Shown: positions 1-64,000 of the stretch, piece after piece
Layout of the letters: each line of letters opens with the position of its first letter
Position numbering within the stretch: position 1 is the stretch's first letter
Virus record (IMG/VR): IMGVR_UViG_3300050821_010639
Location: 88,047 to 152,046 of that record
Direction: 5' to 3' (one strand)
DNA length: 64,000 nt
DNA from: a virus
Made by a program: the position numbers and the translations under genes
The notes under the pieces: generated by a model
Told to the model about the DNA's origin: nothing
Seen by the model: the letters and a program-made list of their open reading frames with translations, nothing else
Databases searched by the model: none

Positions 1-147
1 CTCTTGAGTTGTACGCGGGTGCCGGGAGCGGACCAGCCCGTCGACTGGAACCTCCCGGCCCCCACTTCGCTCCGTGTGGGGTGCACCTAAAGCCGCAGGG
101 AGCGCGTCCGCGACCTTCCACACTTGCTCCCGGGCCAGGGGTTTCAC
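1..147 (-). CDS. Open reading frame running off the left edge (uncertain)
   Basis: A minus-strand frame with a possible GTG start at 147 stays open to position 1. The first residues (VKPLAREQVWKVADALP) faintly recall the segment of tyrosine recombinases just before the catalytic arginine, but what follows does not match that family. No Shine-Dalgarno is visible. It could be the start of a gene, a decayed integrase fragment or chance. Confidence 0.15.
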   Translation of the reverse strand, partial: MKPLAREQVWKVADALPAALGAPHTERSGGREVPVDGLVRSRHPRTTQE

Positions 148-216
148 TGGTCCGTAGCGGTGTTGCAGGCCGCCAATGTCCGTACGCTGCCCCGAGGGGC
201 CCGTACTAGCTTGGGC

Positions 217-1011
217 TTAGGTCAAGCTCACGCGTTCGCCAGGTACTCGACCTGGCCCGGGAAGTCTCTGTTGAGTTATATCCGGCTTACCCTGCCCTTG
301 TGAGTGAGGCCCTGGGCGGGAGGGGCTGCGACTCGCGCTGTAGCCGGTGCTGCTACCTTTCTGGGCGCTCCTGGCCGGTCCTCCTCTTGCCTGCTCGCTG
401 ACCTTCCGGCCTCGCTCACATTCAAAGGATAAGGGATCGACTTGACTCGTGTCAAGTGATCTCCGGTATTTCCTCTCCGCCAGGCTGACCAGGGCCGGAG
501 CCGGGCCGGTAACGCGCTCCTGGGGCCCGCGCTCGCGCTGCCACGCCACGGCCAGGCCCAGCCGGGCCCGCCAAGCGAGCGCGGACACCGCGTTGGGGCT
601 CATGCCGGAGGTTCGCGCCAGCTCGGCCGGCGTGCGCCCCTCCACCTCGGTCTGCCACAGCACCGCGCGCCAGCGGGGCGGCAGCGAGTCGAACGCGCGA
701 CGGGTCATCCGCTGCTCCTCGGCCGCGGTCGCCAGGTCCCCGGCGCCCGGCACGCGCACCATGCGAGGATCGAGCGGCACGGGGTCGATGCGCCTGCGCT
801 CGGCCAGCCAGTCGCGTGCCAGGTTGCGCACCGCGGCCAGCAGGTAGGGCCGGAACGCGCCGTCGGGGCCGTGGCCGGCCCGCTGCCTGGCCAGCACCCG
901 GGTGAACGCCTCCGCCACGATGTCATCGGCCGCGTGCGCGGGCACCAGGGCCAGGGCCACGCGGCGCGCGGCGCTCCGGTGCTCGGCGTACAGGTCGGCG
1001 AACTCGGGCAT
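217..1011 (-). CDS. ECF-like RNA polymerase sigma factor
   Basis: The first ~165 residues look like an extracytoplasmic-function sigma factor: a region-2-like segment at about residues 6-43 (ending in ADDIVAEAFTRVLA) and a region-4-like helix-turn-helix at about 106-160 (AFDSLPPRWRAVLW, then TPAELARTSGMSPNAVS). Family members are usually 160-200 residues. This frame runs to 264, and the tail is low-complexity and crosses the operator-promoter at 441-456, so the true 3' end may be earlier or the tail accessory. A perfect hairpin (1023-1053) sits 12 nt upstream of the ATG. It could redirect host RNA polymerase to phage promoters; the target is unknown. Confidence 0.7.
   Translation of the reverse strand: MPEFADLYAEHRSAARRVALALVPAHAADDIVAEAFTRVLARQRAGHGPDGAFRPYLLAAVRNLARDWLAERRRIDPVPLDPRMVRVPGAGDLATAAEEQRMTRRAFDSLPPRWRAVLWQTEVEGRTPAELARTSGMSPNAVSALAWRARLGLAVAWQRERGPQERVTGPAPALVSLAERKYRRSLDTSQVDPLSFECERGRKVSEQARGGPARSAQKGSSTGYSASRSPSRPGPHSQGQGKPDITQQRLPGPGRVPGERVSLT
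276..419 (-). CDS. Possible small leaderless ORF, 47 aa
   Basis: GTG at 419 lies 6 nt after a TATCCT -10 hexamer of the operator-promoter at 426-456, the spacing expected for a leaderless message. The product would be basic and Ala/Arg/Pro-rich with no recognisable domain. It overlaps, in another frame, the long 3' part of the sigma-factor ORF, so only one of the two is likely translated through this stretch. I infer it mainly from promoter position. Confidence 0.3.
   Translation of the reverse strand: MSEAGRSASRQEEDRPGAPRKVAAPATARVAAPPAQGLTHKGRVSRI
426..456 (-). promoter_or_regulatory. Operator-promoter, palindrome 441-456
   Basis: CTTGACTCGTGTCAAG (441-456) is a perfect 6-bp-arm palindrome. 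Read leftward it supplies -35 TTGACA (455-450), followed after 18 nt by TATCCT (431-426). It belongs to the same set as the sites at 4705, 6866, 8766, 8893, 9929, 11636, 19107 and 57743. It lies inside the 3' part of the sigma-factor ORF. Confidence 0.7.
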
Positions 1012-1022
1012 GGCGGCATGCT

Positions 1023-1053
1023 AATGGCCCCCGGCGCGATGCCGGGGGCCATT
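1023..1053. terminator. Perfect 13-bp hairpin between two early genes
   Basis: AATGGCCCCCGGC and GCCGGGGGCCATT flank a 5-nt loop. It lies after the leftward gene ending at 1069 and just before the sigma-factor start. No T-run follows in the leftward direction, so it may be an intrinsic terminator of the GC-rich actinobacterial kind or an attenuator for the sigma gene. Confidence 0.6.
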
Positions 1054-1068
1054 TCGCTTAGCGCGCTA

Positions 1069-1326
1069 CTACTGGCCCGAGAGACCGTTGAGTACGTCCT
1101 CGAAAGGCCGCGGCTGCGCTCGGGCCAGCGGTAGCTCCAGGGCCTCGCGCAGCTCGCAGACCAGCATCTCCGCCACCCGGCGGCGCGAGCGCAACTCGGG
1201 AAAAGGGATCTCGTCCAGGTGAGCCTCAGCGATGGTAAGCACCCGGGCGAACGCCTCGCGCTCGGGCTCGCTCAGGTCCAGCAGGACCAGCGGGTTCGGG
1301 GGGTTGTAGCCGATGCGCTTGATCAT
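1069..1326 (-). CDS. Small early protein, 85 aa, unknown function
   Basis: An acidic, helical-looking protein without a recognised domain. Its ATG overlaps the TGA of the upstream gene (ATGA), so translation is probably coupled. A hairpin follows the stop. Confidence 0.7.
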   Translation of the reverse strand: MIKRIGYNPPNPLVLLDLSEPEREAFARVLTIAEAHLDEIPFPELRSRRRVAEMLVCELREALELPLARAQPRPFEDVLNGLSGQ

Positions 1327-1718
1327 TTCTGCCCTGCTTTCCCGCGGCGGCCCGGCCGCACGTAGTCCTTGTAGCGATATTGGGCTGCTATGGCCGTCAG
1401 CGGCGGCTCACCGCGGCACCCGGGGATGTTCTCCTCACTCCACGCCGCCGTGTTCAGGTTGAGGTCGTAGACGACACCGGGCTTATCCGCGTGCATGGGA
1501 AGCTTTGCCTCCACCAGCAGCGGGGTGCTCTCCAGGTAGAGGCCGGTACAGGCGCTGCACAGCCGGTCGCCGCTGCACGCCGTCAGGCCGTCGAACCTGA
1601 CGGCGTTGTGCTCGTACGGGACGCCCGGCTTACCGCACCACGAGCACGCCGGCTGGCGCGCGTGCTCGGCGTCGGCGTACGCCTGGATGCCTGCGGTGAG
1701 GTCGCTCACGTCAGGCAT
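1323..1718 (-). CDS. Small cysteine-rich protein, possible zinc binder
   Basis: Start chosen at ATG 1718, which opens MPDVSDLTAGIQAYADAEHA; the longer open frame upstream is Arg/Ser/Thr-rich and looks non-coding. Two Cys pairs (CSWC near residue 26 and CSGDRLCSAC near 47) could bind one zinc ion. It overlaps both neighbours by 4-8 nt. No family recognised. Confidence 0.65.
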   Translation of the reverse strand: MPDVSDLTAGIQAYADAEHARQPACSWCGKPGVPYEHNAVRFDGLTACSGDRLCSACTGLYLESTPLLVEAKLPMHADKPGVVYDLNLNTAAWSEENIPGCRGEPPLTAIAAQYRYKDYVRPGRRGKAGQK

Positions 1719-2088
1719 CCTTGCGCAGGTTAGGGAAGTCGTACTTGCCGAAGTCCGAGCCGTCCGCCGGCCAGCCGCGCGGTGCCACGCCGAACCCGCC
1801 GTCGAAGTCAGCCTCCCCGCTCGCACGGGGGCGGTCTTCGAGAATGCTCTGCGCGACAGCGGCCTTAGCGCCGGACTGCCCGTAGAAGTAGCCGCTCCAG
1901 AAGTGCGCGAACGCCTTGTCCGGGCCATCTAGCCCGCTGTCGCGAATGCCCTCCACCATCTGTGCAACCGAGCGCTGGTCGGACGGGTCGAACTTGACGA
2001 TCTCGCGCTCGGTGCCTTCCTCAAACAGGATGACCCATCGGCCGATCTGCTGGATAAGGAACCGCCCGCTCGGAAGTCGCGCCATCAT
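1711..2088 (-). CDS. Hypothetical protein, 125 aa
   Basis: Starts with ATGATG overlapping the stop of the preceding gene. The N-terminus (MMARLPSGRFLIQQIGRWVI) looks like a beta-rich fold. The sequence KFDPSDQRSVAQMVEGI is followed by a hydrophilic C-terminus. No known domain. Confidence 0.7.
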   Translation of the reverse strand: MMARLPSGRFLIQQIGRWVILFEEGTEREIVKFDPSDQRSVAQMVEGIRDSGLDGPDKAFAHFWSGYFYGQSGAKAAVAQSILEDRPRASGEADFDGGFGVAPRGWPADGSDFGKYDFPNLRKDA

Positions 2089-2726
2089 GCCACCGGCCCC
2101 GGGTAGAAGCCCTTGAGCATCTTGTGCGTGTCCGGAATGCGGTCGCGAAACGCCGGCGGGATGGCACCGCCGAACCACATGTTGGTCGACACCAGCACCG
2201 GGCCGCCGTCCAGTGGCTGAAACTCGAACCGGTACCCGCCGAACCCGCGCATGCCCTTCGCGGCCTCGTCGCCGACGCTGAACCAGCAGTGGTTCTCGAT
2301 GACCACGCCCTCCCGGCCCTTCGCCAGCTCGGCGATGTGCTTCTCCCAGCGGGCATCGTCGTTGTCGGTCCACGGCCCGCTCACCCTGACCGAGATGCAC
2401 TGCGACGCCGGCAGGCCCGGCTGAGCGTAAGCCTGCACGTGCCAGACACTCGCCGACCCGTTCGGGTGCCAGCGGTGCACGATGGCCGAGCACCCCCGGC
2501 CATCGGCGCGGAACAGGCCCAGGGTCACCGACCCGGCCACCGTGCCGTCCATCGGCACGAGCTTGTCGCACTCGGCCTGTACCGCCTCCTCCAGCGCGCG
2601 GGCCTGCGCGACGGCCAGGACCCCGGCCGACAGCCCGGTACCGCCGCCGTGCGAGCGCGGCTCGGCGTCTTTCGCGGCCTGCACGGCCTTCCACAGGTCA
2701 CTGCCCTCGTCACAGCGAACGATCAT
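2085..2726 (-). CDS. Hypothetical protein, 213 aa
   Basis: Mixed alpha/beta protein with no recognised catalytic motif. It begins MIVRCDEGSD and overlaps both neighbours by 4 nt, so it is part of the 4.7-1.07 kb translationally coupled block. Confidence 0.7.
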   Translation of the reverse strand: MIVRCDEGSDLWKAVQAAKDAEPRSHGGGTGLSAGVLAVAQARALEEAVQAECDKLVPMDGTVAGSVTLGLFRADGRGCSAIVHRWHPNGSASVWHVQAYAQPGLPASQCISVRVSGPWTDNDDARWEKHIAELAKGREGVVIENHCWFSVGDEAAKGMRGFGGYRFEFQPLDGGPVLVSTNMWFGGAIPPAFRDRIPDTHKMLKGFYPGPVA

Positions 2727-3061
2727 GACCTGGCCAGCCTGTTCAGCCGGTCGATCTCGGCCGCCAGCAGAGCACCCGCCTCGCGCGGGCCCTCCTCGTC
2801 AGACCCGATGTCCGCGGTGCCCTGCTGGCGGCCGACCTTGACCCGGGCGAGCAGGAGGCTCGCCATGCTGGCCAGGTCGGCCGTAGCCGTGAACCCGTCA
2901 TCGTGCTCAGGGGTATAGTTCAGCTGCTCGATCTGCCGACGGCGCTCGCGGATGACCTCCGCCACTCCGTCCACCGCGCCAGCCTGGTGGAGGTAGGCGA
3001 TGTCACCCCAGATGGCTTTCAGCGCCTCCACCTGCAAGATATAGTCCGGTACCTGGCTCAT
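2723..3061 (-). CDS. Hypothetical helical protein, 112 aa
   Basis: Predominantly helical and charged (ERRRQIEQLNY, AEIDRLNRLARS). Overlaps the next gene by 4 nt. Function unknown. Confidence 0.7.
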   Translation of the reverse strand: MSQVPDYILQVEALKAIWGDIAYLHQAGAVDGVAEVIRERRRQIEQLNYTPEHDDGFTATADLASMASLLLARVKVGRQQGTADIGSDEEGPREAGALLAAEIDRLNRLARS

Positions 3062-3288
3062 GACCTGCTCCTCTTCCGGGTAACCCGAGTCGGCTTGTTC
3101 TCCTCGTACCTGCGGATCTGAGACCTGAAGTTGCGGTACCCCCGGCCGCCCTCGCCGCTGCCCGAGGTCGTGGTGACCAGCGTGCTGCCGTACCAGACTT
3201 CGATATGGCCCTGGCCGTCCCTCTGCTCAGGCACCGTGTAACCGCGCTTCCTGAGCCGTCGGAGGTAGCCGTCGGTGGCGCTGGCCAT
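3058..3288 (-). CDS. HicA-like small dsRBD-fold protein
   Basis: 76 residues with the HicA-type layout: N-terminal helix with LRKRGYTV, a strand segment ending in HIEVWYGSTLVTT, then a Ser/Gly turn and a C-terminal helix with FRSQIRRYE. The key His aligns with the HicA H-x-x-W/Y pattern. No HicB-like partner is next to it, so a stand-alone nucleic-acid binder is as likely as a toxin. Confidence 0.45.
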   Translation of the reverse strand: MASATDGYLRRLRKRGYTVPEQRDGQGHIEVWYGSTLVTTTSGSGEGGRGYRNFRSQIRRYEENKPTRVTRKRSRS

Positions 3289-3506
3289 TACGGGCCTGCC
3301 AGGGCGGCACGCAGCTTGCCCAGCTGCGCCAGCGCCTCGTCAACGTCGGCCAGCGCGTCCGCCCGTGCGGAAAGCTCCCGGGTGGCGAGCATCCGGTAGG
3401 CGGCCTGCGCGTGCGCGTACACCCCTGACCAGGCTGTCATCGCGTCGCGGGCCTCGTCTCCGGACAGCGGGCCGTCCGGGCCGACGGTCCGGGGCCGGCT
3501 AACCAC
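3288..3506 (-). CDS. Small helical protein, 72 aa
   Basis: GTG at 3506 overlaps the stop of the upstream gene; the alternative frame farther upstream reads as the shadow of that gene. Ala/Leu-rich helices (ADALADVDEALAQLGKLRAAL). Unknown function. Confidence 0.55.
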   Translation of the reverse strand: MVSRPRTVGPDGPLSGDEARDAMTAWSGVYAHAQAAYRMLATRELSARADALADVDEALAQLGKLRAALAGP

Positions 3507-4107
3507 CGTGCTTCGCCTGGTTGTGCTCCCGGGCCCGATTGATAACGACGTCCAGACTCGGGTGGTAACCGATCTCGAAGTAAGCCCGGAGGTTCGCTGC
3601 TGCGCACTTGTGGCAGTGCAGTGCGGTCGTGCCCCGGTCAGGAATGACGGTGAACTGGCCGCTGAACTCCGACAGCGGCAGCCCTGCGGGCTCGCGGATG
3701 TCATCGACGCCGTGCCAGTACATCCGCTCCGCCACCCGCCAAAGCAGGTCATACAGGTTGTCACCACTGATGGTGACGTTCTCAGCCGTCGTGAGCGGCC
3801 GGTCCTCGTCGTCGTACTCGGTGTCACGGATGCGCGGGTCCACCTCGTTGTCGACCAGCCAGCGCTTCAGCCGCGCCATGGTCGACTCGCCTTGCGGGTA
3901 GTCGCGGTCATCAGCCGCGCGGGCCTGCTCGCGCTCGCTCGGCCGGGTGTCCTGGTCAAGCAGGAACGGCACGCCGCGCGTCATGTAGTGGCGGAAAAAC
4001 TGGTCCCAGCCGTCGTGCGCAGTGTCGCTCCACACCTCCCGGCCGTCGACCTCAACGGCGATGCCGTCGGTCCCCTCGTCCCAGGTGATGAACTTGATCG
4101 TCTTCAA
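3499..4107 (-). CDS. Hypothetical protein, 202 aa
   Basis: Acidic protein beginning MKTIKFITWDEGTDGIAVEV, with a C-HxCHKCAA cluster near residue 165 that might bind metal. Fully embedded in the coupled early block, with 4-8 nt overlaps. Not recognised. Confidence 0.7.
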   Translation of the reverse strand: MKTIKFITWDEGTDGIAVEVDGREVWSDTAHDGWDQFFRHYMTRGVPFLLDQDTRPSEREQARAADDRDYPQGESTMARLKRWLVDNEVDPRIRDTEYDDEDRPLTTAENVTISGDNLYDLLWRVAERMYWHGVDDIREPAGLPLSEFSGQFTVIPDRGTTALHCHKCAAANLRAYFEIGYHPSLDVVINRAREHNQAKHGG

Positions 4108-4313
4108 CGTGCCCGCCCCTCGTCGCCTGTGCCTGCTTGCGGGTCAGCTAGCCCCGCAGCCGCGGGGCTGCGCCCCCAGGCCTCCCGGGCCGCGTCGTTC
4201 CCGTAAATGACGTGAAACACCTGGTCCTTGCGCCGTCGCCGTTCGGTCTTGTCGGGAGCGGCACTGATGTACGCCGCTGCCTTGCGGTACGCGGCGTCAC
4301 TCGCCTCGCTCAT
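4104..4313 (-). CDS. Small basic protein, 69 aa
   Basis: Lys/Arg-rich middle (KTERRRRKDQVFHVIYG). Shares an ATGA junction with the next gene. Function unknown. Confidence 0.65.
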   Translation of the reverse strand: MSEASDAAYRKAAAYISAAPDKTERRRRKDQVFHVIYGNDAAREAWGRSPAAAGLADPQAGTGDEGRAR

Positions 4314-4325
4314 GAGCCCGCCCTT

Positions 4326-4526
4326 CTAGTTGCGCGCGCAGTCCGGCCAGCCGGACGCGCCTACCCCTGTTACGTGCTGGCCCGCCGGGCAGAACACGGT
4401 GGGCGGGGTGAAGATCGCGGGCACGGCGTCGTGGTGCCTCAGGTGCCCGGCCACGGTAGCGGCGATCATGAAAAAGGCGACCCCCGCGACCACGGTCACC
4501 AGGGCAATCACCACAGCCGACCTCAT
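4326..4526 (-). CDS. Small membrane or exported protein, 66 aa
   Basis: A single hydrophobic N-terminal segment (MRSAVVIALVTVVAGVAFFM) is followed by a polar tail with two Cys, compatible with a signal anchor and an extracytoplasmic disulfide domain. ATG overlaps the stop of the 53-aa gene upstream. Confidence 0.65.
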   Translation of the reverse strand: MRSAVVIALVTVVAGVAFFMIAATVAGHLRHHDAVPAIFTPPTVFCPAGQHVTGVGASGWPDCARN

Positions 4527-4684
4527 GACTCGCCTTCAATCACCAGGTCGTTGTCGGTCTGGTCGGCGCCGAAGCGCGGGATGCCCGGCTCAGCGCCGGA
4601 CCCGATGATGACGCCGTTGGCCGCGCGCCGCTCGCCAGGCCGCAGTTCGATGTTCAGGGTCTTGTCTCCCGGTGCCTGTGTCAC
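4523..4684 (-). CDS. Leaderless 53-aa early protein
   Basis: GTG at 4684 is 6 nt downstream of the -10 hexamer TAAGCT (4696-4691), so the mRNA probably begins at or within a base or two of the start codon. There is no room for a Shine-Dalgarno. The product starts MTQAPGDKTLNIELRPGERR and is small, acidic and hydrophilic. It overlaps the next gene by 4 nt and heads the block running to 1.07 kb. Confidence 0.65.
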   Translation of the reverse strand: MTQAPGDKTLNIELRPGERRAANGVIIGSGAEPGIPRFGADQTDNDLVIEGES

Positions 4685-4917
4685 GGCCACAGCTTACGCA
4701 GTGTCTTGACTAGAGTCAAGTAATCAGACATTTTCGGCGGGCCGCCGACCGTCCGCAGCCAGAGGAAGACGCCAGCCGCGCCGTTCGCGAACCCGAAGGC
4801 CACAATGCCGAACGGGAGCCACCAGCCCTCCAGGCCGGTCCAGAGCATGAGCCAGAAGCCGACGCTCATGCTGAAAAAGCACATGATGACCCAGGGGTGG
4901 CGCTGCACGGGGTTCAT
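4681..4917 (-). CDS. Small two-pass membrane protein, 78 aa
   Basis: Two strongly hydrophobic segments (VIMCFFSMSVGFWLMLW and WWLPFGIVAFGFANGAAGVF) separated by a short loop indicate a hairpin membrane protein. The coding end overlaps the promoter of the next gene. Unknown role. Confidence 0.65.
   Translation of the reverse strand: MNPVQRHPWVIMCFFSMSVGFWLMLWTGLEGWWLPFGIVAFGFANGAAGVFLWLRTVGGPPKMSDYLTLVKTLRKLWP
4691..4720 (-). promoter_or_regulatory. Operator-promoter, palindrome 4705-4720
   Basis: CTTGACTAGAGTCAAG overlaps -35 TTGACT. After exactly 17 nt comes TAAGCT (4696-4691). It drives the leaderless gene at 4684 and lies inside the 3' end of the membrane-protein gene that finishes at 4681. 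Confidence 0.8.
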
Positions 4918-5378
4918 CCGAGAGTCCCCTCACCGCTAGCGAAGATGCCGTCCGCGGCCTCGCGCACGGTGGACAGCGTGAAGTCGTGCGCCGGGAGCAC
5001 GCCGGTCAGGAACCGCGCTGCCACGTCAAGCGGGTCAGGCTCCGCCGGCGGGTCCGGCAGCTCGGGCGCGTCCAGCTCGGGCCACCACTCGGCCACGCTG
5101 CTGCCGTCCTCCCACCAGGTGACCTCTTCCGAGCGCTGCACCTCCACGGAGGCGCCGAGCCACGTCAGCATCAGAGCCCGGCTGTACGCGCCCGACGCTG
5201 ACAGGTACAGGTGGTTGCGCGGCCAGCGGAACCCCCGCTTGCGCAGCGCGTTGCGCCGCTTGCGGTCCTTGACCGCGGCGAGCACCTGGGGCCAGGCCTC
5301 CGGTACCCACCCGGGCTCACCTGACCCGGGCGGGTAGAGGACGTTCAGCCGGTAGACGTGGACAGGGCGCTCAGGCAT
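4914..5378 (-). CDS. Hypothetical protein, 154 aa
   Basis: Begins MPERPVHVYRLNVLYPPGSG; GTG 5387 in the same frame is an alternative start. Contains a basic patch (KDRKRRNALRKRGFRWPRN) and an acidic Pro-rich stretch. No domain recognised. Confidence 0.65.
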   Translation of the reverse strand: MPERPVHVYRLNVLYPPGSGEPGWVPEAWPQVLAAVKDRKRRNALRKRGFRWPRNHLYLSASGAYSRALMLTWLGASVEVQRSEEVTWWEDGSSVAEWWPELDAPELPDPPAEPDPLDVAARFLTGVLPAHDFTLSTVREAADGIFASGEGTLG

Positions 5379-5613
5379 CGTCCGCACCCGCCAGCAGCTC
5401 AGGCTCCAGCGACCAGAACAGGACGGTGACCGGCTCGCCGGGGGCGATGCCCAGGTGCTGCTGGACTACGGCCAGGGCCGACTTGAAGGCTGAGGCGCGC
5501 GTCTTCGCCCGGCCAGCCTGCTCAGCGGTCATGGTGCCCTCAACCGTCTGCGCAGTGAGTGTGCCGAAGCCCAGCTTGTTCCACTGCACGGTCATGACCC
5601 AGAACCAGTTCAC
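5371..5613 (-). CDS. Hypothetical protein, 80 aa
   Basis: GTG start overlapping the upstream stop by 4 nt. A hydrophobic start (MNWFWVMTVQWNKLGFG) is followed by a helical, Ala-rich region. Not recognised. Confidence 0.6.
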   Translation of the reverse strand: MNWFWVMTVQWNKLGFGTLTAQTVEGTMTAEQAGRAKTRASAFKSALAVVQQHLGIAPGEPVTVLFWSLEPELLAGADDA

Positions 5614-6302
5614 CGGTCCGCGCCCCCGTCGGTGATGGCGCGGGTGATCGCGTCCGGCTCAAGGCCGGCCCGCTCGGCCATCCGGGTAACCATGGCCTCA
5701 AGGTCGTTGCGGGACTGCTCCACCACGGTCTCGGCGTGCTCGTCCAGCTTCCTGGTCGCGAACTCCACGTTGGGCACGGCGTTGGCGATGGCGGCCCGCA
5801 AGTCGGACAGCCGGGCCTTCCGCTCTGCGGCCGGAGCCGGGGGCTTGGCGTTCAGCGCAGCCTCGTAAGCAGCCTCAGCAGTCTGGATCTTGGCAAACGC
5901 GTCGTGCGCTGCAGCCCGCACCTCGTCGTGGGTGAGCGAGAACCGGGGAGCGGGGCGGAGGCCAGGCCGGTCGCCCGGCTCCTGCGTGCCGGTCGCGGTC
6001 CACTCGATCGTGCAGGGAACGCCGTCGCCCTGGCCGGTACTGGCCACGAACGAGGCGAACTGCGCCATCGACAGGCTGATTTCGCAGACCATCCGCTCCT
6101 GGTACACGCGGTCAGTGTGCAGGTCGCGCTTGCGGGTAGCCTCGTGGACCGTGACCCGCATGTACTCCGGGTGCCGGACATCGGACTGGAACAGCACCGC
6201 ACCCGGGGTAGAGCTGATCCGGTGAAGGCTGACCAGCCCGAACGCCGGGTGGGTTTCGTCCCCGTTCTCGCCGGTCGTGGAGTCCTCGTACTGCTTAGGC
6301 AT
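5610..6302 (-). CDS. Hypothetical coiled-coil protein, 230 aa
   Basis: A good Shine-Dalgarno (GAGGAGAGGG) precedes the ATG at 6302. The first ~110 residues look beta-rich. Residues ~120-225 are Ala/Glu/Arg-rich helices (FAKIQTAEAAYEAALNAK, RKLDEHAETVVEQSRNDLE). This type recurs as unannotated genes in actinophage early regions. Confidence 0.7.
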   Translation of the reverse strand: MPKQYEDSTTGENGDETHPAFGLVSLHRISSTPGAVLFQSDVRHPEYMRVTVHEATRKRDLHTDRVYQERMVCEISLSMAQFASFVASTGQGDGVPCTIEWTATGTQEPGDRPGLRPAPRFSLTHDEVRAAAHDAFAKIQTAEAAYEAALNAKPPAPAAERKARLSDLRAAIANAVPNVEFATRKLDEHAETVVEQSRNDLEAMVTRMAERAGLEPDAITRAITDGGADR

Positions 6303-6813
6303 TTCCCTCTCCTCTCTTAGTCAGCGGGTACTCGCGGCGGTAGCCGAGCAGCGCCTCCAGCGGGTAGCGCGCGCCGCGTGCCTTGCGCGCCGCGGTCAGC
6401 GCCTCCTGTGCCGCGGCCACCCGGCGCTGAGCGTCAGCGAGGTCCGCCGCCGCCTCGTCGCGCGCATGCTCAGCAGCCACCAGGCCGGTCACGTCCGCCT
6501 CTTCCTCGATCCTGGCCACCAGGGCCAGGCCCTCGTCCGTCAGCCCGTAGTACGAGCGGGTGTGCAGCGTCCGCTTGCTGGCCAGGCGGCGCTTGTGGAG
6601 CCCGCGCGCGGTCCTGTCCAGGTCGGCGATGCCGCGCAGGTTGCCGACCTCGCCGCCCAGCATCAGGCCGTCGGACACCAGGTCGGTGATGGTGAACATC
6701 GTGTGGTGCCCGCTCGGGCACGCGGCGGTCGGCTCGCGCCGGCGCGCGGTCGCGTCGCGCAGCCCCACGAGAACGACGATGGCGCTCTCGCTCAGGGTCT
6801 CGATCTCTGCCAT
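6295..6813 (-). CDS. Hypothetical protein, 172 aa, possible winged-helix regulator
   Basis: The central segment (SKRTLHTRSYYGLTDEGLALVARIEEE) resembles the wing and recognition region of MarR/PadR-type winged helices, followed by an Ala/Arg coiled coil. First gene behind the operator-promoter at 6852-6881, with an untranslated leader of about 30 nt. Confidence 0.5.
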   Translation of the reverse strand: MAEIETLSESAIVVLVGLRDATARRREPTAACPSGHHTMFTITDLVSDGLMLGGEVGNLRGIADLDRTARGLHKRRLASKRTLHTRSYYGLTDEGLALVARIEEEADVTGLVAAEHARDEAAADLADAQRRVAAAQEALTAARKARGARYPLEALLGYRREYPLTKRGEGNA

Positions 6814-6851
6814 CGGGTGCCTGCCCTCTGCTCGGAAGTGCTTACGACACC

Positions 6852-6881
6852 AGGCTACCGGATGACTTGACTTGAGTCAAG
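6852..6881 (-). promoter_or_regulatory. Operator-promoter, palindrome 6866-6881
   Basis: CTTGACTTGAGTCAAG (perfect arms), -35 TTGACT, 17-nt spacer, -10 TAGCCT (6857-6852). Transcribes the 6813-1069 direction. Confidence 0.8.
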
Positions 6882-6899
6882 AGAGTGAGGATATTCCGC

Positions 6900-7220
6900 T
6901 CACGGGCGGCACATGCCCGCGTAGTCGCAGGGCTCGCCCTCGAAGCAGCCGCCAGGACCCGGGCACCTGCCCTCGTTGGCCGAGTAGCCCGGCGGGGTGA
7001 CCGGCACCCACGGGTCTAGCCTGGCGTCGGCGCGGGCGCACCCGCCGCGCTCGATGTACTGCCGCCAGCCCTCCTCGCTGCCGTGGCAGAGCATGCTCGC
7101 GGTGACCTTGACCATTTCGAGCACGGCCAGGGCAAAGGTGTCAGCTGCCTGCTCCCTCGGCAAGCCGATGTGCCCGATGCCCTCGACCCGGACGTACAGG
7201 ACGGGAGTGAACTCAGCCAT
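6900..7220 (-). CDS. Cysteine-containing hypothetical protein, 106 aa
   Basis: C-terminal Cys cluster (CPGPGGCFEGEPCDYAGMC) could bind zinc. The N-terminal half is helical (ADTFALAVLEMVKVTASML). The gene ends just before the operator-promoter at 6866. Confidence 0.65.
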   Translation of the reverse strand: MAEFTPVLYVRVEGIGHIGLPREQAADTFALAVLEMVKVTASMLCHGSEEGWRQYIERGGCARADARLDPWVPVTPPGYSANEGRCPGPGGCFEGEPCDYAGMCRP

Positions 7221-7222
7221 CG

Positions 7223-7636
7223 TCAGCAGTGCGGGCAGTCGTTGGCGTCACCGGAAACCGGAAGGCTGGCTACCGGGCGCTCGCGCTGCTGCCAGGCCGG
7301 GTAGCCCTCCAGGGGCTCGCCCGCCTCGAACCGCTCGGCGTAGAGCTTGGCTGACTCGGCGAGCGCCGCCAGCTCGGGCTTCCCGCCAGGGCGGCCGGGG
7401 CCGCGGCCGAGCGGAAAGGCGATGGCGCTCTCCGCTGCCTCGCGAGCGATCACAGCCGTCAGGTTCACGGCAGCGGCACTGATCGAGAAGCGGCACAGCC
7501 GGACCTCCCGCTCTCCGGTGAGGACCAGGTAACCATGCCTGCTCCCGTAGGCGAACGCGCAAGTCTCGCCGTGTATCCACTCCATCAGGTCCCCCCCAGT
7601 CCGAGCATTTCCGGCCGATGCCCCAGGGCAAGCCAC
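7223..7636 (-). CDS. Hypothetical protein, 137 aa
   Basis: GTG at 7636 has a fair Shine-Dalgarno (GGGAGG) 7 nt upstream. ATG at 7585 (MEWIHGETC) is the alternative start. Ends with a CPHC motif. Unknown function. Confidence 0.6.
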   Translation of the reverse strand: MACPGASAGNARTGGDLMEWIHGETCAFAYGSRHGYLVLTGEREVRLCRFSISAAAVNLTAVIAREAAESAIAFPLGRGPGRPGGKPELAALAESAKLYAERFEAGEPLEGYPAWQQRERPVASLPVSGDANDCPHC

Positions 7637-7637
7637 G

Positions 7638-7940
7638 TCAGTCCTCCCTGGCGTACTCGGCCACCCGGCCAGCAGGTGACCCGAGCCAGGGCTGCGCCTG
7701 GGGCGGGGCCGGGCGCTCCCGGCCGCCGGTGAGCCAGCCGTGCCATAGCAGGGTGCCGTCGTCCTCGAAAACCACGGCGTAGTCGTCCGTGGAGATGTCG
7801 CTCCGGTCGGTGTCGGTGTAGTCGGTGATGACGCCGGCGGTGTCCCCGCCGGCGTCCAGGGCTGCGCGGATGGCCGGCTCCTGGTACTCCTCGTCAGCGT
7901 CGATCCGCCCTTCGCCGACCTTGAAAACCTTGATCTTCAC
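7638..7940 (-). CDS. Acidic hypothetical protein, 100 aa
   Basis: Begins MKIKVFKVGEGRIDADEEY; very acidic middle (DYTDTDRSDISTDDY). Overlaps the preceding stop by one base. Not recognised. Confidence 0.65.
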   Translation of the reverse strand: MKIKVFKVGEGRIDADEEYQEPAIRAALDAGGDTAGVITDYTDTDRSDISTDDYAVVFEDDGTLLWHGWLTGGRERPAPPQAQPWLGSPAGRVAEYARED

Positions 7941-8719
7941 TACTCGGGCTCCCTTCCGAAGAACGCGGCGAGGCTGGCCCTGGCCGTCTCTACCGAGCGC
8001 AGGTCCAGGTGCGAGCGGAGGTTGGCGGCGGCACCAGCCAGCCCGGAAAGGGCCACCGGGTCAGTCGAGCCAGTGGCCCACGCTACGACCACGGTGAGGT
8101 CGTGCACAGGGTCGTAGACCTTGCGCGGCGTCTCGGTGTAGCGGTCCACGAGCGTGACCCAGGACGCGATGTCGCCGACGTTGAACTGCTGGCCGGGGAT
8201 GTCCGTCCGGCGCGCGCTCTCGCGGAACTCCGTTATCACGTCCTCGGAAATTCCTGCCGCGCGCATGCCCTGCTCGGCGCGGGCCCGGAGCGTGACGGTG
8301 TTGGCGTCAGTACCGCAGGCCGCGCCGCCAACGTCCGCAGCGTGCACCAGCAGGCCGACTTCGACCTCAGGGAAACGCGGCGCGTCCACCACGCCGGCGC
8401 GCTGCATGACCGACCACGCGCGCCCGGGGGTCAGCTTCCGCTTCAGCAGGATGATGACGTGCGCCACGAACACGGGCGCGTAGTTCACGCCATCGGGCAG
8501 CTGGTCGCCGAACCGCTCGAAGAACGGCTCAGTCTGGTCAAGGAACATGTCGTGGTCAACGGTCAGTTCGAGCACGTCGGCCACGTCCGCGCCGTTCAGC
8601 CGCGGGTAGCTCCGCGCGACCCTGCCCAGGAACAGCACCCGCTCGGCCTCGGTCAGCGAGTGCGCGACCGCCAGGAGCGCCGCCTCGCGCTCCGCGTCCT
8701 GCATCTGGTCTGGTGTCAT
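7940..8719 (-). CDS. Hypothetical protein, 259 aa
   Basis: First gene of the block downstream of the 8766 operator-promoter, with Shine-Dalgarno-like AAGGGCGG before ATG 8719. Mainly helical (REAALLAVAHSLTEAERVLF); no domain recognised. Confidence 0.7.
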   Translation of the reverse strand: MTPDQMQDAEREAALLAVAHSLTEAERVLFLGRVARSYPRLNGADVADVLELTVDHDMFLDQTEPFFERFGDQLPDGVNYAPVFVAHVIILLKRKLTPGRAWSVMQRAGVVDAPRFPEVEVGLLVHAADVGGAACGTDANTVTLRARAEQGMRAAGISEDVITEFRESARRTDIPGQQFNVGDIASWVTLVDRYTETPRKVYDPVHDLTVVVAWATGSTDPVALSGLAGAAANLRSHLDLRSVETARASLAAFFGREPE

Positions 8720-8751
8720 GCGCCCGCCCTTCTCTCGGTGCCTGTGGTCCC

Positions 8752-8781
8752 ATCGTAGGCCATGGCTTGACTCTGGTCAAG
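8752..8781 (-). promoter_or_regulatory. Operator-promoter, palindrome 8766-8781
   Basis: CTTGACTCTGGTCAAG, leftward -35 TTGACC, 17-nt spacer, -10 TACGAT (8757-8752). It begins directly after the terminator of the candidate small RNA. Confidence 0.8.
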
Positions 8782-8872
8782 CAAAGAGCGGCCCCCGCAC
8801 CAGGGGTGGTGGGCGGGGGCCGCTCGCTCAGGGGTGCCGGGTCAGGAGTACCTGCCCTTCGGTTGATTTCCT
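8781..8872 (-). ncRNA. Candidate small RNA of about 92 nt
   Basis: A complete transcription unit with no usable start codon: operator-promoter (8879-8908), predicted start near 8872, and a strong terminator (8788-8823). Its first ~45 nt are unpaired-looking and purine-rich (AGGAAATCAACCGAAGGG), a plausible seed region. It shares its operator with the early protein genes, so it should be co-regulated with them. Coordinates are inferred from promoter and terminator only. Confidence 0.5.
8788..8823 (-). terminator. Strong intrinsic terminator of the small-RNA unit
   Basis: Perfect 11-bp arms (GCGGCCCCCGC / GCGGGGGCCGC, loop 14 nt), followed leftward by TCTTTG. Confidence 0.8.
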
Positions 8873-8878
8873 GGCTAC

Positions 8879-8908
8879 AGGTTAGGTTACGGCTTGACTT
8901 GAGTCAAG
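8879..8908 (-). promoter_or_regulatory. Operator-promoter, palindrome 8893-8908
   Basis: CTTGACTTGAGTCAAG, identical to the site at 6866. -35 TTGACT, 17-nt spacer, -10 TAACCT (8884-8879). No coding sequence follows before the terminator. Confidence 0.8.
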
Positions 8909-8909
8909 A

Positions 8910-9908
8910 CTAGAAGGGCGGTATGTCGCTCTCGGGGCCCGGGGACGACTCAGGCACGGTACCCGCCGTACGCCGCTTGGGGCGGAGCTGGTGGATGTCA
9001 GGGCCGCGCTCGGGGCAGCCGCACGCGCGGTCCTTGCACTCCGGGCAGTCGCCAACCCAGCACGAGAGGCACGTGGGCTTCTGCCCGCCGCGCCCCGGGC
9101 CCGCCGACGGCTTCGGCGCGGCGGGCGCGCGCTGCGCACGGGCCTTGGCCTTCTGGTAGCCGGACTTAGGGCGGCGGCCGAGCGGGGACGGCCGCCCGGC
9201 GAGCTGGCGGCCATCCCCGCCGAACCGCTTGCGCGAGACAGGCCAGAACAGCGCGCAGCCGTGGCCGGTGAACTCGTCTTCGAGAATGTGCAGCGCCATG
9301 CCTGCCGCCACCAGCCACCACAGGTCGGGGCGGGCGTAGACGACGGCCAGGGCGGCGATGCCGCACCCGGTGAGCGCCCGGCGCAGGCTCCCGTGATGGC
9401 GGTTCCGGCCGTGCCCGCCGTGAGTGAGGAAGCCAGTCGCCTTCAGCCCGGCCACCACGCAGACCGCGATGAACAGGGCGAGGCCGCCCAGCGCCCAGCG
9501 GTTCGGCCACCAGTCGGCGCAGCTGGCCGTGACCAGGGCCATGAGCCCGATGCCGAACAGGGAGTGGAACCCCTGCCGGTGCCCGCCGAACAGCACCGCG
9601 ACCAGGTGACTGGCACCGTGGCTCAGCGCGCCCGCCGAGTAGGCGAACGTCGCCTTGGGGTGGTCCGCGTCGGGCAGCAGGGCGAAGCCGGCGACCAGGG
9701 CGCCGTACAGCAGGTCGTGGCCGATGTTCCCGGCGACGGCGATGCCGTGCGCGTGCGGGGTGCTGGTCAGCAGGCCGAGGCCGGCCCCCAGCAGCAGCCC
9801 CGTAGCTGCGTGGGTGGTGCCCTCCATGTCGCCCTCGTGCTCCCCAGAGCGGTCTTTCGCCCTGACTGTGTAAGCGGTCCGGTAGCCCGGTGCTGTCGCG
9901 GTTGCCAT
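8910..9908 (-). CDS. YdjM-like (DUF457) membrane metal-dependent hydrolase with Cys-rich tail
   Basis: Residues ~30-200 show the YdjM/DUF457 pattern: THAATGLLLGAG, LLPDADHPKATFAYS, LSHGASHLVAV, HRQGFHSL and a later HILEDEFTGHG, with at least four hydrophobic helices. The His/Asp residues are those expected to hold the metal. The C-terminal ~90 residues add a basic linker and a Cys cluster (CLSCWVGDCPECKDRACGC), probably zinc-binding. ATG 9908 lies 6 nt after -10 TAGACT, so the message is probably leaderless. Substrate unknown. Confidence 0.7.
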   Translation of the reverse strand: MATATAPGYRTAYTVRAKDRSGEHEGDMEGTTHAATGLLLGAGLGLLTSTPHAHGIAVAGNIGHDLLYGALVAGFALLPDADHPKATFAYSAGALSHGASHLVAVLFGGHRQGFHSLFGIGLMALVTASCADWWPNRWALGGLALFIAVCVVAGLKATGFLTHGGHGRNRHHGSLRRALTGCGIAALAVVYARPDLWWLVAAGMALHILEDEFTGHGCALFWPVSRKRFGGDGRQLAGRPSPLGRRPKSGYQKAKARAQRAPAAPKPSAGPGRGGQKPTCLSCWVGDCPECKDRACGCPERGPDIHQLRPKRRTAGTVPESSPGPESDIPPF

Positions 9909-9914
9909 AGCCCA

Positions 9915-9944
9915 AGTCTAACCTATGTCTTGTCTTGAGTAAAG
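9915..9944 (-). promoter_or_regulatory. Degenerate operator-promoter, 9929-9944
   Basis: CTTGTCTTGAGTAAAG keeps 14 of 16 positions of the family site but each arm has one change. -35 TTTACT, 17-nt spacer, -10 TAGACT (9920-9915), ATG 6 nt further. A weakened operator could allow earlier or leakier expression of the downstream membrane hydrolase. Confidence 0.7.
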
Positions 9945-9953
9945 AGAAAATAT

Positions 9954-10154
9954 CTACCGGGGACGGTGGCGCGAGCCGCGCTGCGGGCGCTCGAAGTCCT
10001 GCCAGCGGGCCGCGTAGCCCTCGCGGCGGGCGGGCGCCACCGGGGCAGGCGGCAGCACCACCCGCGCCGGCCCGGCCTGTCCCCGTGCGTAAGCCCGGTA
10101 AGCGGCCCGGCCCGCGGGGCTGAGCCGCCAGCGGACGTAACGAAGGGTCTTCAT
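9954..10154 (-). CDS. Small basic protein, 66 aa
   Basis: ATG 10154 with Shine-Dalgarno GGGGAGG. Arg/Pro/Ala-rich (RWRLSPAGRAAYRAYARG). Unknown. Confidence 0.55.
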   Translation of the reverse strand: MKTLRYVRWRLSPAGRAAYRAYARGQAGPARVVLPPAPVAPARREGYAARWQDFERPQRGSRHRPR

Positions 10155-10377
10155 CAGTGCCTCCCCTGTGTCGTGGTGAGTAGTGCAGGTAGAACCTGAA
10201 CAGCAGCCCGGTATGCAGGGCCAGGGCGACGGCCCCGGTCCCGTAGCCGAGCGCGGTCACCCAGTGCCGGCCCGCCAGGCCGAAAACGCAAGTGGCCGCC
10301 AGCGCCGCCGCTGCCATGGAGAGCAGGACGACGCCGGCGGCACGCAGCGCCTGCGCCCGGTCAGCCGGGCTGGGCAC
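10153..10377 (-). CDS. Two-pass membrane protein, 3' end unresolved
   Basis: Starts MPSPADRAQALRAAGVVLLS and has two hydrophobic segments (VVLLSMAAAALAATCVFGLA; YGTGAVALALHTGLLFRFYL). The frame has no stop where the next gene begins (10154) and continues as an implausible Arg/Pro-rich shadow to 9166. A one-base shift would end it at the TGATGA around 10151. I give only the credible part. Confidence 0.45.
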
Positions 10378-10537
10378 TGCCCAGCAGCTCGCGCAGGACT
10401 TCGGTGAAGGCGATGGCGCGGAACCTCTCGCGCTCCGCGCGGCAGCCCGCGTCCACGGCCCCGAGCGGGAGCGCCTTGGTGACCAGGGCCTCCGCGCCCT
10501 TGACCGCGGTCGTCATGTCTTCGCTAGTAGGCGGCAC
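10361..10537 (-). CDS. Small protein, 58 aa
   Basis: GTG 10537 has GGAGG 9 nt upstream, formed by the 3' end of the preceding gene. ATG 10516 is an internal alternative. Helical and charged (CRAERERFRAIAFTEVLREL). Overlaps the next ATG by 17 nt. Confidence 0.55.
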   Translation of the reverse strand: MPPTSEDMTTAVKGAEALVTKALPLGAVDAGCRAERERFRAIAFTEVLRELLGSAQPG

Positions 10538-10540
10538 GGT

Positions 10541-10684
10541 TCAGAACCTCCGGCTGATCCGGGTGCCGAACGGCCCCGGGATGGACGCCCACACGGACAG
10601 GCCGTGACGGCGGCGCTTGCGGTAGTGGTGGCCGTGGTACAGCGCGTAAAGCACCACCACGATGACGACGATGGCAGCTGCCAC
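10541..10684 (-). CDS. Single-pass membrane protein, 47 aa
   Basis: GTG 10684 with Shine-Dalgarno AAGGAG 7-8 nt upstream. A transmembrane helix (VAAAIVVIVVVLYALYHG) is followed by a very basic cytoplasmic-type tail (HHYRKRRRHG). Confidence 0.6.
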   Translation of the reverse strand: MAAAIVVIVVVLYALYHGHHYRKRRRHGLSVWASIPGPFGTRISRRF

Positions 10685-10686
10685 GC

Positions 10687-10905
10687 CTAGCTCCTTACCC
10701 GGGCGCGGCTGCGCCCGCCGGTAGCCGCCCGGTCGCGCCGCACCCGGGCCAGGGTGGCGAGCCGCAAGGCCCGGTTCCTGGCCTGGCACAGCGCCGGGTC
10801 GGTGTTCCACGCGTCGATGCCGACGCGGTGGGTGGTGTCGTAAATCCAGTCCTGGACGGTGCCCAGCCAGCGCTCCGCGCTCTCGGCGCGGTCAGCCTCG
10901 CTCAT
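10687..10905 (-). CDS. Small helical protein, 72 aa
   Basis: Starts MSEADRAESAERWLGTVQDW; Arg-rich second half. Coupled to both neighbours. Unknown. Confidence 0.6.
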   Translation of the reverse strand: MSEADRAESAERWLGTVQDWIYDTTHRVGIDAWNTDPALCQARNRALRLATLARVRRDRAATGGRSRARVRS

Positions 10906-11414
10906 GACAGGAGCCGCCTTTCGAAGTCGGCCATGTCCGTGTCGTGGATCATGGACTCGTCGCGCGGCAGCGGCTCGCCGTCAGGGCCGAGCCGCCAGTG
11001 GTGCACGGTCACGTCAAGCCGCCGGCCGGCCGGGTCGCGGCCGGCACGCGGCGCCGGGTCCTCCCGGCCGTCCTCGCGGCCCAGCTGGCCGGCGCACTCG
11101 CCGCAAACCGGCCACCGGCCGAGCAGCAGCCGGTCAGCCGGCCGGCCGCAGGCCTCGATGCACGGCTCGCGCGGCTGCTGGGCCGGCCGGGCCGCGCGGT
11201 AACGGACAGCCGGCTGAGCGGCCGGCTCGCGGTAACGGACGGGCCTGGCCAGCCGGCCGCCGGACAGTCGCGCGGCCCCGGCCGCCAGCAGGCACAGGCC
11301 GGCCAGCGACACCAGGGCGAGCACGCCGATGACGACGATCTCGTGCAGCCCGCTGCGGTGCGGGTACAGGACCGCGCCCAGCACCAGGGCGACGGCCAGG
11401 ATGGCCCGCTTCAC
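10902..11414 (-). CDS. Membrane-anchored protein with Cys motif, 170 aa
   Basis: Two hydrophobic segments in the first ~50 residues, an Arg/Pro-rich linker, then CIEAC and CGEC pairs that could form a zinc knuckle. GTG 11414 overlaps the upstream TGA. Confidence 0.6.
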   Translation of the reverse strand: MKRAILAVALVLGAVLYPHRSGLHEIVVIGVLALVSLAGLCLLAAGAARLSGGRLARPVRYREPAAQPAVRYRAARPAQQPREPCIEACGRPADRLLLGRWPVCGECAGQLGREDGREDPAPRAGRDPAGRRLDVTVHHWRLGPDGEPLPRDESMIHDTDMADFERRLLS

Positions 11415-11590
11415 CGCGCGGCCCTCGTCCTGGCGTGCTCGCGCCGGCGTGCCAGCCGCCGGTCCAGGTCGGTGAGCCCGACCTCGATGACGGTGGCCTG
11501 GTGACGCTCCAGCAGCTCAGCCAGGCTGGCGCGGTTGCGCTCCTCCAGCTTCAGGTCGGCCGCGGCAGGCGGCCCCAGCTTCTCCGGCAT
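11411..11590 (-). CDS. Small charged helical protein, 59 aa
   Basis: ATG 11590 follows GAGGAGGAG. Charged helix (KLEERNRASLAELLERHQA) and an Arg-rich end. First gene behind the operator-promoter at 11622-11651. Confidence 0.6.
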   Translation of the reverse strand: MPEKLGPPAAADLKLEERNRASLAELLERHQATVIEVGLTDLDRRLARRREHARTRAAR

Positions 11591-11621
11591 TACATCAGCT
11601 CCTCCTCAGTTGCTTAACCCG

Positions 11622-11651
11622 AGTCTAGCCAGTGGCTTGACTGCGGTCAAG
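11622..11651 (-). promoter_or_regulatory. Operator-promoter, palindrome 11636-11651
   Basis: CTTGACTGCGGTCAAG, leftward -35 TTGACC, 17-nt spacer, -10 TAGACT (11627-11622). It lies across the last codons of the GIY-YIG gene. In the sigma-factor ORF at 441 the same operator is read in the same frame (SLD-x-SQ). Confidence 0.8.
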
Positions 11652-12035
11652 AGACCGGGAGAGCCTGCCCGCCGGCTTGTCGAATGAGGCCACCCGCTTG
11701 CGCAGCGTCTCGGTCGTGCCGAGCGTGTTGTGCTCTGGCTGGTAGAAGTCGATCAGGGTCAGCTGCCGGATGCACGCCTGCGGTTCGTGGACTGCCGGGA
11801 TGAGGTACACCTGCCGCGGGTCGTACTGCTCGCGGTAGGTGTAGCTGTGGTCGCGCAGCCTGCTCAGCAGGTGGTCGGAGAGCCCGACGTAGAAAACGTG
11901 GCCGTCGGCGCGGTCGCTCAGCGCGTAGACCCACCACCCGGACAGGTCAGGGAGCATCTTCGCGCCGTAGACCTCAAGCATCGACGGCGCGGGGGCGGGG
12001 GCGGCCAGGGCAGGGGCACGGCGGAACAGCGGCAC
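11625..12035 (-). CDS. GIY-YIG domain protein
   Basis: GTG 12035 with GGAGG 6 nt upstream. After a Pro/Ala-rich start comes the GIY-YIG signature as WVYALSDRADGHVFYVGLS followed by LLSRLRDHSY; the conserved Arg is present. 136 residues, so a single nuclease domain with no obvious DNA-binding extension. Such proteins act as homing or repair-type endonucleases. It is transcribed with the early block rather than inserted in a structural gene. Confidence 0.7.
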   Translation of the reverse strand: MPLFRRAPALAAPAPAPSMLEVYGAKMLPDLSGWWVYALSDRADGHVFYVGLSDHLLSRLRDHSYTYREQYDPRQVYLIPAVHEPQACIRQLTLIDFYQPEHNTLGTTETLRKRVASFDKPAGRLSRSLDRSQATG

Positions 12036-12041
12036 GGCAAA

Positions 12042-12160
12042 CCTCCGGTTAGGGCACATCTCACTGACCTGGGAGAAGTTAACTTCCCTCACGAGCCGGC
12101 AACCAGCGGCACGGCGGCACGGGGAGTCCGAGCCTCCGTTTAGCACAACTCGCTGACCTG
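12042..12160. repeat. Pair of ~30-bp imperfect direct repeats
   Basis: Copy 1 (12042-12071) and copy 2 (12133-12160) share CCTCCG, TTAG, CACA, CTC and CTGACCTG in the same order. Read leftward, each ends in a TAA(A/C)CGGAGG box; copy 1 provides the Shine-Dalgarno of the GIY-YIG gene, copy 2 precedes only a 13-codon ORF. This suggests a duplicated promoter/leader or a regulator site. Confidence 0.6.
12075..12086. promoter_or_regulatory. 12-bp palindrome between the direct repeats
   Basis: GAAGTTAACTTC, flanked by GGGA on one side and CCTC on the other. AT-rich in a GC-rich background and upstream of the GIY-YIG gene, so an operator is plausible. Confidence 0.45.
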
Positions 12161-12238
12161 CGCAATCACTGTCAGCGGCCCGGGTGCGATACCGGCAATC
12201 ACCCTGACACGGCGCCGGACGGGCTGACAGGCAGCACA

Positions 12239-12287
12239 GCCGAATATTCTTCGGCGCGGCCGGTGAGGGAACGTAAGAATATTCGGC
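12239..12287. repeat. Perfect 13-bp inverted repeat, AT-rich
   Basis: GCCGAATATTCTT (12239-12251) and AAGAATATTCGGC (12275-12287) are separated by 23 nt. Each arm itself contains the palindrome GAATATTC. Candidate regulator or replication/partition protein site. Confidence 0.7.
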
Positions 12288-12328
12288 GGGCGCGGGGGCA
12301 AAACGGGCGGATACCGAAAAATTTCCCG

Positions 12329-12517
12329 CTAGCGGCGGGTTCCGCCGCGTCGCCGCAGGCTGTCGAGGTACACCAGGAACACCGCGCAGGCGATGCAGAC
12401 CACCCCGGCGAGCGCGTAGGCCCCGGTACTGGCGTCCAGCGAGGCTGCCACGACAGCGCCCAGGCCAGCCAGGAGCGCCCACGTGCGCGCGGTTCGGGTC
12501 GTCACGGCGGCAATCAC
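12329..12517 (-). CDS. Small membrane protein, about 58-62 aa
   Basis: Start is GTG 12517 or GTG 12505 in the same frame. Two hydrophobic helices (WALLAGLGAVVAASL; YALAGVVCIACAVFLVYL) and a basic C-terminus (RRRGGTRR). Confidence 0.55.
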   Translation of the reverse strand: MIAAVTTRTARTWALLAGLGAVVAASLDASTGAYALAGVVCIACAVFLVYLDSLRRRGGTRR

Positions 12518-12909
12518 TCCCGGGTGCCCGGCGGCCCGGCAGCGGGCCGCTCAGGGCCAGGATATCCTGCGGGAGATGAGCGGGAACGGCGAAGGAAGTG
12601 CGGCCCGGAGCGCCACGCTGCGGCCCTGGGGCGCTCCTCGCGGGCGCGTGAGGCCCGGCGGGCCCGTTTCGGGCTGCTACGGGGCTCCTGGGGGCCCTGG
12701 CGGGCCTCTCAGGGCCAGCCTGGGGGCTACAGAGCGTGTTCGTCAGCGTCAGGTTCGGTTTTTCCCGTTTGGCCTTCGGCTTTTCCGGAACAGTGGTCCG
12801 GTTAGCGGGCCCGCACGGCTCACGGGCCCCTCGCGCGAAAGCTCCTGACACGCTCACCGGGGCCTCCGCCCAGTCGTCGGCCTCCGGCCGTTTACCACGC
12901 TGTACGCGC
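12518..12909. other. Intergenic stretch without a convincing gene
   Basis: Very GC-rich with many short GGCC-type palindromes. A rightward frame (12576-12848) is open, but its Gly/Arg/Pro composition does not look coding. I see no promoter of the operator family and no clear terminator. Confidence 0.5.
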
Positions 12910-13335
12910 TCACCGCGTCACCTCGTGCCCGAGGAACACGGCCCGCTCCCCCGCCGGCCTGGACGAGCACGACCGGCCGCCGCCCCCGTCCACGTAGCCG
13001 TCCGGGCGCCAGAACACCGGCGCCCCGCAGTGAGCGCACGCCTCGCTGTCCTCCAGGGCGACGACCGCGCCCGCCGCGGCGTGAGCCTCCTGCACCGGGT
13101 ACGTGGCGATGACCCGCCCCAGCACCTTCCCCGTCGCCTGGCGCACCGCGTCCCGCGTCATCCGGACGGCCATCTCCGCCTGCACGTCCTCCAGCAGGCG
13201 GCCCTCGAACCGGGACCCGGGGCCGCTGCCCTCGGCCTCGTAGTTGCGCTCGATGCGAGCGAGGGCGTCGGCTACCTCCCTGACCAGCGGGTCTGAGGGG
13301 CGGGGCTTGTTCGGGGAGTTCTGCGCCGTACTCAC
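12910..13335 (-). CDS. Hypothetical protein with CxxC, 141 aa
   Basis: GTG 13335 overlaps the preceding stop. Helical N-terminal ~80 residues (DPLVREVADALARIERNYE), then a CAHCGAP motif. Last gene of the transfer-like operon. Confidence 0.6.
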   Translation of the reverse strand: MSTAQNSPNKPRPSDPLVREVADALARIERNYEAEGSGPGSRFEGRLLEDVQAEMAVRMTRDAVRQATGKVLGRVIATYPVQEAHAAAGAVVALEDSEACAHCGAPVFWRPDGYVDGGGGRSCSSRPAGERAVFLGHEVTR

Positions 13336-13565
13336 CCCGGCAGCCCCCTCAGCGCTACGCCCTTCGCCTTCAGCTCGTCGAGGATGTCCTGCTCGGTGCG
13401 CCCGTAGTGAACGACGATGACCATCTCCGGCAGCCCGAGCGCCCGCAGGTCTTCCTTCCTGACCCTGACGGGCTCGCCCGCTGCCAGCCGGGTCACGTTC
13501 TCCCCGGACAGGCCCAGGAACAGCAGGTCCGTCCCGAATGCCGTCTTGCCGGCTGCCTTGATCAC
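13332..13565 (-). CDS. Hypothetical protein, 77 aa
   Basis: GTG 13565 behind GAGGAGGAG. Alpha/beta sequence (EDLRALGLPEMVIVVHYGRT). Part of the operon with the FtsK-like gene. Confidence 0.65.
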   Translation of the reverse strand: MIKAAGKTAFGTDLLFLGLSGENVTRLAAGEPVRVRKEDLRALGLPEMVIVVHYGRTEQDILDELKAKGVALRGLPG

Positions 13566-13783
13566 GTCTCCTCCTCAGGCCCGACCCGCCACCGGCACTC
13601 CGGGTGACGGCACGTCATCTGGACAAGCCCCTGGTCAGCCAGGGACTGCATCAGGTCGGCCACCCTGGACGGGGTGTTCACGTAGACCTGCACCTCCGGG
13701 TCGGCCTGGATCGCGCGCAGGGTGACGATCCCGTCGACCGCCGCCCTGCGCGCCGCTGCCAGCACGATGTCCGCTACCCGCAC
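13562..13783 (-). CDS. Small winged-helix-like protein, 73 aa
   Basis: The pattern VNTPSRVADLMQSLADQGLVQ followed by a CRHPECRWRV tail looks like a short winged helix with a possible Cys-His metal site. Starts one base before the translocase stop. Confidence 0.5.
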   Translation of the reverse strand: MRVADIVLAAARRAAVDGIVTLRAIQADPEVQVYVNTPSRVADLMQSLADQGLVQMTCRHPECRWRVGPEEET

Positions 13784-15799
13784 TTACCGCTCCTCGCTGT
13801 CCGCTGCCCTGGCCGGGGGCGGGGTGACCCGCCACAGCCTGCGGTTGCCGCCCCCCACCTGACTGGTACGGCCGAACGGGACCATGCCGTCGAGCGCGGT
13901 GTAGATCCAGCCGCGCGAGCGGTTGACCGTGGCCTTGAACTCCTTGCGGGACATGATCTCGTGCGCGCCGACCACCTCGGTGCCCTCGGCGTACATCTTC
14001 AGCAGCAGGCTCCACAGCGCCTCCTCCGCCCGCACCGCCTGGTGGTCCTGCGGGTGGGCGGCCGGGACCGGCTGGCCCCAGGGGCCGGCCACCACCGTGG
14101 AGTCCTTGCGGGGGCGGCCGGGGCCGCGCCGCTGCTCGGCCCCGGGAACCTGGCCGCCGTAGCCGGACACCTCGCTGGCCGGGCGGCCGGGCTCGGCCTC
14201 GAACGCCTCGCCGGTCACGTCGTCCCACGGCCGGGAGGCGGCCGGCCAGTCCGCCATGTACGCGGCGACGGCCTGGCCGGCCGCCGGGGACCGGCCCCAG
14301 TCGAGGAACCGGACCGGCATGGCCGCCTCGCGCTCGGACATCCCCTCGAAGTCGGCCACCGCCGTGCCCTTCTGGCTGTCGCGCCACAGGGTGGGGCGGA
14401 CCCCGGCCTTCATCTGCCGGTCCGACAGCGCCGTCTTGACGTCGTTGGCGTCGTCCAGCCCGAAGGTGATCGGGTGGAAGTTACCGCGGACCTCGGTCGG
14501 GAAGGACTTGTAGCCGCCGCTCTGGTTGGAGACGTTCCAGCTCATGCCGGAGGACCGGCCCGCCCGGACGTTGGTGAACCAGGTCTTCATGTCGAACGGC
14601 TGGCGGGTGCTGCCCCTGGACGCCTCGGCGAGGGCGTCAAGGATCTCGCCCAGCTCCTCCAGCGCGATGTCCAGGTAAGTCAGGCCGCAGCCCAGCGTCC
14701 ACTCGGTCATGTGGTTCTTGCTCAGGTAGTCCAGCCGGGCCACCCGCACCCGCTCCAGCGCGGTGAACAGCCTCAGCGCGCTGGCCGGGTCGATGGCAGC
14801 CGCGTGCAGGCCCGCCCGGACCGGGCCGAGGAACTGCCACAGCTTGGTGACGTCCACCGCGACCATCGCGTAGCCCTCGCGGGTGACGCCCTCGGCCAGC
14901 CGGTTCCACAGCCAGCTCATGGTCTTGCCGCTGCCGGTCATGCCGGCCGCCCGGGTGTGGGAGACGGGCAGCATGCTCAGCAGCCACGGCTCGCCGTCCT
15001 GGCGCACGGCCAGGCGGAACGGGACGGACATGTCCGCGCCGGGCGCGCTCGGGCCGGTCCACGGCCACGGCTGCGCGAGCACGGCCGGGTCCGAGACGGT
15101 GTAGTCGGCGAAGCCGCCGTGCCCGGCGTTCTGGGTCAGGCCCAGCGCGCCGGGCGGGAAGCCCATCGCCCCCTCCAGGTTGGCGGCGCGGGCGGCGGCG
15201 TCGGCCGGGGTGACCTCGCCGCCGTCCAGCGCCACCGTGCCTGACAGGACCCGGCCCCGCCGCCCGCGCGGCTTCGGCGCGGCCGGGACGCCGCGCGGGC
15301 GGCGGGCGGCCGGCAGGACGCGCGCGGTACCCAGGCCGGCCTTCTCCGTGGCCGCGCCGAAGCCCACCGACATGTCGTGGTGCGCGGCGTGGTGCAGCCA
15401 GGCGTCCCAGCCGATCGAGCCGGCGATGCCGCCGAACGCCCACACCAGGACCAGCGGCACCCAGTACCCGGCCAGCAGGAACGCGCCGGCCATCGCGGCG
15501 CCCGCGCCGATGGTGACCGGGCCGATGGACCGGCCGGCCACCGACATCCGGTGACGGCGCAGGTGCCAGTCGAACGCCGCCGTGCCGATGCCGCTCAGCA
15601 GCACCAGCGCGGCGGTCAGCCCGATCCACTCGCCGTGGTCGATGACCTTGCCGAGCGCGATGTAGAGCGCGTTGCCCATGATGGTGACCGCGAGGAAGAT
15701 GGCCCACGGCACGCCCATGCGGACCAGCACGCTCAGCGTCTCGCTGCGGGCGTGCCTGGCCTGCTGCTTCATGGTCGGCGTGGTGTCGTTCGACGGCAT
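13784..15799 (-). CDS. FtsK/SpoIIIE-type DNA translocase (TraB-like)
   Basis: 671 residues: N-terminal hydrophobic segments at about 28-50, 58-75 and 95-125, a Walker A motif GMTGSGKT at 286-293, a Walker B-like VAVDVTK about 30 residues later, and a C-terminal winged-helix domain at about 590-660 (ALWSLLLKMYAEG, RSRGWIYTALDG). This architecture matches the membrane-anchored translocases that move double-stranded DNA in mycelial conjugation of actinomycete plasmids. Start has Shine-Dalgarno GGAGGTGG. It sits in an operon with DUF2637 and HTH genes as on such plasmids. Its role in a phage is unknown. Confidence 0.8.
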   Translation of the reverse strand: MPSNDTTPTMKQQARHARSETLSVLVRMGVPWAIFLAVTIMGNALYIALGKVIDHGEWIGLTAALVLLSGIGTAAFDWHLRRHRMSVAGRSIGPVTIGAGAAMAGAFLLAGYWVPLVLVWAFGGIAGSIGWDAWLHHAAHHDMSVGFGAATEKAGLGTARVLPAARRPRGVPAAPKPRGRRGRVLSGTVALDGGEVTPADAAARAANLEGAMGFPPGALGLTQNAGHGGFADYTVSDPAVLAQPWPWTGPSAPGADMSVPFRLAVRQDGEPWLLSMLPVSHTRAAGMTGSGKTMSWLWNRLAEGVTREGYAMVAVDVTKLWQFLGPVRAGLHAAAIDPASALRLFTALERVRVARLDYLSKNHMTEWTLGCGLTYLDIALEELGEILDALAEASRGSTRQPFDMKTWFTNVRAGRSSGMSWNVSNQSGGYKSFPTEVRGNFHPITFGLDDANDVKTALSDRQMKAGVRPTLWRDSQKGTAVADFEGMSEREAAMPVRFLDWGRSPAAGQAVAAYMADWPAASRPWDDVTGEAFEAEPGRPASEVSGYGGQVPGAEQRRGPGRPRKDSTVVAGPWGQPVPAAHPQDHQAVRAEEALWSLLLKMYAEGTEVVGAHEIMSRKEFKATVNRSRGWIYTALDGMVPFGRTSQVGGGNRRLWRVTPPPARAADSEER

Positions 15800-15800
15800 G

Positions 15801-16742
15801 TCAGGCCACCTCCTCCAGGTTCCCGTCCGCCAGCGCCTTCAGCAGCTGGTCGGCCTTGTGCTTGCTGACCTGGTAGGTACGCCAGATCTCGTTGCGGCTC
15901 ATGGACGCAAGGACGCGCCGCAGCTCGTCCCTGCCCTCCGGCAGCGGCAGCCGGTCGTCGCCCACCGCCTTGACCCCGCGCGGCTTGGCAGCCGGGCGCT
16001 GGGACAGGCCCATGGACGGGCCGACCACCGGGATGGCGAACCGGGGCAGCTGCGCTGGCTCAGGAGCAGCCGCGGGGCTCACCAGGCCCCACGGCGCTCC
16101 CTCCGGGCGCGGGCTGAGGGTCAGCGCCCGGGACAGGTCACGGCATGCCGTGACCTCTGGCTCCGGCCCGGGTGCGGCGGGCTCAGGTGCCTGCGGGAGA
16201 AGCTCGGCGGCGATGCGCGCCATCGCCAGCGGGGCAGCGGCCAGGACAGAGGCGACCGACGGCTTAGCGTCGCCCTGGACACGGCGGCGGTACCGCAGCC
16301 ACATCTCGAACAGGAAGGTCGAGCAGGCGAACGCCTGCGCCGGGACCGTGGACCACAGCGCCGCGCCCAGGTTGTGCCCCTGCACCGCGGCCACGATGAC
16401 CTGGTGGCCCTGCATGACCGCGGGGTGGGCGGCCCAGCCGCTCGCCCAGTTGGCGAGCAGCGACTCGACCAGGCCCGGCAGGAAGCCGACCAGGCCCCAC
16501 CACCGGCCCTTGCCCTTGACCTCCATCAGGATGACCGACCCGATGGCGATCTGGCCGTCCACGGTCAGCGGCATCAGGTGCGCGGTCTTCCAGCTCTGGT
16601 TCTCGGTGATGGTCAGCGCGCTGATGTGGGTGTAGGAAATGAAGCCGGTGGAGGCAGCCACGACGGCCAGCGACAGGCCGACGACCAGCGCGGAGGCCCG
16701 CTCGCGCGCCGCCTTAATCACACCGCCGAGGAACTCGAACAT
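15801..16742 (-). CDS. DUF2637 membrane protein
   Basis: ATG 16742 overlaps the TGA of the HTH gene. The first ~150 residues contain several hydrophobic segments, including ALVVGLSLAVVAASTGFIS and the DUF2637-like LMPLTVDGQIAIGSVIL. The C-terminal half is Pro/Ala-rich and ends in a helix-turn-helix-like segment (NEIWRTYQVSKHKADQLLKA). DUF2637 proteins accompany TraB/FtsK-type genes on actinomycete plasmids and integrative elements. Confidence 0.7.
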   Translation of the reverse strand: MFEFLGGVIKAARERASALVVGLSLAVVAASTGFISYTHISALTITENQSWKTAHLMPLTVDGQIAIGSVILMEVKGKGRWWGLVGFLPGLVESLLANWASGWAAHPAVMQGHQVIVAAVQGHNLGAALWSTVPAQAFACSTFLFEMWLRYRRRVQGDAKPSVASVLAAAPLAMARIAAELLPQAPEPAAPGPEPEVTACRDLSRALTLSPRPEGAPWGLVSPAAAPEPAQLPRFAIPVVGPSMGLSQRPAAKPRGVKAVGDDRLPLPEGRDELRRVLASMSRNEIWRTYQVSKHKADQLLKALADGNLEEVA

Positions 16743-17023
16743 CACGCCACCGCCATTTCGCCAGTCAGGCCGCGCTCGGCGAACCACTGGCGGCCGATGA
16801 CGGCGACGTCCGCGGCCTTGCCGGGCCGGGTGCCGTTGAGCACGTCGTCCAGCCACGACTGGTAGGTCTGCCACAGCCCCGGGGTCATCACGGCGGGCAG
16901 GAAGCCCAGCCGGTACCAGTTCTTCAGCGTGTCCTCGGACACGTTCAGCACCTGCGACGCGCGGTCAAAGCGGACAAGCCGGTCCTTCCGGCTGACCCGC
17001 GTCGCCTGCCCGTTCGTGTCCAC
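16742..17023 (-). CDS. Helix-turn-helix protein (MerR/excisionase-like)
   Basis: The segment FDRASQVLNVSEDTLKNWYRLG is a clear helix-turn-helix, followed by WLDDVLNGTRPGKAADVAVIG. 93 residues, GTG start. First gene of the leftward operon and divergent from the GntR regulator, so it may be a transfer or excision regulator. Confidence 0.65.
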   Translation of the reverse strand: MDTNGQATRVSRKDRLVRFDRASQVLNVSEDTLKNWYRLGFLPAVMTPGLWQTYQSWLDDVLNGTRPGKAADVAVIGRQWFAERGLTGEMAVA

Positions 17024-17070
17024 TCCCCTGTACTCCTTCAGCCTCTGCCGGAATCACCGCGATTCCGCTC

Positions 17071-17099
17071 ACTGTACGGTGAACGGTACAGGTTCGCAA
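17071..17099 (-). promoter_or_regulatory. Operator and promoter of the transfer-like operon
   Basis: Leftward -35 TTGCGA (17099-17094), 17-nt spacer, -10 TACAGT (17076-17071). The spacer and -10 are covered by the palindrome CTGTAC-N8-GTACAG (17072-17091), unlike the CTTGAC operators. A second inverted repeat, GGAATC-N5-GATTCC, lies at 17050-17066. The divergent GntR gene makes it the likely binding protein. Confidence 0.6.
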
Positions 17100-17175
17100 G
17101 ATGTTCCCCTGACCCCGGATTTCGCCGAAGTAAAATCGGGGCGTACGTGAACTATCCGAATAACAGGAGGCTGCG

Positions 17176-17913
17176 GTGCCCCAGGTCCAGCGAAGTGAGC
17201 CGATGTGGCGGCAGGTCGCCAGCCACTACAAGGGAATGATCTTGCGCGGTGAGCTGCGCGAGGGCGACCAGCTCCCGTCGGTCCGCCAGATCCGCGACGA
17301 ATGGGGCGTGTCCCAGGGGGTCGCCCAGCGGGCGGTAGAGCACCTGCACCTGGCCGAGCGCCTGGTGGCCACCGGGCCGTCCGGCACCGTGGTGGCCGCC
17401 CCCCGGGCCGCGTTCGGACCGCAGCAGCGCATGCGGCTGACCGCCGCGCCGGCCTCGGAGGTGGTCACCGTCACCTCGGCGGGCCTGGTGCCGGCGCCGG
17501 CCTACGTGGTACCGCTGCTGGGCCTGGCCGAGGGAGACCCGGTGATCCGGCGCGAGGAGGTCACCCGGCGGGCCGACGGCAGCCCGCACAGGCTGAGCGT
17601 CACCTGGTGCGCCCCGCAGTACAGCCTGCCCGTGCCGGAGCTGACGGCGGAAGAGCCGCTGCCTGACCCGCGGGGAGCCGGCCCGCTCATCGCGCAGCGG
17701 CTGGAGGTCGAGGCCGGCAACCTGCACGGGGGCGTCGCGTTCGAGGCCCGGCTGGCGAAAGACGACGGGCGCGAGCTGCCGGCGCTGGGCCTGGCGGCCG
17801 GCGCGTTCGTGCTGGCCGGGGTGAGCGGCTGGCGGTACGGGGACGACACGCTGGAGTACACCGAGTTCGTCCTGCCGGCCGGGCAGGTGGTGGAGGCCGA
17901 CATCGAGCCGTAG
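17176..17913 (+). CDS. GntR-family regulator with UTRA domain (KorSA-like)
   Basis: GTG 17176 with AGGAGG 5 nt upstream. Residues ~8-75 form the GntR winged helix (ILRGELREGDQLPSVRQIR, then WGVSQGVAQRAVEHL). Residues ~95-240 look like a UTRA ligand-binding domain. KorSA-type members control transfer genes on actinomycete plasmids, consistent with its divergent position next to the HTH-DUF2637-FtsK operon. A strong terminator follows. Confidence 0.8.
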   Translation: MPQVQRSEPMWRQVASHYKGMILRGELREGDQLPSVRQIRDEWGVSQGVAQRAVEHLHLAERLVATGPSGTVVAAPRAAFGPQQRMRLTAAPASEVVTVTSAGLVPAPAYVVPLLGLAEGDPVIRREEVTRRADGSPHRLSVTWCAPQYSLPVPELTAEEPLPDPRGAGPLIAQRLEVEAGNLHGGVAFEARLAKDDGRELPALGLAAGAFVLAGVSGWRYGDDTLEYTEFVLPAGQVVEADIEP

Positions 17914-17978
17914 CGTGTAGCCTGCGTGACAAGGAGCTATTGCCACTCGCTTCAGTTGTGCAAGACCTGGAGCAGCGG

Positions 17979-18019
17979 AGAGCCCCGCCCCTCGCGAGGG
18001 GCGGGGCTCTTTTATTTTT
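17979..18019 (+). terminator. Very strong intrinsic terminator after the GntR gene
   Basis: Perfect 15-bp arms (AGAGCCCCGCCCCTC / GAGGGGCGGGGCTCT) with a 2-nt loop, followed by TTTATTTTT. Confidence 0.95.
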
Positions 18020-18064
18020 CCCGGGCCGGGGGTACAACCGTAGCGGGACACGTCACCCTCCAGG

Positions 18065-18097
18065 GGCCCCGCGTCAAGGCAGAGGCGCGGGGCCTTT
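18065..18097 (+). terminator. Second rightward terminator-like hairpin
   Basis: GGCCCCGCG / CGCGGGGCC arms with a 12-nt loop, followed by TTTG. It lies only 28 nt before the next start codon, so that gene would need its own very short promoter. Confidence 0.65.
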
Positions 18098-18109
18098 GTC
18101 CTGCCCCCG

Positions 18110-18124
18110 GCCGATGTACCGGGC
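18110..18124 (+). promoter_or_regulatory. CCGAT start element (variant, + strand)
   Basis: CCGAT occupies positions -14 to -10 before ATG 18125, the same place as the CCGATT elements elsewhere. The terminator at 18065-18097 leaves no other room for a promoter. Confidence 0.35.
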
Positions 18125-18487
18125 ATGAAGACGAACGCGGAACTCATCGCCGGACTGCAAGCGCTGGACGGGGACCTGCCGGCGCGGGTGCTGGCGGCCG
18201 GGCCGGACGGGAGCGTCAGCTCGTACGACATCACGGGCGTCGCCGCCGGGCCGGCCGACTTCGGGCAGCAGGCCAGCATCAGCATCGGCTTAGGTCAGAC
18301 ACCGCCGAACCGCCCGAAGTCCGGTACCGCCGGCGCGTCCAGCCGGGTGAACAGGTGCGCCACCTCGGCGATGCTGCGGTGCCGGGACGGCGGCGCCACC
18401 ACCTGCACCCCGAAGTCACCCGGGTACAGCAGCCAGTGCAGGTCACGCAGCGCGTACCAGTCCGGCAGTTTCCCGGGGTCCCGGTAG
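18125..18487 (+). CDS. Small hypothetical protein, C-terminus uncertain
   Basis: The first ~57 residues (MKTNAELIAGLQALDGDLPA onward to about 18295) look coding. Beyond that the frame reads antisense to the convergent gene and has Ser/Arg-rich non-coding character. A one-base change near GGCTTAG (18286-18292) would end it at TAG. The real product may be ~57 residues. Confidence 0.45.
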   Translation: MKTNAELIAGLQALDGDLPARVLAAGPDGSVSSYDITGVAAGPADFGQQASISIGLGQTPPNRPKSGTAGASSRVNRCATSAMLRCRDGGATTCTPKSPGYSSQCRSRSAYQSGSFPGSR

Positions 18488-18840
18488 TACGACAGCGAGA
18501 CGTGCGCCCACAGGCCGCCGCCGTCTTCCCGGTGCAGGGAGTGGATCATCTTCAGGTTCAGGCTGCCGTGCCCCCAGCCGCCCAGGCCGGCGGTGCCCTC
18601 GAACGCCCGGCGCCAGCCCGCGGCCTTCAGCCGGCGCTCCTGCCCCGGCGCGTCCGCCCGGAGGCGGGCCTGCAAGTCCCCGTCCGCCACCGACCGCTCG
18701 TAGTAATCCCGGGCCGCGCGCTCCTCGTCAGGGCCCAGCCCTGTGAGCGCGGCCATGCCGGCGTTCTCCTGCTCCAGGTGCGCGCGCAGCGCGGCGCTGT
18801 TGTCCCTGACCCCGGCCTTGCGGCCTGATGAGCGTCCCAT
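18295..18840 (-). CDS. Hypothetical protein resembling DUF7694, 181 aa
   Basis: C-terminal pattern HVSLSYYRDPGKLPDWYALR, then LHWLLYPGDFGVQVV and IAEVAHLFTRLD, resembles a domain widespread in actinophage hypothetical proteins. The N-terminal ~80 residues are helical. It lies behind the operator-promoter at 19093-19122 with a leader of about 240 nt that folds into a strong hairpin. Confidence 0.55.
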   Translation of the reverse strand: MGRSSGRKAGVRDNSAALRAHLEQENAGMAALTGLGPDEERAARDYYERSVADGDLQARLRADAPGQERRLKAAGWRRAFEGTAGLGGWGHGSLNLKMIHSLHREDGGGLWAHVSLSYYRDPGKLPDWYALRDLHWLLYPGDFGVQVVAPPSRHRSIAEVAHLFTRLDAPAVPDFGRFGGV

Positions 18841-18889
18841 GGTCTTTTAATACGCCCGGCGGCCCGGCTCTCTCGCGCTGGATTGTCAT

Positions 18890-18958
18890 GCCGGGGCATG
18901 GCTCGCCCCCTACCCCACGATTCGAACAAAATCGAGAGGTGGCGGCCCGTGCCCCGGC
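18890..18958 (-). other. Structured leader hairpin
   Basis: GCCGGGGCA (18890-18898) pairs perfectly with TGCCCCGGC (18950-18958). An inner 5-bp stem, CGATT/AATCG, spans 18918-18934. It is in the predicted 5' leader of the leftward gene starting at 18840. The outer stem looks like a tRNA acceptor, but no cloverleaf fits. Confidence 0.5.
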
Positions 18959-19092
18959 TATGCGTCGCCGTCCGCATGGGGAGAGATGCCCCAAGTCTTC
19001 TCCACCAGCCAGGTGCCTTGCAGGTAAGCGGCTCACCCACTCGCAAGGGGCAGCGGTGCGCCTGCGGCATATCCTGACTAGCCTCGTGCCAG

Positions 19093-19122
19093 AGCTTAGT
19101 CATCTGCTAAACTCCGGTCAAG
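19093..19122 (-). promoter_or_regulatory. Degenerate operator-promoter, 19107-19122
   Basis: CTAAACTCCGGTCAAG on the + strand. Read leftward: -35 TTGACC, 17-nt spacer, -10 TAAGCT (19098-19093), the same geometry as the other members. Only one arm is intact. It overlaps the region upstream of the rightward zinc-finger gene, so it could also influence that gene. Confidence 0.6.
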
Positions 19123-19150
19123 ACAACAGATAGGCACGGAGGTGCACCAG

Positions 19151-19378
19151 ATGGCCGAGCTTGACCCGGCACTGACCGTTGCCTGCCCGCTTTGCAAGGC
19201 GGAGCGCGGCCAGCCTTGCCTCTCCCGCAACGCGGTGAGCGTTCACCAGGCCCGGCGCAGCGCCCTCCAGGGCCTGACCTCCCGGGCCAACGCGATTCTC
19301 CGCAAGGCCGACGGCCCGTCTAAGACCCCGGCCGCGAAGCGCAAGCGCGGGAAGCGCCGCACTAACCGCCGATCGTAA
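19151..19378 (+). CDS. Phage-type zinc-finger protein, 75 aa
   Basis: ATG 19151 with CGGAGG 8 nt upstream. CPLCKAERGQPC followed by VHQARRSAL fits the small zinc finger (CPxC...GxPC...HxxR) frequent in actinomycetes and their phages. The C-terminus is strongly basic (AAKRKRGKRRTNRRS), so nucleic-acid binding is likely. Its end overlaps the convergent gene by 17 nt. Confidence 0.7.
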   Translation: MAELDPALTVACPLCKAERGQPCLSRNAVSVHQARRSALQGLTSRANAILRKADGPSKTPAAKRKRGKRRTNRRS

Positions 19379-20018
19379 TTTCAGTGCGAAAAACCCATGC
19401 GACTCCCGGCTCTTTCACGCCGTAGCCGGCAGGGTGCGACCGCCGGTTAACCATGACCGGCTGCTCGCCGGCGTAGGCGCCGCGCAGCGCGTGGTGCGGC
19501 TCCGGCGTGAGCGGCCCGGTCGCCCAGCACCACTCGTGCCAGGCGAAGCAGGCCTCGGACTCAGCGAACGTGGCCTGCCCCCCGATGACGCCCGGCCGCG
19601 GCACGTGCGGGTAGCCGGCGTCCATCGGCCGGTACCAGGTCTGCCCCGGTTCCTCGCCACTGACCGGGCCGAGGTGAACGTGCTCGCGGTCGAACGCGGT
19701 GGCGTCCCCGCCCACCCCGAACGCGGCCCGGCCCGCCTCCAGCGCGTGCCCGCCCAGCCCGGTGAGCAGCAGCGCGAGGTTAAGGGTGCCCCCGACCGTC
19801 ACCCCGTTGCCCTCGTCGTAGACGGTGCCGCCCTCCGGCTCGCGAAACAGCAAGCGCATCAGGCTGCCGTGCAGCACGGTCCGCGGAGCCAGGGCGAGCC
19901 GCTGCGACCACGGGACCTCGCGGCGCTCGCGCGCGTACCGGACCTGGTCGGGGCTGTACTTCTCGATCGTGCACACAGGGTGCCAGGTGATGCCGTCACG
20001 GGCGAGGGGCGAGGCCAT
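19362..20018 (-). CDS. Hypothetical protein, 218 aa
   Basis: Start set at ATG 20018 (MASPLARDGITWHPV); the frame upstream reads like non-coding sequence. Several W/H/Y-rich segments (WHEWCWATGPLTPEPHHAL). No Shine-Dalgarno; a GACGATTG element sits exactly 7 nt before the ATG. Function not recognised. Confidence 0.6.
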   Translation of the reverse strand: MASPLARDGITWHPVCTIEKYSPDQVRYARERREVPWSQRLALAPRTVLHGSLMRLLFREPEGGTVYDEGNGVTVGGTLNLALLLTGLGGHALEAGRAAFGVGGDATAFDREHVHLGPVSGEEPGQTWYRPMDAGYPHVPRPGVIGGQATFAESEACFAWHEWCWATGPLTPEPHHALRGAYAGEQPVMVNRRSHPAGYGVKEPGVAWVFRTEITIGG

Positions 20019-20033
20019 GCCGGGGCAATCGTC
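20019..20033 (-). promoter_or_regulatory. CGATT start element
   Basis: GACGATTG, 7-nt spacer CCCCGGC, ATG 20018. Located in the divergent gap between this gene and the DivIVA-like gene, i.e. non-coding on both sides. Confidence 0.5.
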
Positions 20034-20148
20034 GCCGCGGCCCTGCTCAGCGCGGCTGCTTGCATTCAGGCAAGTAACTACATCTTCCGGACGCCCGGTG
20101 TTAGTCTCCGGCTTATGCCTGGACGCATCCGGGCAGGGGAGGACAGAC

Positions 20149-20769
20149 ATGGACAGGACCAGCCTGCTCGGCAGCCGTAGGATCTCCGGCGACCAGGCGC
20201 GCCGGGTGAATTTCCCGTCTCAGGTGCTGGGGGGCTACCGGCCAGGCGACGTGGAGGCGTTCCGTACCCGGGTCACGGCGGAGCTGGACACGCTGGGCCG
20301 GGCACTGGAAGACAGCCAGGCGCAGACACTGGAGCTTGAGCGCGAGGTGGTACGGCTCAGCGAGGAACTGGCCCAGGTCCGCTCCCACCGGCCGGCCGCG
20401 GTGAGCGGCGAGCACGCGATCGACATCCTGAGCGTCGCCCAGGGCCACGCGGACCAGCTGGTGGCCGGGGCCAAGCAGGAGGCCGACCGGCTGGTGAGCA
20501 CCGCCGGGCACGAGGCCCGGCAGATGACCGAGCACGCCCGCCAGCAGGCCGCGGGCATCATCCGCCAGGCCACTAACGAGGGCGGCGCCGAGAAGGCGCG
20601 CATCATCGACTCGGCCACCGCCGAGTCCCGCCGCCAGGCCAGCTTCTACGCCGGGCTGGCAAGGGCGATGGGCGATGGGCTCGGCGGCCAGGTGGAGACC
20701 CTGCTCAAGAACCTGTCGGAGTGGGAGAGCCAGGCCCGGCAGGGCGCCCGGGAGCCGGCTCCCGCCTAG
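20149..20769 (+). CDS. DivIVA-like polar coiled-coil protein
   Basis: ATG 20149 with AGGGGAGG 6 nt upstream. Residues ~19-55 match the DivIVA N-terminal module (VNFPSQVLGGYRPGDVEAFR), followed by a coiled coil to ~80 and an Ala/Glu/Gln-rich helical region (~95-175: AQGHADQLVAGAKQEADRLV) like that of Wag31-type proteins. DivIVA marks growing poles in actinomycetes. The gene is isolated and rightward, surrounded by leftward late genes, as expected of an accessory gene. Confidence 0.7.
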   Translation: MDRTSLLGSRRISGDQARRVNFPSQVLGGYRPGDVEAFRTRVTAELDTLGRALEDSQAQTLELEREVVRLSEELAQVRSHRPAAVSGEHAIDILSVAQGHADQLVAGAKQEADRLVSTAGHEARQMTEHARQQAAGIIRQATNEGGAEKARIIDSATAESRRQASFYAGLARAMGDGLGGQVETLLKNLSEWESQARQGAREPAPA

Positions 20770-20995
20770 GCCGGGAGCCGGCTGCTTCCTCGGCCTGGCT
20801 CTCCTGCAGCTCCCGTGCCACCCGCGCGGCCTGCTCCCCCTGCAAGGCGGCCAGCAGCGCCGCCTCGCGCTCCTGGCTTTCCTGCAGCGCCGCCTCGGCG
20901 AGGGCTGACCTGGCCACCTCCTCGGTCAGCCGGGCCTTGAGGATGTTGATGACCCGGATCGGGCTGACCGCGAGTTCTGGCTGCGATGTCGTCAT
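20705..20995 (-). CDS. Coiled-coil protein at the end of the late operon, 96 aa
   Basis: Long charged helix (TEEVARSALAEAALQESQER and on), then a Pro/Gly-rich tail that is antisense to the end of the DivIVA-like gene. Starts MTTSQPELAVSPIRVINILK just after the esterase gene. Probably a tail-associated small protein; evidence is positional. Confidence 0.55.
   Translation of the reverse strand: MTTSQPELAVSPIRVINILKARLTEEVARSALAEAALQESQEREAALLAALQGEQAARVARELQESQAEEAAGSRPRREPAPGRPAGPGSPTPTGS
20750..20784. terminator. Convergent terminator region
   Basis: GGGAGCCGGCTCCC (20750-20763) is a perfect 14-bp palindrome and its half GGGAGCCGGCT recurs at about 20774-20784. It lies where the rightward DivIVA-like gene meets the end of the leftward late operon. 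Confidence 0.5.
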
Positions 20996-20998
20996 CAG

Positions 20999-21661
20999 CT
21001 AGGGGTACACCACCGGGGGAACGACCGTCACGGGGTGCGTCACTTTCTCGTGCACGTAGCCGGCCACGACCGCGTACCCGGCCGGGTTGAGGTGCGGGAC
21101 GCTGGTGACGGGGTTGACGGTCTGCCCGTTGGCGGCGAGCTGCTGGCTGAGCGCGGTCGGCGTGCCCAGCACGGCCTCCAGGTCGACGGTGCCGTCCTGC
21201 CCGTGACCCTGCCTGATCCAGTTGTTCACGTTCTCGCGCTGCGTCTCCCGAATGGCCGCCAGCCCGGCGATCGGCGGCAGCGTGGCAAGGAATACCAGGT
21301 CGCCGGCGGCGTGCGCCGCGGCGATCATCCGCGTGTACCCGGCGACGATCTGGGACCCGCCTACGGCCTGCTCGACGTCGTTGACGCCCAGCCACACGAC
21401 CAGCACGGAGCCGGGCGGCACCGCCGGCACAAGCTGCTCGAACCGCACGGTGCCGTTGAGCACGTCGTTGACGGACCCGGACGTCACCATGTCGCCGTTG
21501 ATGCCCTGGTTGGTGACGTCCCAGCCGGACAGCGCCGCCAGCTGGGAGGGGTAGCTGTCTCCCTCGTAGCCGTTCCCGGCCGGGCCGCTCATGCCGGCAC
21601 TGGTGCTTGATCCTGAGCCTGCGCCCCAGGTCAGGGAGTCTCCGAAGGACACGATGTTCAC
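20999..21661 (-). CDS. SGNH/GDSL-type esterase, tail-associated
   Basis: Block I FGDSLTWG at residues 6-13 supplies the Ser, block II GINGD the Gly, block III GVNDVEQ the Asn, and block V is VPHLNPAGY. In block V the usual Asp three residues before His is Ser (SxxH), so the triad may use another acid or activity may be reduced. No signal peptide. Next to tail-tip genes, such enzymes can de-esterify cell-surface glycans during adsorption; substrate is inferred, not seen. Confidence 0.75.
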   Translation of the reverse strand: MNIVSFGDSLTWGAGSGSSTSAGMSGPAGNGYEGDSYPSQLAALSGWDVTNQGINGDMVTSGSVNDVLNGTVRFEQLVPAVPPGSVLVVWLGVNDVEQAVGGSQIVAGYTRMIAAAHAAGDLVFLATLPPIAGLAAIRETQRENVNNWIRQGHGQDGTVDLEAVLGTPTALSQQLAANGQTVNPVTSVPHLNPAGYAVVAGYVHEKVTHPVTVVPPVVYP

Positions 21662-24600
21662 GGGCCGAGCCTCTCTATGGTTGCCGCTATGCCGGACACG
21701 GAGAAGGTGCCGGTCCCTACCGCGCGCAGGTCCAGTGTCACGGGGCTAGTCGTGTCGATCGAGATCGTGGTGCCGGCGGCACCGCCGGTCATGGCCATCA
21801 GGACGCCCGGGTTCGCGTTGCCGGCCACGTTGGGCGGCGACCCGGTGCCCACCTCGCCGATCAGCACCCTGTTCTTGACGTAGCAGGTACCGCCTGCGCC
21901 TGTTGAGGCGAAGCTGATGTCCGTCTCAGCCTCCCAGTAGAACGTGGCCGGGAGGCTGCCAGCCGCCGCCTCGGCCTCGTTCACGCCGTTGGTGAACGCC
22001 TCCCAGGCAACAGACCCGGAGGTGTACGCGCCGACGCCCCACACTTTCAGCCGGTACACGGTACCTGGTGACGGGTCGTTCGCCGGGATGGTGAACACGC
22101 CGCTGACCGTGGTAGCGGAAGTCGTGTGCGCGGTGCCCGCGGGCGGGACCGGGCTGATGGACGTAATCAGCTGCCCGTTCCACCCGGCCGCCCCGTTGCG
22201 GTAGGCGGCGGTGCCGTTGCCGTCCGCGTAGAAGATCGAGTTGACCGAGTTCGGGGTGGTCGCCTGGGTAACCATCTCCAGCCCGCCGCCGCCGCCGGAG
22301 CCGGAGCCCAGTGTCAGGTTGCCCGCGCTGCTGGCCGCCAGCGTGGTGAACTTGCTGGAGCTGTTGAACAGGCCGATGCCGGCCGGGTACGCGTTGCCGC
22401 TCCCGTCCGAGCCGGGCACCGCCGACACGCTCAGCACCAGGTTGCCGGAGGCCGGCACGGCGCTGTAGACCAGGAACTCGCCGCTGGACCCGTCGGCGAT
22501 AATGGTCGCCCCGGTGACGGTCGTTCCGTCGATGATGCCCGCGACGATGATGCCGGCCGCCAGCTTCGCCGCGGTGATGGTGCCCGCCGCGATCTGGCTG
22601 GCGGTGATGGTGGAGGCGGCGATCTGCGCGGCGGTAATGGTGGAGGCGGCGATCTGGCCAGCCGTGATGGTGCTCGCCGCGATCTGGCTGGCGGTAATAG
22701 TGCTGGCCGCGATCTGCGCGGCGGTGATGGTGTTCGCCGCGATCTGGTTGGCGGCGACCGAGCCCGCCGCGATGAGCTGGCCCGGCACCTGGCCGGCGGC
22801 GACCGCGCCGAGCACGTAGACGGTGACGCCGGAGGCGGTCGGGCCGATGACCTGGTAGGCGCTGGTTACGCCGGGCGGGCAGGCCTGCACGGTGGTCAGC
22901 GGTACCCAGGTAGTCGGCGGGACTGAGATGGTGGCCGTGCCGGACGTCCAGTTGAACCCGATGGCCACGTTCACCGCGGAGCCGCCCGGGTTGTAGGCCC
23001 AGGCCGTCATCACGTACGGCTGGCCAGGGGTCACCGGGAAGGGCGCGGTCGACCCGCTGATGAGGCAGTTCGCTGAGGTGGAGACGACCCGGGCGGCGAA
23101 CTGCGCGGCCCCCGGGGCCCCGGCGGGCGGGGTGGCGGCGGACAGCGAGCCGTTGGTGACGAACCAGCCGGTCAGGTCCCCGCCGTTGAAGAACGGGTTC
23201 GGGTTGAGCGCGTTGCCCGCGCTGTTGCCGATGAGGCTGGCCGGGAGCTGGCCGGTAAGCAGCGAGGTCGGCACCGAGGCGGCTACGGCGGATGCCTGGG
23301 CGGAGGGGGTGGACGCGATCCCGGCGGTGCTGACCGCCACCAGCTTGACGAAGTACGTGGTTCCCGCGGTCAGCCCGGAGACGGTCAGCGTCCCGCCGGC
23401 GGTCAACGTGCCCACCTGTGTCGCCGGGCTGGGCGTGAAGCCCGAGGTGCCGCTGACGTGCACCTGCGTGTACTGGAAGTTGGACAGCGGCAGCGCAGCG
23501 GCCAGCAGGCCGTCCCAGGACACGACCAGGCCCTGCACGATGCCCGCCGCCGCCGGGGTGTCCGGAGCCGCCGGAGGGGCCCCTCCGGCGTCTACAGAGG
23601 TAACTGTGCCGTCGCCCTGCAGCCCGGTCGTGGTCGAGCCGCCCGGTGCGCTCACCACCACGGTGGTGTCCCCGACCACGACCGAGCCGCCCGGCGTCTG
23701 GATGGTGACCGGGATCATGTTCCCGGTCACCGGGTCGGTGGTGCCGGCGTGCTGGTACTGGCCGGTGGCCGGGTTGTAGACCAGCGGCGCGCTGGACATG
23801 GTGGACCCGGCGCTGTTGCCGGCGACGTCGGCCAGGCCCTGCAACGTGGCGGCCGGGGTGAAGTAGGTGGGCACCTGGCCGGTGCCGTACTTGGACGGGG
23901 CTACCGGGCTGGTGCCGAGCGCGTTGACGAACTGCCCGCCCAGCTTGTTGGCCAGGTAGGTGAGCTGCTCGGCCAGCCACTGGATGTAGCTCAGGAAGGT
24001 CAGCTCGTGCGTCTCGGCGCCGGTGTTGTCGACCTGCACCGCGATGCCCACCACGCGCACCGCGTCGGTAGCGGAGAAGTCCGGGCGCTCCAGGCCCACC
24101 CAGTCCCCGACGTCGAAGTTGTCGAAGATCGTCTTGCCCGGGACGTTGGGCACCAGGCTGAACGTCCAGCTGACGACCTCGGTCTCGTTCTGCGCGAGCG
24201 CGGAGGCACTCGCGTACGCCATCGACACCGGGTCCACCTGGACCGCGGCCTGGAACCAGGTCTCGCGCTGCCCCCACTGGCTGATGAAGGCGGGGCTGGA
24301 GGCGGAGATCTCGTGCCCGTCGGCGTTCTCCCCGCCCAGCAGGGTGGTGATCTGGTTGCGGGCCCGCACCCGCTGCTTGCTGGCGACGTCGTTGCCCTCG
24401 CGCAGGATGAGGTAGCCCGAGCGGTCCACGCCGAGGGCTACCTGCCCGGTCGCCGGCTGGCCCACCCGGAGCTGGAACCCGGGGTCCATCACGTAGTCCG
24501 CGTTGACCACCGAGGTGGCCGACTGGAGCAGGGAGTACATGTCGGTGCCGTTGACCGCCTGCACGTTCTGCGTGTCCGTCCAGGCCCGGCCGTAGGTGTC

Positions 24601-27051
24601 GGCCGCCGGGGTGACGTTGGAGGTGACGAACGGGATGGTGCCGCGGGCCTGCGCCTGGCTGAACTGGTCCAGCCACACCCCCATCATGGGCACGCCCAGG
24701 TAGAGGGACCCCTGGTAACTGGGGGTGGTGACGTTGGAGTTCAGGTTGGTGATGAGCAGCGACTGGGTGTTGTCGACCGAGTAGGCGGCGGTCACGAAGA
24801 ACGTCACGTTGGTGGCGTCCCAGGCGTGGACCATCGTCCACTGCTGGGTCCACGCCTGCCCGTCGGGGCTGGTCCACCAGTAGAACGTGCCCGAGCCGCC
24901 GCCCGAGCCGGCCTGCTCGGTAATCATCCAGTACGCGTGCGCGCTGGAGTCGTAGGCGGGCAGCACCTTGGTGGACACGTGGCCGCCCGGTGAGCCCATC
25001 TGCACGTAGAACGCGCTGGCGCTCAGCCCGAACATCGCGTAGGCGCTGCTGTCGAAGTTGGACTGGAAGTAGAACTGGGTCAGCTCGGAGCCGTTGAGCC
25101 CGGTGCCGTAGGTGGCCGGGGTGGAGGAGTCGGTGGTGGTGGAGGAGACCCCGATCGGCGTGATCTGCACCGAGATGAGCGTGTCGGTGGCGTCGTACGG
25201 GCTGGAGCCGAGGAACGTGGTCGACGGGCTGGCCTCCAGGGTCAGCGAGCCCGACGGGAACAGCGCGCCCAGGTTGTAGCCGACCCCGCCCGGGTACGCG
25301 AACAGGTTGGCGATCGGCGTGATGAAGACGTGGCCGGACGGGGTGAGGGTCGTCCAGATGTTGGTGTCGACCACGCCGTTGCCGTTGACGTCGACCTCGT
25401 CGAAGCTGTCGAGCAGGCCGTCCAGCTTGAGCACGATGTCGGGGAAGCCCTGCGGCGCCACCATCGCCCACTTGAGGGTGGCGATGGTGCCCGGCCCGGT
25501 GACGGTGACCTGGCGCTGCTCGCTCGGGTCTACCAGCTGCTCGGTGACGGTCTCGCCCAGGAACTCGAACCGCGGCACGCCGTCCTTGCGGAACTGCCAC
25601 AGGCACTCCTCGTCCAGCAGGGTCTCCGCCGGCAGCCCGCCGGGCAGCGTCACCTCCTGCCACCACGGGTCGTCCTGGGACAGCACCACGGTGCCGGACC
25701 CGATGTCGTCCAGCTGACGGGCGAACTGAAAGTTCAGCAGCATCGACTGAGGGATGACCGCCAGCAGGGTCACGTAGTCGAGCCCCGAGTAGACGTAGAC
25801 CTCCCAGCTGTTGCCGACCGCCGACGGGGTGACGGAGGCCGCGCCGGACGGGCCGCCCTGGTAGCCGGGCGGGTTCACCTGGCTGCCGACCGGCGCGGGC
25901 AGGATGCCGCCGAGGCTGGGCGCTCCCCCGGCTGCCCGGACGAGCGAGTCGGCCGCCGCCGCGGTGTCGTGCAGGGCGGCGGTAACGCTGGGAACCACGC
26001 GGGCGTCGGCCGCCGCCGCGGTGTCGTGCAGGGGAACGGCGGCACTGACCGCCAGAGCGTCGGCCGCGGCGGCGGTGTCAGAGACAGCGAGGGCCGCGCT
26101 GACCGCCAGCTTGTCGGCCGCCGCTGCGGTGTCCCCCGGCTGCGGCGTGAGGTTGGCGGCAGCATCGGCCGCCGCTGCGGTGTCGGAGAGGGAGACGGCA
26201 ACGCTGACCGCCAGGGAGTCCGACGCGGCAGCGGTGTCGCCCAGGGAGACCGGGCTGCCGGAGGCCAGGGCGTCGGCTGCCGCCGCGGTGTCGCCCAGGG
26301 GCACGGCAACGCTGACCGCCAGCTTGTCAGACGCGGCGGCGGTGTCACCCAGGGGAACGACGGCACTGACTGACAGGGCGTCAGACGCGGCGGCGGTGTC
26401 CGCCACCGTCTTAGGCGTGGTGACGCTGGCCTCGAAGATCATGATGCCAAGGCCGGCCGTACCGTCAGTGGAGTCGCCGATGTTCGGCGTCTGCGTGGCG
26501 TTGACGCAGCTGAAGTTCATCGCGACGGGGTTGCCGCCCGCGTCAATGAAGTACGTGTACCCGCTGGTAGAACCCGCTGTGCCGGTGCCGTTGTCGAAGA
26601 CGTGGCTCCAGTACGTCCGGCCCGCGGCGGTCGGCGTGACAGGGGCCATGCTGCCGCCGGACCCCACGTCAATGGCGCCCGTGGCGTCCAGGGTGATGGA
26701 ACTGAACCCGACGCTGGTGGTCATCTCTGTCCACGCGACACGCAGCTGAGGCGTGCCGGCGGCCAGCGTGATGGTGACCGTGGCCGAGCTGGCGCTGGTC
26801 ACCTGGCCGATGAAGATCGTCTGGACCAGGGTCGTGCCGACCAGGCCCGTCGTGCCCGTGACGGTGTGCGCGACCAGTACGGTCCACGTCGCGTTGGAGG
26901 AGGAGGCCGCGGTCGCGAAGTCGGCAGTCGTCTCGCTGATGACCGACAGCAGGACGAAGTTGCCGATCGCGTGCGGGGCCAGGGTGAACGTCTTGGCGGT
27001 TGAGCTGTAAGAGCCCGAGAACGGCGAGGTGCCCGCGCCCGCGATGGTCAT
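21658..27051 (-). CDS. Large minor tail protein with Gp37-like region, FnIII and repeats
   Basis: 1797 residues. About 217-370: nine copies of a DTAAA(A/S)D motif spaced roughly 15-20 residues apart. About 430-1000: a region like actinophage minor tail proteins of the ReqiPepy6 Gp37 type (WEVYVYSGLDYVTLL, RQLDDIGSGTVVLSQDDPWW). About 1160-1270: a fibronectin-III-like domain. About 1430-1497: tandem ITAAQIAAS/ITASQIAAS repeats typical of trimeric fibre stalks. The start follows GGAGGAGG. Probably the tail tip/fibre that contacts the host surface. Confidence 0.75.
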   Translation of the reverse strand: MTIAGAGTSPFSGSYSSTAKTFTLAPHAIGNFVLLSVISETTADFATAASSSNATWTVLVAHTVTGTTGLVGTTLVQTIFIGQVTSASSATVTITLAAGTPQLRVAWTEMTTSVGFSSITLDATGAIDVGSGGSMAPVTPTAAGRTYWSHVFDNGTGTAGSTSGYTYFIDAGGNPVAMNFSCVNATQTPNIGDSTDGTAGLGIMIFEASVTTPKTVADTAAASDALSVSAVVPLGDTAAASDKLAVSVAVPLGDTAAAADALASGSPVSLGDTAAASDSLAVSVAVSLSDTAAAADAAANLTPQPGDTAAAADKLAVSAALAVSDTAAAADALAVSAAVPLHDTAAAADARVVPSVTAALHDTAAAADSLVRAAGGAPSLGGILPAPVGSQVNPPGYQGGPSGAASVTPSAVGNSWEVYVYSGLDYVTLLAVIPQSMLLNFQFARQLDDIGSGTVVLSQDDPWWQEVTLPGGLPAETLLDEECLWQFRKDGVPRFEFLGETVTEQLVDPSEQRQVTVTGPGTIATLKWAMVAPQGFPDIVLKLDGLLDSFDEVDVNGNGVVDTNIWTTLTPSGHVFITPIANLFAYPGGVGYNLGALFPSGSLTLEASPSTTFLGSSPYDATDTLISVQITPIGVSSTTTDSSTPATYGTGLNGSELTQFYFQSNFDSSAYAMFGLSASAFYVQMGSPGGHVSTKVLPAYDSSAHAYWMITEQAGSGGGSGTFYWWTSPDGQAWTQQWTMVHAWDATNVTFFVTAAYSVDNTQSLLITNLNSNVTTPSYQGSLYLGVPMMGVWLDQFSQAQARGTIPFVTSNVTPAADTYGRAWTDTQNVQAVNGTDMYSLLQSATSVVNADYVMDPGFQLRVGQPATGQVALGVDRSGYLILREGNDVASKQRVRARNQITTLLGGENADGHEISASSPAFISQWGQRETWFQAAVQVDPVSMAYASASALAQNETEVVSWTFSLVPNVPGKTIFDNFDVGDWVGLERPDFSATDAVRVVGIAVQVDNTGAETHELTFLSYIQWLAEQLTYLANKLGGQFVNALGTSPVAPSKYGTGQVPTYFTPAATLQGLADVAGNSAGSTMSSAPLVYNPATGQYQHAGTTDPVTGNMIPVTIQTPGGSVVVGDTTVVVSAPGGSTTTGLQGDGTVTSVDAGGAPPAAPDTPAAAGIVQGLVVSWDGLLAAALPLSNFQYTQVHVSGTSGFTPSPATQVGTLTAGGTLTVSGLTAGTTYFVKLVAVSTAGIASTPSAQASAVAASVPTSLLTGQLPASLIGNSAGNALNPNPFFNGGDLTGWFVTNGSLSAATPPAGAPGAAQFAARVVSTSANCLISGSTAPFPVTPGQPYVMTAWAYNPGGSAVNVAIGFNWTSGTATISVPPTTWVPLTTVQACPPGVTSAYQVIGPTASGVTVYVLGAVAAGQVPGQLIAAGSVAANQIAANTITAAQIAASTITASQIAASTITAGQIAASTITAAQIAASTITASQIAAGTITAAKLAAGIIVAGIIDGTTVTGATIIADGSSGEFLVYSAVPASGNLVLSVSAVPGSDGSGNAYPAGIGLFNSSSKFTTLAASSAGNLTLGSGSGGGGGLEMVTQATTPNSVNSIFYADGNGTAAYRNGAAGWNGQLITSISPVPPAGTAHTTSATTVSGVFTIPANDPSPGTVYRLKVWGVGAYTSGSVAWEAFTNGVNEAEAAAGSLPATFYWEAETDISFASTGAGGTCYVKNRVLIGEVGTGSPPNVAGNANPGVLMAMTGGAAGTTISIDTTSPVTLDLRAVGTGTFSVSGIAATIERLGP

Positions 27052-27085
27052 GCCCGGCCTCCTCCGTCAACGGGCGGAGGGCCCA

Positions 27086-27769
27086 TCAGGTCGGCGAGGC
27101 CGCGAAACCGAACGTCAGGGTCTCCGTCGCGGTCCAGGTCTGGCCGCTGGCCTTGGTGCCCTGGGAGCTGATGCCGTGGTTGAGGAACACGCCGGAGACC
27201 GTGTTCGAGTCGGCCGCCCCGTTGTCGGTGCCGAACTCGGCCCACGCGAAGTTGCCGGCTGAGGTGCCGAACGTCGCGGCGAACGTCAGGGTAGGCGGGG
27301 AGGAGCCGGTGGAGATGGACGGCGCGGAGGAGACCAGCTTGTACCAGGCGGTGGTCGAGTTGCCGTCCCCGCCCAGGTGCGCGTCGGCGTAGGCGGCGGC
27401 GGTGGCGACGGTGCCGGCCCCGATCCGCCCGGCGGCGGCGCCGAACTTGGTGGCGATCGACGTGCCGGCGATCGAGCCGAGGATGGCGACCCAGCCCGCC
27501 TGGGTGACCAGGTTGCAGTCGTCGTCCTGGGTCTCGGAGTACGGCTTCACGCCGTAGTAGGCGAACGTCTCCGGGCTGATGGTAACGTCCTCGCCCCGCG
27601 TCAGCAGGAACAGCGCGTCCCGGTCGGCCTTGCGCAGCGTCCACGCCGTCTGCTCGGCGTCCCACCGCGTGACCCTGAACGAGGTGCTCACCCGAACGTG
27701 CTCGCCCAGCGGGACCCCGGCTGCGACGACCAGCCGCTCCCCTGCCGCCGCGAAGTCTCCGTGCGTCAT
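27086..27769 (-). CDS. Minor tail protein, 227 aa
   Basis: ATG 27769 with GGGAGG 5 nt upstream; the longer frame upstream is a shadow of the small gene before it. Gly/Ala/Thr-rich beta sequence (ATKFGAAAGRIGAGTVATAA; SSAPSISTGSSPPTLTF). Assigned from position between tail-tip genes. Confidence 0.6.
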   Translation of the reverse strand: MTHGDFAAAGERLVVAAGVPLGEHVRVSTSFRVTRWDAEQTAWTLRKADRDALFLLTRGEDVTISPETFAYYGVKPYSETQDDDCNLVTQAGWVAILGSIAGTSIATKFGAAAGRIGAGTVATAAAYADAHLGGDGNSTTAWYKLVSSAPSISTGSSPPTLTFAATFGTSAGNFAWAEFGTDNGAADSNTVSGVFLNHGISSQGTKASGQTWTATETLTFGFAASPT

Positions 27770-27912
27770 GCGGGCCTCCCTGGGGCCTCTGGCCGCGGGC
27801 GCGGCGGCGGGGTCGCCGGGTACGGGACCAGGCCACGACCCTGCACCTGCAGCTCCAGGCCCTCGCTCACCAGGCACTCGTCGTAATCGGTCACGGTCAC
27901 GGGCTCGCTCAT
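27766..27912 (-). CDS. Small protein, 48 aa
   Basis: Fills the gap between two tail genes with ATGA junctions on both sides. Begins MSEPVTVTDYDECLVSEGLE and ends in a Pro/Arg-rich tail. Unknown. Confidence 0.55.
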   Translation of the reverse strand: MSEPVTVTDYDECLVSEGLELQVQGRGLVPYPATPPPRPRPEAPGRPA

Positions 27913-28112
27913 TCGTCCAGCCCCAGGACGGTGAGGAGATCGGCGAGCGTGTCATCGCCGCCCGCCGCGCGGATCTTCAGCCGCAGCAGGGCACGGCGCT
28001 GCTTTTCAACGCGAGCCTGCTCTTCAGCGGCACCGCTCACCGGCAGCGGCCCGTCGTACTCGCGGTCGGCGTACCGCTGGTTCGCCAGGTCGATGATCCG
28101 CTCGGTAGTCAT
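27909..28112 (-). CDS. Small helical protein, 67 aa
   Basis: Start MTTERIIDLANQRYADREYD. Charged helix (EEQARVEKQRRALLRLKIRA). TGATG junction with the upstream gene and ATGA with the next. Probable tail accessory by position. Confidence 0.6.
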   Translation of the reverse strand: MTTERIIDLANQRYADREYDGPLPVSGAAEEQARVEKQRRALLRLKIRAAGGDDTLADLLTVLGLDE

Positions 28113-29032
28113 CAGCCGATCCCGTACAGTGCGAAGTTGCTGCCGGCCAGGAAGTTGGACCCGGCCGGGGCGGTCAGCGTGACCGCGGTGACGGCGGCCT
28201 GCGCCGCCGGGTTCCAGAAGCCCCAGCGCAGCCGCCCGTCGACCATGGAGGACGTGCCGTTGCCGGCGCCGGACATGGAGTAGACCGACTTGTTGAACGC
28301 GCCGGCCGCGTAGTTGGGCACCCAGGCGAAGCCGCCGCCGGCGTTGACCGGGGCGCCGCCCTGGCTGGCGTTCACCCGGAACGCGGGGATGCCGCTGACC
28401 GCGAACGCGGTGGAGGCGGCCGGGCCGACCAGTGAGCCGGAGGTGTTGGTGGCCGAGACGGTCAGCTGCGAGTAGTGCGCGCCGGCGTCGCCGTTGAAGT
28501 TGAGCGTGATGTCGTCGGCCAGCGCGGTCGTCTCGGTCAGCCGGGCCTGGCACACGATGAGCAGGTGCTCGTAGGTGGCCGGGATGCCGGACCAGGTGAT
28601 GACGTTGGACGCTGAGGTGGCCAGCGTCGTCTCGTTGATGACGGCCGCGGCGTTGCCGCTCCAGGCGCTGGCGGGCAGGCCGTGCACCCCCGAGCCGGAG
28701 CCCATCGCGTAGTGCAGGGCCGCCGTGGTCAGGTCCCCGGCGCTCCAGGTGTGGGCGATGGGGGTACCTGCCACGTGCGCCTTGGCCAGGGTGCCGTCGT
28801 AGGCGCGGGTCACAGTCCACGGGGTCGCTACCGTGCCGGCGCCCGCCGTCACGCTGACCAGCTCGAAGTTGGCGGAGGCCGGCTCCAGGCACAGGGTGAA
28901 CGGGAAGCTGACGGGGTAGCCGACCGGGGCGCCCGAGCCCGCCACCACCGAGGTGCCCGAGGTGTTCAGGTTCCCGCCGCCTGGCACCGCGAGGGTGTCC
29001 GGTACCGCCAGGTTGCTAAGTAATAGCGCCAT
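28112..29032 (-). CDS. Minor tail / receptor-binding-type protein, 306 aa
   Basis: Low-charge Ser/Thr/Gly/Ala-rich beta sequence ending AGSNFLAGSNFALYGIG, a C-terminus style seen in phage tail-tip proteins. A segment SVTAGAGTVATPWTVTRAYD resembles the common start of such proteins. No enzymatic motif. Confidence 0.6.
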   Translation of the reverse strand: MALLLSNLAVPDTLAVPGGGNLNTSGTSVVAGSGAPVGYPVSFPFTLCLEPASANFELVSVTAGAGTVATPWTVTRAYDGTLAKAHVAGTPIAHTWSAGDLTTAALHYAMGSGSGVHGLPASAWSGNAAAVINETTLATSASNVITWSGIPATYEHLLIVCQARLTETTALADDITLNFNGDAGAHYSQLTVSATNTSGSLVGPAASTAFAVSGIPAFRVNASQGGAPVNAGGGFAWVPNYAAGAFNKSVYSMSGAGNGTSSMVDGRLRWGFWNPAAQAAVTAVTLTAPAGSNFLAGSNFALYGIG

Positions 29033-29097
29033 TGGGTCACGACGGTGGCTTCCCCCCTTGGTCCTCTCGGGGACTCTTCGGGGGTGCTATCGGCGGG

Positions 29098-29961
29098 TCA
29101 GACGTACGCGTCCCCCCAGGCGAAGAGCGCGGTACCCGCAGTGACTGAGATCGAGTTGGCCCCCGGCAGCAAAGTCATCCACATCCGGCTGCCGATGTGG
29201 CCCAGGCCGCCGACCACGTTGTTGCCCACGGCGTCGAGCGCGGTGTAGCGCAGCACGTCCACCGTGACCGGCCAGGACTGGACGCCCGCGCCCGTGTGAG
29301 AGAAGGCCACGCCGGCGGTGTTGTTGGTGACCGTACAGGCCTGGGAGACCGCGACGGTAAAAGAGTTGATCGCGGAGGCGAACCCCTCGCCCACCACGCC
29401 CTCGCCGAGCGCGGTAATCGTGCCGCCGCCCGTGCCCACCACCTGCGACCGCTGAGCGGAGTAAAAGTAAGGGTCGCTGAGCAGCAGGTCCACGCTGAAA
29501 GCCGCGTTGGTCCGGCTGTTCATCGTCGGGTCCATGCTGCCGGCGATCTCGGCCATCGCCGTGGAGGTGACCATGGTCGGCGAGCCGCCCTGGGTCAGCC
29601 ACCAGTTGCGCTGCAGCTGGCCTTGCACGCTGCCCTGCGCCCCGCGGGTGAAGAACAGCTGGCGGAGCATCTGGAAGTTGTCGTTGAACGCGCGGCGCGG
29701 GTCGCCCGCCGGGTACGGCTGGCTCGCCGACATCTGGCTGTCGGTCCACATGGTCAGCGTGATGGTGCGCTCGTCCAGGTACTTGCCCCGGAACAGCTGG
29801 CCGGAGCGGTAGGGCACCTCGTAGTCCTGGCCCCGGTTGGTGGGGACGCCGAAGCGGGAGCCGCCGAAAGTGGCCACGTTGTAGTAGCTGGACTGAAGCG
29901 GAATACCGTTCCAGTACCACATTTCCGCTGGCAGGTAAGCAGCTACCGGGGCAGCGACCAT
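29098..29961 (-). CDS. Distal tail-type protein
   Basis: 287 residues from ATG 29961, overlapping the tape-measure stop by 19 nt. Position directly after the tape measure and sequence pattern (YNVATFGGSRFGVPTNRGQD, then TITLTMWTDSQM) match the phage tail-protein/Dit group that caps the tail tube. An alternative longer frame upstream is antisense noise. Confidence 0.7.
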   Translation of the reverse strand: MVAAPVAAYLPAEMWYWNGIPLQSSYYNVATFGGSRFGVPTNRGQDYEVPYRSGQLFRGKYLDERTITLTMWTDSQMSASQPYPAGDPRRAFNDNFQMLRQLFFTRGAQGSVQGQLQRNWWLTQGGSPTMVTSTAMAEIAGSMDPTMNSRTNAAFSVDLLLSDPYFYSAQRSQVVGTGGGTITALGEGVVGEGFASAINSFTVAVSQACTVTNNTAGVAFSHTGAGVQSWPVTVDVLRYTALDAVGNNVVGGLGHIGSRMWMTLLPGANSISVTAGTALFAWGDAYV

Positions 29962-32900
29962 AAGATCATGCCTCGCCCTCCGAGGAACGCAAGCCTGTTG
30001 GACGTCCGGGTAATCGAGTCCTCGGTAGCGGCAGGCCGCGGGTTGTTGATGGTCAGGGCGTCCACGTGCAGCCCCACCCGGGTGCTGGCCGCCCCGTCCG
30101 CCATGGTGCGCGGCATCTCCCTGGAGGCCGACGCCGACAGCTGGCGCGAGAGGGTAGCCGACATGCCGGGCACGAACAGGCTGGGCACCAGGCCGCCGGC
30201 CGCCATGCCGCCGCTGAACATCCCGGCCACGCCGGCCAGCCCCGGGACCTCGCCGCCGCCCGCCAGGCCGAAGCCCATGTTCCCGACCGCGGGCGCGGCC
30301 GGGCCGCCGACGATGAGCTTGTTCAGGTCGATGAGCGTGCCGCCGCCGGTCCCGCCCGGCCCGGAGGGGGCCCCTGGCGTGCCGGCCCCCCCTGTCCCGC
30401 CCCCGCTGCCACCGGAACCCGGAGCCGGGGTGAGCGTGGTGCCCCAGATGCCGTGCCACGCGTTGTAGGCGTCCACCACGTCTGCCTGGAACTTAGCCAG
30501 GTTCGACTGGATCGGGCTGTAGAGGGCCGGCTCCCTGGACTGGGCCAGCGTGGCCACGTCCATCGCCGCCTGCCAGCGGCGCACCGAGCTGTTGGCGGTC
30601 GACCACATCGCCGGGGTCAGCTCCTGCGGGTTCGTCTTCAGGTCGGTGAACAGCGGCGCGATGTAGCTGCCCGCCACCGACACCCGGTTCTCGATCGCCG
30701 CCCTCGTCGCCAGCCAGGACTTCCAGTCGGCGGCCGACACCCCGGCCGGCTGCCGGGTCCAGGCGTTCAGTGACTTCCACGGCTGCAGCGCGCCCTCCCA
30801 GTCCGGGTACAGCCGGGCCGCCTCGGCCTGGTAGGCGGCCACGTCGCCGGACGGGGCGGCTGACAGGCTCTGCCCGGGGGCCGGGGCGAGCATGTTCTGC
30901 ACGGCGGTCCACGCGTCGGTCAGCCGGCCGGTGGCCGGGGTGCTCCAGTGCGTGCCGAGCGTGGTCGACGCCATCGCCGCCGCGTTGAGCGCGGCGTTCG
31001 CCGGGGTGTTCTTCCACGCCGACGCGGAAGAGCCCAGTACGCCCTTGGCGTAGGCCGGCTCCACCAGCCGGGCCGCCGTGACAGGGTCCTGGGCCTGCGC
31101 CTGGGTGAGGCCCTTGTGCTTGGCCAGGCTGAGGAGCCACGCGCCGTACTCGCCGTAGGAGGGGGCCGACCCGGCCGCGTTCTGCGCGGTCAGCAGGTAC
31201 GAGCCGAGCGCCATCGCCTCGCGCGTGTCGGCGTTGGGGGTGGTCGCCAGGATGGCGGTCATCACCGGGCCGCCGCCCGCGTACCAGTGGTAGGCCTCCT
31301 CGTGCGCGAGCGCGCCTGCCGGGGTGCCGTAGCGCTGGGCCACGTAGTTGAGGAACGCGGTCACCTGGCCCGCAGCGGTACCCGCGTTCCCCCCGTACTG
31401 GGCGTACTCGCTAGGCCCGTCAATGAACTGGGCAATGCCGTAGGCGTCCGACGTGGGGTTCTGCGCGTTGAGGTTCCAGCCGGCCTCGTCCATCTCGACC
31501 GCGTTCAGGTCGTCCCACAGCGCCCCGGTCCAGCCGCGCGCGGCTGCCATCGCCTTGGCCAGGGCCTGCACCTGCCCCGCCGACCCGCCGACCGCGTTCG
31601 CTGCCGTGGCCCCCGCGGTCTTCGCGACCGACGCGGTGGCCGCCGCGGTCTGGGCGGTCATCCAGGTGGCGACGCCGTTGTGGATGTCCTGCAGCCAGGC
31701 GGCGCCCATGTCGCCCGGCGTGCCGAGCGCCTCCAGCGCCTTCTCGGCAGGCACCCCGGCGGCCGACCACATCGCGTTGAAGACGGCCTGCTCACCGAAC
31801 GAGGCCACGTCCTTGGCCGCGCCGGCGATGCCGTCCCAGGCAGCCGACGCCGCGCCCTTCACCCCGGTGACCGCGTCACCTAGCCAGTTGGTGATGTTCC
31901 CGATGACGCCGCCACTGGCGTACCGGCCGTGCCCGGTGCCCCGCTGGGAGGCCGCGTTGCCGCGCGAGCCCGAGCCCAGCCAGGTGTCCGCCTGGTTGAG
32001 CTGGTCCATCACGTCCGGGCCGTAGGCGGCCTGCAGCGCCATCCGGGCGGGCTTGCGGACCATGAACTCGCCGCCCACGGCGACGATGTGCGTGCCGTCC
32101 TCGTCGCCGGTGCCGGGCACCGAGCCGGACACCGCGTGCACCGGGCCGCCGCCGGCCAGCTTGGAGATGGTGCCGATGTGCACGCCGACGATCGACGTCA
32201 CCGAGTTGATCCACCCGATGACCGTGTTCAGCCCGTCGATGACGTGGTCAATCCCGCCCTTGAGGGAGTTCCACATGGCGTTCGGCAGGGTGGAGGTGAA
32301 GAAGTTCTCGATCGGGGTCAGCACGTCCCGGCTGAACGCCGACCAGGTGTTGGACCAGGCCCTGGTGGCCGCCGCCGTGAAGCTGTCCCACCACTTGGGC
32401 ACGTCGCCGGTGAAGAAGTTCTGCAGCGGGGCGAGCACCGTCTTGCTGAATCCGGACCAGACCGCGCTCCACGCCTTGGTGGCGTCCGTGGCCAGGCTGT
32501 TCCACCAGCTAGGGATGCTGCCGGTGAAGAACTTCTGCAGCGGGGCGAGCACCGTGGTGTCGAACGACTTGACGTTGGCGTTCCACAGGTTCACCCACCA
32601 GCGGCTGACGGAGTTGAACCAGCCGGGCACCGTGCCGGTGAAGAACTTGCCCAGCGGCTGCGCCACGTTGGCGTTGAACTGGGCGGCGGCAGGCCCGAAC
32701 CAGATGTGCCACAGCTGGACCGCCAGCGCGGCGATGGCCTGGAACGTGGTACCGAAAAACGCCTTCAGGGCATTGAAAACCTGGATGCCCCACGACTGGA
32801 TGTCAATCCAGGCCTGGTGCCAGTGGCCGGTCACCACGTCGAGCGCCACGGAGATGATCGCGACCACCGTGTCCCAGGTGATCTTGGCTATCGCGACCAC

Positions 32901-35900
32901 GGTGGCCCACGCGCCCTTGAACGCGAAAGACAGGATGTCAGCAGCGGACTTCGCAGCCTTTTCGACAAATCCGAAAAAGACTTCGGCTCCGAACTGAATC
33001 GTGGACCAGACAGCGGAGCCGGAGACCTTCAGCCACTGCCAGGCCTGCGCCCCGGATTCCCGCAGGCCCTTCCAGACGTAGCCCCAGGCCGAGGACCCGG
33101 CCGAGGACAGGAAGCCCCACGTCGCGGAGCCGGAGACCTTCAGCCACTGCCAGGCCTGTGCCCCGGCCTCCTGGAGCCCCTTCCACACGTCCCGGGTAAA
33201 GCTGTTGTCGGCTGCGGCCTGCATGACGTGCCAGAAGCCGGTGCCGGTGTCCTTGATGAAATCGAACGCCTTGACCGCAGCCCCGCTGATTTCGCCCCAG
33301 ACGGTATCCCAGGTCGCCATGAGCGCCTGGCCGTGGGTGGCCCACCAGGGGTCGAAGTTGGAGGCGACCCAGCTGGTCACGTCACCGAACCCGCGTACCA
33401 CCGGCGCCGCCACGTCGCGCCAGGTGTTGTTCCAGGCCGTGCCGAAAGCGTGCGGAACCGACTGGGTGAACCAGTCGAACATGCCGTCCCAGGCTGCCTC
33501 GAAGGTCCTCGCTACCGGGCCCCACACAGCGCCGAACCCGTGCGGCACCGACTGGGTGAACCAGTTGACCGCCCCGTCCCACGCGGACTCCACGGCGTGG
33601 ACGGAGACCTTCGCCGCCTCCGGCAGGTCGTGCACGAAGAACTGGCCGATCGCGTGGTTCATGATCTCCAGGCCGCGCTGTACCTGGGGAATCCACGCGA
33701 GGAACGTCAGCTCGTAGAACGTGCCGTCTTTGAAGGACTTGAGCAGCGTGTCGACCTCGCCCGGCTTGACCAGGTTCGCCGTAGAGCTGGCCGTTGCCGC
33801 CAGCTGGCCGCGCAGCTTGCTCAGGCTCGCGTTGTCAAGGTCGGAGACATCGCCCTTGGTGGCCTTGAGCTTGTCCTGCAGGGCCTTAAGCTCCAGGTCC
33901 TTGATCTCCGTCTCGACCTGGAGCTTCTTCTTCCCGGTCAGGCCCGGCAGCTCGGCCTTGAGCTTGTCCGCCTTCTGGAGTGCCTGGACCGCGTCCAGCT
34001 CGTAAGTGGTCTTGACGCTCTTCGGGAGCGCGGTGACCTGGACCCACAGCGCGTTCGCCTGCTTGGCGCTCAGCCCCATCGCCTCGCCGAAGCCCACGAA
34101 GTTGGCCTTGGCGCTCGCGCTGCTGCCGGAGACCGCGAGCAGCTCAGCGGCCACGTTGTGCGCCGCCGCCGCGGTAGCGGCGCTGGACGGGCCGGACTTG
34201 GCCAGCGCGTCGGCGAACGTGTTGAAGACCGCCTGCCCGCCGTGGGCATTGAAGATGGCGGCGGCCATCGCCGGGTTGAGCAGGCTCTGCAGGGTGTTAG
34301 TCAGCCGGGCCGCGTCCTGGCTCAGGTTGGAGGCCCCGATGGCAGCGTCGCTGCTGGCCTTGTACAGGGCCTGCAGCGGGTCGACGGCGTTGCCCACCCA
34401 CTGCTGCAGAACCTTGATGTTGTCGGTGGCCGGGCCGCCCGCCTCCTGGGCAAGGGCGGAGATCTGGGCCGCGGCCTCCTTGCTGCCGCCGGCCATGGGG
34501 ATGAGGGTGGCGACCGCGTTCTTGACGAACGCCGTGAAGTTGCCGCCGCCGGCCAGCGCCTGGGTGTTACGGAACGCGTCGAACAGCTGCTCGACGTTGT
34601 TGTAGTTGGACTGGAAGTCGTTCTGCAGGGTGATGCTGGGCCCGCTCAGCCCGGTCATCGCCGCGCCCGCCTTGGCGGCGTCGGAGTTGAACCCGGCGAT
34701 GCTCTGCGCCAGGGTGAGGACGGCGGACGGGCCGCCGGCCACCGTCTTGGTGAAGGTGTCGTAGGCGGTGTTCAGCTTGCCCATCGAGGCGACTTGCGCG
34801 GAGTTCTCCAGGTTCAGCGCGTTCAGGTCGGAGCCGATGGCCCCCAGCTGCTGGCCCATCGCCTGGTACCCGGCGATGAGCCCCTTCACCTGCTGCTCAG
34901 CGGTCGCCCAGACGCTGGCCTGGTTGCTGAACAACTGGTTGGTGGTGACCCCGGCCGCGTTCAGCAGGCTCAGCGCGCCGACGAAGTTCGTCCCGTAGGC
35001 CTTGGAGACGTCGCCGACGTGGGTCAGCTCCTCCTGGAGCTTGCCGGACAGGTCCGACTGAGACGCGGCCAGCTCAGAGGCGTTGCCGACGCCGGTCTGC
35101 TGGGCCTTGTTGAGGGTGGTGGTGACCTCGGCCAGGTTGGACACGGTGGTGGAGACCACCGTGAGCAGCGACGCCTTCTGAACGGCAGCGCCCATGGCAT
35201 CGGTGAACTGCTTGGTCTGGTCGGCCCGGGTGCCCAGGTAGACGCCGACGGCGATGAGCGCGGCGCCCAGCAGGCCGAGGTCCACGTAGACGTTGGACAG
35301 CACCGGGGCAAGGCCGCCGAGCATGGCCAGCAGCCCGCCCCCGCCGCCGACCGCCTCGGCAGCGCCCTCAGCGCCGGCACCCAGTTCTTCAGCCCCGGTC
35401 GCCGCGCCGCCCAGCTTCTCGGCCATCCCGGCCAGCTGGGTGTCGCTCGCGCCGGCGGCGATGCCCAGGGCGACCGACTTCTTGCCCGCGTCGTCCAGGC
35501 CCTCGCTGAACCTCTCCAGCCGGGCCGCCGAGGTGGTGCCGGCCCCGGCCACGAAGTCTTCGACGCTCTGCCCGGTGGCCTTGATGGAGACGGCGAGCTG
35601 GGCCAGCTCCTCCTCGCTGGCCTTGGCCCCGAGCGCGTCGGAAACCGCCCCGACCTCGGCGCTGCTCCTGGTGATGTTGACCAGCTGGGTGTTGGTCGCG
35701 CCCAGCGCGCGGGCCACCGCCTCCGCCCCGGCGTTGAGGGCGGGGAACTTGCCGAGGAGCCCGGCCAGCCCGATGACCACCTTGCCCACCACGTCGGCGG
35801 CGAGCCCGCCCCACAGCACGATGGCGTGCAGCCCGAGGCCGGCGGCCAGCAGCGGGGTGGGGGTGACCTTAACGATGTCGGCAGCGATCTTGAGGATGAA

Positions 35901-38642
35901 GTCACCGATGACGGCCAGGTCCTCGGCCACGTGCGTGAGGGCCGTGGCCTGGATGAACTTGGCGACGATGACGCCCAGGGAGTCGAACCCCTGGCCGATG
36001 AGCGCGAGGTCCCTGGCGCCGACCGCCAGGAAATTCTGCAGCCCGCCTCCGCCGCCTTGCAGGGCGACGACGACCTTGGCGGCGAACCTGTCCAGGTAAC
36101 TGCCGGTCTGGTTGATGAGCTGGCCGAGGACGCCGGTCTTGTTGCCCGCCGCGGTCAGGTAGTCACCGAGCAGCTCGTAGACCTGCGGGCGGACCGCGTT
36201 CTCCAGCTTCTGGAAGTTGCTGGTCAGCGGCGGGATCGTGGTGTTAAGGGCATTGCCGACCGTGCTCAGGCTCTGCCACTGCTGGAAGATCTCCTTGAAC
36301 GACTGGTAGCCGGCCGCGCCGAACGCGATGAGCCCGGCCCCTGCCGTGACCAGGGCGGGCACCCACAGGGCCAGCACCTCGACAACGCTGTCCAGCAGGA
36401 TGTGCCAGAGGGCTACCTGGCCGATCATGTGCGTGTCGCCCAGCAGGCCCGACCACAACTGGACCTGCGTCCGCAGCAGGCCGATGCGCCAGCCCATGTT
36501 GACGGCGGCGTCGCTGTCGGCCTTCATCGCGGCGGCGGCCTTGGCCGCCGGGTCGGCCAGCCCGCCGAGCCCGGCCTTGACGTCGTACAGGGCGCGGCCG
36601 GCATCGGTCGCGGACTGGTCCGCGTCGCGCATCGCCTGGGCGATCTGCTCCCACGCGCGCGACTCGTCCGGGTCGGGCACGTCACCGCCGGGGTCGCCCG
36701 GAGGCGGCCCCCCGCCACCGCCGCCGCCGGAGGCGCCGCCCATGCCGGCGGTGACGCGGTTCTCCGCCGCGCGTGCCTCTTCCAGCTCGCGGACCCAGCT
36801 GGCCAGCTCCGCCTTGGCCGCGTCGTCACCGAAGCTGGCGTAGAACTCGTACTTGCGCTGGACCGCCTCGATGAGCGCGCTCATCCACCGGGACAGCCCG
36901 CTCTCGGCGCCGGTGTCCTCGAAGTCGGCGCGGGTGCCCACCTCGCGCTCAATGTCCTGGATGTCGCGGCTGTAGTCGCGGACCTCCTCCGACGCGCCGC
37001 TGGAGTCAACCACCAGGATGGTGTCCACCTCGTGCGGGATGTCGCGCAGGCCCTCGTCCAGCCCCTCGGCTGCCATCCGGGCCTGCTCGACCTCCTCGAA
37101 GTCGACCCCGAGCCGGGCCTGCGCGTGCTCGTTCAGGTGCGCCAGCTCGCTGGCCAGCAGCTGGGCCTCGGTAACCCCCTGCACGAGGCTGCCGTCCTCG
37201 ATCTCCGGGCGGGCCGGGTGGTCGTCCAGCCACTCCATCTCAACGGCGATCTTGTCCAGCACCTGCTCGGCTGCCGTGCCGCCCTGGACAGCTACCTTCT
37301 CAGTGGCCGTGCCGCCCTGCATGTACTTGCTCAGGCCGGACCACAGCTCCTCTTCCTCCGCCGGGCGGGCGACGACCTGCATGGGCGCGGGCACCGGGTA
37401 GCCGCGCGGGGCGTCGGAGATGACCCCCTCGCGCAGCGCCCCCGCGACGTCCTGCAGCCCGTAGAGGTCGGCGAGGTTCTGGTTGCGCTGCCCGGGAGTG
37501 ACAGGAGCTGCCCGCTTGCCCCGGCCGCCGCGCTGCGGGACGAACCGGGCGCCGGCCTCCGACAGCAGCTGCTCGGCCGCGGCGAGCCGCCCCAGGCCCT
37601 GCTCCAGCGCGCGGGCGTCAACCGCGGCGAGCGCGAGCGAGTCCTGGAACTTGGCGATGGCGTCGGCGGAGACCGCGGTCTTGTCATTCAGCAGCGCCAT
37701 CGAGCCCGCGAGCGCGCCGGTGCCGTCGGACGCGGCGGACAGCGCCTCTCCCGACAGGGGGCCTGGTCCTGACCCGGTGACGGCCAGCGGGGCGCGCAGC
37801 GCCTCCGGGCGGGCTCCGGCGACCGCCTGGGACAGCGCGCGGTTGACCGCCGCGTAGTCGATGTCCGGCCGCACGGAGACCGGCACCGTGGCGTGCTGCG
37901 GCGTGAGCGGGACACCGCCGAGGCGCGAGGCCACCGACACGATGTCCACCCGCTCGGAGCCCGGCAGCCCGAGTAGCGCCGCCCGGTAGGCGGCGAGCTG
38001 CGACATCGCCTGGCCGTCATCGAGCACCGCCTTGGTGACCACCGTGTCCGGCAGCCCGACCAGCGCCGCGCTGTAGGCGTTGAGCGCGCCCAGCCCCTCG
38101 CCGAGGCTGCCCGCCGTGGCGTGCGTGCCCTGCAGCGCGTTGGCGTGCGCGAGCAGCAGCTGGGTCTCGGCGCTGATGGCCGCGCTGCGGTCGCGGATAG
38201 CCGCCGACAGCGAGGCGGTCTGCATGGTCTCGCGCTGCAGGAAGCCCAGGTACTGGTCAGCGGTCTGGTAGCCGGCGAAGTGCGCCCGGTTCTCCAGCAG
38301 GGCGAGGTTGTACATCTGCTGGCGGTAGGACATGGCCTGCTGGACCGAGGAGAAGCCGAGCCAGTGCTGCCGGTTGAGCAGGGTGGTGTAGTTCAGCTCC
38401 TGACTCAGGTCACTCAGGTGCTGGGTCATGTCGTTCCGGCCGCCGTACAGCAGCTGGGTGTTAGTCGACTTGGCCGACTGGGCCAGCTGGGACAGGGCCG
38501 TCGTCTGCTGCTGGATGGCCTGGACGTCCCTGGCCCGCGCGGCAGCCGCCTGGGTAGAGCCCGTCACCTCGGCCGCGGTCTCCGCCTTGACCGCGTCCGA
38601 CATGCCCTGCAGCGCGGCCTTGGCCTCGGCCGCATCCCGCAT
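29943..38642 (-). CDS. Tape measure protein with lytic transglycosylase-like domain
   Basis: 2899 residues. Long helical N-terminal third; hydrophobic segments around residues 720-780 and 1110-1130; Trp-rich repeats of ~40 residues near 1900-2130 (VLAPLQKFFTG, VPKWWDSF). A soluble lytic-transglycosylase-like domain lies at ~2360-2465 (AMAAARGWTGALWDDLNAVE, AYGIAQFIDGPSEYAQYGG, EEAYHWYAG). Tape-measure length sets tail length. The true N-terminus is uncertain: GDFGSL reads in frame just before ATG 38642 with no start, and an endonuclease gene sits immediately upstream. Confidence 0.9.
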   Translation of the reverse strand: MRDAAEAKAALQGMSDAVKAETAAEVTGSTQAAAARARDVQAIQQQTTALSQLAQSAKSTNTQLLYGGRNDMTQHLSDLSQELNYTTLLNRQHWLGFSSVQQAMSYRQQMYNLALLENRAHFAGYQTADQYLGFLQRETMQTASLSAAIRDRSAAISAETQLLLAHANALQGTHATAGSLGEGLGALNAYSAALVGLPDTVVTKAVLDDGQAMSQLAAYRAALLGLPGSERVDIVSVASRLGGVPLTPQHATVPVSVRPDIDYAAVNRALSQAVAGARPEALRAPLAVTGSGPGPLSGEALSAASDGTGALAGSMALLNDKTAVSADAIAKFQDSLALAAVDARALEQGLGRLAAAEQLLSEAGARFVPQRGGRGKRAAPVTPGQRNQNLADLYGLQDVAGALREGVISDAPRGYPVPAPMQVVARPAEEEELWSGLSKYMQGGTATEKVAVQGGTAAEQVLDKIAVEMEWLDDHPARPEIEDGSLVQGVTEAQLLASELAHLNEHAQARLGVDFEEVEQARMAAEGLDEGLRDIPHEVDTILVVDSSGASEEVRDYSRDIQDIEREVGTRADFEDTGAESGLSRWMSALIEAVQRKYEFYASFGDDAAKAELASWVRELEEARAAENRVTAGMGGASGGGGGGGPPPGDPGGDVPDPDESRAWEQIAQAMRDADQSATDAGRALYDVKAGLGGLADPAAKAAAAMKADSDAAVNMGWRIGLLRTQVQLWSGLLGDTHMIGQVALWHILLDSVVEVLALWVPALVTAGAGLIAFGAAGYQSFKEIFQQWQSLSTVGNALNTTIPPLTSNFQKLENAVRPQVYELLGDYLTAAGNKTGVLGQLINQTGSYLDRFAAKVVVALQGGGGGLQNFLAVGARDLALIGQGFDSLGVIVAKFIQATALTHVAEDLAVIGDFILKIAADIVKVTPTPLLAAGLGLHAIVLWGGLAADVVGKVVIGLAGLLGKFPALNAGAEAVARALGATNTQLVNITRSSAEVGAVSDALGAKASEEELAQLAVSIKATGQSVEDFVAGAGTTSAARLERFSEGLDDAGKKSVALGIAAGASDTQLAGMAEKLGGAATGAEELGAGAEGAAEAVGGGGGLLAMLGGLAPVLSNVYVDLGLLGAALIAVGVYLGTRADQTKQFTDAMGAAVQKASLLTVVSTTVSNLAEVTTTLNKAQQTGVGNASELAASQSDLSGKLQEELTHVGDVSKAYGTNFVGALSLLNAAGVTTNQLFSNQASVWATAEQQVKGLIAGYQAMGQQLGAIGSDLNALNLENSAQVASMGKLNTAYDTFTKTVAGGPSAVLTLAQSIAGFNSDAAKAGAAMTGLSGPSITLQNDFQSNYNNVEQLFDAFRNTQALAGGGNFTAFVKNAVATLIPMAGGSKEAAAQISALAQEAGGPATDNIKVLQQWVGNAVDPLQALYKASSDAAIGASNLSQDAARLTNTLQSLLNPAMAAAIFNAHGGQAVFNTFADALAKSGPSSAATAAAAHNVAAELLAVSGSSASAKANFVGFGEAMGLSAKQANALWVQVTALPKSVKTTYELDAVQALQKADKLKAELPGLTGKKKLQVETEIKDLELKALQDKLKATKGDVSDLDNASLSKLRGQLAATASSTANLVKPGEVDTLLKSFKDGTFYELTFLAWIPQVQRGLEIMNHAIGQFFVHDLPEAAKVSVHAVESAWDGAVNWFTQSVPHGFGAVWGPVARTFEAAWDGMFDWFTQSVPHAFGTAWNNTWRDVAAPVVRGFGDVTSWVASNFDPWWATHGQALMATWDTVWGEISGAAVKAFDFIKDTGTGFWHVMQAAADNSFTRDVWKGLQEAGAQAWQWLKVSGSATWGFLSSAGSSAWGYVWKGLRESGAQAWQWLKVSGSAVWSTIQFGAEVFFGFVEKAAKSAADILSFAFKGAWATVVAIAKITWDTVVAIISVALDVVTGHWHQAWIDIQSWGIQVFNALKAFFGTTFQAIAALAVQLWHIWFGPAAAQFNANVAQPLGKFFTGTVPGWFNSVSRWWVNLWNANVKSFDTTVLAPLQKFFTGSIPSWWNSLATDATKAWSAVWSGFSKTVLAPLQNFFTGDVPKWWDSFTAAATRAWSNTWSAFSRDVLTPIENFFTSTLPNAMWNSLKGGIDHVIDGLNTVIGWINSVTSIVGVHIGTISKLAGGGPVHAVSGSVPGTGDEDGTHIVAVGGEFMVRKPARMALQAAYGPDVMDQLNQADTWLGSGSRGNAASQRGTGHGRYASGGVIGNITNWLGDAVTGVKGAASAAWDGIAGAAKDVASFGEQAVFNAMWSAAGVPAEKALEALGTPGDMGAAWLQDIHNGVATWMTAQTAAATASVAKTAGATAANAVGGSAGQVQALAKAMAAARGWTGALWDDLNAVEMDEAGWNLNAQNPTSDAYGIAQFIDGPSEYAQYGGNAGTAAGQVTAFLNYVAQRYGTPAGALAHEEAYHWYAGGGPVMTAILATTPNADTREAMALGSYLLTAQNAAGSAPSYGEYGAWLLSLAKHKGLTQAQAQDPVTAARLVEPAYAKGVLGSSASAWKNTPANAALNAAAMASTTLGTHWSTPATGRLTDAWTAVQNMLAPAPGQSLSAAPSGDVAAYQAEAARLYPDWEGALQPWKSLNAWTRQPAGVSAADWKSWLATRAAIENRVSVAGSYIAPLFTDLKTNPQELTPAMWSTANSSVRRWQAAMDVATLAQSREPALYSPIQSNLAKFQADVVDAYNAWHGIWGTTLTPAPGSGGSGGGTGGAGTPGAPSGPGGTGGGTLIDLNKLIVGGPAAPAVGNMGFGLAGGGEVPGLAGVAGMFSGGMAAGGLVPSLFVPGMSATLSRQLSASASREMPRTMADGAASTRVGLHVDALTINNPRPAATEDSITRTSNRLAFLGGRGMILWSLPR

Positions 38643-38673
38643 CAGGCTGCCGAAGTCACCTGAATGTTAAACC

Positions 38674-38705
38674 GATCGCTTTGTAAATTACGTACCAAAG
38701 CGATC
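38674..38705. repeat. Perfect 10-bp inverted repeat, AT-rich
   Basis: GATCGCTTTG (38674-38683) and CAAAGCGATC (38696-38705) flank a 12-nt AT-rich loop, in the short gap between the endonuclease gene and the tape measure. It could be the endonuclease gene's terminator or part of an intron-like insertion. Confidence 0.6.
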
Positions 38706-38724
38706 TAACCAATATTCTGGTCCC

Positions 38725-39489
38725 TCATAAGCCACAGCTGCGGCTCAGAGGCTCAGAATAAGGCGTCATGAGCACCACCCCCTTCCGCATGAAGGGGCGC
38801 GAGCCCAGGTAATCAGGGAACCGCCAGGCCTGCCCGGTCTTTTCAGCCAGCCCGACCATCTGGTTGCAGGCATGGCACAACAGCCCGCGAATGCACTTCT
38901 TGCAGCAGTGCGTCTGCCCGGACTTCTTGGGCGGGCAGCAATTGTGGTCGTGGTCTACACAGAGGTACACGACACCCTTGCGAGTCTCCGGGCCGCCGTG
39001 AAGGGCGCACACGCCACCCTGCTGTGCTAGCAGCCAGGCGTACTCCTCCTGCGTGATGCCCATGCGCTTGAGCGCCCAGGCCCGGTACTCGCCGTTCCGC
39101 CGGCCTTTACGCGGCTCGCTCCAGCACTCGGTGCACCGCGACATACGCCCGCCTGGCTGTGTCGGCTTGCTCAGGTGGTACTGCTCCCAGGGCTTGTACT
39201 TGCCGCAGCTAGAGCACTCGCGCCCGTCAGGATCAATGCGGAACCCAGTGCCTCGATGACGCTCGGGGACATACGCGGGAGTTGGTCGTGCATAAGTCCC
39301 TGGCTTGCGCCGGGGAATGCCGAACTTGTCCAGCCGGTACCAGACGGCGGCCTGAGAGCAGCCGATCTCAGCAGCGATGTCCGGTGTAGACCTGGCCTGA
39401 CTGACGTACTGCTCGTGAAGCCAAGCCTTGTCGGCGAGCAGTGAGAGATTACGTTCCATGCTCTCTACTACGTGCAAAGCTCTAGCCAT
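38725..39489 (-). CDS. Endonuclease VII-type homing endonuclease
   Basis: 254 residues: an N-terminal HTH (TPDIAAEIGCSQAAVWYRLD), a CSSCGKYKPWEQYHLSK zinc element with a second CTEC, then the endonuclease-VII-like core CALHGGPE, LCVDHDHNCC, CCKKCIRGLLCHACNQMVGL. Its start is near-adjacent to the stop of the tail-chaperone fusion and it lies directly before the tape measure, where mobile endonucleases often insert. AT content is higher than in its neighbours, a sign of separate origin. Confidence 0.75.
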   Translation of the reverse strand: MARALHVVESMERNLSLLADKAWLHEQYVSQARSTPDIAAEIGCSQAAVWYRLDKFGIPRRKPGTYARPTPAYVPERHRGTGFRIDPDGRECSSCGKYKPWEQYHLSKPTQPGGRMSRCTECWSEPRKGRRNGEYRAWALKRMGITQEEYAWLLAQQGGVCALHGGPETRKGVVYLCVDHDHNCCPPKKSGQTHCCKKCIRGLLCHACNQMVGLAEKTGQAWRFPDYLGSRPFMRKGVVLMTPYSEPLSRSCGL

Positions 39490-39492
39490 CTC

Positions 39493-40505
39493 TCACCCTC
39501 CCCTCCCCGGCATCGGCGGCGGACCTCCCATAAGGCTTAGGAAGGCTTCATAGCTTCCGGCCCCGTTGTCCGCCTCCACCCCGGCGTCAGGGTTGGCGGC
39601 TACCTTGCCGAAGCGCGGGTCGTCCTCCACCCGGTCAGCGACCTTGGGGCCGCGGATGCGGTCAAGCTCCTGCTCCTCGGGGCTCTTGCCGCCGAAGATG
39701 TCGATGGACTGTGCCATCTCAACCAGCGGGTTCCTGCCGCCGGTCTTCGACGTGTCCACCATCGCCTGCGCCCCGATGAACTGGCACACCATCTTCACCT
39801 GCCACTCAGCCAGCCTCAGCCGGGCCTTGTTCTCCCGGCCGCGCCGCGACTCCGCCGCCTCCAGGCACTGCCGGACCCGGCACAGCGGGAGGCCTAGGAC
39901 GTACTCGTCGGTCCACCCGTACTCGTGGCTGAGGACGTCGAACGCCGCCGCGAACGCGCCGGCGAGTTGAGGTCCCGCACCGTCGCCTCCGGCTCCGGCG
40001 GCTCCTTGTCCTGGCCCGTCTTGCGGAACAGGTCCAGGGTCCGCTGAAGCTTTTTTCCCAGGGCCTGCAGCTCCGGGGCCTCCCGGCGGATGATGTCCTC
40101 AATCAGGTCGAGGGTGTCGCCCAGCTCAGGGTTGTGCAGTTCCTCGTTGAACCGCGTCCACAGCGCCTGGTTGGCCTCGGTCTCCTGCTTGGTGAGCTGC
40201 GAGGCGGGCTTGTCCACGATGCCGGCTGGCCGGGTCATCGACGCCAGGAAGCCGATGGCCTCCTGCTCGGCGTCAGGAATCGACATGATGACCAGCATGA
40301 GCAGCTTCTGGCCGAACACCTCCGACCCGGCCGCGAAGTCGAGCCCGCTCTGGGCCAGCGCCGGGCCCGCCCCGTGGGTGAGCACGCGCAGCAGGCGGAA
40401 GAACTGGCGGGTCTGCATCCGCACCACTTCGACCTCGAAGCCGGTGGACAGCTTGCGGGCCTCAGGCTGCGGGTCGATGCGGTCAAGCTCGGAGTCGTCC
40501 GGCAT
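39493..40505 (-). CDS. Tail assembly chaperone, long -1 frameshift product
   Basis: Translation starts at ATG 40505 and slips back one base on GGGAAAAAAG (40059-40050). It then continues in the -1 frame (KKASADPGPVPQD, later LSHEYGWTDEYVLGLPLCRV and ENKARLRLAEWQVKMVCQFI) to the stop at 39493. This is the G/GT-type arrangement conserved in long-tailed phages just upstream of the tape measure. The long form helps load tail-tube subunits on the tape measure. Confidence 0.85.
39894..40505 (-). CDS. Tail assembly chaperone, short product
   Basis: The unshifted frame, 203 residues, starts MPDDSELDRIDPQPEARK behind GAGG. It shares its first ~150 residues with the long form. The last ~50 residues are low-complexity, as expected for sequence that mainly encodes the other frame. 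Confidence 0.8.
   Translation of the reverse strand: MPDDSELDRIDPQPEARKLSTGFEVEVVRMQTRQFFRLLRVLTHGAGPALAQSGLDFAAGSEVFGQKLLMLVIMSIPDAEQEAIGFLASMTRPAGIVDKPASQLTKQETEANQALWTRFNEELHNPELGDTLDLIEDIIRREAPELQALGKKLQRTLDLFRKTGQDKEPPEPEATVRDLNSPARSRRRSTSSATSTGGPTSTS
40050..40059 (-). promoter_or_regulatory. Programmed -1 ribosomal slippery site
   Basis: Minus-strand GGGAAAAAAG read as CTG GGA AAA AAG. It contains two overlapping X-XXY-YYZ heptamers in the correct frame, GGGAAAA and AAAAAAG. Confidence 0.85.
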
Positions 40506-40559
40506 GCGGTCCTCACAGGGACTCTCGGGGTCAGTTGTCCGAGCAATCGGCGAACAACG

Positions 40560-40597
40560 CGAAACGGCACGCTAGTCGCCGCCAGCGTACCGTTTCG
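40560..40597 (-). terminator. Hairpin between major tail gene unit and tail chaperones
   Basis: CGAAACGGCACGC / GCGTACCGTTTCG pair at 12 of 13 positions around a 12-nt loop. A terminator after the major tail protein unit would set its high expression apart from the chaperones. Confidence 0.6.
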
Positions 40598-40638
40598 TCT
40601 CTGTGTTCAGGAGGTACTCGTGCTATACCTCAGTCAAG

Positions 40639-40872
40639 CTACGGGTGCCCGCCCGCGTTGTCCTTCAGGTCCGGGTTCTTCTGCTGCTCTTCCAGGGCCT
40701 CGCCGCCGGTTACCAGGTTGTCCGGCTGCTCGGGCTTCTCCTCGGCCGGGTCGACCCCGGCCTCCGGCTGCCCCTGGGCCGTGCCCGCCGTGCCCGGCTG
40801 CGGCTCGGCCTCCACGGAGTCGCCGGCCGCGGCCTCGTCGCGAAGGGTCCTCTTGCGGTGCTTGCCCGCCAC
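40639..40872 (-). CDS. Small acidic low-complexity protein, 77 aa
   Basis: Glu/Pro/Gln/Gly-rich after a basic start (MAGKHRKRTLRDEAAAGDSV). Directly follows the major tail gene without a gap. Probable accessory structural protein by position. Confidence 0.5.
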   Translation of the reverse strand: MAGKHRKRTLRDEAAAGDSVEAEPQPGTAGTAQGQPEAGVDPAEEKPEQPDNLVTGGEALEEQQKNPDLKDNAGGHP

Positions 40873-41532
40873 CTAGACCACCGTCCCGCCGCCGGCCCCG
40901 AAGGGCTCGGGCACGAACGCCCCGGTCTCGGTGCCCGGCATGGACACCAGGCGACCGATCGCGTTGCCGGCCGAGCCGGAGGTGCCGCCGTAGGCGGACG
41001 GCAGCGACACGCCGACCTCGTTGACCGTGGAGAACAGCGCGCGGCCCGCGATGCTGCAGCTCAGGCCGGTCTTGTACGACGGGCCGGTGAAGTTGAACGG
41101 CTGGAACTGCACGCGGTACAGGATGAAGTCCAGTGTCCGGATCTGCCCGCCGGCGTCCTTGGACGGCACCCGGATGGCCAGCGGCTGGGTGACCTGGTTC
41201 ATGCTCGCCAGGGTCCACAGCGGGATGGCGTAGTAGTCCGCGCCCGCGGCGCCGCTGGAAGTCACCGTCGTGCCGGTGATGTACGCGATAGTCGAGAAGG
41301 GGATGTACCCCTCCTCAATGGTCACGTTGGCGAAGTTGATCCAGAAGTGCTCGGAGAGGACGACGTCGTCGCCGGTGTTCTCGAAGTTGCCCTGGTCAGT
41401 GGAAATCGTGCCGTTGCGAACGCCGTAGACAGTCGCGCCCTCAGCCCCGGTCGAGCCGTTCAGGATGGCGGCGTGGCTGAGGGAGAAGCCCTCGAACGGC
41501 GTGCCCGCAAAGGTGTTGCTGGCGGTGGGCAT
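40873..41532 (-). CDS. Major tail (tube) protein
   Basis: 219 residues of beta-rich sequence (FENTGDDVVLSEHFWINF, IEEGYIPFSTIAYITGTTV) with Shine-Dalgarno AGGAGAGG. Position before the chaperones and tape measure, size and composition fit a siphovirus tube protein. No domain signature seen beyond that. Confidence 0.75.
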   Translation of the reverse strand: MPTASNTFAGTPFEGFSLSHAAILNGSTGAEGATVYGVRNGTISTDQGNFENTGDDVVLSEHFWINFANVTIEEGYIPFSTIAYITGTTVTSSGAAGADYYAIPLWTLASMNQVTQPLAIRVPSKDAGGQIRTLDFILYRVQFQPFNFTGPSYKTGLSCSIAGRALFSTVNEVGVSLPSAYGGTSGSAGNAIGRLVSMPGTETGAFVPEPFGAGGGTVV

Positions 41533-41586
41533 AGTCTCGGGCCCTCTCCTGCTAGGCGGCGAACCTCGCAGGCCTAATCGGCTCGG

Positions 41587-42138
41587 CTACTTGTAAGCCT
41601 GGGTGCAGTTGACCGGCGCGAACGTGAGGTCCACGAAGGCGAGGAACTTCTGCTCCCCGGCCTTCTGCGCCGCGGTCTTCGGCGGCCCCGTGAGCTGGAA
41701 GATGTACTGCCAGAGCTGGCGCTGCTCAGCCCGGGTGTCGTTGCTGCTCGCGCAGTTGGCCAGCTGGGAGGCGTGCAGGGTCTCGCCCTGGGACAGGGCA
41801 CTCAGCGTCAGCAGGGTGACCACGACCGTGAGCACCACGTCGAGCACGATGGACACGCCCAGCCCGACGGCCAGCTGCCGGGTGCGGCGGCCGGCGGCCC
41901 GGTCGGCGACCTGGGCCGCCGTTACCGCCTGGAGGCCGCTGGTAACCAGCCCCAGGGCCATGCCCAGGGTCTCCAGGCGGGCCATGATCCCCGCCAGTGC
42001 CTCCTCCGACAGCATCACGGGCACGACCGCCTGCGGAACGTCTTCCGGCACTTCCTCAGGCGGAGCCTGGCCGACTGGCTCGAACTGCCCGGAGGCCGGG
42101 TTGTAGTTCAGCGGACCCTCTTCACCCGAGCTGTTCAT
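41587..42138 (-). CDS. Membrane protein of the lysis region, 183 aa
   Basis: Pro/Glu-rich start (NYNPASGQFEPVGQ, a tag-like opening shared by other phage proteins), a helix, then one transmembrane segment (LGVSIVLDVVLTVVVTLLTL) and a C-terminal domain with two Cys. Located beside holin-like genes; possible holin partner or spanin-like factor. Confidence 0.5.
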   Translation of the reverse strand: MNSSGEEGPLNYNPASGQFEPVGQAPPEEVPEDVPQAVVPVMLSEEALAGIMARLETLGMALGLVTSGLQAVTAAQVADRAAGRRTRQLAVGLGVSIVLDVVLTVVVTLLTLSALSQGETLHASQLANCASSNDTRAEQRQLWQYIFQLTGPPKTAAQKAGEQKFLAFVDLTFAPVNCTQAYK

Positions 42139-42298
42139 TGCCTTCTTCCTGGGCTCCGGCCTGGGCAGCGCCCAGAACCTGCTTCATCGTGAGGACGGTG
42201 GTGTTCAGGTCCGCGACAAGCTGCTCAGCGCGCAGCACCAGGGCATCGATCCGCTCGTCCGCGGCAGCCATGTCACGGCCCCGTTCCTCAGCCGTCAT
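42122..42298 (-). CDS. Small helical protein, 58 aa
   Basis: ATG 42298 overlaps the stop of the holin-like gene. Begins MTAEERGRDMAAADERID; amphipathic helix (LVLRAEQLVADLNTTVLTM). Probably works with the lysis genes. Confidence 0.5.
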   Translation of the reverse strand: MTAEERGRDMAAADERIDALVLRAEQLVADLNTTVLTMKQVLGAAQAGAQEEGNEQLG

Positions 42299-42605
42299 GC
42301 TCACCCTCCAGACGGGCCAGGCTCTGCTTGATCTGGTTCAGGGACTCGACAACGAGCGACAGCGCCGGCAGTACCTGCGAGGACTGCGACTCGATGAGGC
42401 GATCACGCTGCTCAATCGCCCGGTCCCGCTCCCGCTCCAGCTCCTGGCGCATCTTCTGCGCCTGGTCCCACAAGACGTCGGCCTCACTGGTCCGGACACT
42501 GCCGGCGGTCGTCCGCCGCCGCATCAGGTACGTGACAAGCCCGCTAGCCAGTCCCGCGCCGAACGCGGCCACGCTGGCAAGGGCGGCAATAGTCCCCGCG
42601 TCCAC
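42288..42605 (-). CDS. Holin-like protein
   Basis: 105 residues: an N-terminal hydrophobic helix (IAALASVAAFGAGLASGLVT) followed by a charged coiled coil (AQKMRQELERERDRAIEQRD). Single-pass proteins of this layout next to endolysin genes are annotated as holins in actinophages. Experimental class unknown. Confidence 0.55.
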   Translation of the reverse strand: MDAGTIAALASVAAFGAGLASGLVTYLMRRRTTAGSVRTSEADVLWDQAQKMRQELERERDRAIEQRDRLIESQSSQVLPALSLVVESLNQIKQSLARLEGEHDG

Positions 42606-42616
42606 GAAGTGCGCTC

Positions 42617-43282
42617 CTACTTGCTGACGACCACGACGACGATGACGGCGGCCACGGAGATGACCACGGCCAGCAGCTGGAGGACCAGTCCCGTGTTCAG
42701 CCGCTGCTCGGTGCCATGCCGGCCGGCCCCGACGTCCTGGCCCTCGCCCCGGTCGATGCGCTCCTTCAGCTCAGCCAGCCGGTCACCGAACGTGTCCCCC
42801 AGTGCCTTGATCTGGGCCAGGAGAAGGTCGATCTGCTTGGTGAAGCTCAGCTCGGTCTTGTCCGCGGCCTTCGCCGCCGCCTGGGCCTGCTCGAACACTG
42901 CCTCCTTGGCGGCTTGCAGGGCCGCCGCCAGCGCGCTGGCGCTGGCGGTAGCCGCCTGGTCGGTCCGGACGTCCCGCTCACTGAACTGCTGGGCGATGCT
43001 GCTGAACCGCTCGTCAACCGTCGCCGAGCGGTCAGCGAGCTGCTGCTGCACGCTGGTGAACCGCTCGTCGTAGACCTCGCGGATGCCGGTCACCGCCGTC
43101 TGGATGGCGGTCGGGGTCCGGTTGACCGTCTCGGACAGCACCTGGGCGGCCCTGTCCATGGCATTCAGCCGGGTCTCGAAGATCTCGCGCAGCGACGACA
43201 GCTCGCGGAGCAGCTGCTGGGTGGTCAGCAGGGTCGGGTCGGGTCGCGGCGTCCAGTCGCGCGGCTCCTGCGGTACGGTCAT
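42617..43282 (-). CDS. Tail-anchored coiled-coil membrane protein
   Basis: 221 residues, mostly coiled coil, ending in a C-terminal transmembrane helix (LVLQLLAVVISVAAVIVVVV). Such proteins recur in actinophage lysis cassettes beside holins. Confidence 0.55.
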   Translation of the reverse strand: MTVPQEPRDWTPRPDPTLLTTQQLLRELSSLREIFETRLNAMDRAAQVLSETVNRTPTAIQTAVTGIREVYDERFTSVQQQLADRSATVDERFSSIAQQFSERDVRTDQAATASASALAAALQAAKEAVFEQAQAAAKAADKTELSFTKQIDLLLAQIKALGDTFGDRLAELKERIDRGEGQDVGAGRHGTEQRLNTGLVLQLLAVVISVAAVIVVVVVSK

Positions 43283-43294
43283 GCACGGCCCCGG

Positions 43295-44092
43295 CTAGAC
43301 GCCTGACATGTCCGCGAGCAGCTGCTGCAGGTCCAGGCCCTCCACGGTGGTGCCGTTAGCGGTCAGCCAGTCCTGCGTGACCACCGCCCACGCCTCCTCG
43401 GCCGCGTGCGCCTGGAAGCTGACAGTGGCAGGCTGCAGGGCTCCCCAGGTGACGTACTCCAGCGGGGCCTTGCCCGAGCCGAGGCGGCGCTGCAGGCAGA
43501 TGGCGTGCCCGCCGATGACCTCGCCGCCGCGCTTCCACGTCCACGGCTGCTGGTCGGAGAACTCGGTCTCCATCTGCTGCTGCACGTTGATGCCGACGTA
43601 CACCGTGCCGAACACGTCGAGCACCTGGCCGAGCAGGGTCTCGTCCGCCGGGTTGCCGAACGCCGCGTAGCCGGCCACCGTGTGCACCTTGCCGCTGGCG
43701 TCGGTGATGCCGGCTGACTGCTGGTCGGCGAGCACGTCCTACATGACGCAACCCTGGTCCGTGGACGGGTCACCGGGGACGTAGCCGCCCACCCGGGAGT
43801 ACACCGCCTGGATCTGGTCATCGGCGAACAGCGCCTCAGCGGCCCCCGCGTACGTGGACCACGCGCCGTACATGTGGCCGACGGCGGCGATGGCGCAGTC
43901 CTCAAGCTGGTCGTTGAGGTACATGGGCCAGGACGTCACCGCGCTGGCCCGGTCGACGTCCGTGGCCAGCGGCACCGGCGGCAGCCCGGCCGCGCTGAGC
44001 GCGACCCGCGGGTCCAGGTACTTCTCCAGCGTCAGCCGGGGCCGGGCGGGGTCCGGGTGCCGGCGTCCGTACTTGCCTGCCTGCCGTGGCAT
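43295..44092 (-). pseudogene. Papain-like cysteine peptidase interrupted by in-frame TAG
   Basis: Two segments in the same frame are separated only by TAG at 43741-43739: residues 1-117 (ending DPSTDQGCVM) and a second part (DVLADQQSAGITDASGKVHT onward). The catalytic Cys is in the first (LEDCAIAAVGHMYGAW) and the His in the second (GGEVIGGHAICLQRR), so neither half can be active alone. A single C-to-T change of CAG (Gln) explains the stop. Alternatives are readthrough or a sequence error. Probable endolysin peptidase or virion protease; an HNH endonuclease gene sits directly upstream. Confidence 0.7.
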
Positions 44093-44149
44093 GCTGCCTC
44101 CTGCGTGACGAAGGGCGAGCCCAAGACCCTGGCTCGCCCTTCCGATCGG

Positions 44150-44683
44150 TCACGCGGAGAAAGTCGGCTGACGCCGGTTGTGCGCTTGCGTCAGCCAGTC
44201 AGCCCAGCGAAGGTTGCCGGGCTCATAGTTACCGTCGTTGTCGATGCGGTCCAGTGTCATGCCCTCGGGCCGGGGCCCGAGGTTCTGCTCGATGTACTCG
44301 ATGAACGCCCCGGCGTCATGCCGCCACGGCTCCCAAACACTGATGCCACGGGCTCCGTACCAGCGGTAATTGTGCGCGTTCGGGTCGTAGCAGCGCTTAT
44401 TGATGCGCAGCCAGAGCCGGTAGAGCGGGTCCTTGTCGCCTGCTGCCCGGCCGTGCGTCGTGAGGGTGCGCTGTGCCAAAGTCGCTACCTGCTCGCGCTT
44501 GAGGCAGCCACAGCTCTGCGACTTACCGTTGCGCAAAGCGAATACGAGAACGTCCTGATGGGTGCCACACTCGCAAACACAAGGGACAACGCGGTGACTG
44601 GCATCTCTCAAGAAGGATTCGCCGGCCACTGCCCAGCGCCCGAAGTGCATGCCGACTGGAAGAGGGGGAAGAGGCTTGCTCAC
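44150..44683 (-). CDS. HNH homing endonuclease with AP2-like N-terminus
   Basis: 177 residues. N-terminal GMHFGRWAVAGESF and a Cys knuckle (CVCECGTHQDV, SQSCGC) are followed by LWLRINKRCYDPNAHNYRWYGARGI and LDRIDNDGNYEPGNLRWA, the signature of phage HNH enzymes of this group. Inserted between the LysM lysin and the interrupted peptidase. Confidence 0.8.
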   Translation of the reverse strand: MSKPLPPLPVGMHFGRWAVAGESFLRDASHRVVPCVCECGTHQDVLVFALRNGKSQSCGCLKREQVATLAQRTLTTHGRAAGDKDPLYRLWLRINKRCYDPNAHNYRWYGARGISVWEPWRHDAGAFIEYIEQNLGPRPEGMTLDRIDNDGNYEPGNLRWADWLTQAHNRRQPTFSA

Positions 44684-44702
44684 GCCCCCAGTTTAGCATG
44701 CG

Positions 44703-45275
44703 TCAAGGGGTACACCCATCGTATGGGGCCCAGTCGCTGTAGCCGTCCTGCGCCACCGTGTTGGCGTAGACCTGGTTCTGCTCGGCGACCGACGCGTTGC
44801 CGAAGTCGGCCGGAGCGCCGCCGTGCGCGGACCAGGTGGCCGCACTAAATTGGTACAGGCCCCAGTGGCCAGAGGCGTTCCAGGCGTCAGGGTTGCCGCC
44901 GGACTCGCGGGCGATGATGCACGCCTGCATCGAGCCGACCGTGCCGGATACCGAGGTCACCGCGGGCGCGCTCGCCGGCTGCTGCGGAGCCGGGGCCTGC
45001 GCCGCGCTGGCGTGCGAGACGTAGTGAACCGGCGAACTAGGCGGCGAACTGCCCGGCGAGTTCCCCATCAGCCCGTACCGGCTGGCGATGGCCTGGGCGG
45101 CGGCCTGGCAGGCGACCTTGAACACCTGCCCGGCGTAGATGAGGTCCGGGTTGGCGACGTTGTTGTTGTAGGCCAGGGCGAAGTAGTCGCCCGGGTCCCC
45201 GCAAGCGCGCCCGGCGATGGCCGACAGCGTGTCGCCGGGGCGGACGGTAACGGTGGCAGGCGGAAGTGCGTGCAT
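44703..45275 (-). CDS. LysM plus transglycosylase-like lysin
   Basis: 190 residues. LysM at ~8-58 (TVRPGDTLSAIAGRACGDPG, NPDLIYAGQVFKV), a Ser/Pro/Ala linker, then an Rpf/transglycosylase-like domain at ~112-190 (QACIIARESGGNPDAWNASG, GLYQFSAATWSAHGG) with the expected catalytic Glu. No signal peptide. A peptidoglycan hydrolase for lysis or entry; Shine-Dalgarno GGGAGA. Confidence 0.8.
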   Translation of the reverse strand: MHALPPATVTVRPGDTLSAIAGRACGDPGDYFALAYNNNVANPDLIYAGQVFKVACQAAAQAIASRYGLMGNSPGSSPPSSPVHYVSHASAAQAPAPQQPASAPAVTSVSGTVGSMQACIIARESGGNPDAWNASGHWGLYQFSAATWSAHGGAPADFGNASVAEQNQVYANTVAQDGYSDWAPYDGCTP

Positions 45276-45437
45276 GGGTGTCTCCCGGCCAGGCGGCGCG
45301 CGCCGGTGCCGGCTCCCCTCCGGCGGTGCGCCCCGGGGTCAGGGGAGGCGCGAGCGCTCAGCCGCCGGGCTTACTGGCGGTCAGGTGCGGATCAGGTGAC
45401 GGTAACACCATGACCAGCACGAGCGCTCAGGAACGCG

Positions 45438-46031
45438 CTAAGCCGCCCGCACCAGGCTGAGCCGTGCCTGCAGCAGGCCGGACAGGTCGCCCGGCTTGAC
45501 GTAGCCTGTCCAGCGCTTGTCGTCAAAGAGCTGCACGCCGTTGAGCCGGTAGGCCGCGTCGACGTACTGCGAGCAGATCATCCGGTTAGTCGACTCGATG
45601 TACCCGCGCAGGCCGGGCGCCGGGACGCGCAGCATGTGCAGCACCAGCGCGCCGTAGTCGGCGAACGAGTAGCCGGTGTCCTGGTGGCTCACCGCCCAGG
45701 CGGTGATGCCGGTCCGCTGGGTGCCGGTCAGGTCGATGAGCCCGGACGACCACAGCGAGCCGGGCAGCTCCCAGGCGGGGCACGGCAGGGCGCGCTTGCC
45801 AGGGCCGCTCGGGTAGGTGCTGACCGTGTAGCCGAACGGCCCGGCCGCGTCGGCCTTGCCGATGTAGACCGTGGTGTGGTCGTAGAACTGGAAGCGGTCG
45901 CCGTCCAGCCACTGCCCGACGGTGATGCCGAGCCCGACAGGGCCGCTGACCGGGACGCAGCAGAAGTCACCGGGCCGGGGCCGGGACACCGCGATGGGGG
46001 CAGGCCAGCCGGCTACGGCGCGGTAGTGCAC
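45438..46031 (-). CDS. Permuted NlpC/P60-type peptidase-like protein
   Basis: 197 residues: GDFCCVPVSG at ~21-30, QFYDHTTVYIG with the candidate His at ~70, and ICSQYVDAAYRLNG with the candidate Cys at ~152. His-before-Cys order is that of circularly permuted papain-fold (YiiX-like) enzymes. Start GTG 46031 has no Shine-Dalgarno but a TCCGATTA element 7 nt upstream. Likely cell-wall amidase/peptidase of the lysis module. Confidence 0.65.
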   Translation of the reverse strand: MHYRAVAGWPAPIAVSRPRPGDFCCVPVSGPVGLGITVGQWLDGDRFQFYDHTTVYIGKADAAGPFGYTVSTYPSGPGKRALPCPAWELPGSLWSSGLIDLTGTQRTGITAWAVSHQDTGYSFADYGALVLHMLRVPAPGLRGYIESTNRMICSQYVDAAYRLNGVQLFDDKRWTGYVKPGDLSGLLQARLSLVRAA

Positions 46032-46046
46032 GCGCGGCTAATCGGA
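46032..46046 (-). promoter_or_regulatory. CCGATT start element
   Basis: TCCGATTA, 7-nt spacer GCCGCGC, GTG 46031. The preceding gene's last codons (TCC GAT TAG) are part of the element. Confidence 0.55.
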
Positions 46047-46283
46047 CTGCTTCCGGTGCACCTCCAGCAGCCACTCGATGCCGGCCGTGTGCCCCATGAT
46101 GTCCTCGCAGGCACCGCCTGACTCAGGGAAGCAGCGGTGGTACAGGTGACGGCGCAGCCGCCTGGTCCGGCCGATGACGACGCTGCCCTCGGCGTGCGGC
46201 CGGCCTAGCCAGATGACGTACCACTCAGCCGGCCGCTCCTTGCCCTGGGCCTCACGGTGCACGCCGGCCGGGGTGAACCGCAT
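46038..46283 (-). CDS. Small hypothetical protein, 81 aa
   Basis: ATG 46283 (TTG 46292 possible). MRFTPAGVHREAQG, then WYVIWLGRPHAEGSVVIGRT and a CFPESGGACED segment. Unknown. Confidence 0.55.
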   Translation of the reverse strand: MRFTPAGVHREAQGKERPAEWYVIWLGRPHAEGSVVIGRTRRLRRHLYHRCFPESGGACEDIMGHTAGIEWLLEVHRKQSD

Positions 46284-46292
46284 TCCGCCCAA

Positions 46293-46682
46293 CTAGCCAG
46301 CCTGCCTCAGGTGCGCCTCGTAGTCGGCGATGAGCCTCTTGGGGTAGTAGAGCTGCCTCGGCCGCCCGTTCTTCCCGGTCGTCCAGTGCTCCTCGGCACG
46401 GCCGACGGAGGCCGCCCACTCGCGCAGCCCGGCGTAGAACTCACGGGCCTGCGCCGAGCCCGGCTTGCCGTGGCTGGCCAGGGCGTCCGGCGCCTGCCCG
46501 GCTTCCAGCCAGGGGGCGAGCACCTTGTCTAGTTCCTCGCCGTGCTCGCCGGTCAGGTCAAGCCGGACATGCTGGACACCGCGTTTCGTCCTGTACGTCA
46601 GCTCCACCTGCACGTCGGAGGCGACCCGCTCCCCCGCCCTCGCGTGCAGGTCGTCCCAGAGCTTGACCAGGATCTCTTGCAT
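46293..46682 (-). CDS. Lsr2-like nucleo-associated protein
   Basis: 129 residues with Lsr2 layout: N-terminal beta/dimerisation part (VELTYRTKRGVQHVRLDL, then GEELDKVLAPWLEAGQ) and a C-terminal DNA-binding part (AREFYAGLREWAASVG, GKNGRPRQLYYPKRLIADYE) with an RPR in place of the AT-hook RGR. Host Lsr2 silences AT-rich foreign DNA. A phage version could interfere with or substitute for it. It lies in the neck/lysis part of the late operon. Confidence 0.6.
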   Translation of the reverse strand: MQEILVKLWDDLHARAGERVASDVQVELTYRTKRGVQHVRLDLTGEHGEELDKVLAPWLEAGQAPDALASHGKPGSAQAREFYAGLREWAASVGRAEEHWTTGKNGRPRQLYYPKRLIADYEAHLRQAG

Positions 46683-47143
46683 CAGGCACCCCGGAACTGG
46701 ACGGGGGCGACCGGCGGGCGCTCGGGTTCAGCCTCGTCGGTGAGCCCGGTAATTGCCCTGCCCATGAAGGCGGTCAGTTGTGCCTGCCCGCGGCGGCACC
46801 GCTCGTCGCGCATGACCCGGCTGCCGCGCGGCTGGCTCATGGGCATCCGCACCCAGTTCTGGCCGTAAACGATGCCCGACTTCAGGAACCCGTCGACCCC
46901 GCCGCCCGGGTGCGTGTAGGTAACCCGGGTCGCCGCCATGCAGGCCAGGCACGGCTCCATCATCTTGTACCGGCCCTCGCTCGCGAACATCACGCTGACG
47001 CCCCGGGGGATCTCGGACGGCGGCTCCCAGTCATCGAGCGCGAACTTATGGTGCCCGGCCCGGCACCGGACCTGCTTGATGGGGATATCTCCCGGGTCAT
47101 TGCCCTCGGTCCCCCCGACTACGCTCAGCCTTCGGTCGTTCAT
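46682..47143 (-). CDS. Hypothetical protein with Cys pairs, 153 aa
   Basis: Strong Shine-Dalgarno GGAGGTGAG. VRCRAGHHKFALDDWEPP and PCLACMAATRV suggest a zinc site; the C-terminal part is Arg/Gln-rich. Not recognised. Confidence 0.65.
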   Translation of the reverse strand: MNDRRLSVVGGTEGNDPGDIPIKQVRCRAGHHKFALDDWEPPSEIPRGVSVMFASEGRYKMMEPCLACMAATRVTYTHPGGGVDGFLKSGIVYGQNWVRMPMSQPRGSRVMRDERCRRGQAQLTAFMGRAITGLTDEAEPERPPVAPVQFRGA

Positions 47144-47173
47144 TAAATCTCACCTCCGGTGGTGAGGCTACCG

Positions 47174-47440
47174 CTATATCACCTCGCCGTCAGTCAGTGT
47201 CGCCACCAGAGTTCCCGTCAGGTCGAACCTGTGCAGCACGCGACTGACGCTGACGCCGCGCTTGCGGAGCCGCCCCCGGCAGTCGTCGCAGGGCAGCTCG
47301 ATGAGGTTGTCCGGGTGCACGAACGAGGGCGACTCACCCAGGACGATCAGCTTCATCAGCAGCTTGCCCGGCGGGCAGTCGCCGTTCGGGAGCGGCACCG
47401 TGGCCGGGCACCGGACCTCGATCTCCTCCACTGCCGTCAC
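47174..47440 (-). CDS. Com-like zinc-ribbon protein, 88 aa
   Basis: GTG 47440 overlaps the glycosyltransferase stop. VRCPA...CPPGKLL followed by LIELPCDDCRGRLRKRGV gives a CxxxC/CxxC ribbon like small phage zinc proteins. Might bind nucleic acid. Confidence 0.55.
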   Translation of the reverse strand: MTAVEEIEVRCPATVPLPNGDCPPGKLLMKLIVLGESPSFVHPDNLIELPCDDCRGRLRKRGVSVSRVLHRFDLTGTLVATLTDGEVI

Positions 47441-48654
47441 TGGCGCCAGCCGGGCAGCGCGCGCTCCGGGCCCGGCTCGGGCTCGCGGCGGCAGGCGAAC
47501 GCCAGGGCCGCCACCTCGGGCCCGGGGCCGGTCACCTGGTCGCCGATCCGGCGGAACAGGTTCTCCGCGACCACGCCCCAGTCGCACATCTGCGGGATGA
47601 TCCGCGCGGCCAGGTTCCCCTTCTCCCGGGCCTCCGCCCGGTGGGTGTAGATGTGCCAGATCACCTGCTTCAGGTGCTCCACGCTCACCCTGGCGTCGTG
47701 CGCGGCCCACGGCTTGTCCTCGAACGTCGGGGCCAGGGTGTAGTCCAGCGGGTAGGCGTAGTCGCCGTTCAGCCACTGCGTGTGGCCGCCGAAGTTGGTG
47801 GCGGCCACCACGCCGCCGGTGGTCATGAACTCCAGGGCCGGCAGGTTCTTGCCCTCGCCGCGGCTGGGGGCGAGCAGGCAGTGCCCGGCCGAGTAGAAGT
47901 CATCCAGCGTCGGCCGGTCGAACGCCTCCACGAACACCCGGATCTTGGTGTTCCTGAACGGCTCGTTCAGCTCGGGGAACAGCTTGCCGGGGGCGTTGGT
48001 GTGCAGCGCGAGAGTGGCCCCCTCGAAGTCCGCGCCCTTCTCGAACTTGAGCGCCTGGAACGCCTCGATCGCCGTCCACGGGCACTTCCGGTCATTCAGC
48101 GCGCCGTGCATGATGAACCCGAACCGCTCGCTGAACCAGTCGCGCTCGGCCTTCTTCCACTCGCCCGCGTCGTAGCCGCCTTGCAGCACGCCGCGGTGCA
48201 CCCTCGCCGGGATGTAGGGCTCCAGCGCGTCCAGGCTCACCTGGTCGTAGCCCAGCACCAGGTCGAACCAGCGCAGCGAGCTGCGCAGCTTAGACCGCTG
48301 GTCGCAGTGCGGCACCAGCCCGGATACGCCCTTGCCGTCCTTGCCCGGCCCGCCGGCGAACTCCCACATGGTCCAGGCCACCGCCACCCGCGCGCACTGG
48401 CGGGCCTCCGGCGTGATGAACAGGTGGCTCGGGTCCCAGTGGTTGATGAGCAAGTCGAACGGCGCGCGCAGCTCCTTGGCGAACAGCGGCAGCAGGTCGC
48501 GCGGGATGGGAGTGTCCAGCCAGACCGGCTGCAGGTAAACGTCGCAGCCCCAGCGGTGTAGCGCGCGGGCCAGCCCGTAACCGTCCCGGCCGTACCCGCT
48601 GTACTCGCTAAACGGGGACTTGATCAAGATTTTCAATGGCCGGTCGGCTGGCAC
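47437..48654 (-). CDS. GT4-type glycosyltransferase
   Basis: 405 residues with a GT-B layout: GYGRDGYGLARALHRWG in the N-terminal domain, GFIMHGALNDRKCPWTAIEA between domains, and EGKNLPALEF (E-x7-E) at ~262-272 as the donor-binding motif. Shine-Dalgarno GGGGGAGGG. Encoded among neck and tail genes, it most likely glycosylates virion proteins, as proposed for glycosyltransferases in structural operons of other actinophages. The acceptor is not visible. Confidence 0.8.
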   Translation of the reverse strand: MPADRPLKILIKSPFSEYSGYGRDGYGLARALHRWGCDVYLQPVWLDTPIPRDLLPLFAKELRAPFDLLINHWDPSHLFITPEARQCARVAVAWTMWEFAGGPGKDGKGVSGLVPHCDQRSKLRSSLRWFDLVLGYDQVSLDALEPYIPARVHRGVLQGGYDAGEWKKAERDWFSERFGFIMHGALNDRKCPWTAIEAFQALKFEKGADFEGATLALHTNAPGKLFPELNEPFRNTKIRVFVEAFDRPTLDDFYSAGHCLLAPSRGEGKNLPALEFMTTGGVVAATNFGGHTQWLNGDYAYPLDYTLAPTFEDKPWAAHDARVSVEHLKQVIWHIYTHRAEAREKGNLAARIIPQMCDWGVVAENLFRRIGDQVTGPGPEVAALAFACRREPEPGPERALPGWRQ

Positions 48655-48723
48655 GGGCCCTCCCCCTCGCGGTTGCGGTTACCTCACCCGCCGCGCTGAC
48701 GATGATGACGCGGCCACGGGTAA

Positions 48724-49245
48724 CTATTCGGTCGCATCCGTCCAGCCGCTGTACTCCACCCCGTAGTAAGCCGTCCCGCGCAGCATCCAGTCGCCGTCGG
48801 CTACCGGCTGGAAGACGGGCTCAGTCAGCAACTGGCAGCCGATGGTGCACAGGTCGCCCCAGAACACCGCGTCCGGGTCGGTGCGCTGCAGCCGGAACTG
48901 AACGGCGTTGAACACCGCCATGCCGCGGTTGCCGGTGACAGAGGAGGACTCGCTGACGTTGGCAGAGGCGTCGCGCTGCGGGTCAATCCAGATGTCCAGG
49001 CGCAGCCGCCGGTAACGGGCGGTAGAGCCAGGCACCGGGACCTCCCAGCCGCCGAAGTCGGCGCACACGACGGCTGCGGCCGAGGTGCCCTCCATGACCT
49101 TGAGCACGCCCTGGTTCATGTCGCTGAACAGCCACGGCCTGCCGGCGAACCCGGGCGGGTCAGACAGCGGGTAGGAGCCGAGCAGGCTGATGACGTCGGT
49201 GAACTGGCTCAAGTAGCGAACTGAGCCGGTCGCTACGTCATCCAC
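48724..49245 (-). CDS. Probable tail terminator/neck protein, 173 aa
   Basis: RYLSQFTDVISLLGSYPLSD and RLRLDIWIDPQRDAS suggest the tail-terminator fold, and the gene closes the head-to-tail joining block. GTG 49245 has no Shine-Dalgarno but a TCCGATTA element 7 nt upstream. Confidence 0.55.
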   Translation of the reverse strand: MDDVATGSVRYLSQFTDVISLLGSYPLSDPPGFAGRPWLFSDMNQGVLKVMEGTSAAAVVCADFGGWEVPVPGSTARYRRLRLDIWIDPQRDASANVSESSSVTGNRGMAVFNAVQFRLQRTDPDAVFWGDLCTIGCQLLTEPVFQPVADGDWMLRGTAYYGVEYSGWTDATE

Positions 49246-49260
49246 GTGCCGCTAATCGGA
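49246..49260 (-). promoter_or_regulatory. CCGATT start element
   Basis: TCCGATTA, 7-nt spacer GCGGCAC, GTG 49245. Overlaps the previous gene's TCC GAT TAG end. Confidence 0.55.
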
Positions 49261-49485
49261 CGGCGGCCGGCAGGTGAACCCGCCGGCCGGGCCCCGCTCG
49301 GTGCCCGGCGGAAGAAACTCCAGCTCGTGCCCCTCTTCGGGGATGACGCCGAGCCGCCCGCACACCCGGCAGGTCACCAGCGTGCCGTGCGCGACCGCGT
49401 CCAGTCCGGGCAGCCCCGGGTCCGCGTACGGCCCGTAGCACATGCTGTACCCGTACAGCGGGTGGAAGACCTGCGCGTAGTCCAT
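49252..49485 (-). CDS. Small Cys-containing protein, 77 aa
   Basis: ATG 49485 overlaps the preceding TGA (TGATGG). MDYAQVFHPLYGYSMCYGPY and CRVCGRLGVI. Possibly zinc-binding. Unknown role. Confidence 0.6.
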   Translation of the reverse strand: MDYAQVFHPLYGYSMCYGPYADPGLPGLDAVAHGTLVTCRVCGRLGVIPEEGHELEFLPPGTERGPAGGFTCRPPSD

Positions 49486-49910
49486 CAGTCGCCGCCGCTC
49501 TTCCACGGCAGGCCGGCCGACGGGGCCCTCCCGCCCTTGCCGCCGGTCACCCAGTTCCAGAACGCCTGCCGCACGCCCGCCTCGAACTCGTGGCCGCCGG
49601 GATCGAAGAAGTAGTGGCGGCCGGGCACGGGGTGGTGCCTGGTCGGGGCGTCGCCGCGCGCCAGCTCGAAGATGCCGGGGTTACGCGCGTAGTCGATTTC
49701 GCCTGTCCAGGTGTACTTGTCGAAGTGCGACTGCGGGTGACCGGACTCCAGCAGCCCCCCGGTGATGACGTGCACCCGGCGCTCGGTGATAGCGTAGCCG
49801 AGCATCAGCGCCGCTTCCATGTGGGCGATGGTCTGCGCGTCCGGGCCGCGGGCCAGCCGGTCCAGCTCCTCGCCCGCCCCGTCCAGGTAGACCGCGAAGT
49901 ACTCAGCCAT
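49485..49910 (-). CDS. Neck-region protein, 141 aa
   Basis: ATG 49910 (MAEYFAVYLDGAGEELDRLA). Helical, then an aromatic C-terminal half (HSHFDKYTWTGEIDYARNPG-type region and GHEFEAGVRQAFWNWVTGG). Position suggests a head-tail connector or minor head-completion role. Confidence 0.55.
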   Translation of the reverse strand: MAEYFAVYLDGAGEELDRLARGPDAQTIAHMEAALMLGYAITERRVHVITGGLLESGHPQSHFDKYTWTGEIDYARNPGIFELARGDAPTRHHPVPGRHYFFDPGGHEFEAGVRQAFWNWVTGGKGGRAPSAGLPWKSGGD

Positions 49911-50400
49911 CTGCGCTGCCCGGGTACGGCGTCGGGCTGCCTGGCTTGAGCATCTGGGATACCTCGAAAACCTGGGTCTCGATGTGGTGCGCGCCGAACA
50001 GGTTCTGCGCGACGTCGGGGATGAGCCGGACCTCGAACGTGCCGAAGATCGGGCCCTGCACGCACTGCAGGCGGTCGCCCGCCTTGACCAGCGACGCGCC
50101 GTTGGCGTCAGGCGCGGGGTCAAAGTAGCAGACACCCGTGCGGTCGGGGGCACGGCCGGCCACGACGGGGGCGGGCTGGTCCTTGCCGGGCCGCAGGAAC
50201 GTCAGGTCAAGGCGGCACTGCAGCAGGCCGGGCGTGTTCAGGTAGTGGTCCACCACCTGGTCCACCGGGTCCCAGGCGAACGCCATGCCGCCGCCGGAGT
50301 TCAGCGTCTCGTTGAGGCGGAGCACCTGGCAGACCGAGGTGTAGAACATCCGCATGCCCTGGCCAGGCGCGAACGGCTGGTAAGGCTGCGGCGTGGTCAT
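49903..50400 (-). CDS. Head-closure-type protein, 165 aa
   Basis: Begins MTTPQPYQPFAPGQGMRMFY. KAGDRLQCVQGPIFGTFEVR is a small-barrel-like segment as in neck/head-closure proteins. Start has a TCCGATTC element 7 nt upstream and ATGA overlap with the previous gene. Confidence 0.55.
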   Translation of the reverse strand: MTTPQPYQPFAPGQGMRMFYTSVCQVLRLNETLNSGGGMAFAWDPVDQVVDHYLNTPGLLQCRLDLTFLRPGKDQPAPVVAGRAPDRTGVCYFDPAPDANGASLVKAGDRLQCVQGPIFGTFEVRLIPDVAQNLFGAHHIETQVFEVSQMLKPGSPTPYPGSADG

Positions 50401-50666
50401 GCACTGGGAATCGGAGGCCGCTTCATCACCCTGAGCGTGACCCGGCCGGGAGCGGCCGGGTAGACGCGCAGGTTCATAACCGGAGACGGCCGGAAGCTCA
50501 GCTCGGGCACCGCCTGGATGTCGATCATGTGCCCGTCAAAGTCGAACTCAGTGTCCACCAGCAGGTCCGTGCCTTCCGCTACCGCCGAGGACCCGTCCGG
50601 GTAGTAGAGGTAGATCGCGAGCCGGACCGCCCGCTGGCGGGTACCGTGGTCAAACGGGATCGTCAC
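50397..50666 (-). CDS. Small structural-region protein, 89 aa
   Basis: GTG start with AGGGTG. Beta-rich (AIYLYYPDGSSAVAEGTDLL; FRPSPVMNLRVYPAAPGRV). Unknown; in the neck block. Confidence 0.55.
   Translation of the reverse strand: MTIPFDHGTRQRAVRLAIYLYYPDGSSAVAEGTDLLVDTEFDFDGHMIDIQAVPELSFRPSPVMNLRVYPAAPGRVTLRVMKRPPIPSA
50401..50415 (-). promoter_or_regulatory. CCGATT start element
   Basis: TCCGATTC, 7-nt spacer CCAGTGC, ATG 50400. Here the preceding gene reads it as CCG ATT, a different frame from the TCC GAT TAG cases. Confidence 0.55.
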
Positions 50667-50803
50667 CAGTTCACCCTGCCGTACAGCAGCAGGTCCCCGA
50701 TGATGAACAACGCGGAGAACACGATGCCCGCGCCAATAGCGAACAGCAGCGTGAACAGGACCCTGTGCCAGAGCCTGTACCCCTGCACCCCCCGGTGAGC
50801 CAT
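50663..50803 (-). CDS. Small membrane protein, 46 aa
   Basis: ATG 50803 shares TGATG with the upstream stop. One long hydrophobic segment (VLFTLLFAIGAGIVFSALFI). A membrane protein within the head-neck block is unusual. Confidence 0.55.
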   Translation of the reverse strand: MAHRGVQGYRLWHRVLFTLLFAIGAGIVFSALFIIGDLLLYGRVNW

Positions 50804-50949
50804 CACACCACCTGCCAGCCGTGCCCGTGAAAGAGGTTCCACACCTTGCCGTGCACGCTCTCCGGGTAGTACCACTGGGTGGCCCACCCCGGCGGCGCGA
50901 AAAAAGCCCAGAGCCCGCCGAAGAGCCCGTCGTTCGCCAGCTTCCTCAT
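50803..50949 (-). CDS. Small aromatic-rich protein, 48 aa
   Basis: ATG 50949 overlaps the upstream TGA and the gene ends in TGATG, so translation is coupled on both sides. Trp/Tyr/His-rich (GWATQWYYPESVHGKVWNLF). No family recognised. Confidence 0.55.
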   Translation of the reverse strand: MRKLANDGLFGGLWAFFAPPGWATQWYYPESVHGKVWNLFHGHGWQVV

Positions 50950-51389
50950 GCAGCCGGGATCGGCGCGTACCTCTTCACCGGGATGCCGTGGCCCTCAGCG
51001 TAGCGCGCGCAGTGCCCGGTGCCGTGCGTAACGTGGAAAGGCCAGCCCGGGTCAGGCTGCTTGCCCCTGCACTCCTGCCGCTCGCAGGGCAGCCCGAACG
51101 CCAGGCAGCCCCACGCACCCAGGTCCACCATCTCCGCGCTGCGCCGGAACCCGGCACTGCGGTCGAACGAGCCGCTGGCGTACCAGTCCACCGGGTGGCG
51201 CTCGGTGCCGCCGCCCAGGTACGCGTCCCAGAACGTCTCGCACAGCAGGTCCGCCCCGCGCGGGCACCCGCCGCTGACCAGCAGGATGTCCGGGTCGAAG
51301 TCCCACAGCCTCTTCAGGGGCTTGCGGATGGCGCCCCAGTCGTCCCAGTCCTGCGACCCGGTGACCAGCAGGCGGCGGCGCTCAGCCAC
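50946..51389 (-). CDS. DUF2493/SLOG-family protein
   Basis: 147 residues from GTG 51389. RLLVTGSQDWDDWGAI and PDILLVSGGCPRGADLLCET form the Rossmann-like nucleotide-binding pattern of the SLOG superfamily (YspA/DUF2493 type). These are thought to sense or process nucleotide-derived signals. Its place between connector genes is unusual. Confidence 0.75.
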   Translation of the reverse strand: MAERRRLLVTGSQDWDDWGAIRKPLKRLWDFDPDILLVSGGCPRGADLLCETFWDAYLGGGTERHPVDWYASGSFDRSAGFRRSAEMVDLGAWGCLAFGLPCERQECRGKQPDPGWPFHVTHGTGHCARYAEGHGIPVKRYAPIPAA

Positions 51390-51771
51390 CGAGGTAGCGA
51401 ATCGTGTCTTCTTCCACCATGTCGGCGAACCGGCGCGCACCGTTGACGATGGCCTCGCAGCTCTTGGTGTCGTCTCGCTGGTACCGCAAGACGCCGAAGA
51501 ACCCGGTCGCGAACACCGCCGGGCCGTCCGTCGACAGTACGGCCACCGCCTCGGCCCCGTTCCACCTCGGCTGCCACTCGAAGTTCGCGAACTTCAGCTC
51601 TTCGAGGCCCTGGGCCTTGAGCGCGGTTAGCAGCGCGCCGTTACCCGGCAGCTGGGCCACCTGCGTGAGCGCGTCCCAGAACGCCTGCTTGGCCCGAGCC
51701 CGGTCTTCCGCCGACACGTCGGCCTGGTCACATCCGGCGACCTTAGCCGCCAGCTCCCTGTAAATGTCCAT
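51382..51771 (-). CDS. Hypothetical structural-region protein, 129 aa
   Basis: Starts MDIYRELAAKVAGCDQADVS. Helical first half, beta second half (EAVAVLSTDGPAVFATGFFG). Overlaps the SLOG gene by 8 nt. Not recognised. Confidence 0.6.
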   Translation of the reverse strand: MDIYRELAAKVAGCDQADVSAEDRARAKQAFWDALTQVAQLPGNGALLTALKAQGLEELKFANFEWQPRWNGAEAVAVLSTDGPAVFATGFFGVLRYQRDDTKSCEAIVNGARRFADMVEEDTIRYLGG

Positions 51772-51784
51772 GCCCGTACTACGC

Positions 51785-52363
51785 TTAAGACGGGTCGGCC
51801 GGGAAGCTCTCCGCGCTGATGCTGAAGAACTGGAAGTCGATCTTGTCGTGGTCAGCCGGGCCGACCAGCACCATCCGCTGCTCGCGCGGGTCCCACTTGA
51901 CGTAGGCGAGGTCATCGCGCCCGGTGTGCTCGAAGCCCGTGACCTGGCCGAAGAACACGCCATTCATCGCCTGGCGCCGGGCCAGGCGCCGGATGGCCAG
52001 GTCGAACATCTGCACGCCAGTCTGCTCGGACGTGACCTCGATCGCCTGCGCGTTGCGGGCCATCTCCTGGACCGGCTTGGAGTAGGAGTAGGAGCCGATC
52101 GTCTCGGCCTGCAGCGGGCTCGCCAGCACCTGCGCGTACGGCCAGCGCAGGTACAGGTAGTCGGCCATCGCCATCACGCCCATGTTGGCCAGGGCCTGGA
52201 AGTCCGGCTGCATGCCGCCGTAGTCGTCCGCGCTCAGCTCGCTCAGGATGGTGAACATCATCGTCGCCTGCAGCAGCGCCGAGTTCACGTAAGCGGTGTA
52301 GCTGGCCAGCGGCCGGCCGGTGTACTGCGCCAGCTCCTGCGAAGTCGGCACGGGCCAGGTCAT
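51785..52363 (-). CDS. Head-tail adaptor-type protein, 192 aa
   Basis: MTWPVPTSQELAQYTGRPLA with helices (YVNSALLQATMMFTILSEL) resembles the gp6/gp15-like helical connector that binds under the portal. Shine-Dalgarno GGAGGG. Ends 13 nt before the next gene. Confidence 0.6.
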   Translation of the reverse strand: MTWPVPTSQELAQYTGRPLASYTAYVNSALLQATMMFTILSELSADDYGGMQPDFQALANMGVMAMADYLYLRWPYAQVLASPLQAETIGSYSYSKPVQEMARNAQAIEVTSEQTGVQMFDLAIRRLARRQAMNGVFFGQVTGFEHTGRDDLAYVKWDPREQRMVLVGPADHDKIDFQFFSISAESFPADPS

Positions 52364-52704
52364 GCGCCCTCCAGCAGCGCTGACAGGTCCACGGAGGCCC
52401 CCAGGGCGGACGGGACCGAGATGCCCTCGTAGGGGGGAGGGTTGTTGTCAGCGCTGGTCAGCCGCAGCGTGACGGTGTAGGTGAACGCCGGGCTCACGGC
52501 GTCGGTCGCCGGGATGGTCACCGGGAGCATCACCCCGTCCGTGACCTGCGCCATGGCCGACCCGAAGACCACGAGGTCAGCGGCCGGATCGGCGACAGGC
52601 TCGCTGGCGGTGAAAACCACGTAGCCGGACAGGGGCGCCCCGCCGAAGTCGCGGAGGTTCTCGCCAGTAACCTCGATCGCGGCCAGCCCGCCGGGGAAGG
52701 TCAC
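52360..52704 (-). CDS. Ig-like or decoration-type small protein, 114 aa
   Basis: Beta-sandwich-like sequence (LSGYVVFTASEPVADPAADL; FTYTVTLRLTSADNN). GTG start, weak ribosome site. In the connector block. Confidence 0.5.
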   Translation of the reverse strand: MTFPGGLAAIEVTGENLRDFGGAPLSGYVVFTASEPVADPAADLVVFGSAMAQVTDGVMLPVTIPATDAVSPAFTYTVTLRLTSADNNPPPYEGISVPSALGASVDLSALLEGA

Positions 52705-52710
52705 GGCTGC

Positions 52711-53424
52711 TCACCCGAACGCCGGGGCCGGCACCGCCCGGCCGCGCCTGCGCTCGGCCTCGTCGGCGTCGCGCAGTTGCTGCACGGTCGGTCCGGTGAT
52801 GGCGACCTTGTTGCCCTGCGCGTCCCGGCCGAAAAGCTGCTCGAAGCTGCCGTAAGCCTCAGCGTAGGAAGAGCGGCCGGGCCACGGGCCGAAGTCAAAC
52901 TTCTGCTCGCCCCAGCGGTCGGCCTGCTGCCAGCGGTTCAGGGTGATCCAGCCGAGTGCCTCGGTCCAGCGCGGATGGTCCGGGCCGATCGACAGCTCCT
53001 GGCCGCGGTACCAGACCTGGCCGAACGCGGTCAGCCCGTCAGCGACGAAGTGAATGAGGACGGCCTCGCCCTCCGCCGGCACGTACTGCTGGGGGGCACT
53101 CTCGAACTGCGCGGCGGCGGCCACGGCGGCGGCATGCTCCCGCTCACGGTCAGCTTTTTCCGCCGGGGTCAGCTCGGCCGCGGGCTTGGGCCGCTGGGGC
53201 TCGCCGCGCACCGGGATGGACGCGCCGACTGGCAGCCCGCACGCGCCGCAGAACCGCATGCCGGGCGCGTTGGGGTGCCCGAGCGGGCAGGAAGACGCAA
53301 TCTCCGTTGGAACCCCGGGCGGCGGTTCCAATCTTGAGGCGGTTTCGTTGGAGGTGCTGGGGCACAGCCGCTCGGAAAGGGCCACCACGTCGATTACGGC
53401 CTGCTCGCCGCTCAGTCCTGCCAT
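52711..53424 (-). CDS. Zinc-ribbon structural-region protein, 237 aa
   Basis: Start at ATG 53424 (MAGLSGEQAVIDVVALSERL); the frame upstream looks non-coding. A C-x-x-x-H / CGACG zinc ribbon lies near residues 45-65 (CPLGHPNAPGMRFCGACG), then a helix and an acidic domain. Common as a hypothetical protein just after the capsid gene of actinophages. Confidence 0.65.
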   Translation of the reverse strand: MAGLSGEQAVIDVVALSERLCPSTSNETASRLEPPPGVPTEIASSCPLGHPNAPGMRFCGACGLPVGASIPVRGEPQRPKPAAELTPAEKADREREHAAAVAAAAQFESAPQQYVPAEGEAVLIHFVADGLTAFGQVWYRGQELSIGPDHPRWTEALGWITLNRWQQADRWGEQKFDFGPWPGRSSYAEAYGSFEQLFGRDAQGNKVAITGPTVQQLRDADEAERRRGRAVPAPAFG

Positions 53425-53439
53425 GCCGGGGGTATCGGC
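53425..53439 (-). promoter_or_regulatory. CCGATA start element (variant)
   Basis: GCCGATAC, 7-nt spacer CCCCGGC, ATG 53424. The spacer is identical to that of the element at 20019-20033; the core has one change (CCGATA). Confidence 0.4.
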
Positions 53440-53614
53440 GGCCAGAAATCGGGAGGGCCGGGTAGCGGCTTTGCCCGCGAGGCCCCTCTGTTCCTGAGCG
53501 GGGCCAGCCCTCTTAGTCGCGAGCCAGCAGTTAGCGCCCGTCCCTCCCTCATTCCCGGTGCCGGGTCCGGGGGCGGCCCCGTGCCACGGCACGGTAACTA
53601 CTACGGCCAGGGTC

Positions 53615-53689
53615 CTACTCATAGGCGAGGACCAGGCTGACTGCGGCGAGGATGAAACTGAGCCATGCTATGGCCCTGCTCTTGTCCAC
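53615..53689 (-). CDS. Micro-protein of 24 aa with one membrane helix
   Basis: GTG 53689 is preceded by a near-perfect Shine-Dalgarno (AAGGAGGTG) 7 nt upstream. The peptide MDKSRAIAWLSFILAAVSLV, then LAYE, is a single hydrophobic helix with a charged start. Sits right after the capsid-gene terminator. Confidence 0.55.
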   Translation of the reverse strand: MDKSRAIAWLSFILAAVSLVLAYE

Positions 53690-53714
53690 TGCCGCCACCT
53701 CCTTCCGGTGCGCA

Positions 53715-53747
53715 AGAAGACCCCGGCCGCCATAGCCGGGGTCTTCT
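53715..53747 (-). terminator. Terminator after the major capsid gene
   Basis: Perfect 13-bp arms AGAAGACCCCGGC / GCCGGGGTCTTCT with a 7-nt loop, 29 nt downstream of the capsid stop. Confidence 0.85.
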
Positions 53748-53776
53748 CTGTACTGGGCTCGATGACAGGCTCCAGG

Positions 53777-54982
53777 CTAGTCGATCGGGCTGCCGCCCCC
53801 GACGACGCCCATCGAGCCAGCGTAGTAGCCGGCCGGGGCATTGCCGCCGTTGGAGACGATGTTGGTCGCCACCAGCATCTGCTCGGGCCGGGTGATGATA
53901 GGGAGCATGTGCCACTCCAGCAGGTACTGGCGGGCCGAAGGGTCCTTTTCCTTCCAGGTCTTCGCGTACTTGCCGGTGAAGCCCTCGGGGGCCTCGTCGT
54001 CGGCGGTCGGGCCGATCAGCACTTCCACCGGCCGCTGATCCTGGTAGTTGCCCATGTAAATCTGGCCGTCAGGCACGAAGAACGTCAGGTTGCCGAGGTC
54101 GGACTCGAAGACCTGCTCCACCGTGGTCCAGACGAGGCCCATGAAGCCGGTCATGATGCCGGTCGAGTAGAACTCGTCCTTCATCCGGTCACTCAGCATG
54201 GTGGCCGGGATCGACACGGTGGACGCCTGGGTGGCCGAGACCCACGCCTCCATCAGGGCGACCATGGTCACCGAGGTGGCGAAGATCTCCTTGGCCGGCA
54301 CCCGGCCGTGAACCTGCAGCAGCCTCTTCCAGGACCGGACGTCCTCGATGATGCTCACCGGCGTGGCGTAAGTGACGGTGCCGCCGGAGTTCAGGTTGGT
54401 GTTGGCCTGGCCCAGGGTGGCCGCGTTGCCCGGCGCGCCGCTGTTGGTCGAGCTTCCGCCCGCGGTGTAGTAGCCGAGCGCGGTGTTGGTCACCCACGCG
54501 GTCGCCGGGACGACGAAGTGGCTGCGCGGGAACTTGTAGTCGATCGTGGCCTGGACGTCGGCGTAGTTGTACTGGATCGCGCCGCCCAGCGCCTGCCACG
54601 CCGACCACTCGGCGAAGTTGTCGAACCGCTGGTTGAGGTCGTTGATCTCCCTCAACACCGCGCGCTCGGCGTTGATGCGGGCGATCTCGCCCGGGGTCCT
54701 GAGCCAGTGCAAAGTGGTGGGCTCGAAGACCTTCTTCTCGCGAAGGTAGATGAAGCTCGCCGACTCCTGCGAGCGGCCGAGGCGCGAGATGATGTGCGCT
54801 TCGCTGTTGGGCACGTTCGGCTTGGCGACCGCGCGGCTCCCCTTCACCACGTCCCAGGTAGCGCTGGGGAAAGGCCAGGGGGTCTGGTCCAGCCGGTTGA
54901 GCAGCAGGAGGGTCTCAGGCGTCACGAACTTCTCGACGACCCCTCGCAGCACAACTGGCTCAAGAAGGCTGATATCAGGCAC
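53777..54982 (-). CDS. Major capsid protein
   Basis: 401 residues, HK97-fold type similar to the phage capsid E group: FVTPETLLLLNRLDQTPWPF at the N-terminus, the long-helix region RINAERAVLREINDLNQRFD, and a C-terminal LLEWHMLPIITRPEQMLVAT strand. GTG 54982 has AGGGG 8 nt upstream. It is flanked by terminators on both sides and so probably transcribed alone at high level. Confidence 0.85.
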   Translation of the reverse strand: MPDISLLEPVVLRGVVEKFVTPETLLLLNRLDQTPWPFPSATWDVVKGSRAVAKPNVPNSEAHIISRLGRSQESASFIYLREKKVFEPTTLHWLRTPGEIARINAERAVLREINDLNQRFDNFAEWSAWQALGGAIQYNYADVQATIDYKFPRSHFVVPATAWVTNTALGYYTAGGSSTNSGAPGNAATLGQANTNLNSGGTVTYATPVSIIEDVRSWKRLLQVHGRVPAKEIFATSVTMVALMEAWVSATQASTVSIPATMLSDRMKDEFYSTGIMTGFMGLVWTTVEQVFESDLGNLTFFVPDGQIYMGNYQDQRPVEVLIGPTADDEAPEGFTGKYAKTWKEKDPSARQYLLEWHMLPIITRPEQMLVATNIVSNGGNAPAGYYAGSMGVVGGGSPID

Positions 54983-55092
54983 TGCTAGCCCCTCATGTCC
55001 GGGTTCGCTCGGTTAGTCAGCGACCCGGGATTCCGAGTCCGGCCTGCGCCGCCCCGGGAAGGGGCCACATGGCTGGCCTGGCCGCGCCACGG

Positions 55093-55121
55093 CGGTTACC
55101 CCGTCCTATCGGACACGGCAA
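55093..55121 (-). promoter_or_regulatory. Possible major-capsid promoter
   Basis: TTGCCG (55121-55116), 17-nt spacer, TAACCG (55098-55093), immediately after the upstream terminator. No CTTGAC palindrome. Confidence 0.4.
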
Positions 55122-55124
55122 AAA

Positions 55125-55159
55125 GCCGCGCCCCGGGGGCTCGCATCCCGGGGCGCGGC
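55125..55159 (-). terminator. Strong terminator upstream of the capsid gene
   Basis: Perfect 13-bp arms GCCGCGCCCCGGG / CCCGGGGCGCGGC followed leftward by TTTTT. Confidence 0.9.
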
Positions 55160-55191
55160 AGTGGCGGTTTACCGCTTAACCGTCAATATCA

Positions 55192-55536
55192 CTAAGCAGG
55201 CGGCACCAGGGTGTTGAGCCCGCCGACCGAAGTGTCCAGCGCTGCCTGGTTCTGCGCGAGCGAGGCGACCGCGGCGTTGAGGTCCGAGGTGTCCACGTTC
55301 TGCGGCAGGGCCGCGAGCGCGGCCTGGATATTGGTCACGTCGGTGCCGATGGCGGCCGACTGGGCCTGAAGGTCACCCATGGTCGCGTTGATCTGGGTGA
55401 CCGCCGCGTTGATGTCGTCTTGAGCTGCCACGATTTCTCCTAGCTTGCCGTCGATCTGGGACAGCCTCTGGTCCAGCCGGCGCTCAAGCGCGGCAAGGTC
55501 TGCCCGGGTAACCCACACGCCGGGGCTATCGGTCAC
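55192..55536 (-). CDS. Coiled-coil capsid-region protein, 114 aa
   Basis: Heptad-rich helices (DLAALERRLDQRLSQIDGKL; NAAVTQINATMGDLQAQSAA). GTG overlaps the decoration-protein TAG. Possible fibre- or spike-like head accessory. Confidence 0.6.
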   Translation of the reverse strand: MTDSPGVWVTRADLAALERRLDQRLSQIDGKLGEIVAAQDDINAAVTQINATMGDLQAQSAAIGTDVTNIQAALAALPQNVDTSDLNAAVASLAQNQAALDTSVGGLNTLVPPA

Positions 55537-56225
55537 TAGAAGATGAAGGCGTTGACCCCGACACCGGTCGGCACGACGCCGGCGGCCGACGGGGGGACGC
55601 CGTCCATCGGGCCGCCGGGGAACGGGGCGCCGAGGGAAGCGCCGGAGACCGCGCCGCCGTAGGGGACGTACCGGGCACCGAGCAGCACCATCGCCTGGCC
55701 CGCGCCGGAGCCGAGGCCCTGGCCGTTGATGATGTTGGTCGTGTCGGTGCCGGAGACCACGTTGCCGTTGAGGATGCCGCGGATGACCATGTTGCCGAGC
55801 GCGTCGCCGGCCACCTTGCCCCCCGGGCTCGCCGGGAAGACGACCGCGCCGCCGGCCAGCGTGATGCCGCCGGGGTTCACGTTGTTGGTTCCGGCGTTGT
55901 AGGCCGACAGGCTGGCCGCGCCGGGGCCGCCGGTGTCGCGACCGTCGCGCAGCACGCCGACCGGGACCTGCCGCCCGTCGGTCGCGCCCGCCTGGTAGGA
56001 GAAGTACTTGCCGGAGGCGACGTGCCGGGCGATGATGCAGCCGGTCGGGAGCACGCCCTGGCCGGCCGCGAGGGTGACCCCGCGCTGGGTGAAGCCGGCG
56101 TAGCTGAGCAGCAGCTCCTGGACGGCCTCGGCGTGAAACTCGTCGCCGAACCCCTGGCCGTACTCGTGCGTCGGCTTGACGTACCCCGGCGGGTAGTCGA
56201 ACTCGAAAGAGTCACTCTGTGGCAT
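55536..56225 (-). CDS. Head decoration protein
   Basis: 229 residues. QRGVTLAAGQGVLPTGCIIA and SGKYFSYQAGATDGRQVPVG, then GVLRDG, match the lambda gpD-like decoration fold just upstream of a capsid gene. Gly/Val/Pro-rich C-terminus. Shine-Dalgarno GAGGAG. Confidence 0.75.
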   Translation of the reverse strand: MPQSDSFEFDYPPGYVKPTHEYGQGFGDEFHAEAVQELLLSYAGFTQRGVTLAAGQGVLPTGCIIARHVASGKYFSYQAGATDGRQVPVGVLRDGRDTGGPGAASLSAYNAGTNNVNPGGITLAGGAVVFPASPGGKVAGDALGNMVIRGILNGNVVSGTDTTNIINGQGLGSGAGQAMVLLGARYVPYGGAVSGASLGAPFPGGPMDGVPPSAAGVVPTGVGVNAFIF

Positions 56226-56256
56226 CAGCCGCGCTCCTCGCTGCGCCTATCCCCGG

Positions 56257-57396
56257 TTACTGCCGGGTCCCGTCGGAGGTGAAGAAGTCCTTGTGCTGCG
56301 CGGTGAGCCGCGCCACCTCGGCGTCGATGTCCTGCTCCTGGCGCTGCTCGCCGTCCGGGCCGGACAGCCCCACCTGCTGGTCGAGCTTCACGTACGGACG
56401 GTCAGCCGGGGCGAGGATGGCGTCCAGGTCATCGCGGCGGGACAGCGCCATCTCGATGGCTGCAGCCCTGGCCTTGGGCAGCAGGCGGCCGGCCCCGATG
56501 TAGCCGTCCACCTCGGTCATGGCCGCCCGGCGCTGCAAGCCGGTCACCGTCTCGCGCAGGCCCTTGTTGTCCGCGGCCAGCTCGACCACCGCAGCGGTGA
56601 CGTCGGACAGGCTCACCGTGCCCGGGTCAGCGGACAGCTGGAACGTGCCCGAGTCCTTGAGTGCCTCCGCGACGGCGACGGGCAGCGCCTGCATGAACTC
56701 GGCCGACAGCGCGGCGGCGTCCGGGGCCGCAGTGGCGGCGGCCTGCAAGGCGGCGACGTCGATGCCGTGCTCGTTCTTCAGAGCGGCGAGCAGCTCTTCC
56801 CTGGTAAGCGGCACGGTTTCCTCCGGCACGGGAGTCAGGACGACGACTTCTCCGGTGCTATCGGCTGACGCGGCAAGGACTTCCTTGTAGTCGTCTAGGT
56901 CCACGCAGTACGGCCGGTTTGTCACCGCGACGTGGAGGAGTGTTGGGCCGACCTTCTTGTCAGTCCGCGTATCGGTGTAGTTCGTGCTCAGGAACGCAGA
57001 CGCACCCAGGTACGTCTTGCCGAGGCGGGCCGCCGCCTGCTCGTCGCGCGCGTCGATGAGGGCGTACACCTTGTCACCACGGGACTTGATGCCGACGACT
57101 TCACCGATGTTGGCATCAGGGTTCTCCACGTGCTCGTTCCTCGCGTTAGCGAGGGGCACCTGGACGATGGGACAGACTCCGGCCTTGAAGTTCGCCTCCA
57201 TCGCAGACACGAAGCCATCGTCAATATTGATCCGGACCTTGGTCACCGGATGAATAAGCGGGCCTTTGTTGAGGATGTGCTTTTCGAACAGCCGGCCTGT
57301 GACCTGGCGCGACCGGGCCAGCTCCACCGGGACGTCCTCAACCGGCCGGAAGGCTCCGCCAGGGGCGGGCACGATGTAACGAAGGTCATCGCCCAT
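56257..57396 (-). CDS. Mu I-like prohead protease and scaffold
   Basis: 379 residues: N-terminal protease-like domain to ~190 (VTGRLFEKHILNKGPLIHPV, GKTYLGASAFLSTNYTD with the likely catalytic Ser, LLHVAVTNRPYCVDLDDYKE) and a helical, Ala/Asp/Gln-rich scaffold part. No Shine-Dalgarno; TCCGATTA element 8 nt upstream. Confidence 0.75.
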   Translation of the reverse strand: MGDDLRYIVPAPGGAFRPVEDVPVELARSRQVTGRLFEKHILNKGPLIHPVTKVRINIDDGFVSAMEANFKAGVCPIVQVPLANARNEHVENPDANIGEVVGIKSRGDKVYALIDARDEQAAARLGKTYLGASAFLSTNYTDTRTDKKVGPTLLHVAVTNRPYCVDLDDYKEVLAASADSTGEVVVLTPVPEETVPLTREELLAALKNEHGIDVAALQAAATAAPDAAALSAEFMQALPVAVAEALKDSGTFQLSADPGTVSLSDVTAAVVELAADNKGLRETVTGLQRRAAMTEVDGYIGAGRLLPKARAAAIEMALSRRDDLDAILAPADRPYVKLDQQVGLSGPDGEQRQEQDIDAEVARLTAQHKDFFTSDGTRQ

Positions 57397-57412
57397 GCCC
57401 CGGGTAATCGGA
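57397..57412 (-). promoter_or_regulatory. CCGATT start element, 8-nt spacing
   Basis: TCCGATTA, 8-nt spacer CCCGGGGC, ATG 57396. Lies in a ~120-nt gap, so it is non-coding here. Confidence 0.5.
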
Positions 57413-57516
57413 CTAAAGCGGAAACGTCCTGGCCTCGGGGTTCAGCACCACGTACCGGCCGAACCGCTGACCCGCCTGAACAAACCTCCTTGGCGTTCCC
57501 ACACGTCTTACTACGC

Positions 57517-57735
57517 CTAAGGCGTCTTCCGCCTGCGGTAGCTGAAGGCAGGCGACCGGGCCATGATGTCGTCGGCTGCCTGGCGGAGGATGTCCTCTGC
57601 CAGCGACGGGTCAGTTTTCGCCACCCGGGCAGCCCTGCGCACGCTGGCCGCCGCATCGTCCAGCCCGGCAGCCTCCAGGCGGTCGGCGATCTCGGCTGCC
57701 TCGGCCGGTATGTCCCCGTCCTGCCGGATGATCAT
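57517..57735 (-). CDS. Small helical protein, 72 aa
   Basis: ATG 57735 behind AGAGG, overlapping the edge of the DUF397 cassette. MIIRQDGDIPAEAAEIADRL, Ala/Asp-rich helices. The same frame stays open to 58197 through the antisense of the DUF397 gene; I take the ATG with the ribosome site as the start. Confidence 0.6.
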   Translation of the reverse strand: MIIRQDGDIPAEAAEIADRLEAAGLDDAAASVRRAARVAKTDPSLAEDILRQAADDIMARSPAFSYRRRKTP

Positions 57736-57742
57736 GTTTCCT

Positions 57743-57772
57743 CTTGACTGGAGTCTAGCAATCGTGCAGAAT
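57743..57772 (+). promoter_or_regulatory. Operator-promoter of the DUF397 gene
   Basis: CTTGACTGGAGTCTAG (57743-57758): left arm intact, right arm partly changed. Rightward -35 TTGACT (57744-57749), 17-nt spacer, -10 CAGAAT (57767-57772). Same operator family and -35/-10 geometry as the early promoters. Confidence 0.65.
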
Positions 57773-57822
57773 GGGTTCCGCTGCAGCAGTCCGTGCAAAC
57801 TTCTACGGCAGGAGAACAGCAA

Positions 57823-58047
57823 GTGCAGACGGCAGGACATCAGGCCGGCCCGACCTGGGTCAAGAGTTCGCTGAGTTTCGCGAACGGCAACTGCGTTGAG
57901 GTAGCGAGCCTGTCCGGCGGCGAAGTTGGCGTCCGGAACAGCAGGGATGCTGCAGGCGCGGTTCTCCGCTTCACGCCAGACGAATGGCGCGCGTTCATCG
58001 GTGGCGTTCAGAGCGGCGAATTCGACAGGTTCGGCCAGCAGGGCTAA
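57823..58047 (+). CDS. DUF397 protein
   Basis: 74 residues from GTG 57823 (AGGAG 8 nt upstream). TWVKSSLSFANGNCVEVASL, VGVRNSRDAAGAVLRFTPDE and WRAFIGGVQSGEFDRFG cover the complete DUF397 domain. In actinomycetes these small proteins pair with XRE-type HTH regulators (WhiJ-like systems) that influence development. No HTH partner is adjacent. The only rightward gene within the head operon, with its own promoter and terminator: a classic moron arrangement. Confidence 0.85.
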   Translation: MQTAGHQAGPTWVKSSLSFANGNCVEVASLSGGEVGVRNSRDAAGAVLRFTPDEWRAFIGGVQSGEFDRFGQQG

Positions 58048-58197
58048 CTCGTCAGCGTCAGGGGCCGCGGTCCCGTCAGCGTCAGCAGCCCCCGGGTCGA
58101 TGGTGACCCGGGGGCTGCTTTCATTCTCCGGCGGCGGCTCCGGCTCCTCGCGCACGGCCCACTCACCGTCGTCCCGCGTCACCCACTCACTGCCCAT
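58048..58197 (-). CDS. Possible remnant or small ORF opposite the DUF397 cassette
   Basis: ATG 58197 carries a CCCGATTA element 7 nt upstream and opens MGSEWVTRDDGEWAVREEPE, which looks coding. Farther on the frame runs antisense through the DUF397 terminator and gene down to 57517 without a stop. It may be a late gene truncated by insertion of the cassette. Confidence 0.35.
58084..58119 (+). terminator. Terminator of the DUF397 unit
   Basis: Perfect 15-bp arms AGCAGCCCCCGGGTC / GACCCGGGGGCTGCT, 6-nt loop, followed by TTCATT. Confidence 0.85.
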
Positions 58198-58212
58198 ACA
58201 GCGCTAATCGGG
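58198..58212 (-). promoter_or_regulatory. CCGATT start element
   Basis: CCCGATTA, 7-nt spacer GCGCTGT, ATG 58197. Overlaps the previous gene's CCC GAT TAG end. Confidence 0.5.
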
Positions 58213-58437
58213 CTGGTACTCCACCAGGCCGGGCACGCCGGCGAGGACCGTGGCGGCGCGCTCCAGGTCGTCCTCGGTGCCGGAGACGGTCAGCCCGCCG
58301 TCGGTCATGGAATGGATGTCGAGAGGGCCGAAGACGTACCGCACCCGGTGCTCCCTGGCGTACTCGAACAGCGTGAGCACGGCCAGCGCGTAAGAGACGT
58401 TGCCGTCCGCGAACCACTGGCGCGTCTTGTCAGCCAC
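58204..58437 (-). CDS. Hypothetical protein, 77 aa
   Basis: GTG start with AGGGGG. MADKTRQWFADGNVSYALAV; alpha/beta pattern with GLTVSGTEDDLERAATVLAG. Between the minor head gene and the DUF397 cassette. Confidence 0.6.
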   Translation of the reverse strand: MADKTRQWFADGNVSYALAVLTLFEYAREHRVRYVFGPLDIHSMTDGGLTVSGTEDDLERAATVLAGVPGLVEYQPD

Positions 58438-59434
58438 CGCCCCCTGCCAGTCTCTTCAGCATTTGGTCAAGTTCGTGGACAGCCGCCCGCAGGAACGCGG
58501 AGTCGGCCTCGTACTCATCGGCGGGCATGTCCTGGATGTCACCTGCGGAGATGAAGGCGGCCGGCACCTGCCCGTCATCCGAAGGTACGTCGGCAGTATC
58601 GCCAGTGCGTACGATTTCCAGCCGGCACCTGCAGAAGGGGTGCAAGAGCGGCCCTTGCAGCTTACCGTGGTACGGACGCGGAGGGTGCGTGTAGACAATC
58701 CTGTGGCCGACGGGCAGCCCGTACTTCCGCTCCCCCGCCTGGGTGGCCACGCGGCGCTCACCGGACTGCGGCATGGCGGCCGGCCCGCCCAGGTAAGGGG
58801 CGAACGACTCGCGCAGGCCTATCGTCACCCCGTTCAGCTTCCGGCACCAGTAGCAGCACGACGCGCTCTCGGCGTGCGCCCGCCACCGCTTGCTCAGCCG
58901 CTCGCCCCGTGCCTCGCGCGCCAGGGCATCGCCGAGCGCCGCGGCCGACGCGCCGGAGCCCTCGGCCGTGTGCGCTGCCATGCGGGCCCGCAGGGCGGCC
59001 TGACGGCCCCAGGACAGCAGGGCGTCCCGCACGGCGCCCGCGCGCTCCTCGGCCGCCCTCTGGTCCGGGTGCTCGCCCGGCGGGGTCACCCCGCGGATGA
59101 ACGCCCGCCGCGGCACCGAGGCGTGCGCGTGCCGGACCAGGCCGCGCAGGCGGGCTACATCCCCGAAAATCGCGCCGGTGTCGTCCAGCAGGTGACCCAG
59201 TACCCCGTCGTCGCCGCTCAGCGCGCCCGAGGAGTACCAGGCCTGGCGGACCAGCTCCTCCGCTGCCGAGCGCGCCTCGTCCAGGGCCTGCTGGAGTACG
59301 GCGTCGGTGTCCGGCCGGCGCAGCAGCGCGTCCGCCGAGCCCGCGGGGTTGTTGCGGGTAACCAGCGCGAGGTACCCGGCCGCCTCCGCGACAGCCTGGC
59401 GGACAACGGCGGCCAGCTGGTCGGGCGCGGCCAC
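58430..59434 (-). CDS. Mu F-like minor head / capsid morphogenesis protein
   Basis: 334 residues from GTG 59434. The C-terminal part contains KRWRAHAESASCCYWCRKLN and YHGKLQGPLLHPFCRCRLEI, the Cys/His pattern of phage Mu gpF-type (SPP1 gp7) minor head proteins. The position after the portal agrees. Confidence 0.8.
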   Translation of the reverse strand: MAAPDQLAAVVRQAVAEAAGYLALVTRNNPAGSADALLRRPDTDAVLQQALDEARSAAEELVRQAWYSSGALSGDDGVLGHLLDDTGAIFGDVARLRGLVRHAHASVPRRAFIRGVTPPGEHPDQRAAEERAGAVRDALLSWGRQAALRARMAAHTAEGSGASAAALGDALAREARGERLSKRWRAHAESASCCYWCRKLNGVTIGLRESFAPYLGGPAAMPQSGERRVATQAGERKYGLPVGHRIVYTHPPRPYHGKLQGPLLHPFCRCRLEIVRTGDTADVPSDDGQVPAAFISAGDIQDMPADEYEADSAFLRAAVHELDQMLKRLAGGGG

Positions 59435-59435
59435 G

Positions 59436-59921
59436 CTACTCCGGGTTAAGCGTGCCGCGAAACGACGTGCGCCGGTCAACGTCCGTGGACTCGACCGTGA
59501 CCAGGTACGGGTCCCAGCCCGGGGCGTGAACCGGCTTGTAGGGCCGCGCCCAGTCGCGCGGCCCGGTGTCCCCCTCGCTGGCCAGCGCGAAGTCTTCCAT
59601 GCGCTCGTGCAGGTCCACGTCGCCTAGCCGGTCGAACAGCCACCGCGTCCACGACTGCGCGTTGTACGTCGCCGGGGGCACCGGGAAGTAGTGGTTCACG
59701 TCCATCTGCTGCGACGGGTCGTAAGTGTTCGTGCCGTGCCGCCCGACGACTAGCGTCAGGCCGCGTGACTCGCCGCTGTGGCGGCCGGGCTTGTCCCGCT
59801 GGCAGTCATCCTCAAGCCACACGTTCCAGCCGAGGTGGTCACGGTAGCGGAGCCAGCTGACAAGCTCCGCGAGGATCGCGGGGTACGGGGCAACCTGCTG
59901 CATCTGACGGTCATCGCTCAC
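59436..59921 (-). CDS. Hypothetical protein, 161 aa
   Basis: MSDDRQMQQVAPYPAILAEL; LGWNVWLEDDCQRDKPGRHS; LTLVVGRHGTNTYDPSQQMD. Trp/Asp-rich. GTG start has a TCCGATTG element 7 nt upstream. In the portal-minor head block, role unknown. Confidence 0.6.
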   Translation of the reverse strand: MSDDRQMQQVAPYPAILAELVSWLRYRDHLGWNVWLEDDCQRDKPGRHSGESRGLTLVVGRHGTNTYDPSQQMDVNHYFPVPPATYNAQSWTRWLFDRLGDVDLHERMEDFALASEGDTGPRDWARPYKPVHAPGWDPYLVTVESTDVDRRTSFRGTLNPE

Positions 59922-60214
59922 TGCCCGGCAATCGGAGGCTGGCCCGGCGGCCCAGGCGGCGCCGGGGGCACGGGCGGCTGCATGTGCACGTAAGCGAGGC
60001 CGGAGATGGTGTCGCCCGGCGGGACCACCAGGTTTACCCCTAGCTGCGGGTACACGGCGCCGGCCCCCGTCTTCGGCGGCGGCACCGTCGCCGGCGTCAC
60101 GGGCGCGACGGGAGGCTGCCCCGGGGCCAGGGCAGCCAGCTCCAGCGCGCGCCCGGCGGCGATCTCCTCAACGAGGTCGCGGGCAAGCGCCACCATGGCG
60201 TCGTGCGCGCTCAC
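59918..60214 (-). CDS. Pro-rich small protein, 98 aa
   Basis: GTG overlaps the portal stop. Helical start (MSAHDAMVALARDLVEEIAA) and a Pro-rich end (PPVPPAPPGPPGQPPIAGQ). Unknown. Confidence 0.55.
   Translation of the reverse strand: MSAHDAMVALARDLVEEIAAGRALELAALAPGQPPVAPVTPATVPPPKTGAGAVYPQLGVNLVVPPGDTISGLAYVHMQPPVPPAPPGPPGQPPIAGQ
59922..59936 (-). promoter_or_regulatory. CCGATT start element
   Basis: TCCGATTG, 7-nt spacer CCGGGCA, GTG 59921. Preceding gene reads CCG ATT GCC. Confidence 0.55.
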
Positions 60215-61829
60215 CCGCCCAGCCCGTTCCCCTTGCCGGCCTGCCCGACCGCGCTGCCCCCGGCGGCCGAGGTACCGGTGGCGGTGGTCTGGGAGCCGAC
60301 TGGCACCTTGATGTGCACTACCGGCTGCTGCGGGGACCCGCCCTTGCCGGCCTGGACCGGGTTCTGCTGCTGTTGCTGCGCCTGCTGGGCCGCGGCCTTC
60401 TGCTGGGCGGCCATCTGCTTCTGCTGCTTCTCGCGGTCGGCCTTGATCTTGTCGTAGTCGATGTCGAAGCCGAAGTCGCCGGCGAGACGCTGCTCCAGCT
60501 CCAGCATGAACTCGGGCGTGACGTTGGCCTGCTGCCCAGCTGTGGCGAGCTTATCGAAAGTATCCTGGATAGCCGCCTTGGCTTCCTCGGTCAGCGGGCC
60601 CCACTTGAAGCGCGGGTACATGTCACTGCCGAAGTTCCAGTCGACAAAGCGCGGGAAGATGTGGTCGTTGATGACCTGCGCCATTTCCTCCAGGATGCCC
60701 TCTAGCATGAGGAAATAGGTCACGTCGTCCTGCTTGCCGAAGTCGACCAGTGTGCTATCCCCCTGGCCGCCGCCCTGCTCATTGTCGAACCACTGAGCGA
60801 GAACGCTCTTCGACATCTGGGAATTGTGGTGGTTGATCAATCCCAGGAAGTCAAAGCGCGACGCCGACTCGTTCAGCGTCTGCACGGTCCAGTCGGCCGT
60901 GGGGAGCGCGATGTACTGCGCGAGCCCCAACTGGGCCAGCGCCTTGACGAAGTTGTTCTTGTCCTCCGCCGGCGCATTGGGGACCATCGTGCCCACGCGC
61001 AGGCCTACCGCCGCCCTTTGCGCTGCCAGGTGCGCGATGTAGTAAAGCTTTTCCTTCTTGTCATAGTGATAAAAGGCGCTCTCGAACATGGACACGCCGT
61101 AGAACGGGCGTTCGGCTTCCTCGTGCGCGTAGTACAGCGCGGTTTCCTTCGGGATCTTGACGTCGATCGTCCGTCCCTGGAAGAACGTGCGCTGCCGGAA
61201 GCCGTTGAACTCGCCCTGGCCGTCAAGCAGGAAAGTGAGGGTCTCCGAGGGGCGCCAGTCCATCTTCCGGAGCGTCCACTTGCCCTTGTTGGGCCCCGTC
61301 TTGGGCTGCCAGTAGACCATCTCCCAGGCGCTGAACCCGTTGAACAGCGCGAGCAGCATCTGCTTGACGAACCTGTCGAAGGAGTGAGTCATCCCGCCGG
61401 CCGCCCGCGGGGCGAACAGCAGGTCCTTGCAGAACTGCGCCTCCTCGACCCCGCCCTCCTGGCCGTCGGCGGGCACCACGTCAGCGTTCTTCATCGCCGA
61501 CAGCAGGGGCTTGGTCAGCAGCCGGTACAGCGCCCTGGCCTGGCCGTCGCGGCGGCGCATGGTGACCAGCTGGCGAATTGAAACTGGGTCATCGCGGAAG
61601 ATTTCCCAGCTGTCCCGGTACGGGGTCGCGAAGGGGAGGAAGTACGGGACACCAGGTTAAGCCGACCGCGAAGTTCTGGGCCTCATCCGGCGGACGGACA
61701 AGCGACTGCTCGTCCTGAAGAACGTAACCTTCCTGGCCGTAACCCTGCGTGGCTTAAGGTGACGCCCATTCCTCCGGGCGGCTGCACGCTGGCGGTGTAT
61801 GAGCCTTGTCCCGAACCTGGGGTCGTCAT
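60211..61829 (-). CDS. Portal protein with two apparent +1 frameshifts
   Basis: Three consecutive frames together read as one portal. ATG 61829 (Shine-Dalgarno GGGGAGG) gives MTTPGSGQGSYTASVQPPGG, then MGVTL. After TTA-A at 61757-61754 the +1 frame gives ATQGYGQEGYVLQDEQSLVR, then DEAQNFAVGL. After TTA-A at 61660-61657 a second +1 shift gives PYFLPFATPYRDSWEIFRDD and the rest. The main body (MRRRDGQARALYRLL; DWRPSETLTFLLDGQGEF; VNDHIFPRFVDWNFGS-like region) is a typical actinophage portal. Removing one A at each site restores one frame. Confidence 0.85.
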
Positions 61830-61835
61830 ATGGCA

Positions 61836-62510
61836 TCACCTCCCCCTGCAGACAGGAGGCAGCGCCTCGCGGACCTGTTCACCTCCCGTCTGATCGGTTA
61901 GTGCTTCCTCGATGTGCGGAGGCAGGGTCTTCCACCAGTGCTCAGGCCGTCGCAAGTGATGCGACACGCAAAGCGTCACAAGCCAGCGAGGGTCGTTAAC
62001 TGGCCGCAGCCGGTACGGGATGACATGGTGAACGACTAGCCCAGCACCAGACGGAATGAACTCTCCGCCGTCCTGGCAGCTGTAGCCGTCGCGCTCAAGA
62101 ACAGCCCGACGGATCTCCGGCCACGTCGCCCCCCGGTAAGTCCGCTCCGAGGGCGAACTGCCACCTCGGAAGTTCGGGTGGGCATCCCCGCGCAGCCAGT
62201 AGTCCCGAATGCCCGTCAAGCCGAGGGCAGACGCCTTATGCCGCACAGCGCCCTCTGAACGGCCAGTCAGCTCAGCAACAGCCCCTAGCGGCATGTCAGG
62301 TTCCGCTAGGAGTTCTAGCTCCCACGGCTCCCAGCCACGCTGCCAGCTTCGGGCCTTACCCTTGCCGCCTTGGCAGAACACCCGGTTCACTCCGAGCTGG
62401 GAGGCTTTCGTACTAGCGCCAGCCAATGTACGGCCCGTTCGCTCCGCCACCTCAGCCAGCGACAGCGACGTGTCCCGCAACAGTGCTAGCTCAGCCTCAG
62501 TCCACCGCAA
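61836..62510 (-). CDS. HNH homing endonuclease with two HTH repeats
   Basis: TTG start is the likeliest (62510). Two similar HTH units (TSLSLAEVAERTGRTLAG and MPLGAVAELTGRSEGAVRH) are followed by an NUMOD-like HPNFRGG and an HNH core ERDGYSCQDGG, LVVHHVIPYRL, LVTLCVSHHLRRPEHWW. It ends 7 nt before the portal start. Confidence 0.75.
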   Translation of the reverse strand: MRWTEAELALLRDTSLSLAEVAERTGRTLAGASTKASQLGVNRVFCQGGKGKARSWQRGWEPWELELLAEPDMPLGAVAELTGRSEGAVRHKASALGLTGIRDYWLRGDAHPNFRGGSSPSERTYRGATWPEIRRAVLERDGYSCQDGGEFIPSGAGLVVHHVIPYRLRPVNDPRWLVTLCVSHHLRRPEHWWKTLPPHIEEALTDQTGGEQVREALPPVCRGR

Positions 62511-62811
62511 CAGCAGCCTCGCGCAGCCTGCGCAGCTCCGCCACGACCGCGAGCACGCGCCGGTCGCCAGACGGCGGGTTGTACTGGGTCGACTCCTCCC
62601 AGTGCCGCAGGGCCTCTTGCCAGGTCACCCCGGCCGCCTCGTGCTTGCTGCGTAGCGGGCTAGCCGCGTCGCTGGTGCACGACATCTTCATGTCGCGCGA
62701 GTCTCCGACTTCAAGCAGGGCACCGCACACCCGGCAGATCGGCTTCTCCGCGTAGCGAAACTCCAGGACAGCGAGCAGTTCGTCCGTAATCTCAACAGGT
62801 ACTTCACTCAT
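62497..62811 (-). CDS. Zinc-binding-type small protein, 104 aa
   Basis: MSEVPVEITDELLAVLEFRY, then CRVCGALLEVGDSRDMKMSC, which looks like a zinc ribbon. Helical end. Overlaps the HNH start. Unknown role. Confidence 0.6.
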   Translation of the reverse strand: MSEVPVEITDELLAVLEFRYAEKPICRVCGALLEVGDSRDMKMSCTSDAASPLRSKHEAAGVTWQEALRHWEESTQYNPPSGDRRVLAVVAELRRLREAAVAVD

Positions 62812-62836
62812 ACCTGTTGATACGTGCGAGCCCTAA

Positions 62837-63127
62837 CTACCTGCCAGCGGGCCTGCGGGCCGGGGGCTTGTCCTCAGCAGACGGCGCGTCGATCATGCCG
62901 GCCAGGTTATTCGAGTTGACGAACAGGTGCCGCCCGTCCGGCAGGAGCACCTGCACGCCGATGAGGTTGCCCATCTCGGCCGCGATGGTCACGCTGTCAC
63001 TCGGCACGGTAACCTCGCCGACGCCGCCGACCGGCTGGAGGAGGGTGACCACGACGTCGCCCTTCTGCGCGCCGGGAGCGTTGCCGGCGTCGGCCATGAA
63101 CTCGTGCCACATCCCCTTAAGGTGCAT
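62837..63127 (-). CDS. Small protein, 96 aa
   Basis: MHLKGMWHEFMADAGNAPGA, then beta-rich (VTVPSDSVTIAAEMGNLIGV; LPDGRHLFVNSNNLAGMID). ATG 63127 has a GACGATTG element 7 nt upstream and lies directly after a strong hairpin. Confidence 0.6.
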   Translation of the reverse strand: MHLKGMWHEFMADAGNAPGAQKGDVVVTLLQPVGGVGEVTVPSDSVTIAAEMGNLIGVQVLLPDGRHLFVNSNNLAGMIDAPSAEDKPPARRPAGR

Positions 63128-63142
63128 GCACGGGCAATCGTC
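63128..63142 (-). promoter_or_regulatory. CGATT start element behind a terminator
   Basis: GACGATTG, 7-nt spacer CCCGTGC, ATG 63127. Only 8 nt separate it from the terminator hairpin at 63151-63182. Confidence 0.55.
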
Positions 63143-63150
63143 CGGACAGC

Positions 63151-63182
63151 GCAGGGCCCCGGCGGCGGTGCCGGGGCCCTGC
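63151..63182 (-). terminator. Strong hairpin between two late genes
   Basis: Perfect 13-bp arms GCAGGGCCCCGGC / GCCGGGGCCCTGC with a 6-nt loop. Confidence 0.8.
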
Positions 63183-63212
63183 TGGTTGTTTATGAAGTTG
63201 TCGCCTGGCCGG

Positions 63213-64000
63213 CTACGGCCGGTTGGAGATGAACGTGACGTGCCCGGTGCGCGTGCCGACGATTTGCGTCGTACTGCCCTGGGCCGTCACCGGGGTGAAG
63301 AACACCGCGTAGGTGTGATTCGCCTCAAGGCCGCTGTAAACGCCCGTGTTCAGCTCGCCCGCGATGGCGTGCACCCAGCCCTGGTGGCCGTTGATGGCTC
63401 CCGGGCCGGCGATCTGGAAGTGGACCCAGGTCGTGATGGTCGTGTCAAAGACCACGTTCTCCCGGGTGGGAGCGACGAAGGTCGCCGCGCCGTGCGAGAG
63501 CACCGGCACCGGGGCAACCGGGGCCGGGCCGCCGTTGACCTTGAGCAGGAACCCGCCGGTGCCCACCGCGCCGTTGACGTCGGTGGCGACCACGGCCAGG
63601 TTGTTGTAAGTACCCGGGGCCGCGGTACCCGGCAGCAGCGGGTTGGCGGCGTCCAGGCCGCCCGGGAGGTTGGTCTCGGTGATGCTGACCGCGGCACTCA
63701 GGTTGTCCGTGGCCGAGAACAGGACCGAGCCGGGGCCGTTCTGGTTGGCACTGGTGACGGTCAGAATCTCGTCAGTCAGCACGCCCCCGCCGCCCAGGTT
63801 GACCTGCACTGCGTTCGGCACAGGGAAGGGCACCGTGACCGGCACCGTGACCACGGCCACGTCGCCGTCGGTGTCGATAGCCGTGAGGACAACGGGCCCG
63901 TTCTTGTTGGCGCTGCCGTTGGTGGGGTTACCGACAGCCGTGAGCACGGCATCGCTAACCGCGCCCACGGCAATGGTGGTCACCGAGATCGTCACGCCGT
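63213..64000 (-). CDS. Ig-like repeat structural protein, partial
   Basis: Frame open to the right edge (GTG 63995 is a possible but unproven start). Repeats of beta-sandwich character (GPVVLTAIDTDGDVAVVTVP; GPGSVLFSATDNLSAAVSIT), each opening with NxNGPxxxL, then a C-terminal domain with TVHFQIAG-like strands and GLEANHTYAVFFTPV. Likely a virion surface or head-fibre protein. Confidence 0.6.
   Translation of the reverse strand, partial: GVTISVTTIAVGAVSDAVLTAVGNPTNGSANKNGPVVLTAIDTDGDVAVVTVPVTVPFPVPNAVQVNLGGGGVLTDEILTVTSANQNGPGSVLFSATDNLSAAVSITETNLPGGLDAANPLLPGTAAPGTYNNLAVVATDVNGAVGTGGFLLKVNGGPAPVAPVPVLSHGAATFVAPTRENVVFDTTITTWVHFQIAGPGAINGHQGWVHAIAGELNTGVYSGLEANHTYAVFFTPVTAQGSTTQIVGTRTGHVTFISNRP

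Follow-up and report, generated by a model that had tools for sequence, protein, structure and literature searches.

A plasmid-type transfer module with a TraB-like DNA translocase at a fixed position in a lineage of large, apparently virulent actinophages

Why does a large tailed phage carry a group of genes that resembles the transfer region of an actinomycete plasmid? This question is raised by a locus within a stretch of 64,000 nucleotides (the window), which covers positions 88,047 to 152,046 of the virus record IMGVR_UViG_3300050821_010639. The carrier is a complete, circularly mapping tailed-phage genome of 152 kb, in which terminase, portal and major capsid genes were detected and which encodes its own replisome and 35 tRNAs. 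The compact transfer unit occupies window positions 12329-18012, where a GntR/UTRA regulator gene on the plus strand diverges from the genes for a small helix-turn-helix (HTH) protein, a DUF2637-like membrane protein and a TraB-type translocase. All four of these genes had been named in the initial annotation and are indeed present close to where it placed them, and its assignment of a module of the mycelial-transfer type to a real tailed phage was borne out; the plasmids pSN22 and pJV1 show the same divergent pair of a GntR gene and a traB operon. The unit is slightly wider than the interval 12910-17913 given there, since terminator-like hairpins at 17977-18012 (plus strand) and 12339-12325 (minus strand) close both ends. 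The former is a strong hairpin located 3' of the GntR gene (16 pairs followed by a T-rich tail), the latter a consensus match that ends the tra operon. Tail genes (21658 onward) flank the unit on one side and small accessory genes on the other, and nearly everything around it is encoded on the minus strand, the exceptions being the GntR gene and a few neighbours.

The identity of the translocase (671 amino acids; 13784..15799, minus strand) follows from several comparisons. With the phage protein as tblastn query, 43 actinomycete plasmids were matched (best E-value 6e-52), and a profile alignment with hhalign to the TraB proteins of pSN22, pJV1 and pCQ4 demonstrates full-length homology (probability 100, E-value 5e-63, 590 columns). 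The NCBIfam model plasmid_TraB (NF041214) matches residues 31-662 with an E-value of 4e-43, but the score of 148 bits is far below the equivalog cut-off of 800 bits. The phage protein is therefore a divergent TraB homolog outside the curated equivalog. TraB proteins are motors of the FtsK/SpoIIIE type, and the corresponding motifs are present (Walker A GMTGSGKT, Walker B MVAVD), with G286, G289, K292 and D316 invariant across nine aligned sequences. Four hydrophobic segments within residues 22-131 form an N-terminal membrane anchor. AlphaFold2 did not model the motor fold with confidence. Since the model of the whole protein was poor (pLDDT 47.5), the fold search was restricted to the C-terminal domain (13787..14077, minus strand; mean pLDDT 82), for which Foldseek returned mostly winged-helix DNA-binding domains. 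In TraB of pSVH1 the corresponding position is taken by the domain that reads the TRS repeats. TraB of mycelial plasmids moves double-stranded DNA across mycelial membranes and, together with Spd proteins, drives its spread across septa (PMC12857230, PMC5133688).

The first gene of the operon encodes the small HTH protein (16742..17023, minus strand), which matches excisionase-type HTH domains only weakly (E-value 0.003) and is syntenic in seven phages. The next protein (15801..16742, minus strand) was assigned by the DUF2637 profile, alignment and its hydrophobic segments, and it possesses an HTH-like C-terminal segment. Its DUF2637 match lies below the cut-off (E-value 0.006), while that of the syntenic copy in contig G015 lies above it (2.1e-10). 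We regard this protein as a candidate Spd- or TraA-like partner of TraB. Apart from this candidate, no spd gene could be identified, and the small open reading frames (ORFs) are candidates as well; the diversity of spd genes is known to be too great for their assignment (PMC4170104). Three small ORFs, all on the strand of traB, fill positions 12910-13783: those of 141 amino acids (12910..13335) and 77 amino acids (13332..13565) have no detectable relatives and no Pfam or PHROG match, and that of 73 amino acids (13562..13783), with an overlap of 4 nt with the next ORF, has relatives in the contigs G001 and G002. The last gene ahead of the operon terminator encodes a conserved protein of 58 amino acids (12329..12505, minus strand) with relatives in G002, G003 and G004. 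Some small ORFs of the module are thus private to the studied phage.

The regulator (17176..17913, plus strand) is of the repressor type and takes a position like that of KorSA or TraR. It matches the Pfam GntR profile with an E-value of 1.8e-8 and UTRA with 1.5e-4, just under the UTRA cut-off, and its homologs in the other carrier phages are 73-45% identical. A divergent GntR gene of the Kor/TraR type is a feature of actinomycete plasmid tra operons. The divergent promoter region contains a palindrome, CTGTACGGT-GA-ACGGTACAG (17072..17091), which was found in an inverted-repeat search and the core of which is kept across the alignment of seven phages; it is likely the GntR operator. A promoter-like site for the GntR gene (17109..17136, plus strand) is a consensus match only, and it is the sole sigma-70-like match within 12-20.8 kb of the window (shuffles: 0.2). 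Relatives of the regulator also occur in Streptomyces phages, for instance in Satis, where no TraB is annotated next to them.

Overall, the module shares with the transfer regions of pSN22, pJV1 and pSVH1, which comprise a GntR regulator, traA, traB, spd and clt, the divergent arrangement of the GntR gene and an operon for an FtsK-like TraB that is anchored in the membrane and has a C-terminal winged helix. In contrast to these plasmids, its carrier is a large tailed phage, its TraB is only about 26% identical and stays below the NCBIfam equivalog cut-off, the position of traA is occupied by the HTH and DUF2637-like genes, and neither clt nor spd was recognised.

Eight related contigs of soil phages share the module in synteny. 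The four genes occur in identical order in seven of them, including the studied one, and the eighth contig is cut off beyond the GntR gene, with which it starts. Chance is ruled out, since this order recurs in seven contigs with TraB identities down to 35%; in all seven copies the motor motifs are intact and internal stops are absent. The carriers are large soil viruses of actinobacteria with the module at one fixed genome position. They form one clade in the capsid tree (91/89), which requires one change, and their seven TraB proteins form one clade as well (100/100), sister to those of a Thermobispora phage-plasmid and of a plasmid from Nonomuraea. As there is a single carrier clade in both trees, the module appears to have been inherited and not freshly inserted; it looks as if it had been gained once, long ago, by a single ancestor of the carriers. 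A recent insertion of a plasmid, which we also considered, was rejected on the basis of the trees and the synteny. A flanking phage gene (19362..20018, minus strand) is also found in six relatives without the module and therefore marks the insertion neighbourhood. In the non-carriers G007 and G016 the flanking genes are kept and unrelated genes are found at the site of the module.

Could the module nevertheless be a functionless fragment of a plasmid? TraB evolves much faster than the capsid protein, which together with the private small ORFs would fit such a passenger. The naive dN/dS of TraB (Nei-Gojobori) is high, from 0.6 to over 1, but unreadable at a third-position GC of 0.98. However, the whole module is intact and syntenic across a deep divergence, has a single origin and retains its motifs. 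Because of the seven intact yet divergent copies this explanation is largely refuted, and we consider it extremely improbable.

A more serious alternative is that the phage genome persists outside the chromosome and that TraB spreads this plasmid form by conjugation, as had been proposed in the initial annotation. Such elements are known. The Streptomyces plasmid-phages pZL12 and pCQ4 carry, besides their phage genes, tra genes of the FtsK/TraB type and/or a GntR regulator, and conjugative transfer has been reported for pZL12 (PMC3583192), so that the general idea of a phage with tra-mediated transfer is not new. The TraB proteins nearest to those of the phages, to which they are about 29% identical, form a sister pair in the tree and belong to the Thermobispora bispora element NZ_CP039125 and to the Nonomuraea gerenzanensis plasmid p1/pNon2; the Thermobispora element is circular and combines a divergent GntR gene, three small ORFs and TraB with portal, capsid, ParA and integrase. 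A GntR repressor would also suit a quiescent state. However, pZL12 and pCQ4 are true plasmid-phages of 85-90 kb, and pZL12 encodes ParAB (PMC4487206), whereas the studied phage is a tRNA-rich phage of 152 kb with its own replisome in which no par or integrase gene was found. The FtsK-like protein pZL12.71c is not closely related to the one or the other ATPase of the phage and shows only remote similarity (hhalign probability 60%).

The plasmid-type replication and partition genes that had been suggested as a check were likewise not found in the genome or its relatives. Searches revealed no ParA in the complete genome or its relatives and neither tyrosine integrase (PF00589) nor serine recombinase (PF00239) in any of the eight carriers, so that these lack the integrase or site-specific recombinase that defines an AICE/ICE; the Thermobispora control was positive for ParA and tyrosine integrase, and both it and the Nonomuraea element carry ParA or ParAB and an integrase. 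The Pfam census of the complete genome and its relatives contained no Rep, ParB/Par or relaxase families, though other types could escape it. The own replisome and the 35 tRNAs rather suggest a virulent phage. Furthermore, no relative of TraB (peptide-pattern scan) or of the capsid protein was found in 84,980 genomes of bacteria and archaea, a scan sensitive to close relatives only. Taken together, an extrachromosomal plasmid form is not supported by these results and appears unlikely for this lineage.

We also looked for the 8-bp TraB-recognition repeats proposed earlier, but none were recognised: among 8-mer clusters, direct repeats and matches to the pSVH1 consensus, no signal rose above the repeats of GC-rich coding sequence, and GACCCGGA was not enriched. 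The clt locus varies from plasmid to plasmid (PMC3583192). The lack of a recognisable clt on the phage would be in line with captured Tra proteins that oppose competing conjugative elements or superinfecting phages instead of moving phage DNA. Mycelial hosts commonly harbour TraB elements, and a VirD4-like coupling protein, the Walker A motif of which is non-canonical, is additionally found in some carriers. Yet the motor and the DNA-reading parts of TraB all look intact and there is no direct sign of interference, which makes such an exclusion function improbable.

A gene on the plus strand encodes a DivIVA-domain protein (20149..20769; Pfam DivIVA 5e-7, Wag31/Scy-like matches). It is present in seven of the eight carriers and absent from all non-carrier phages searched, and no relative was found in the Thermobispora element. 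Such a protein would fit polar targeting, and it is conceivable that the FtsK/SpoIIIE-type motor merely distributes or clears DNA inside a hypha with multiple genomes, for instance by bringing phage genomes to the growing tip, by preventing septa from closing or by displacing the chromosome of the host, while no DNA passes to another compartment or hypha. A role of this kind had already been considered in the initial annotation. However, the nearest homologs are transfer proteins of plasmids and phage-plasmids, the operon is organised like plasmid tra regions, and the phage possesses a separate terminase. Purely intracellular DNA handling is thus doubtful.

We favour a reading in which a lineage of large, apparently virulent actinophages acquired a mycelial plasmid-transfer module on a single occasion and has retained it, with TraB moving the double-stranded phage DNA between hyphal compartments or hyphae, and assign it a probability of roughly one half. 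The hosts presumably grow as mycelia, as judged from the relatives of TraB. During infection, the repression by GntR might be lifted and TraB might form a hexamer in the membrane of hyphal septa or tips, where the DivIVA-like protein perhaps positions it. The winged helix would bind the phage DNA and the motor would pump double-stranded genomes into adjacent compartments or hyphae, so that the infection could advance through the mycelium without virions, beside the ordinary lytic cycle. Points against this reading are the unrecognised clt and TRS repeats, the lack of an identifiable spd gene other than the DUF2637-like candidate, the low NCBIfam score and the rapid evolution of TraB, and the absence of a detectable relative from the isolated phages of INPHARED. 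That a virulent lineage combines virions with a captured conjugation motor, placed by its own DivIVA-like protein, for virion-free transmission between hyphae or across septa is a more tentative proposition, which we hold at somewhat less than even odds.

So far, tra genes on plasmid-phages were known from single cases; here the motor of plasmid transfer belongs, in fixed synteny, to the genomes of an entire clade of phages that are large and look virulent. If the module works, viruses of multicellular bacteria would have a route similar to that provided by plant-virus movement proteins, which is particle-free and leads between connected cells. How phages in mycelia get past cross-walls and cope with patchy receptors would then become testable, and phage spread would be tied to TraB and to the proteins of polar growth. 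Among the isolated phages of INPHARED, no relative of TraB was detectable. The nearest sequenced isolate by capsid (48%) is the Microbacterium phage Magritte (OR553905), which lacks relatives of TraB, GntR, DUF2637 and DivIVA and has a similarly large, tRNA-rich genome.

The gene set typical of mycelial transfer regions, which the initial annotation had noticed in this tailed phage (record G000), is solid as an observation. A GntR/UTRA regulator (17176-17913, + strand) is divergent from the genes of an HTH protein (16742-17023), a DUF2637-like protein (15801-16742) and TraB (13784-15799), all on the - strand, and small ORFs follow the TraB gene down to 12329. Terminator-like hairpins lie at both module borders (17977-18012 and 12339-12325). 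The divergent region holds the palindrome CTGTACGGT-GA-ACGGTACAG, whose core is kept in seven phages and which is naturally taken as a putative GntR operator. A homologue of a YdjM-like membrane protein (8910-9827) is conserved close to the module in the carrier phages.

The TraB protein (671 aa) gave zero matches in a Pfam search with this sequence alone, and NCBIfam plasmid_TraB recognised it at 4e-43 with 148 bits, far below the 800-bit equivalog cut-off. Along its full length it shows homology to the TraB proteins of the Streptomyces plasmids pSN22 and pJV1 and the plasmid-phage pCQ4 (hhalign E 5e-63), its Walker A and Walker B residues are invariant, and its C-terminal 97 residues are modelled as a winged helix, the model of the motor region being unreliable. 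Because of this combination of full-length homology, motifs and winged helix with a sub-cut-off score, the protein is, judged by its sequence, a divergent TraB homologue outside the curated equivalog, and it probably works like TraB. Its four hydrophobic segments all lie within residues 22-131. The TraB profile gave a weak match (E 0.0013) to a DNA-translocase coupling protein of solved structure, and tblastn matched 43 actinomycete plasmids and no isolated phages. In Streptomyces, TraB recognises 8-bp repeats and transports dsDNA across the membranes of the mycelium; in intramycelial transfer it is partnered by Spd proteins (PMC12857230, PMC4170104). Most likely, the module would let TraB drive phage dsDNA from one hyphal cell into another that is connected to it or touches it.

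A DivIVA-domain protein (20149-20769) is present in seven of the eight phages carrying the module (G000-G006 and G015); it was not found in G003 at the sensitivity used. It is absent from the non-carrier phages searched (G007, G008, G009, G011, G012 and Microbacterium phage Magritte), and a search of the Thermobispora element found none. During spread, Streptomyces TraB assembles with Spd proteins at growing hyphal tips and vegetative septa, and a DivIVA-based polarisome organises the way hyphae elongate (PMC5133688). From the co-occurrence we infer that phage DivIVA may place phage TraB.

Among capsid relatives gathered from viral contigs, of which 20 larger records were searched, TraB was found in G000, G001-G004, G006 and G015, and separately in G013, but not in G007-G012, G014 or Magritte. 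GntR is present in the TraB-positive set and in G005, whose contig starts just ahead of this gene. Module gene order is identical in all seven phages with TraB. The eight carriers form one clade in the capsid tree (91/89), corresponding to one change, and the seven phage TraBs form one clade (100/100) with the Thermobispora element and the Nonomuraea gerenzanensis plasmid as sister. TraB and capsid identities are correlated (Spearman 0.80, 21 non-independent pairs). G007 and G016 keep the adjacent tail gene and a homologue of 19362-20018, with unrelated genes at the module site. The TraB (L107, 10444-12579) of G013, a more distant capsid relative, is of a different lineage and falls outside the seven-phage clade, pointing to a second acquisition. 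Additional viral contigs (L151-L158) encode TraB relatives at 26-29% identity.

Transfer genes on a phage are already known, since pCQ4 has traA and traB a few genes away from its terminase gene. The literature searched, which leaves out most subscription journals, gave no case of such genes passed down vertically within a clade of large virulent-type phages. The Thermobispora bispora 'plasmid' NZ_CP039125 (145,352 bases) looks like a phage-plasmid, because its genes include portal, capsid, protease, integrase and ParA. Its genes from about 0.3 kb recur from about 108.5 kb, which suggests that the circular assembly is too long and that the element itself measures roughly 108 kb.

The further proposal that G000 itself is a phage-plasmid, with replication and partition genes to be sought, gained no support. 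Dedicated searches of the carriers found no ParA or tyrosine recombinase (the Thermobispora control being positive for both) and no serine recombinase. Among 165 proteins (50, 70 and 45) surveyed with Pfam, none belonged to a Par, Rep, relaxase or integrase family, and a scan of the genome collection, sensitive to close relatives only, found no capsid relative. Plasmid maintenance of the carriers is therefore unsupported but may still occur, since unknown replication types exist and certain extrachromosomal mycobacterial prophages are described as lacking repA (PMC7157519). The distant relative G012 encodes a tyrosine integrase and a resolvase (G012:34547-35185 and 93539-93940), so lysogeny may occur elsewhere in the wider group.

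The window is bases 88047-152046 of a 152,046-base IMG/VR virus record, and the whole record was read, with gene calls made here from codon usage. Its two ends have 19 bases in common; when they are joined, a single uninterrupted reading frame with a signal-peptide-like start runs over the junction. The genome is therefore complete and its map circular. The relatives G004 and G001 have end overlaps of 127 bases (exact) and 144 bases (99.3%). Terminase, portal and major capsid protein are all encoded by G000. So are a clamp, a clamp loader, a DnaB-type helicase and a UvsX-type recombinase of its own, a DNA-polymerase-like protein recognised by eye only, and 35 tRNAs covering nearly every amino acid (L004:3336-8466). 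A ribosomal protein L7/L12 that has its N-terminal as well as its C-terminal domain is also encoded (loci L004-L006), as is a very large tail-region protein of 2899 aa (window 29943-38642), a probable tape measure. Outside the window lies a second conjugation-type ATPase, a VirD4/TraG-like coupling protein (G000:57734-59500, - strand; L006:17734-19500; TraG-D_C 1.1e-14) whose conserved Walker A is non-canonical, e.g. GVPQS[IL]KT. It is also encoded by G001, G002, G004 and G005, and the phage protein is about 31% identical to coupling proteins of actinomycete plasmids.

Follow-up and report, generated by a model that had tools for sequence, protein, structure and literature searches.

The CCGAT-core box that stands at a fixed distance before many start codons of this phage is very probably the −10 element of late promoters, read by a phage-encoded sigma factor of the FliA/WhiG (sigma-28) family, with leaderless transcription wherever the transcript start (+1) coincides with the start codon. 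In the mechanism that we propose, RNA polymerase carrying the phage sigma would bind the box and initiate at the purine nine nucleotides after CGATT. For many late genes this purine would be the first base of the ATG or GTG, giving a leaderless mRNA that needs no Shine–Dalgarno (SD) sequence; for other genes the start point would lie 20–50 nt upstream and the gene has an SD. Specificity would come from the extended −10 and the discriminator, on which it would have to rest if there is no −35, perhaps together with a phage coactivator.

The window comprises bases 88,047–152,046 (64,000 nt) of a 152-kb IMG/VR virus record. Its base composition is about 70% GC, and 206 of the 211 called genes lie on the minus strand, with start codons called by a simple home-made script. 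Among cultured phages, Microbacterium phage Magritte is the closest relative (53% identity for the portal protein and 48% for the major capsid protein). In this window, the gene strand has seven instances of CGATT followed by eight nucleotides and RTG (CGATT-N8-RTG) and the opposite strand none, whereas 100 dinucleotide shuffles of the window gave 0.52 on average and never more than 3; in the whole record the counts for the two strands are 11 and 2, respectively. CCGATT itself occurs 11 times on the gene strand and once on the other. An earlier note on this DNA had expected about ten per strand, in agreement with our calculation (9–10), and the clustering at one distance from starts to which it drew attention does exceed the shuffles. 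Among the position-specific k-mers before the predicted starts of the window, CGATT at spacing 8 ranks near the top (seven seen versus 0.04 expected); taken singly, six related genomes each have it as one of their strongest (7, 8, 7, 7, 8 and 8 seen; 0.03–0.06 expected). When spacings from 0 to 30 are compared in six pooled related genomes, there are 65 CGATT at spacing 8 and 0–9 at each other spacing, these being counts from phages whose sites share ancestry and are thus not independent (the median identity of orthologous proteins is 67–69% for the three genomes first compared). The shuffles, the antisense strand and the other spacings rule out chance or base composition as the origin of the box.

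Two variants are also enriched at spacing 8 in the pooled set, namely CGATA (9 versus 0.3) and CGATC (19 versus 2.1), which makes CGAT the core and T the favoured next base; CGATG shows no clear enrichment (7 versus 4.8). The box is best written as CCGAT, then T (less often A or C) and then mostly A or G. We also sought a −35 element in 120 sites from the six genomes, where no upstream column is conserved and TAAA is absent from the enriched k-mers, so that none shows at either a fixed or a variable distance; the earlier observation that no common −35 is evident therefore holds on this set.

The boxes of the window that we retain are all on the minus strand. For seven starts the element had been reported at one exact distance, and CGATT plus 8 nt is indeed present in the sequence: at 63136..63140 (start 63127, gene 62837–63127; kept in six of six relatives), 59930..59934 (GTG 59921, gene 59436–59921; four of four orthologues), 58206..58210 (start 58197, ORF 57517–58197), 50409..50413 (start 50400, gene 49903–50400; three of six orthologues), 49254..49258 (GTG 49245, gene 48724–49245; six of six), 46040..46044 (GTG 46031, gene 45438–46031; six of six) and 20027..20031 (start 20018, gene 19362–20018; four of six). 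A strong hairpin (−34.1 kcal/mol, z −3.8) ends 10 nt ahead of the first of these. The CGATT at 57406..57410 has the spacer one nucleotide longer that had been noted for it, standing 9 nt before start 57396 of the head maturation protease/scaffold gene (56257–57396), and is kept in six of six phages of the clade. The proposed CGATA variant at 53433..53437, 8 nt before start 53424 (gene 52711–53424), is accepted because the orthologues in five relatives carry CGATT at the same place. On the other hand, the plus-strand case at 18125 (CGATG plus 8 nt) is not accepted, since CGATG is not clearly enriched at this spacing and the ORF runs antiparallel to the neighbouring genes. Four further copies can be added to those listed previously. 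One is a CGATC variant at 50958..50962, 8 nt before start 50949 of a small gene (50803–50949), CGATC being enriched at this spacing. The other three are leadered CGATT boxes: at 57760..57764, 24 nt before start 57735, with the SD gaggaaac; at 41576..41580, 43 nt before a gene with an SD (40873–41532) whose product is 54% identical to the Magritte major tail protein; and at 40545..40549, 39 nt before the tail assembly chaperone gene (39894–40505), which also has an SD, the box being preceded by a strong hairpin. A CGATA at 55531, conserved in four of four, is left out of the sites, because a called gene covers it and its conservation may be that of coding sequence. It should be noted that the minus-strand ORF 57517–58197 has two in-frame starts, 58197 with a leaderless box and 57735 with a leadered box and an SD, which could yield two protein forms. 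Since the genes that follow boxes include those of the head maturation protease, the tail assembly chaperone and the major tail protein homologue, this region is presumably late, and late timing of the box-driven genes is suggested by this gene content.

The box is kept in six of six phages for six orthologous groups, and in four of four or three to four of six for others; the check for relatives lacking the element at orthologous starts, which the earlier note had called for, thus found it present there. The conserved boxes often lie within the preceding gene or span its stop codon. Conservation as a by-product of the overlapped upstream coding sequence can be set aside: the boxes fall in different frames or in noncoding sequence, yet they are kept at orthologous starts. 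A search with the major capsid protein gave 77 loci with identities down to 49%. At loci with at least 70% capsid identity, leaving out the genomes already used, CGATT occurs 119 times at spacing 8 and 32 times at spacing 9, compared with 0–11 at each of the other spacings up to 20; on the antisense strand, spacing 8 has four. Where a related capsid locus includes the protease start, CCGAT followed by T, A or G is in most cases present 8–9 nt upstream, and about 40 additional related loci show the box ahead of one head gene. At the same protease start, with a protein identity of 36%, the boxes of the window, of Magritte and of the diverged phage G006 are at the same place. A contig from another metagenome (L090) has a 100% identical major capsid protein and the same protease promoter.

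The record encodes two sigma factors. The first, P0002, is encoded outside the window (positions 51,676–52,368 of the record, G000, minus strand), and its best NCBIfam match is TIGR02479 (FliA_WhiG) over residues 19–221 (E = 7e-27, 94.6 bits against a curated cut-off of 189.6). The solved sequences nearest to P0002 are Streptomyces venezuelae WhiG and FliA, and Pfam matches cover regions 2 and 4. Its structure model is helical (pLDDT 81.6), with WhiG/FliA among the best Foldseek matches at low whole-chain TM scores (0.30–0.40). The region 2.4/3.0 signature LDxLRxxDWxxRSxR is found in P0002 as LDYLRSQDWVTRSAR, for IDELRALDWIPRSVR in WhiG; this stretch is conserved and belongs to region 2.4/3.0 in the FliA/WhiG family, and L-D-x-x-R-x-Q-D-x-V-x-R-x-x-R is kept in ten of ten aligned copies of the phage sigma. 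In the alignment, the helix of region 4 that ordinarily recognizes the −35 appears to lack some of the WhiG residues, a loss which would fit the absent −35. WhiG and FliA recognize the −10 sequence GCCGATAA together with a TAAA −35 about 15 bp upstream (PMC8325347; PMC2859248), and at Escherichia coli aer transcription starts 6 bp below the octamer (PMC2859248). The phage boxes match GCCGATAA in part: the clade has the CCGAT core, three diverged phages have CGAT, and the bases that follow vary by phage. Counting against the sigma-28 reading are a P0002 score that is half the curated FliA_WhiG cut-off, the absence of TAAA and the position of the octamer, which is 1–2 nt further upstream than in aer if the start codon is taken as +1. 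That P0002 reads the box is suggested by the family resemblance and by the co-occurrence of the two.

Concerning this co-occurrence, five relatives with a 70–83% identical sigma all use CGATT. In phages with a 27–33% identical sigma the bases after CGAT differ, while the spacing is again 8 nt and the starts are leaderless: the box is CCGATATCC in Magritte (site CCGATATCCCTGAC, then ATG), CCGATACTC in G006 (site CCGATACTCCTCGC, then ATG) and CGATAGTAG in G007 (site CCGATAGTAGACCC, then ATG). Among twelve further relatives the sigma gene is present in all seven contigs longer than 100 kb and in one of 95 kb; the four without it are contigs of at most 97 kb that may be fragments. Every tested contig longer than 100 kb has both the sigma and a box of the CGAT kind, and four control actinophages without the sigma give 0–1 pattern matches. 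Magritte gp47 (L021:47155–47895), annotated as a ‘DNA binding protein’, is a FliA/WhiG-like sigma, and the start of Magritte gene 9, placed at 5332, may really be at 5353, 8 nt after CCGATA. Finally, the minus strand of G011, a phage with 30% GC on a contig of L048, has one CCGATA plus 8 nt plus ATG; together with TAAAGTTT, which lies some 10 nt upstream, this site looks like a complete sigma-28 promoter.

The same −10 could also be read by a host sigma of the WhiG/FliA class, or by a host sigma assisted by a phage activator, the phage sigma then serving other promoters. The CCGAT core is that of sigma-28/WhiG −10 elements in general, and the phage does have a further sigma as well as a second class of promoter (see below). 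However, the joint presence of phage sigma and box in every long relative tested, box variants that follow the divergence of the sigma and the missing TAAA of host promoters all speak for the phage sigma as the reader, and we regard this alternative as unlikely.

The distance of the box from the start codon resembles that of an SD, and the earlier note had also considered a new initiation signal, which would take the place of the SD in the mRNA and work through rRNA pairing or a bound factor. Genes with a box at 8–9 nt do mostly lack an SD: a match of at least 4 nt is present in 13% of them, compared with 88% of genes with a box 15–60 nt upstream and 55% of all genes, and 22 of the 30 leaderless-type genes have no SD match. 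Yet the box does not hold a fixed SD-like position before every start, as leadered copies, identical to the others, stand 20–60 nt upstream of genes that have a normal SD of their own. This contradicts a translation signal, as does the match of the core to a known −10. The bases that follow the box point the same way. G/T-G-C occupies positions 6–8 after CGATT in both the leaderless and the leadered class, including leadered sites where no start codon comes next. A tail common to both classes places the start point one base later, which for leaderless genes means the purine of RTG, and this shared tail and the spacing suggest that the transcript 5′ end coincides with the start codon. A role in translation initiation is thus very improbable, and the other proposal of the earlier note, a −10-like box for leaderless late transcripts, is strongly supported by the spacing, the conservation, the SD contrast and the sigma-28 core match. 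RNA processing, in which an endonuclease cuts long transcripts 8 nt after CGATT to release leaderless mRNAs, would likewise fix the distance, but it is hardly credible given that two boxes sit 10–12 nt past strong terminator-like hairpins, where fresh transcription is required, that the box matches a sigma-28 −10 and that these phages encode such a sigma.

Next to these sigma-28-like promoters there is a second class of start with an element at a fixed distance, (C)GTAGTA plus exactly 6 nt plus RTG, with 29 cases in six genomes compared with 0–4 at other spacings. Few of these genes have an SD, and the G/T-G-C tail is shared with the CGATT class. Its sites in the window are at 57515, 53605, 51783 and 39472 on the minus strand, with others elsewhere in the record. 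An ECF-type sigma gene at 217..1011 on the minus strand (TIGR02937, PHROG 1740; 75–81% identical in two relatives) encodes a candidate reader of this class. In Magritte and G006, GCGTATCAC or GCGTATAAC is found 4 nt before ATG. We may wonder whether both classes fuse a −10 to the start codon, with the sigma-28-like factor using CCGATT plus 8 nt and the ECF-type factor GTAGTA plus 6 nt, such that part of the gene programme would be leaderless and driven by phage sigmas without a −35, in place of a promoter and an SD; we put this forward tentatively, as a possibility that we hold somewhat doubtful. In the presumed early region (record 67–95 kb, in the window from its start to about 7000, minus strand) the genes have in common an extended ribosome-site-like sequence, GAAGGGCAGGCAC, before ATG, and no CGATT promoter box was found there. 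Palindromes like CTTGACTNNAGTCAAG, which may be operators, are located near gene starts at 67.9, 75.0, 76.1, 92.7 and 145.8 kb of the record.

With this proposal, late promoters become readable in a large and nearly uncultured group of high-GC phages, for which it also supplies the sigma gene to match and a predicted regulon, so that late genes and their true start codons could be called from sequence. If it is correct, these phages would possess something unusual: a sigma from the flagellar/sporulation family that dispenses with a −35 and dictates leaderless starts. The boxes CGATT, CGATATC, CGATACT and CGATAGT, paired with diverging sigmas, offer a natural test of DNA reading by region 2.4/3.0, and testing is practical as Magritte is cultured and carries the system.

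Among known systems, the flagellar and Streptomyces sporulation promoters of FliA/WhiG (sigma-28) share with the phage boxes the CCGAT core of GCCGATAA and a sigma of the same family. The phage boxes differ from them in having no TAAA −35, in the T rather than A that usually follows CGAT in the clade, in the G/T-G-C before +1, in a +1 placed 1–2 nt further downstream and in the start codon fused to it. The late promoters of T4, read by the phage sigma gp55, likewise consist of an extended −10 without a −35; however, their box, TATAAATA, and their sigma are unrelated, and T4 mRNAs are leadered. Mycobacterial leaderless promoters have RTG at +1, as documented there and as inferred here, no SD, a C favoured at −1 and the −10 just upstream (PMC4633059), but they use the host −10 hexamer for a mixed gene set, whereas the phage uses a dedicated box for mainly late structural genes. 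In the late promoters of phage AR9 (AACA-6N-TA/G), too, a short motif peculiar to the phage keeps a constant distance from the transcription start, but it is read in that case by a phage multisubunit RNA polymerase (PMC5312081) and not, as proposed here, by a sigma on the host polymerase. Late promoters reduced to a −10 and fused to start codons would thus be a new variant on the known theme of phage sigma regulons.
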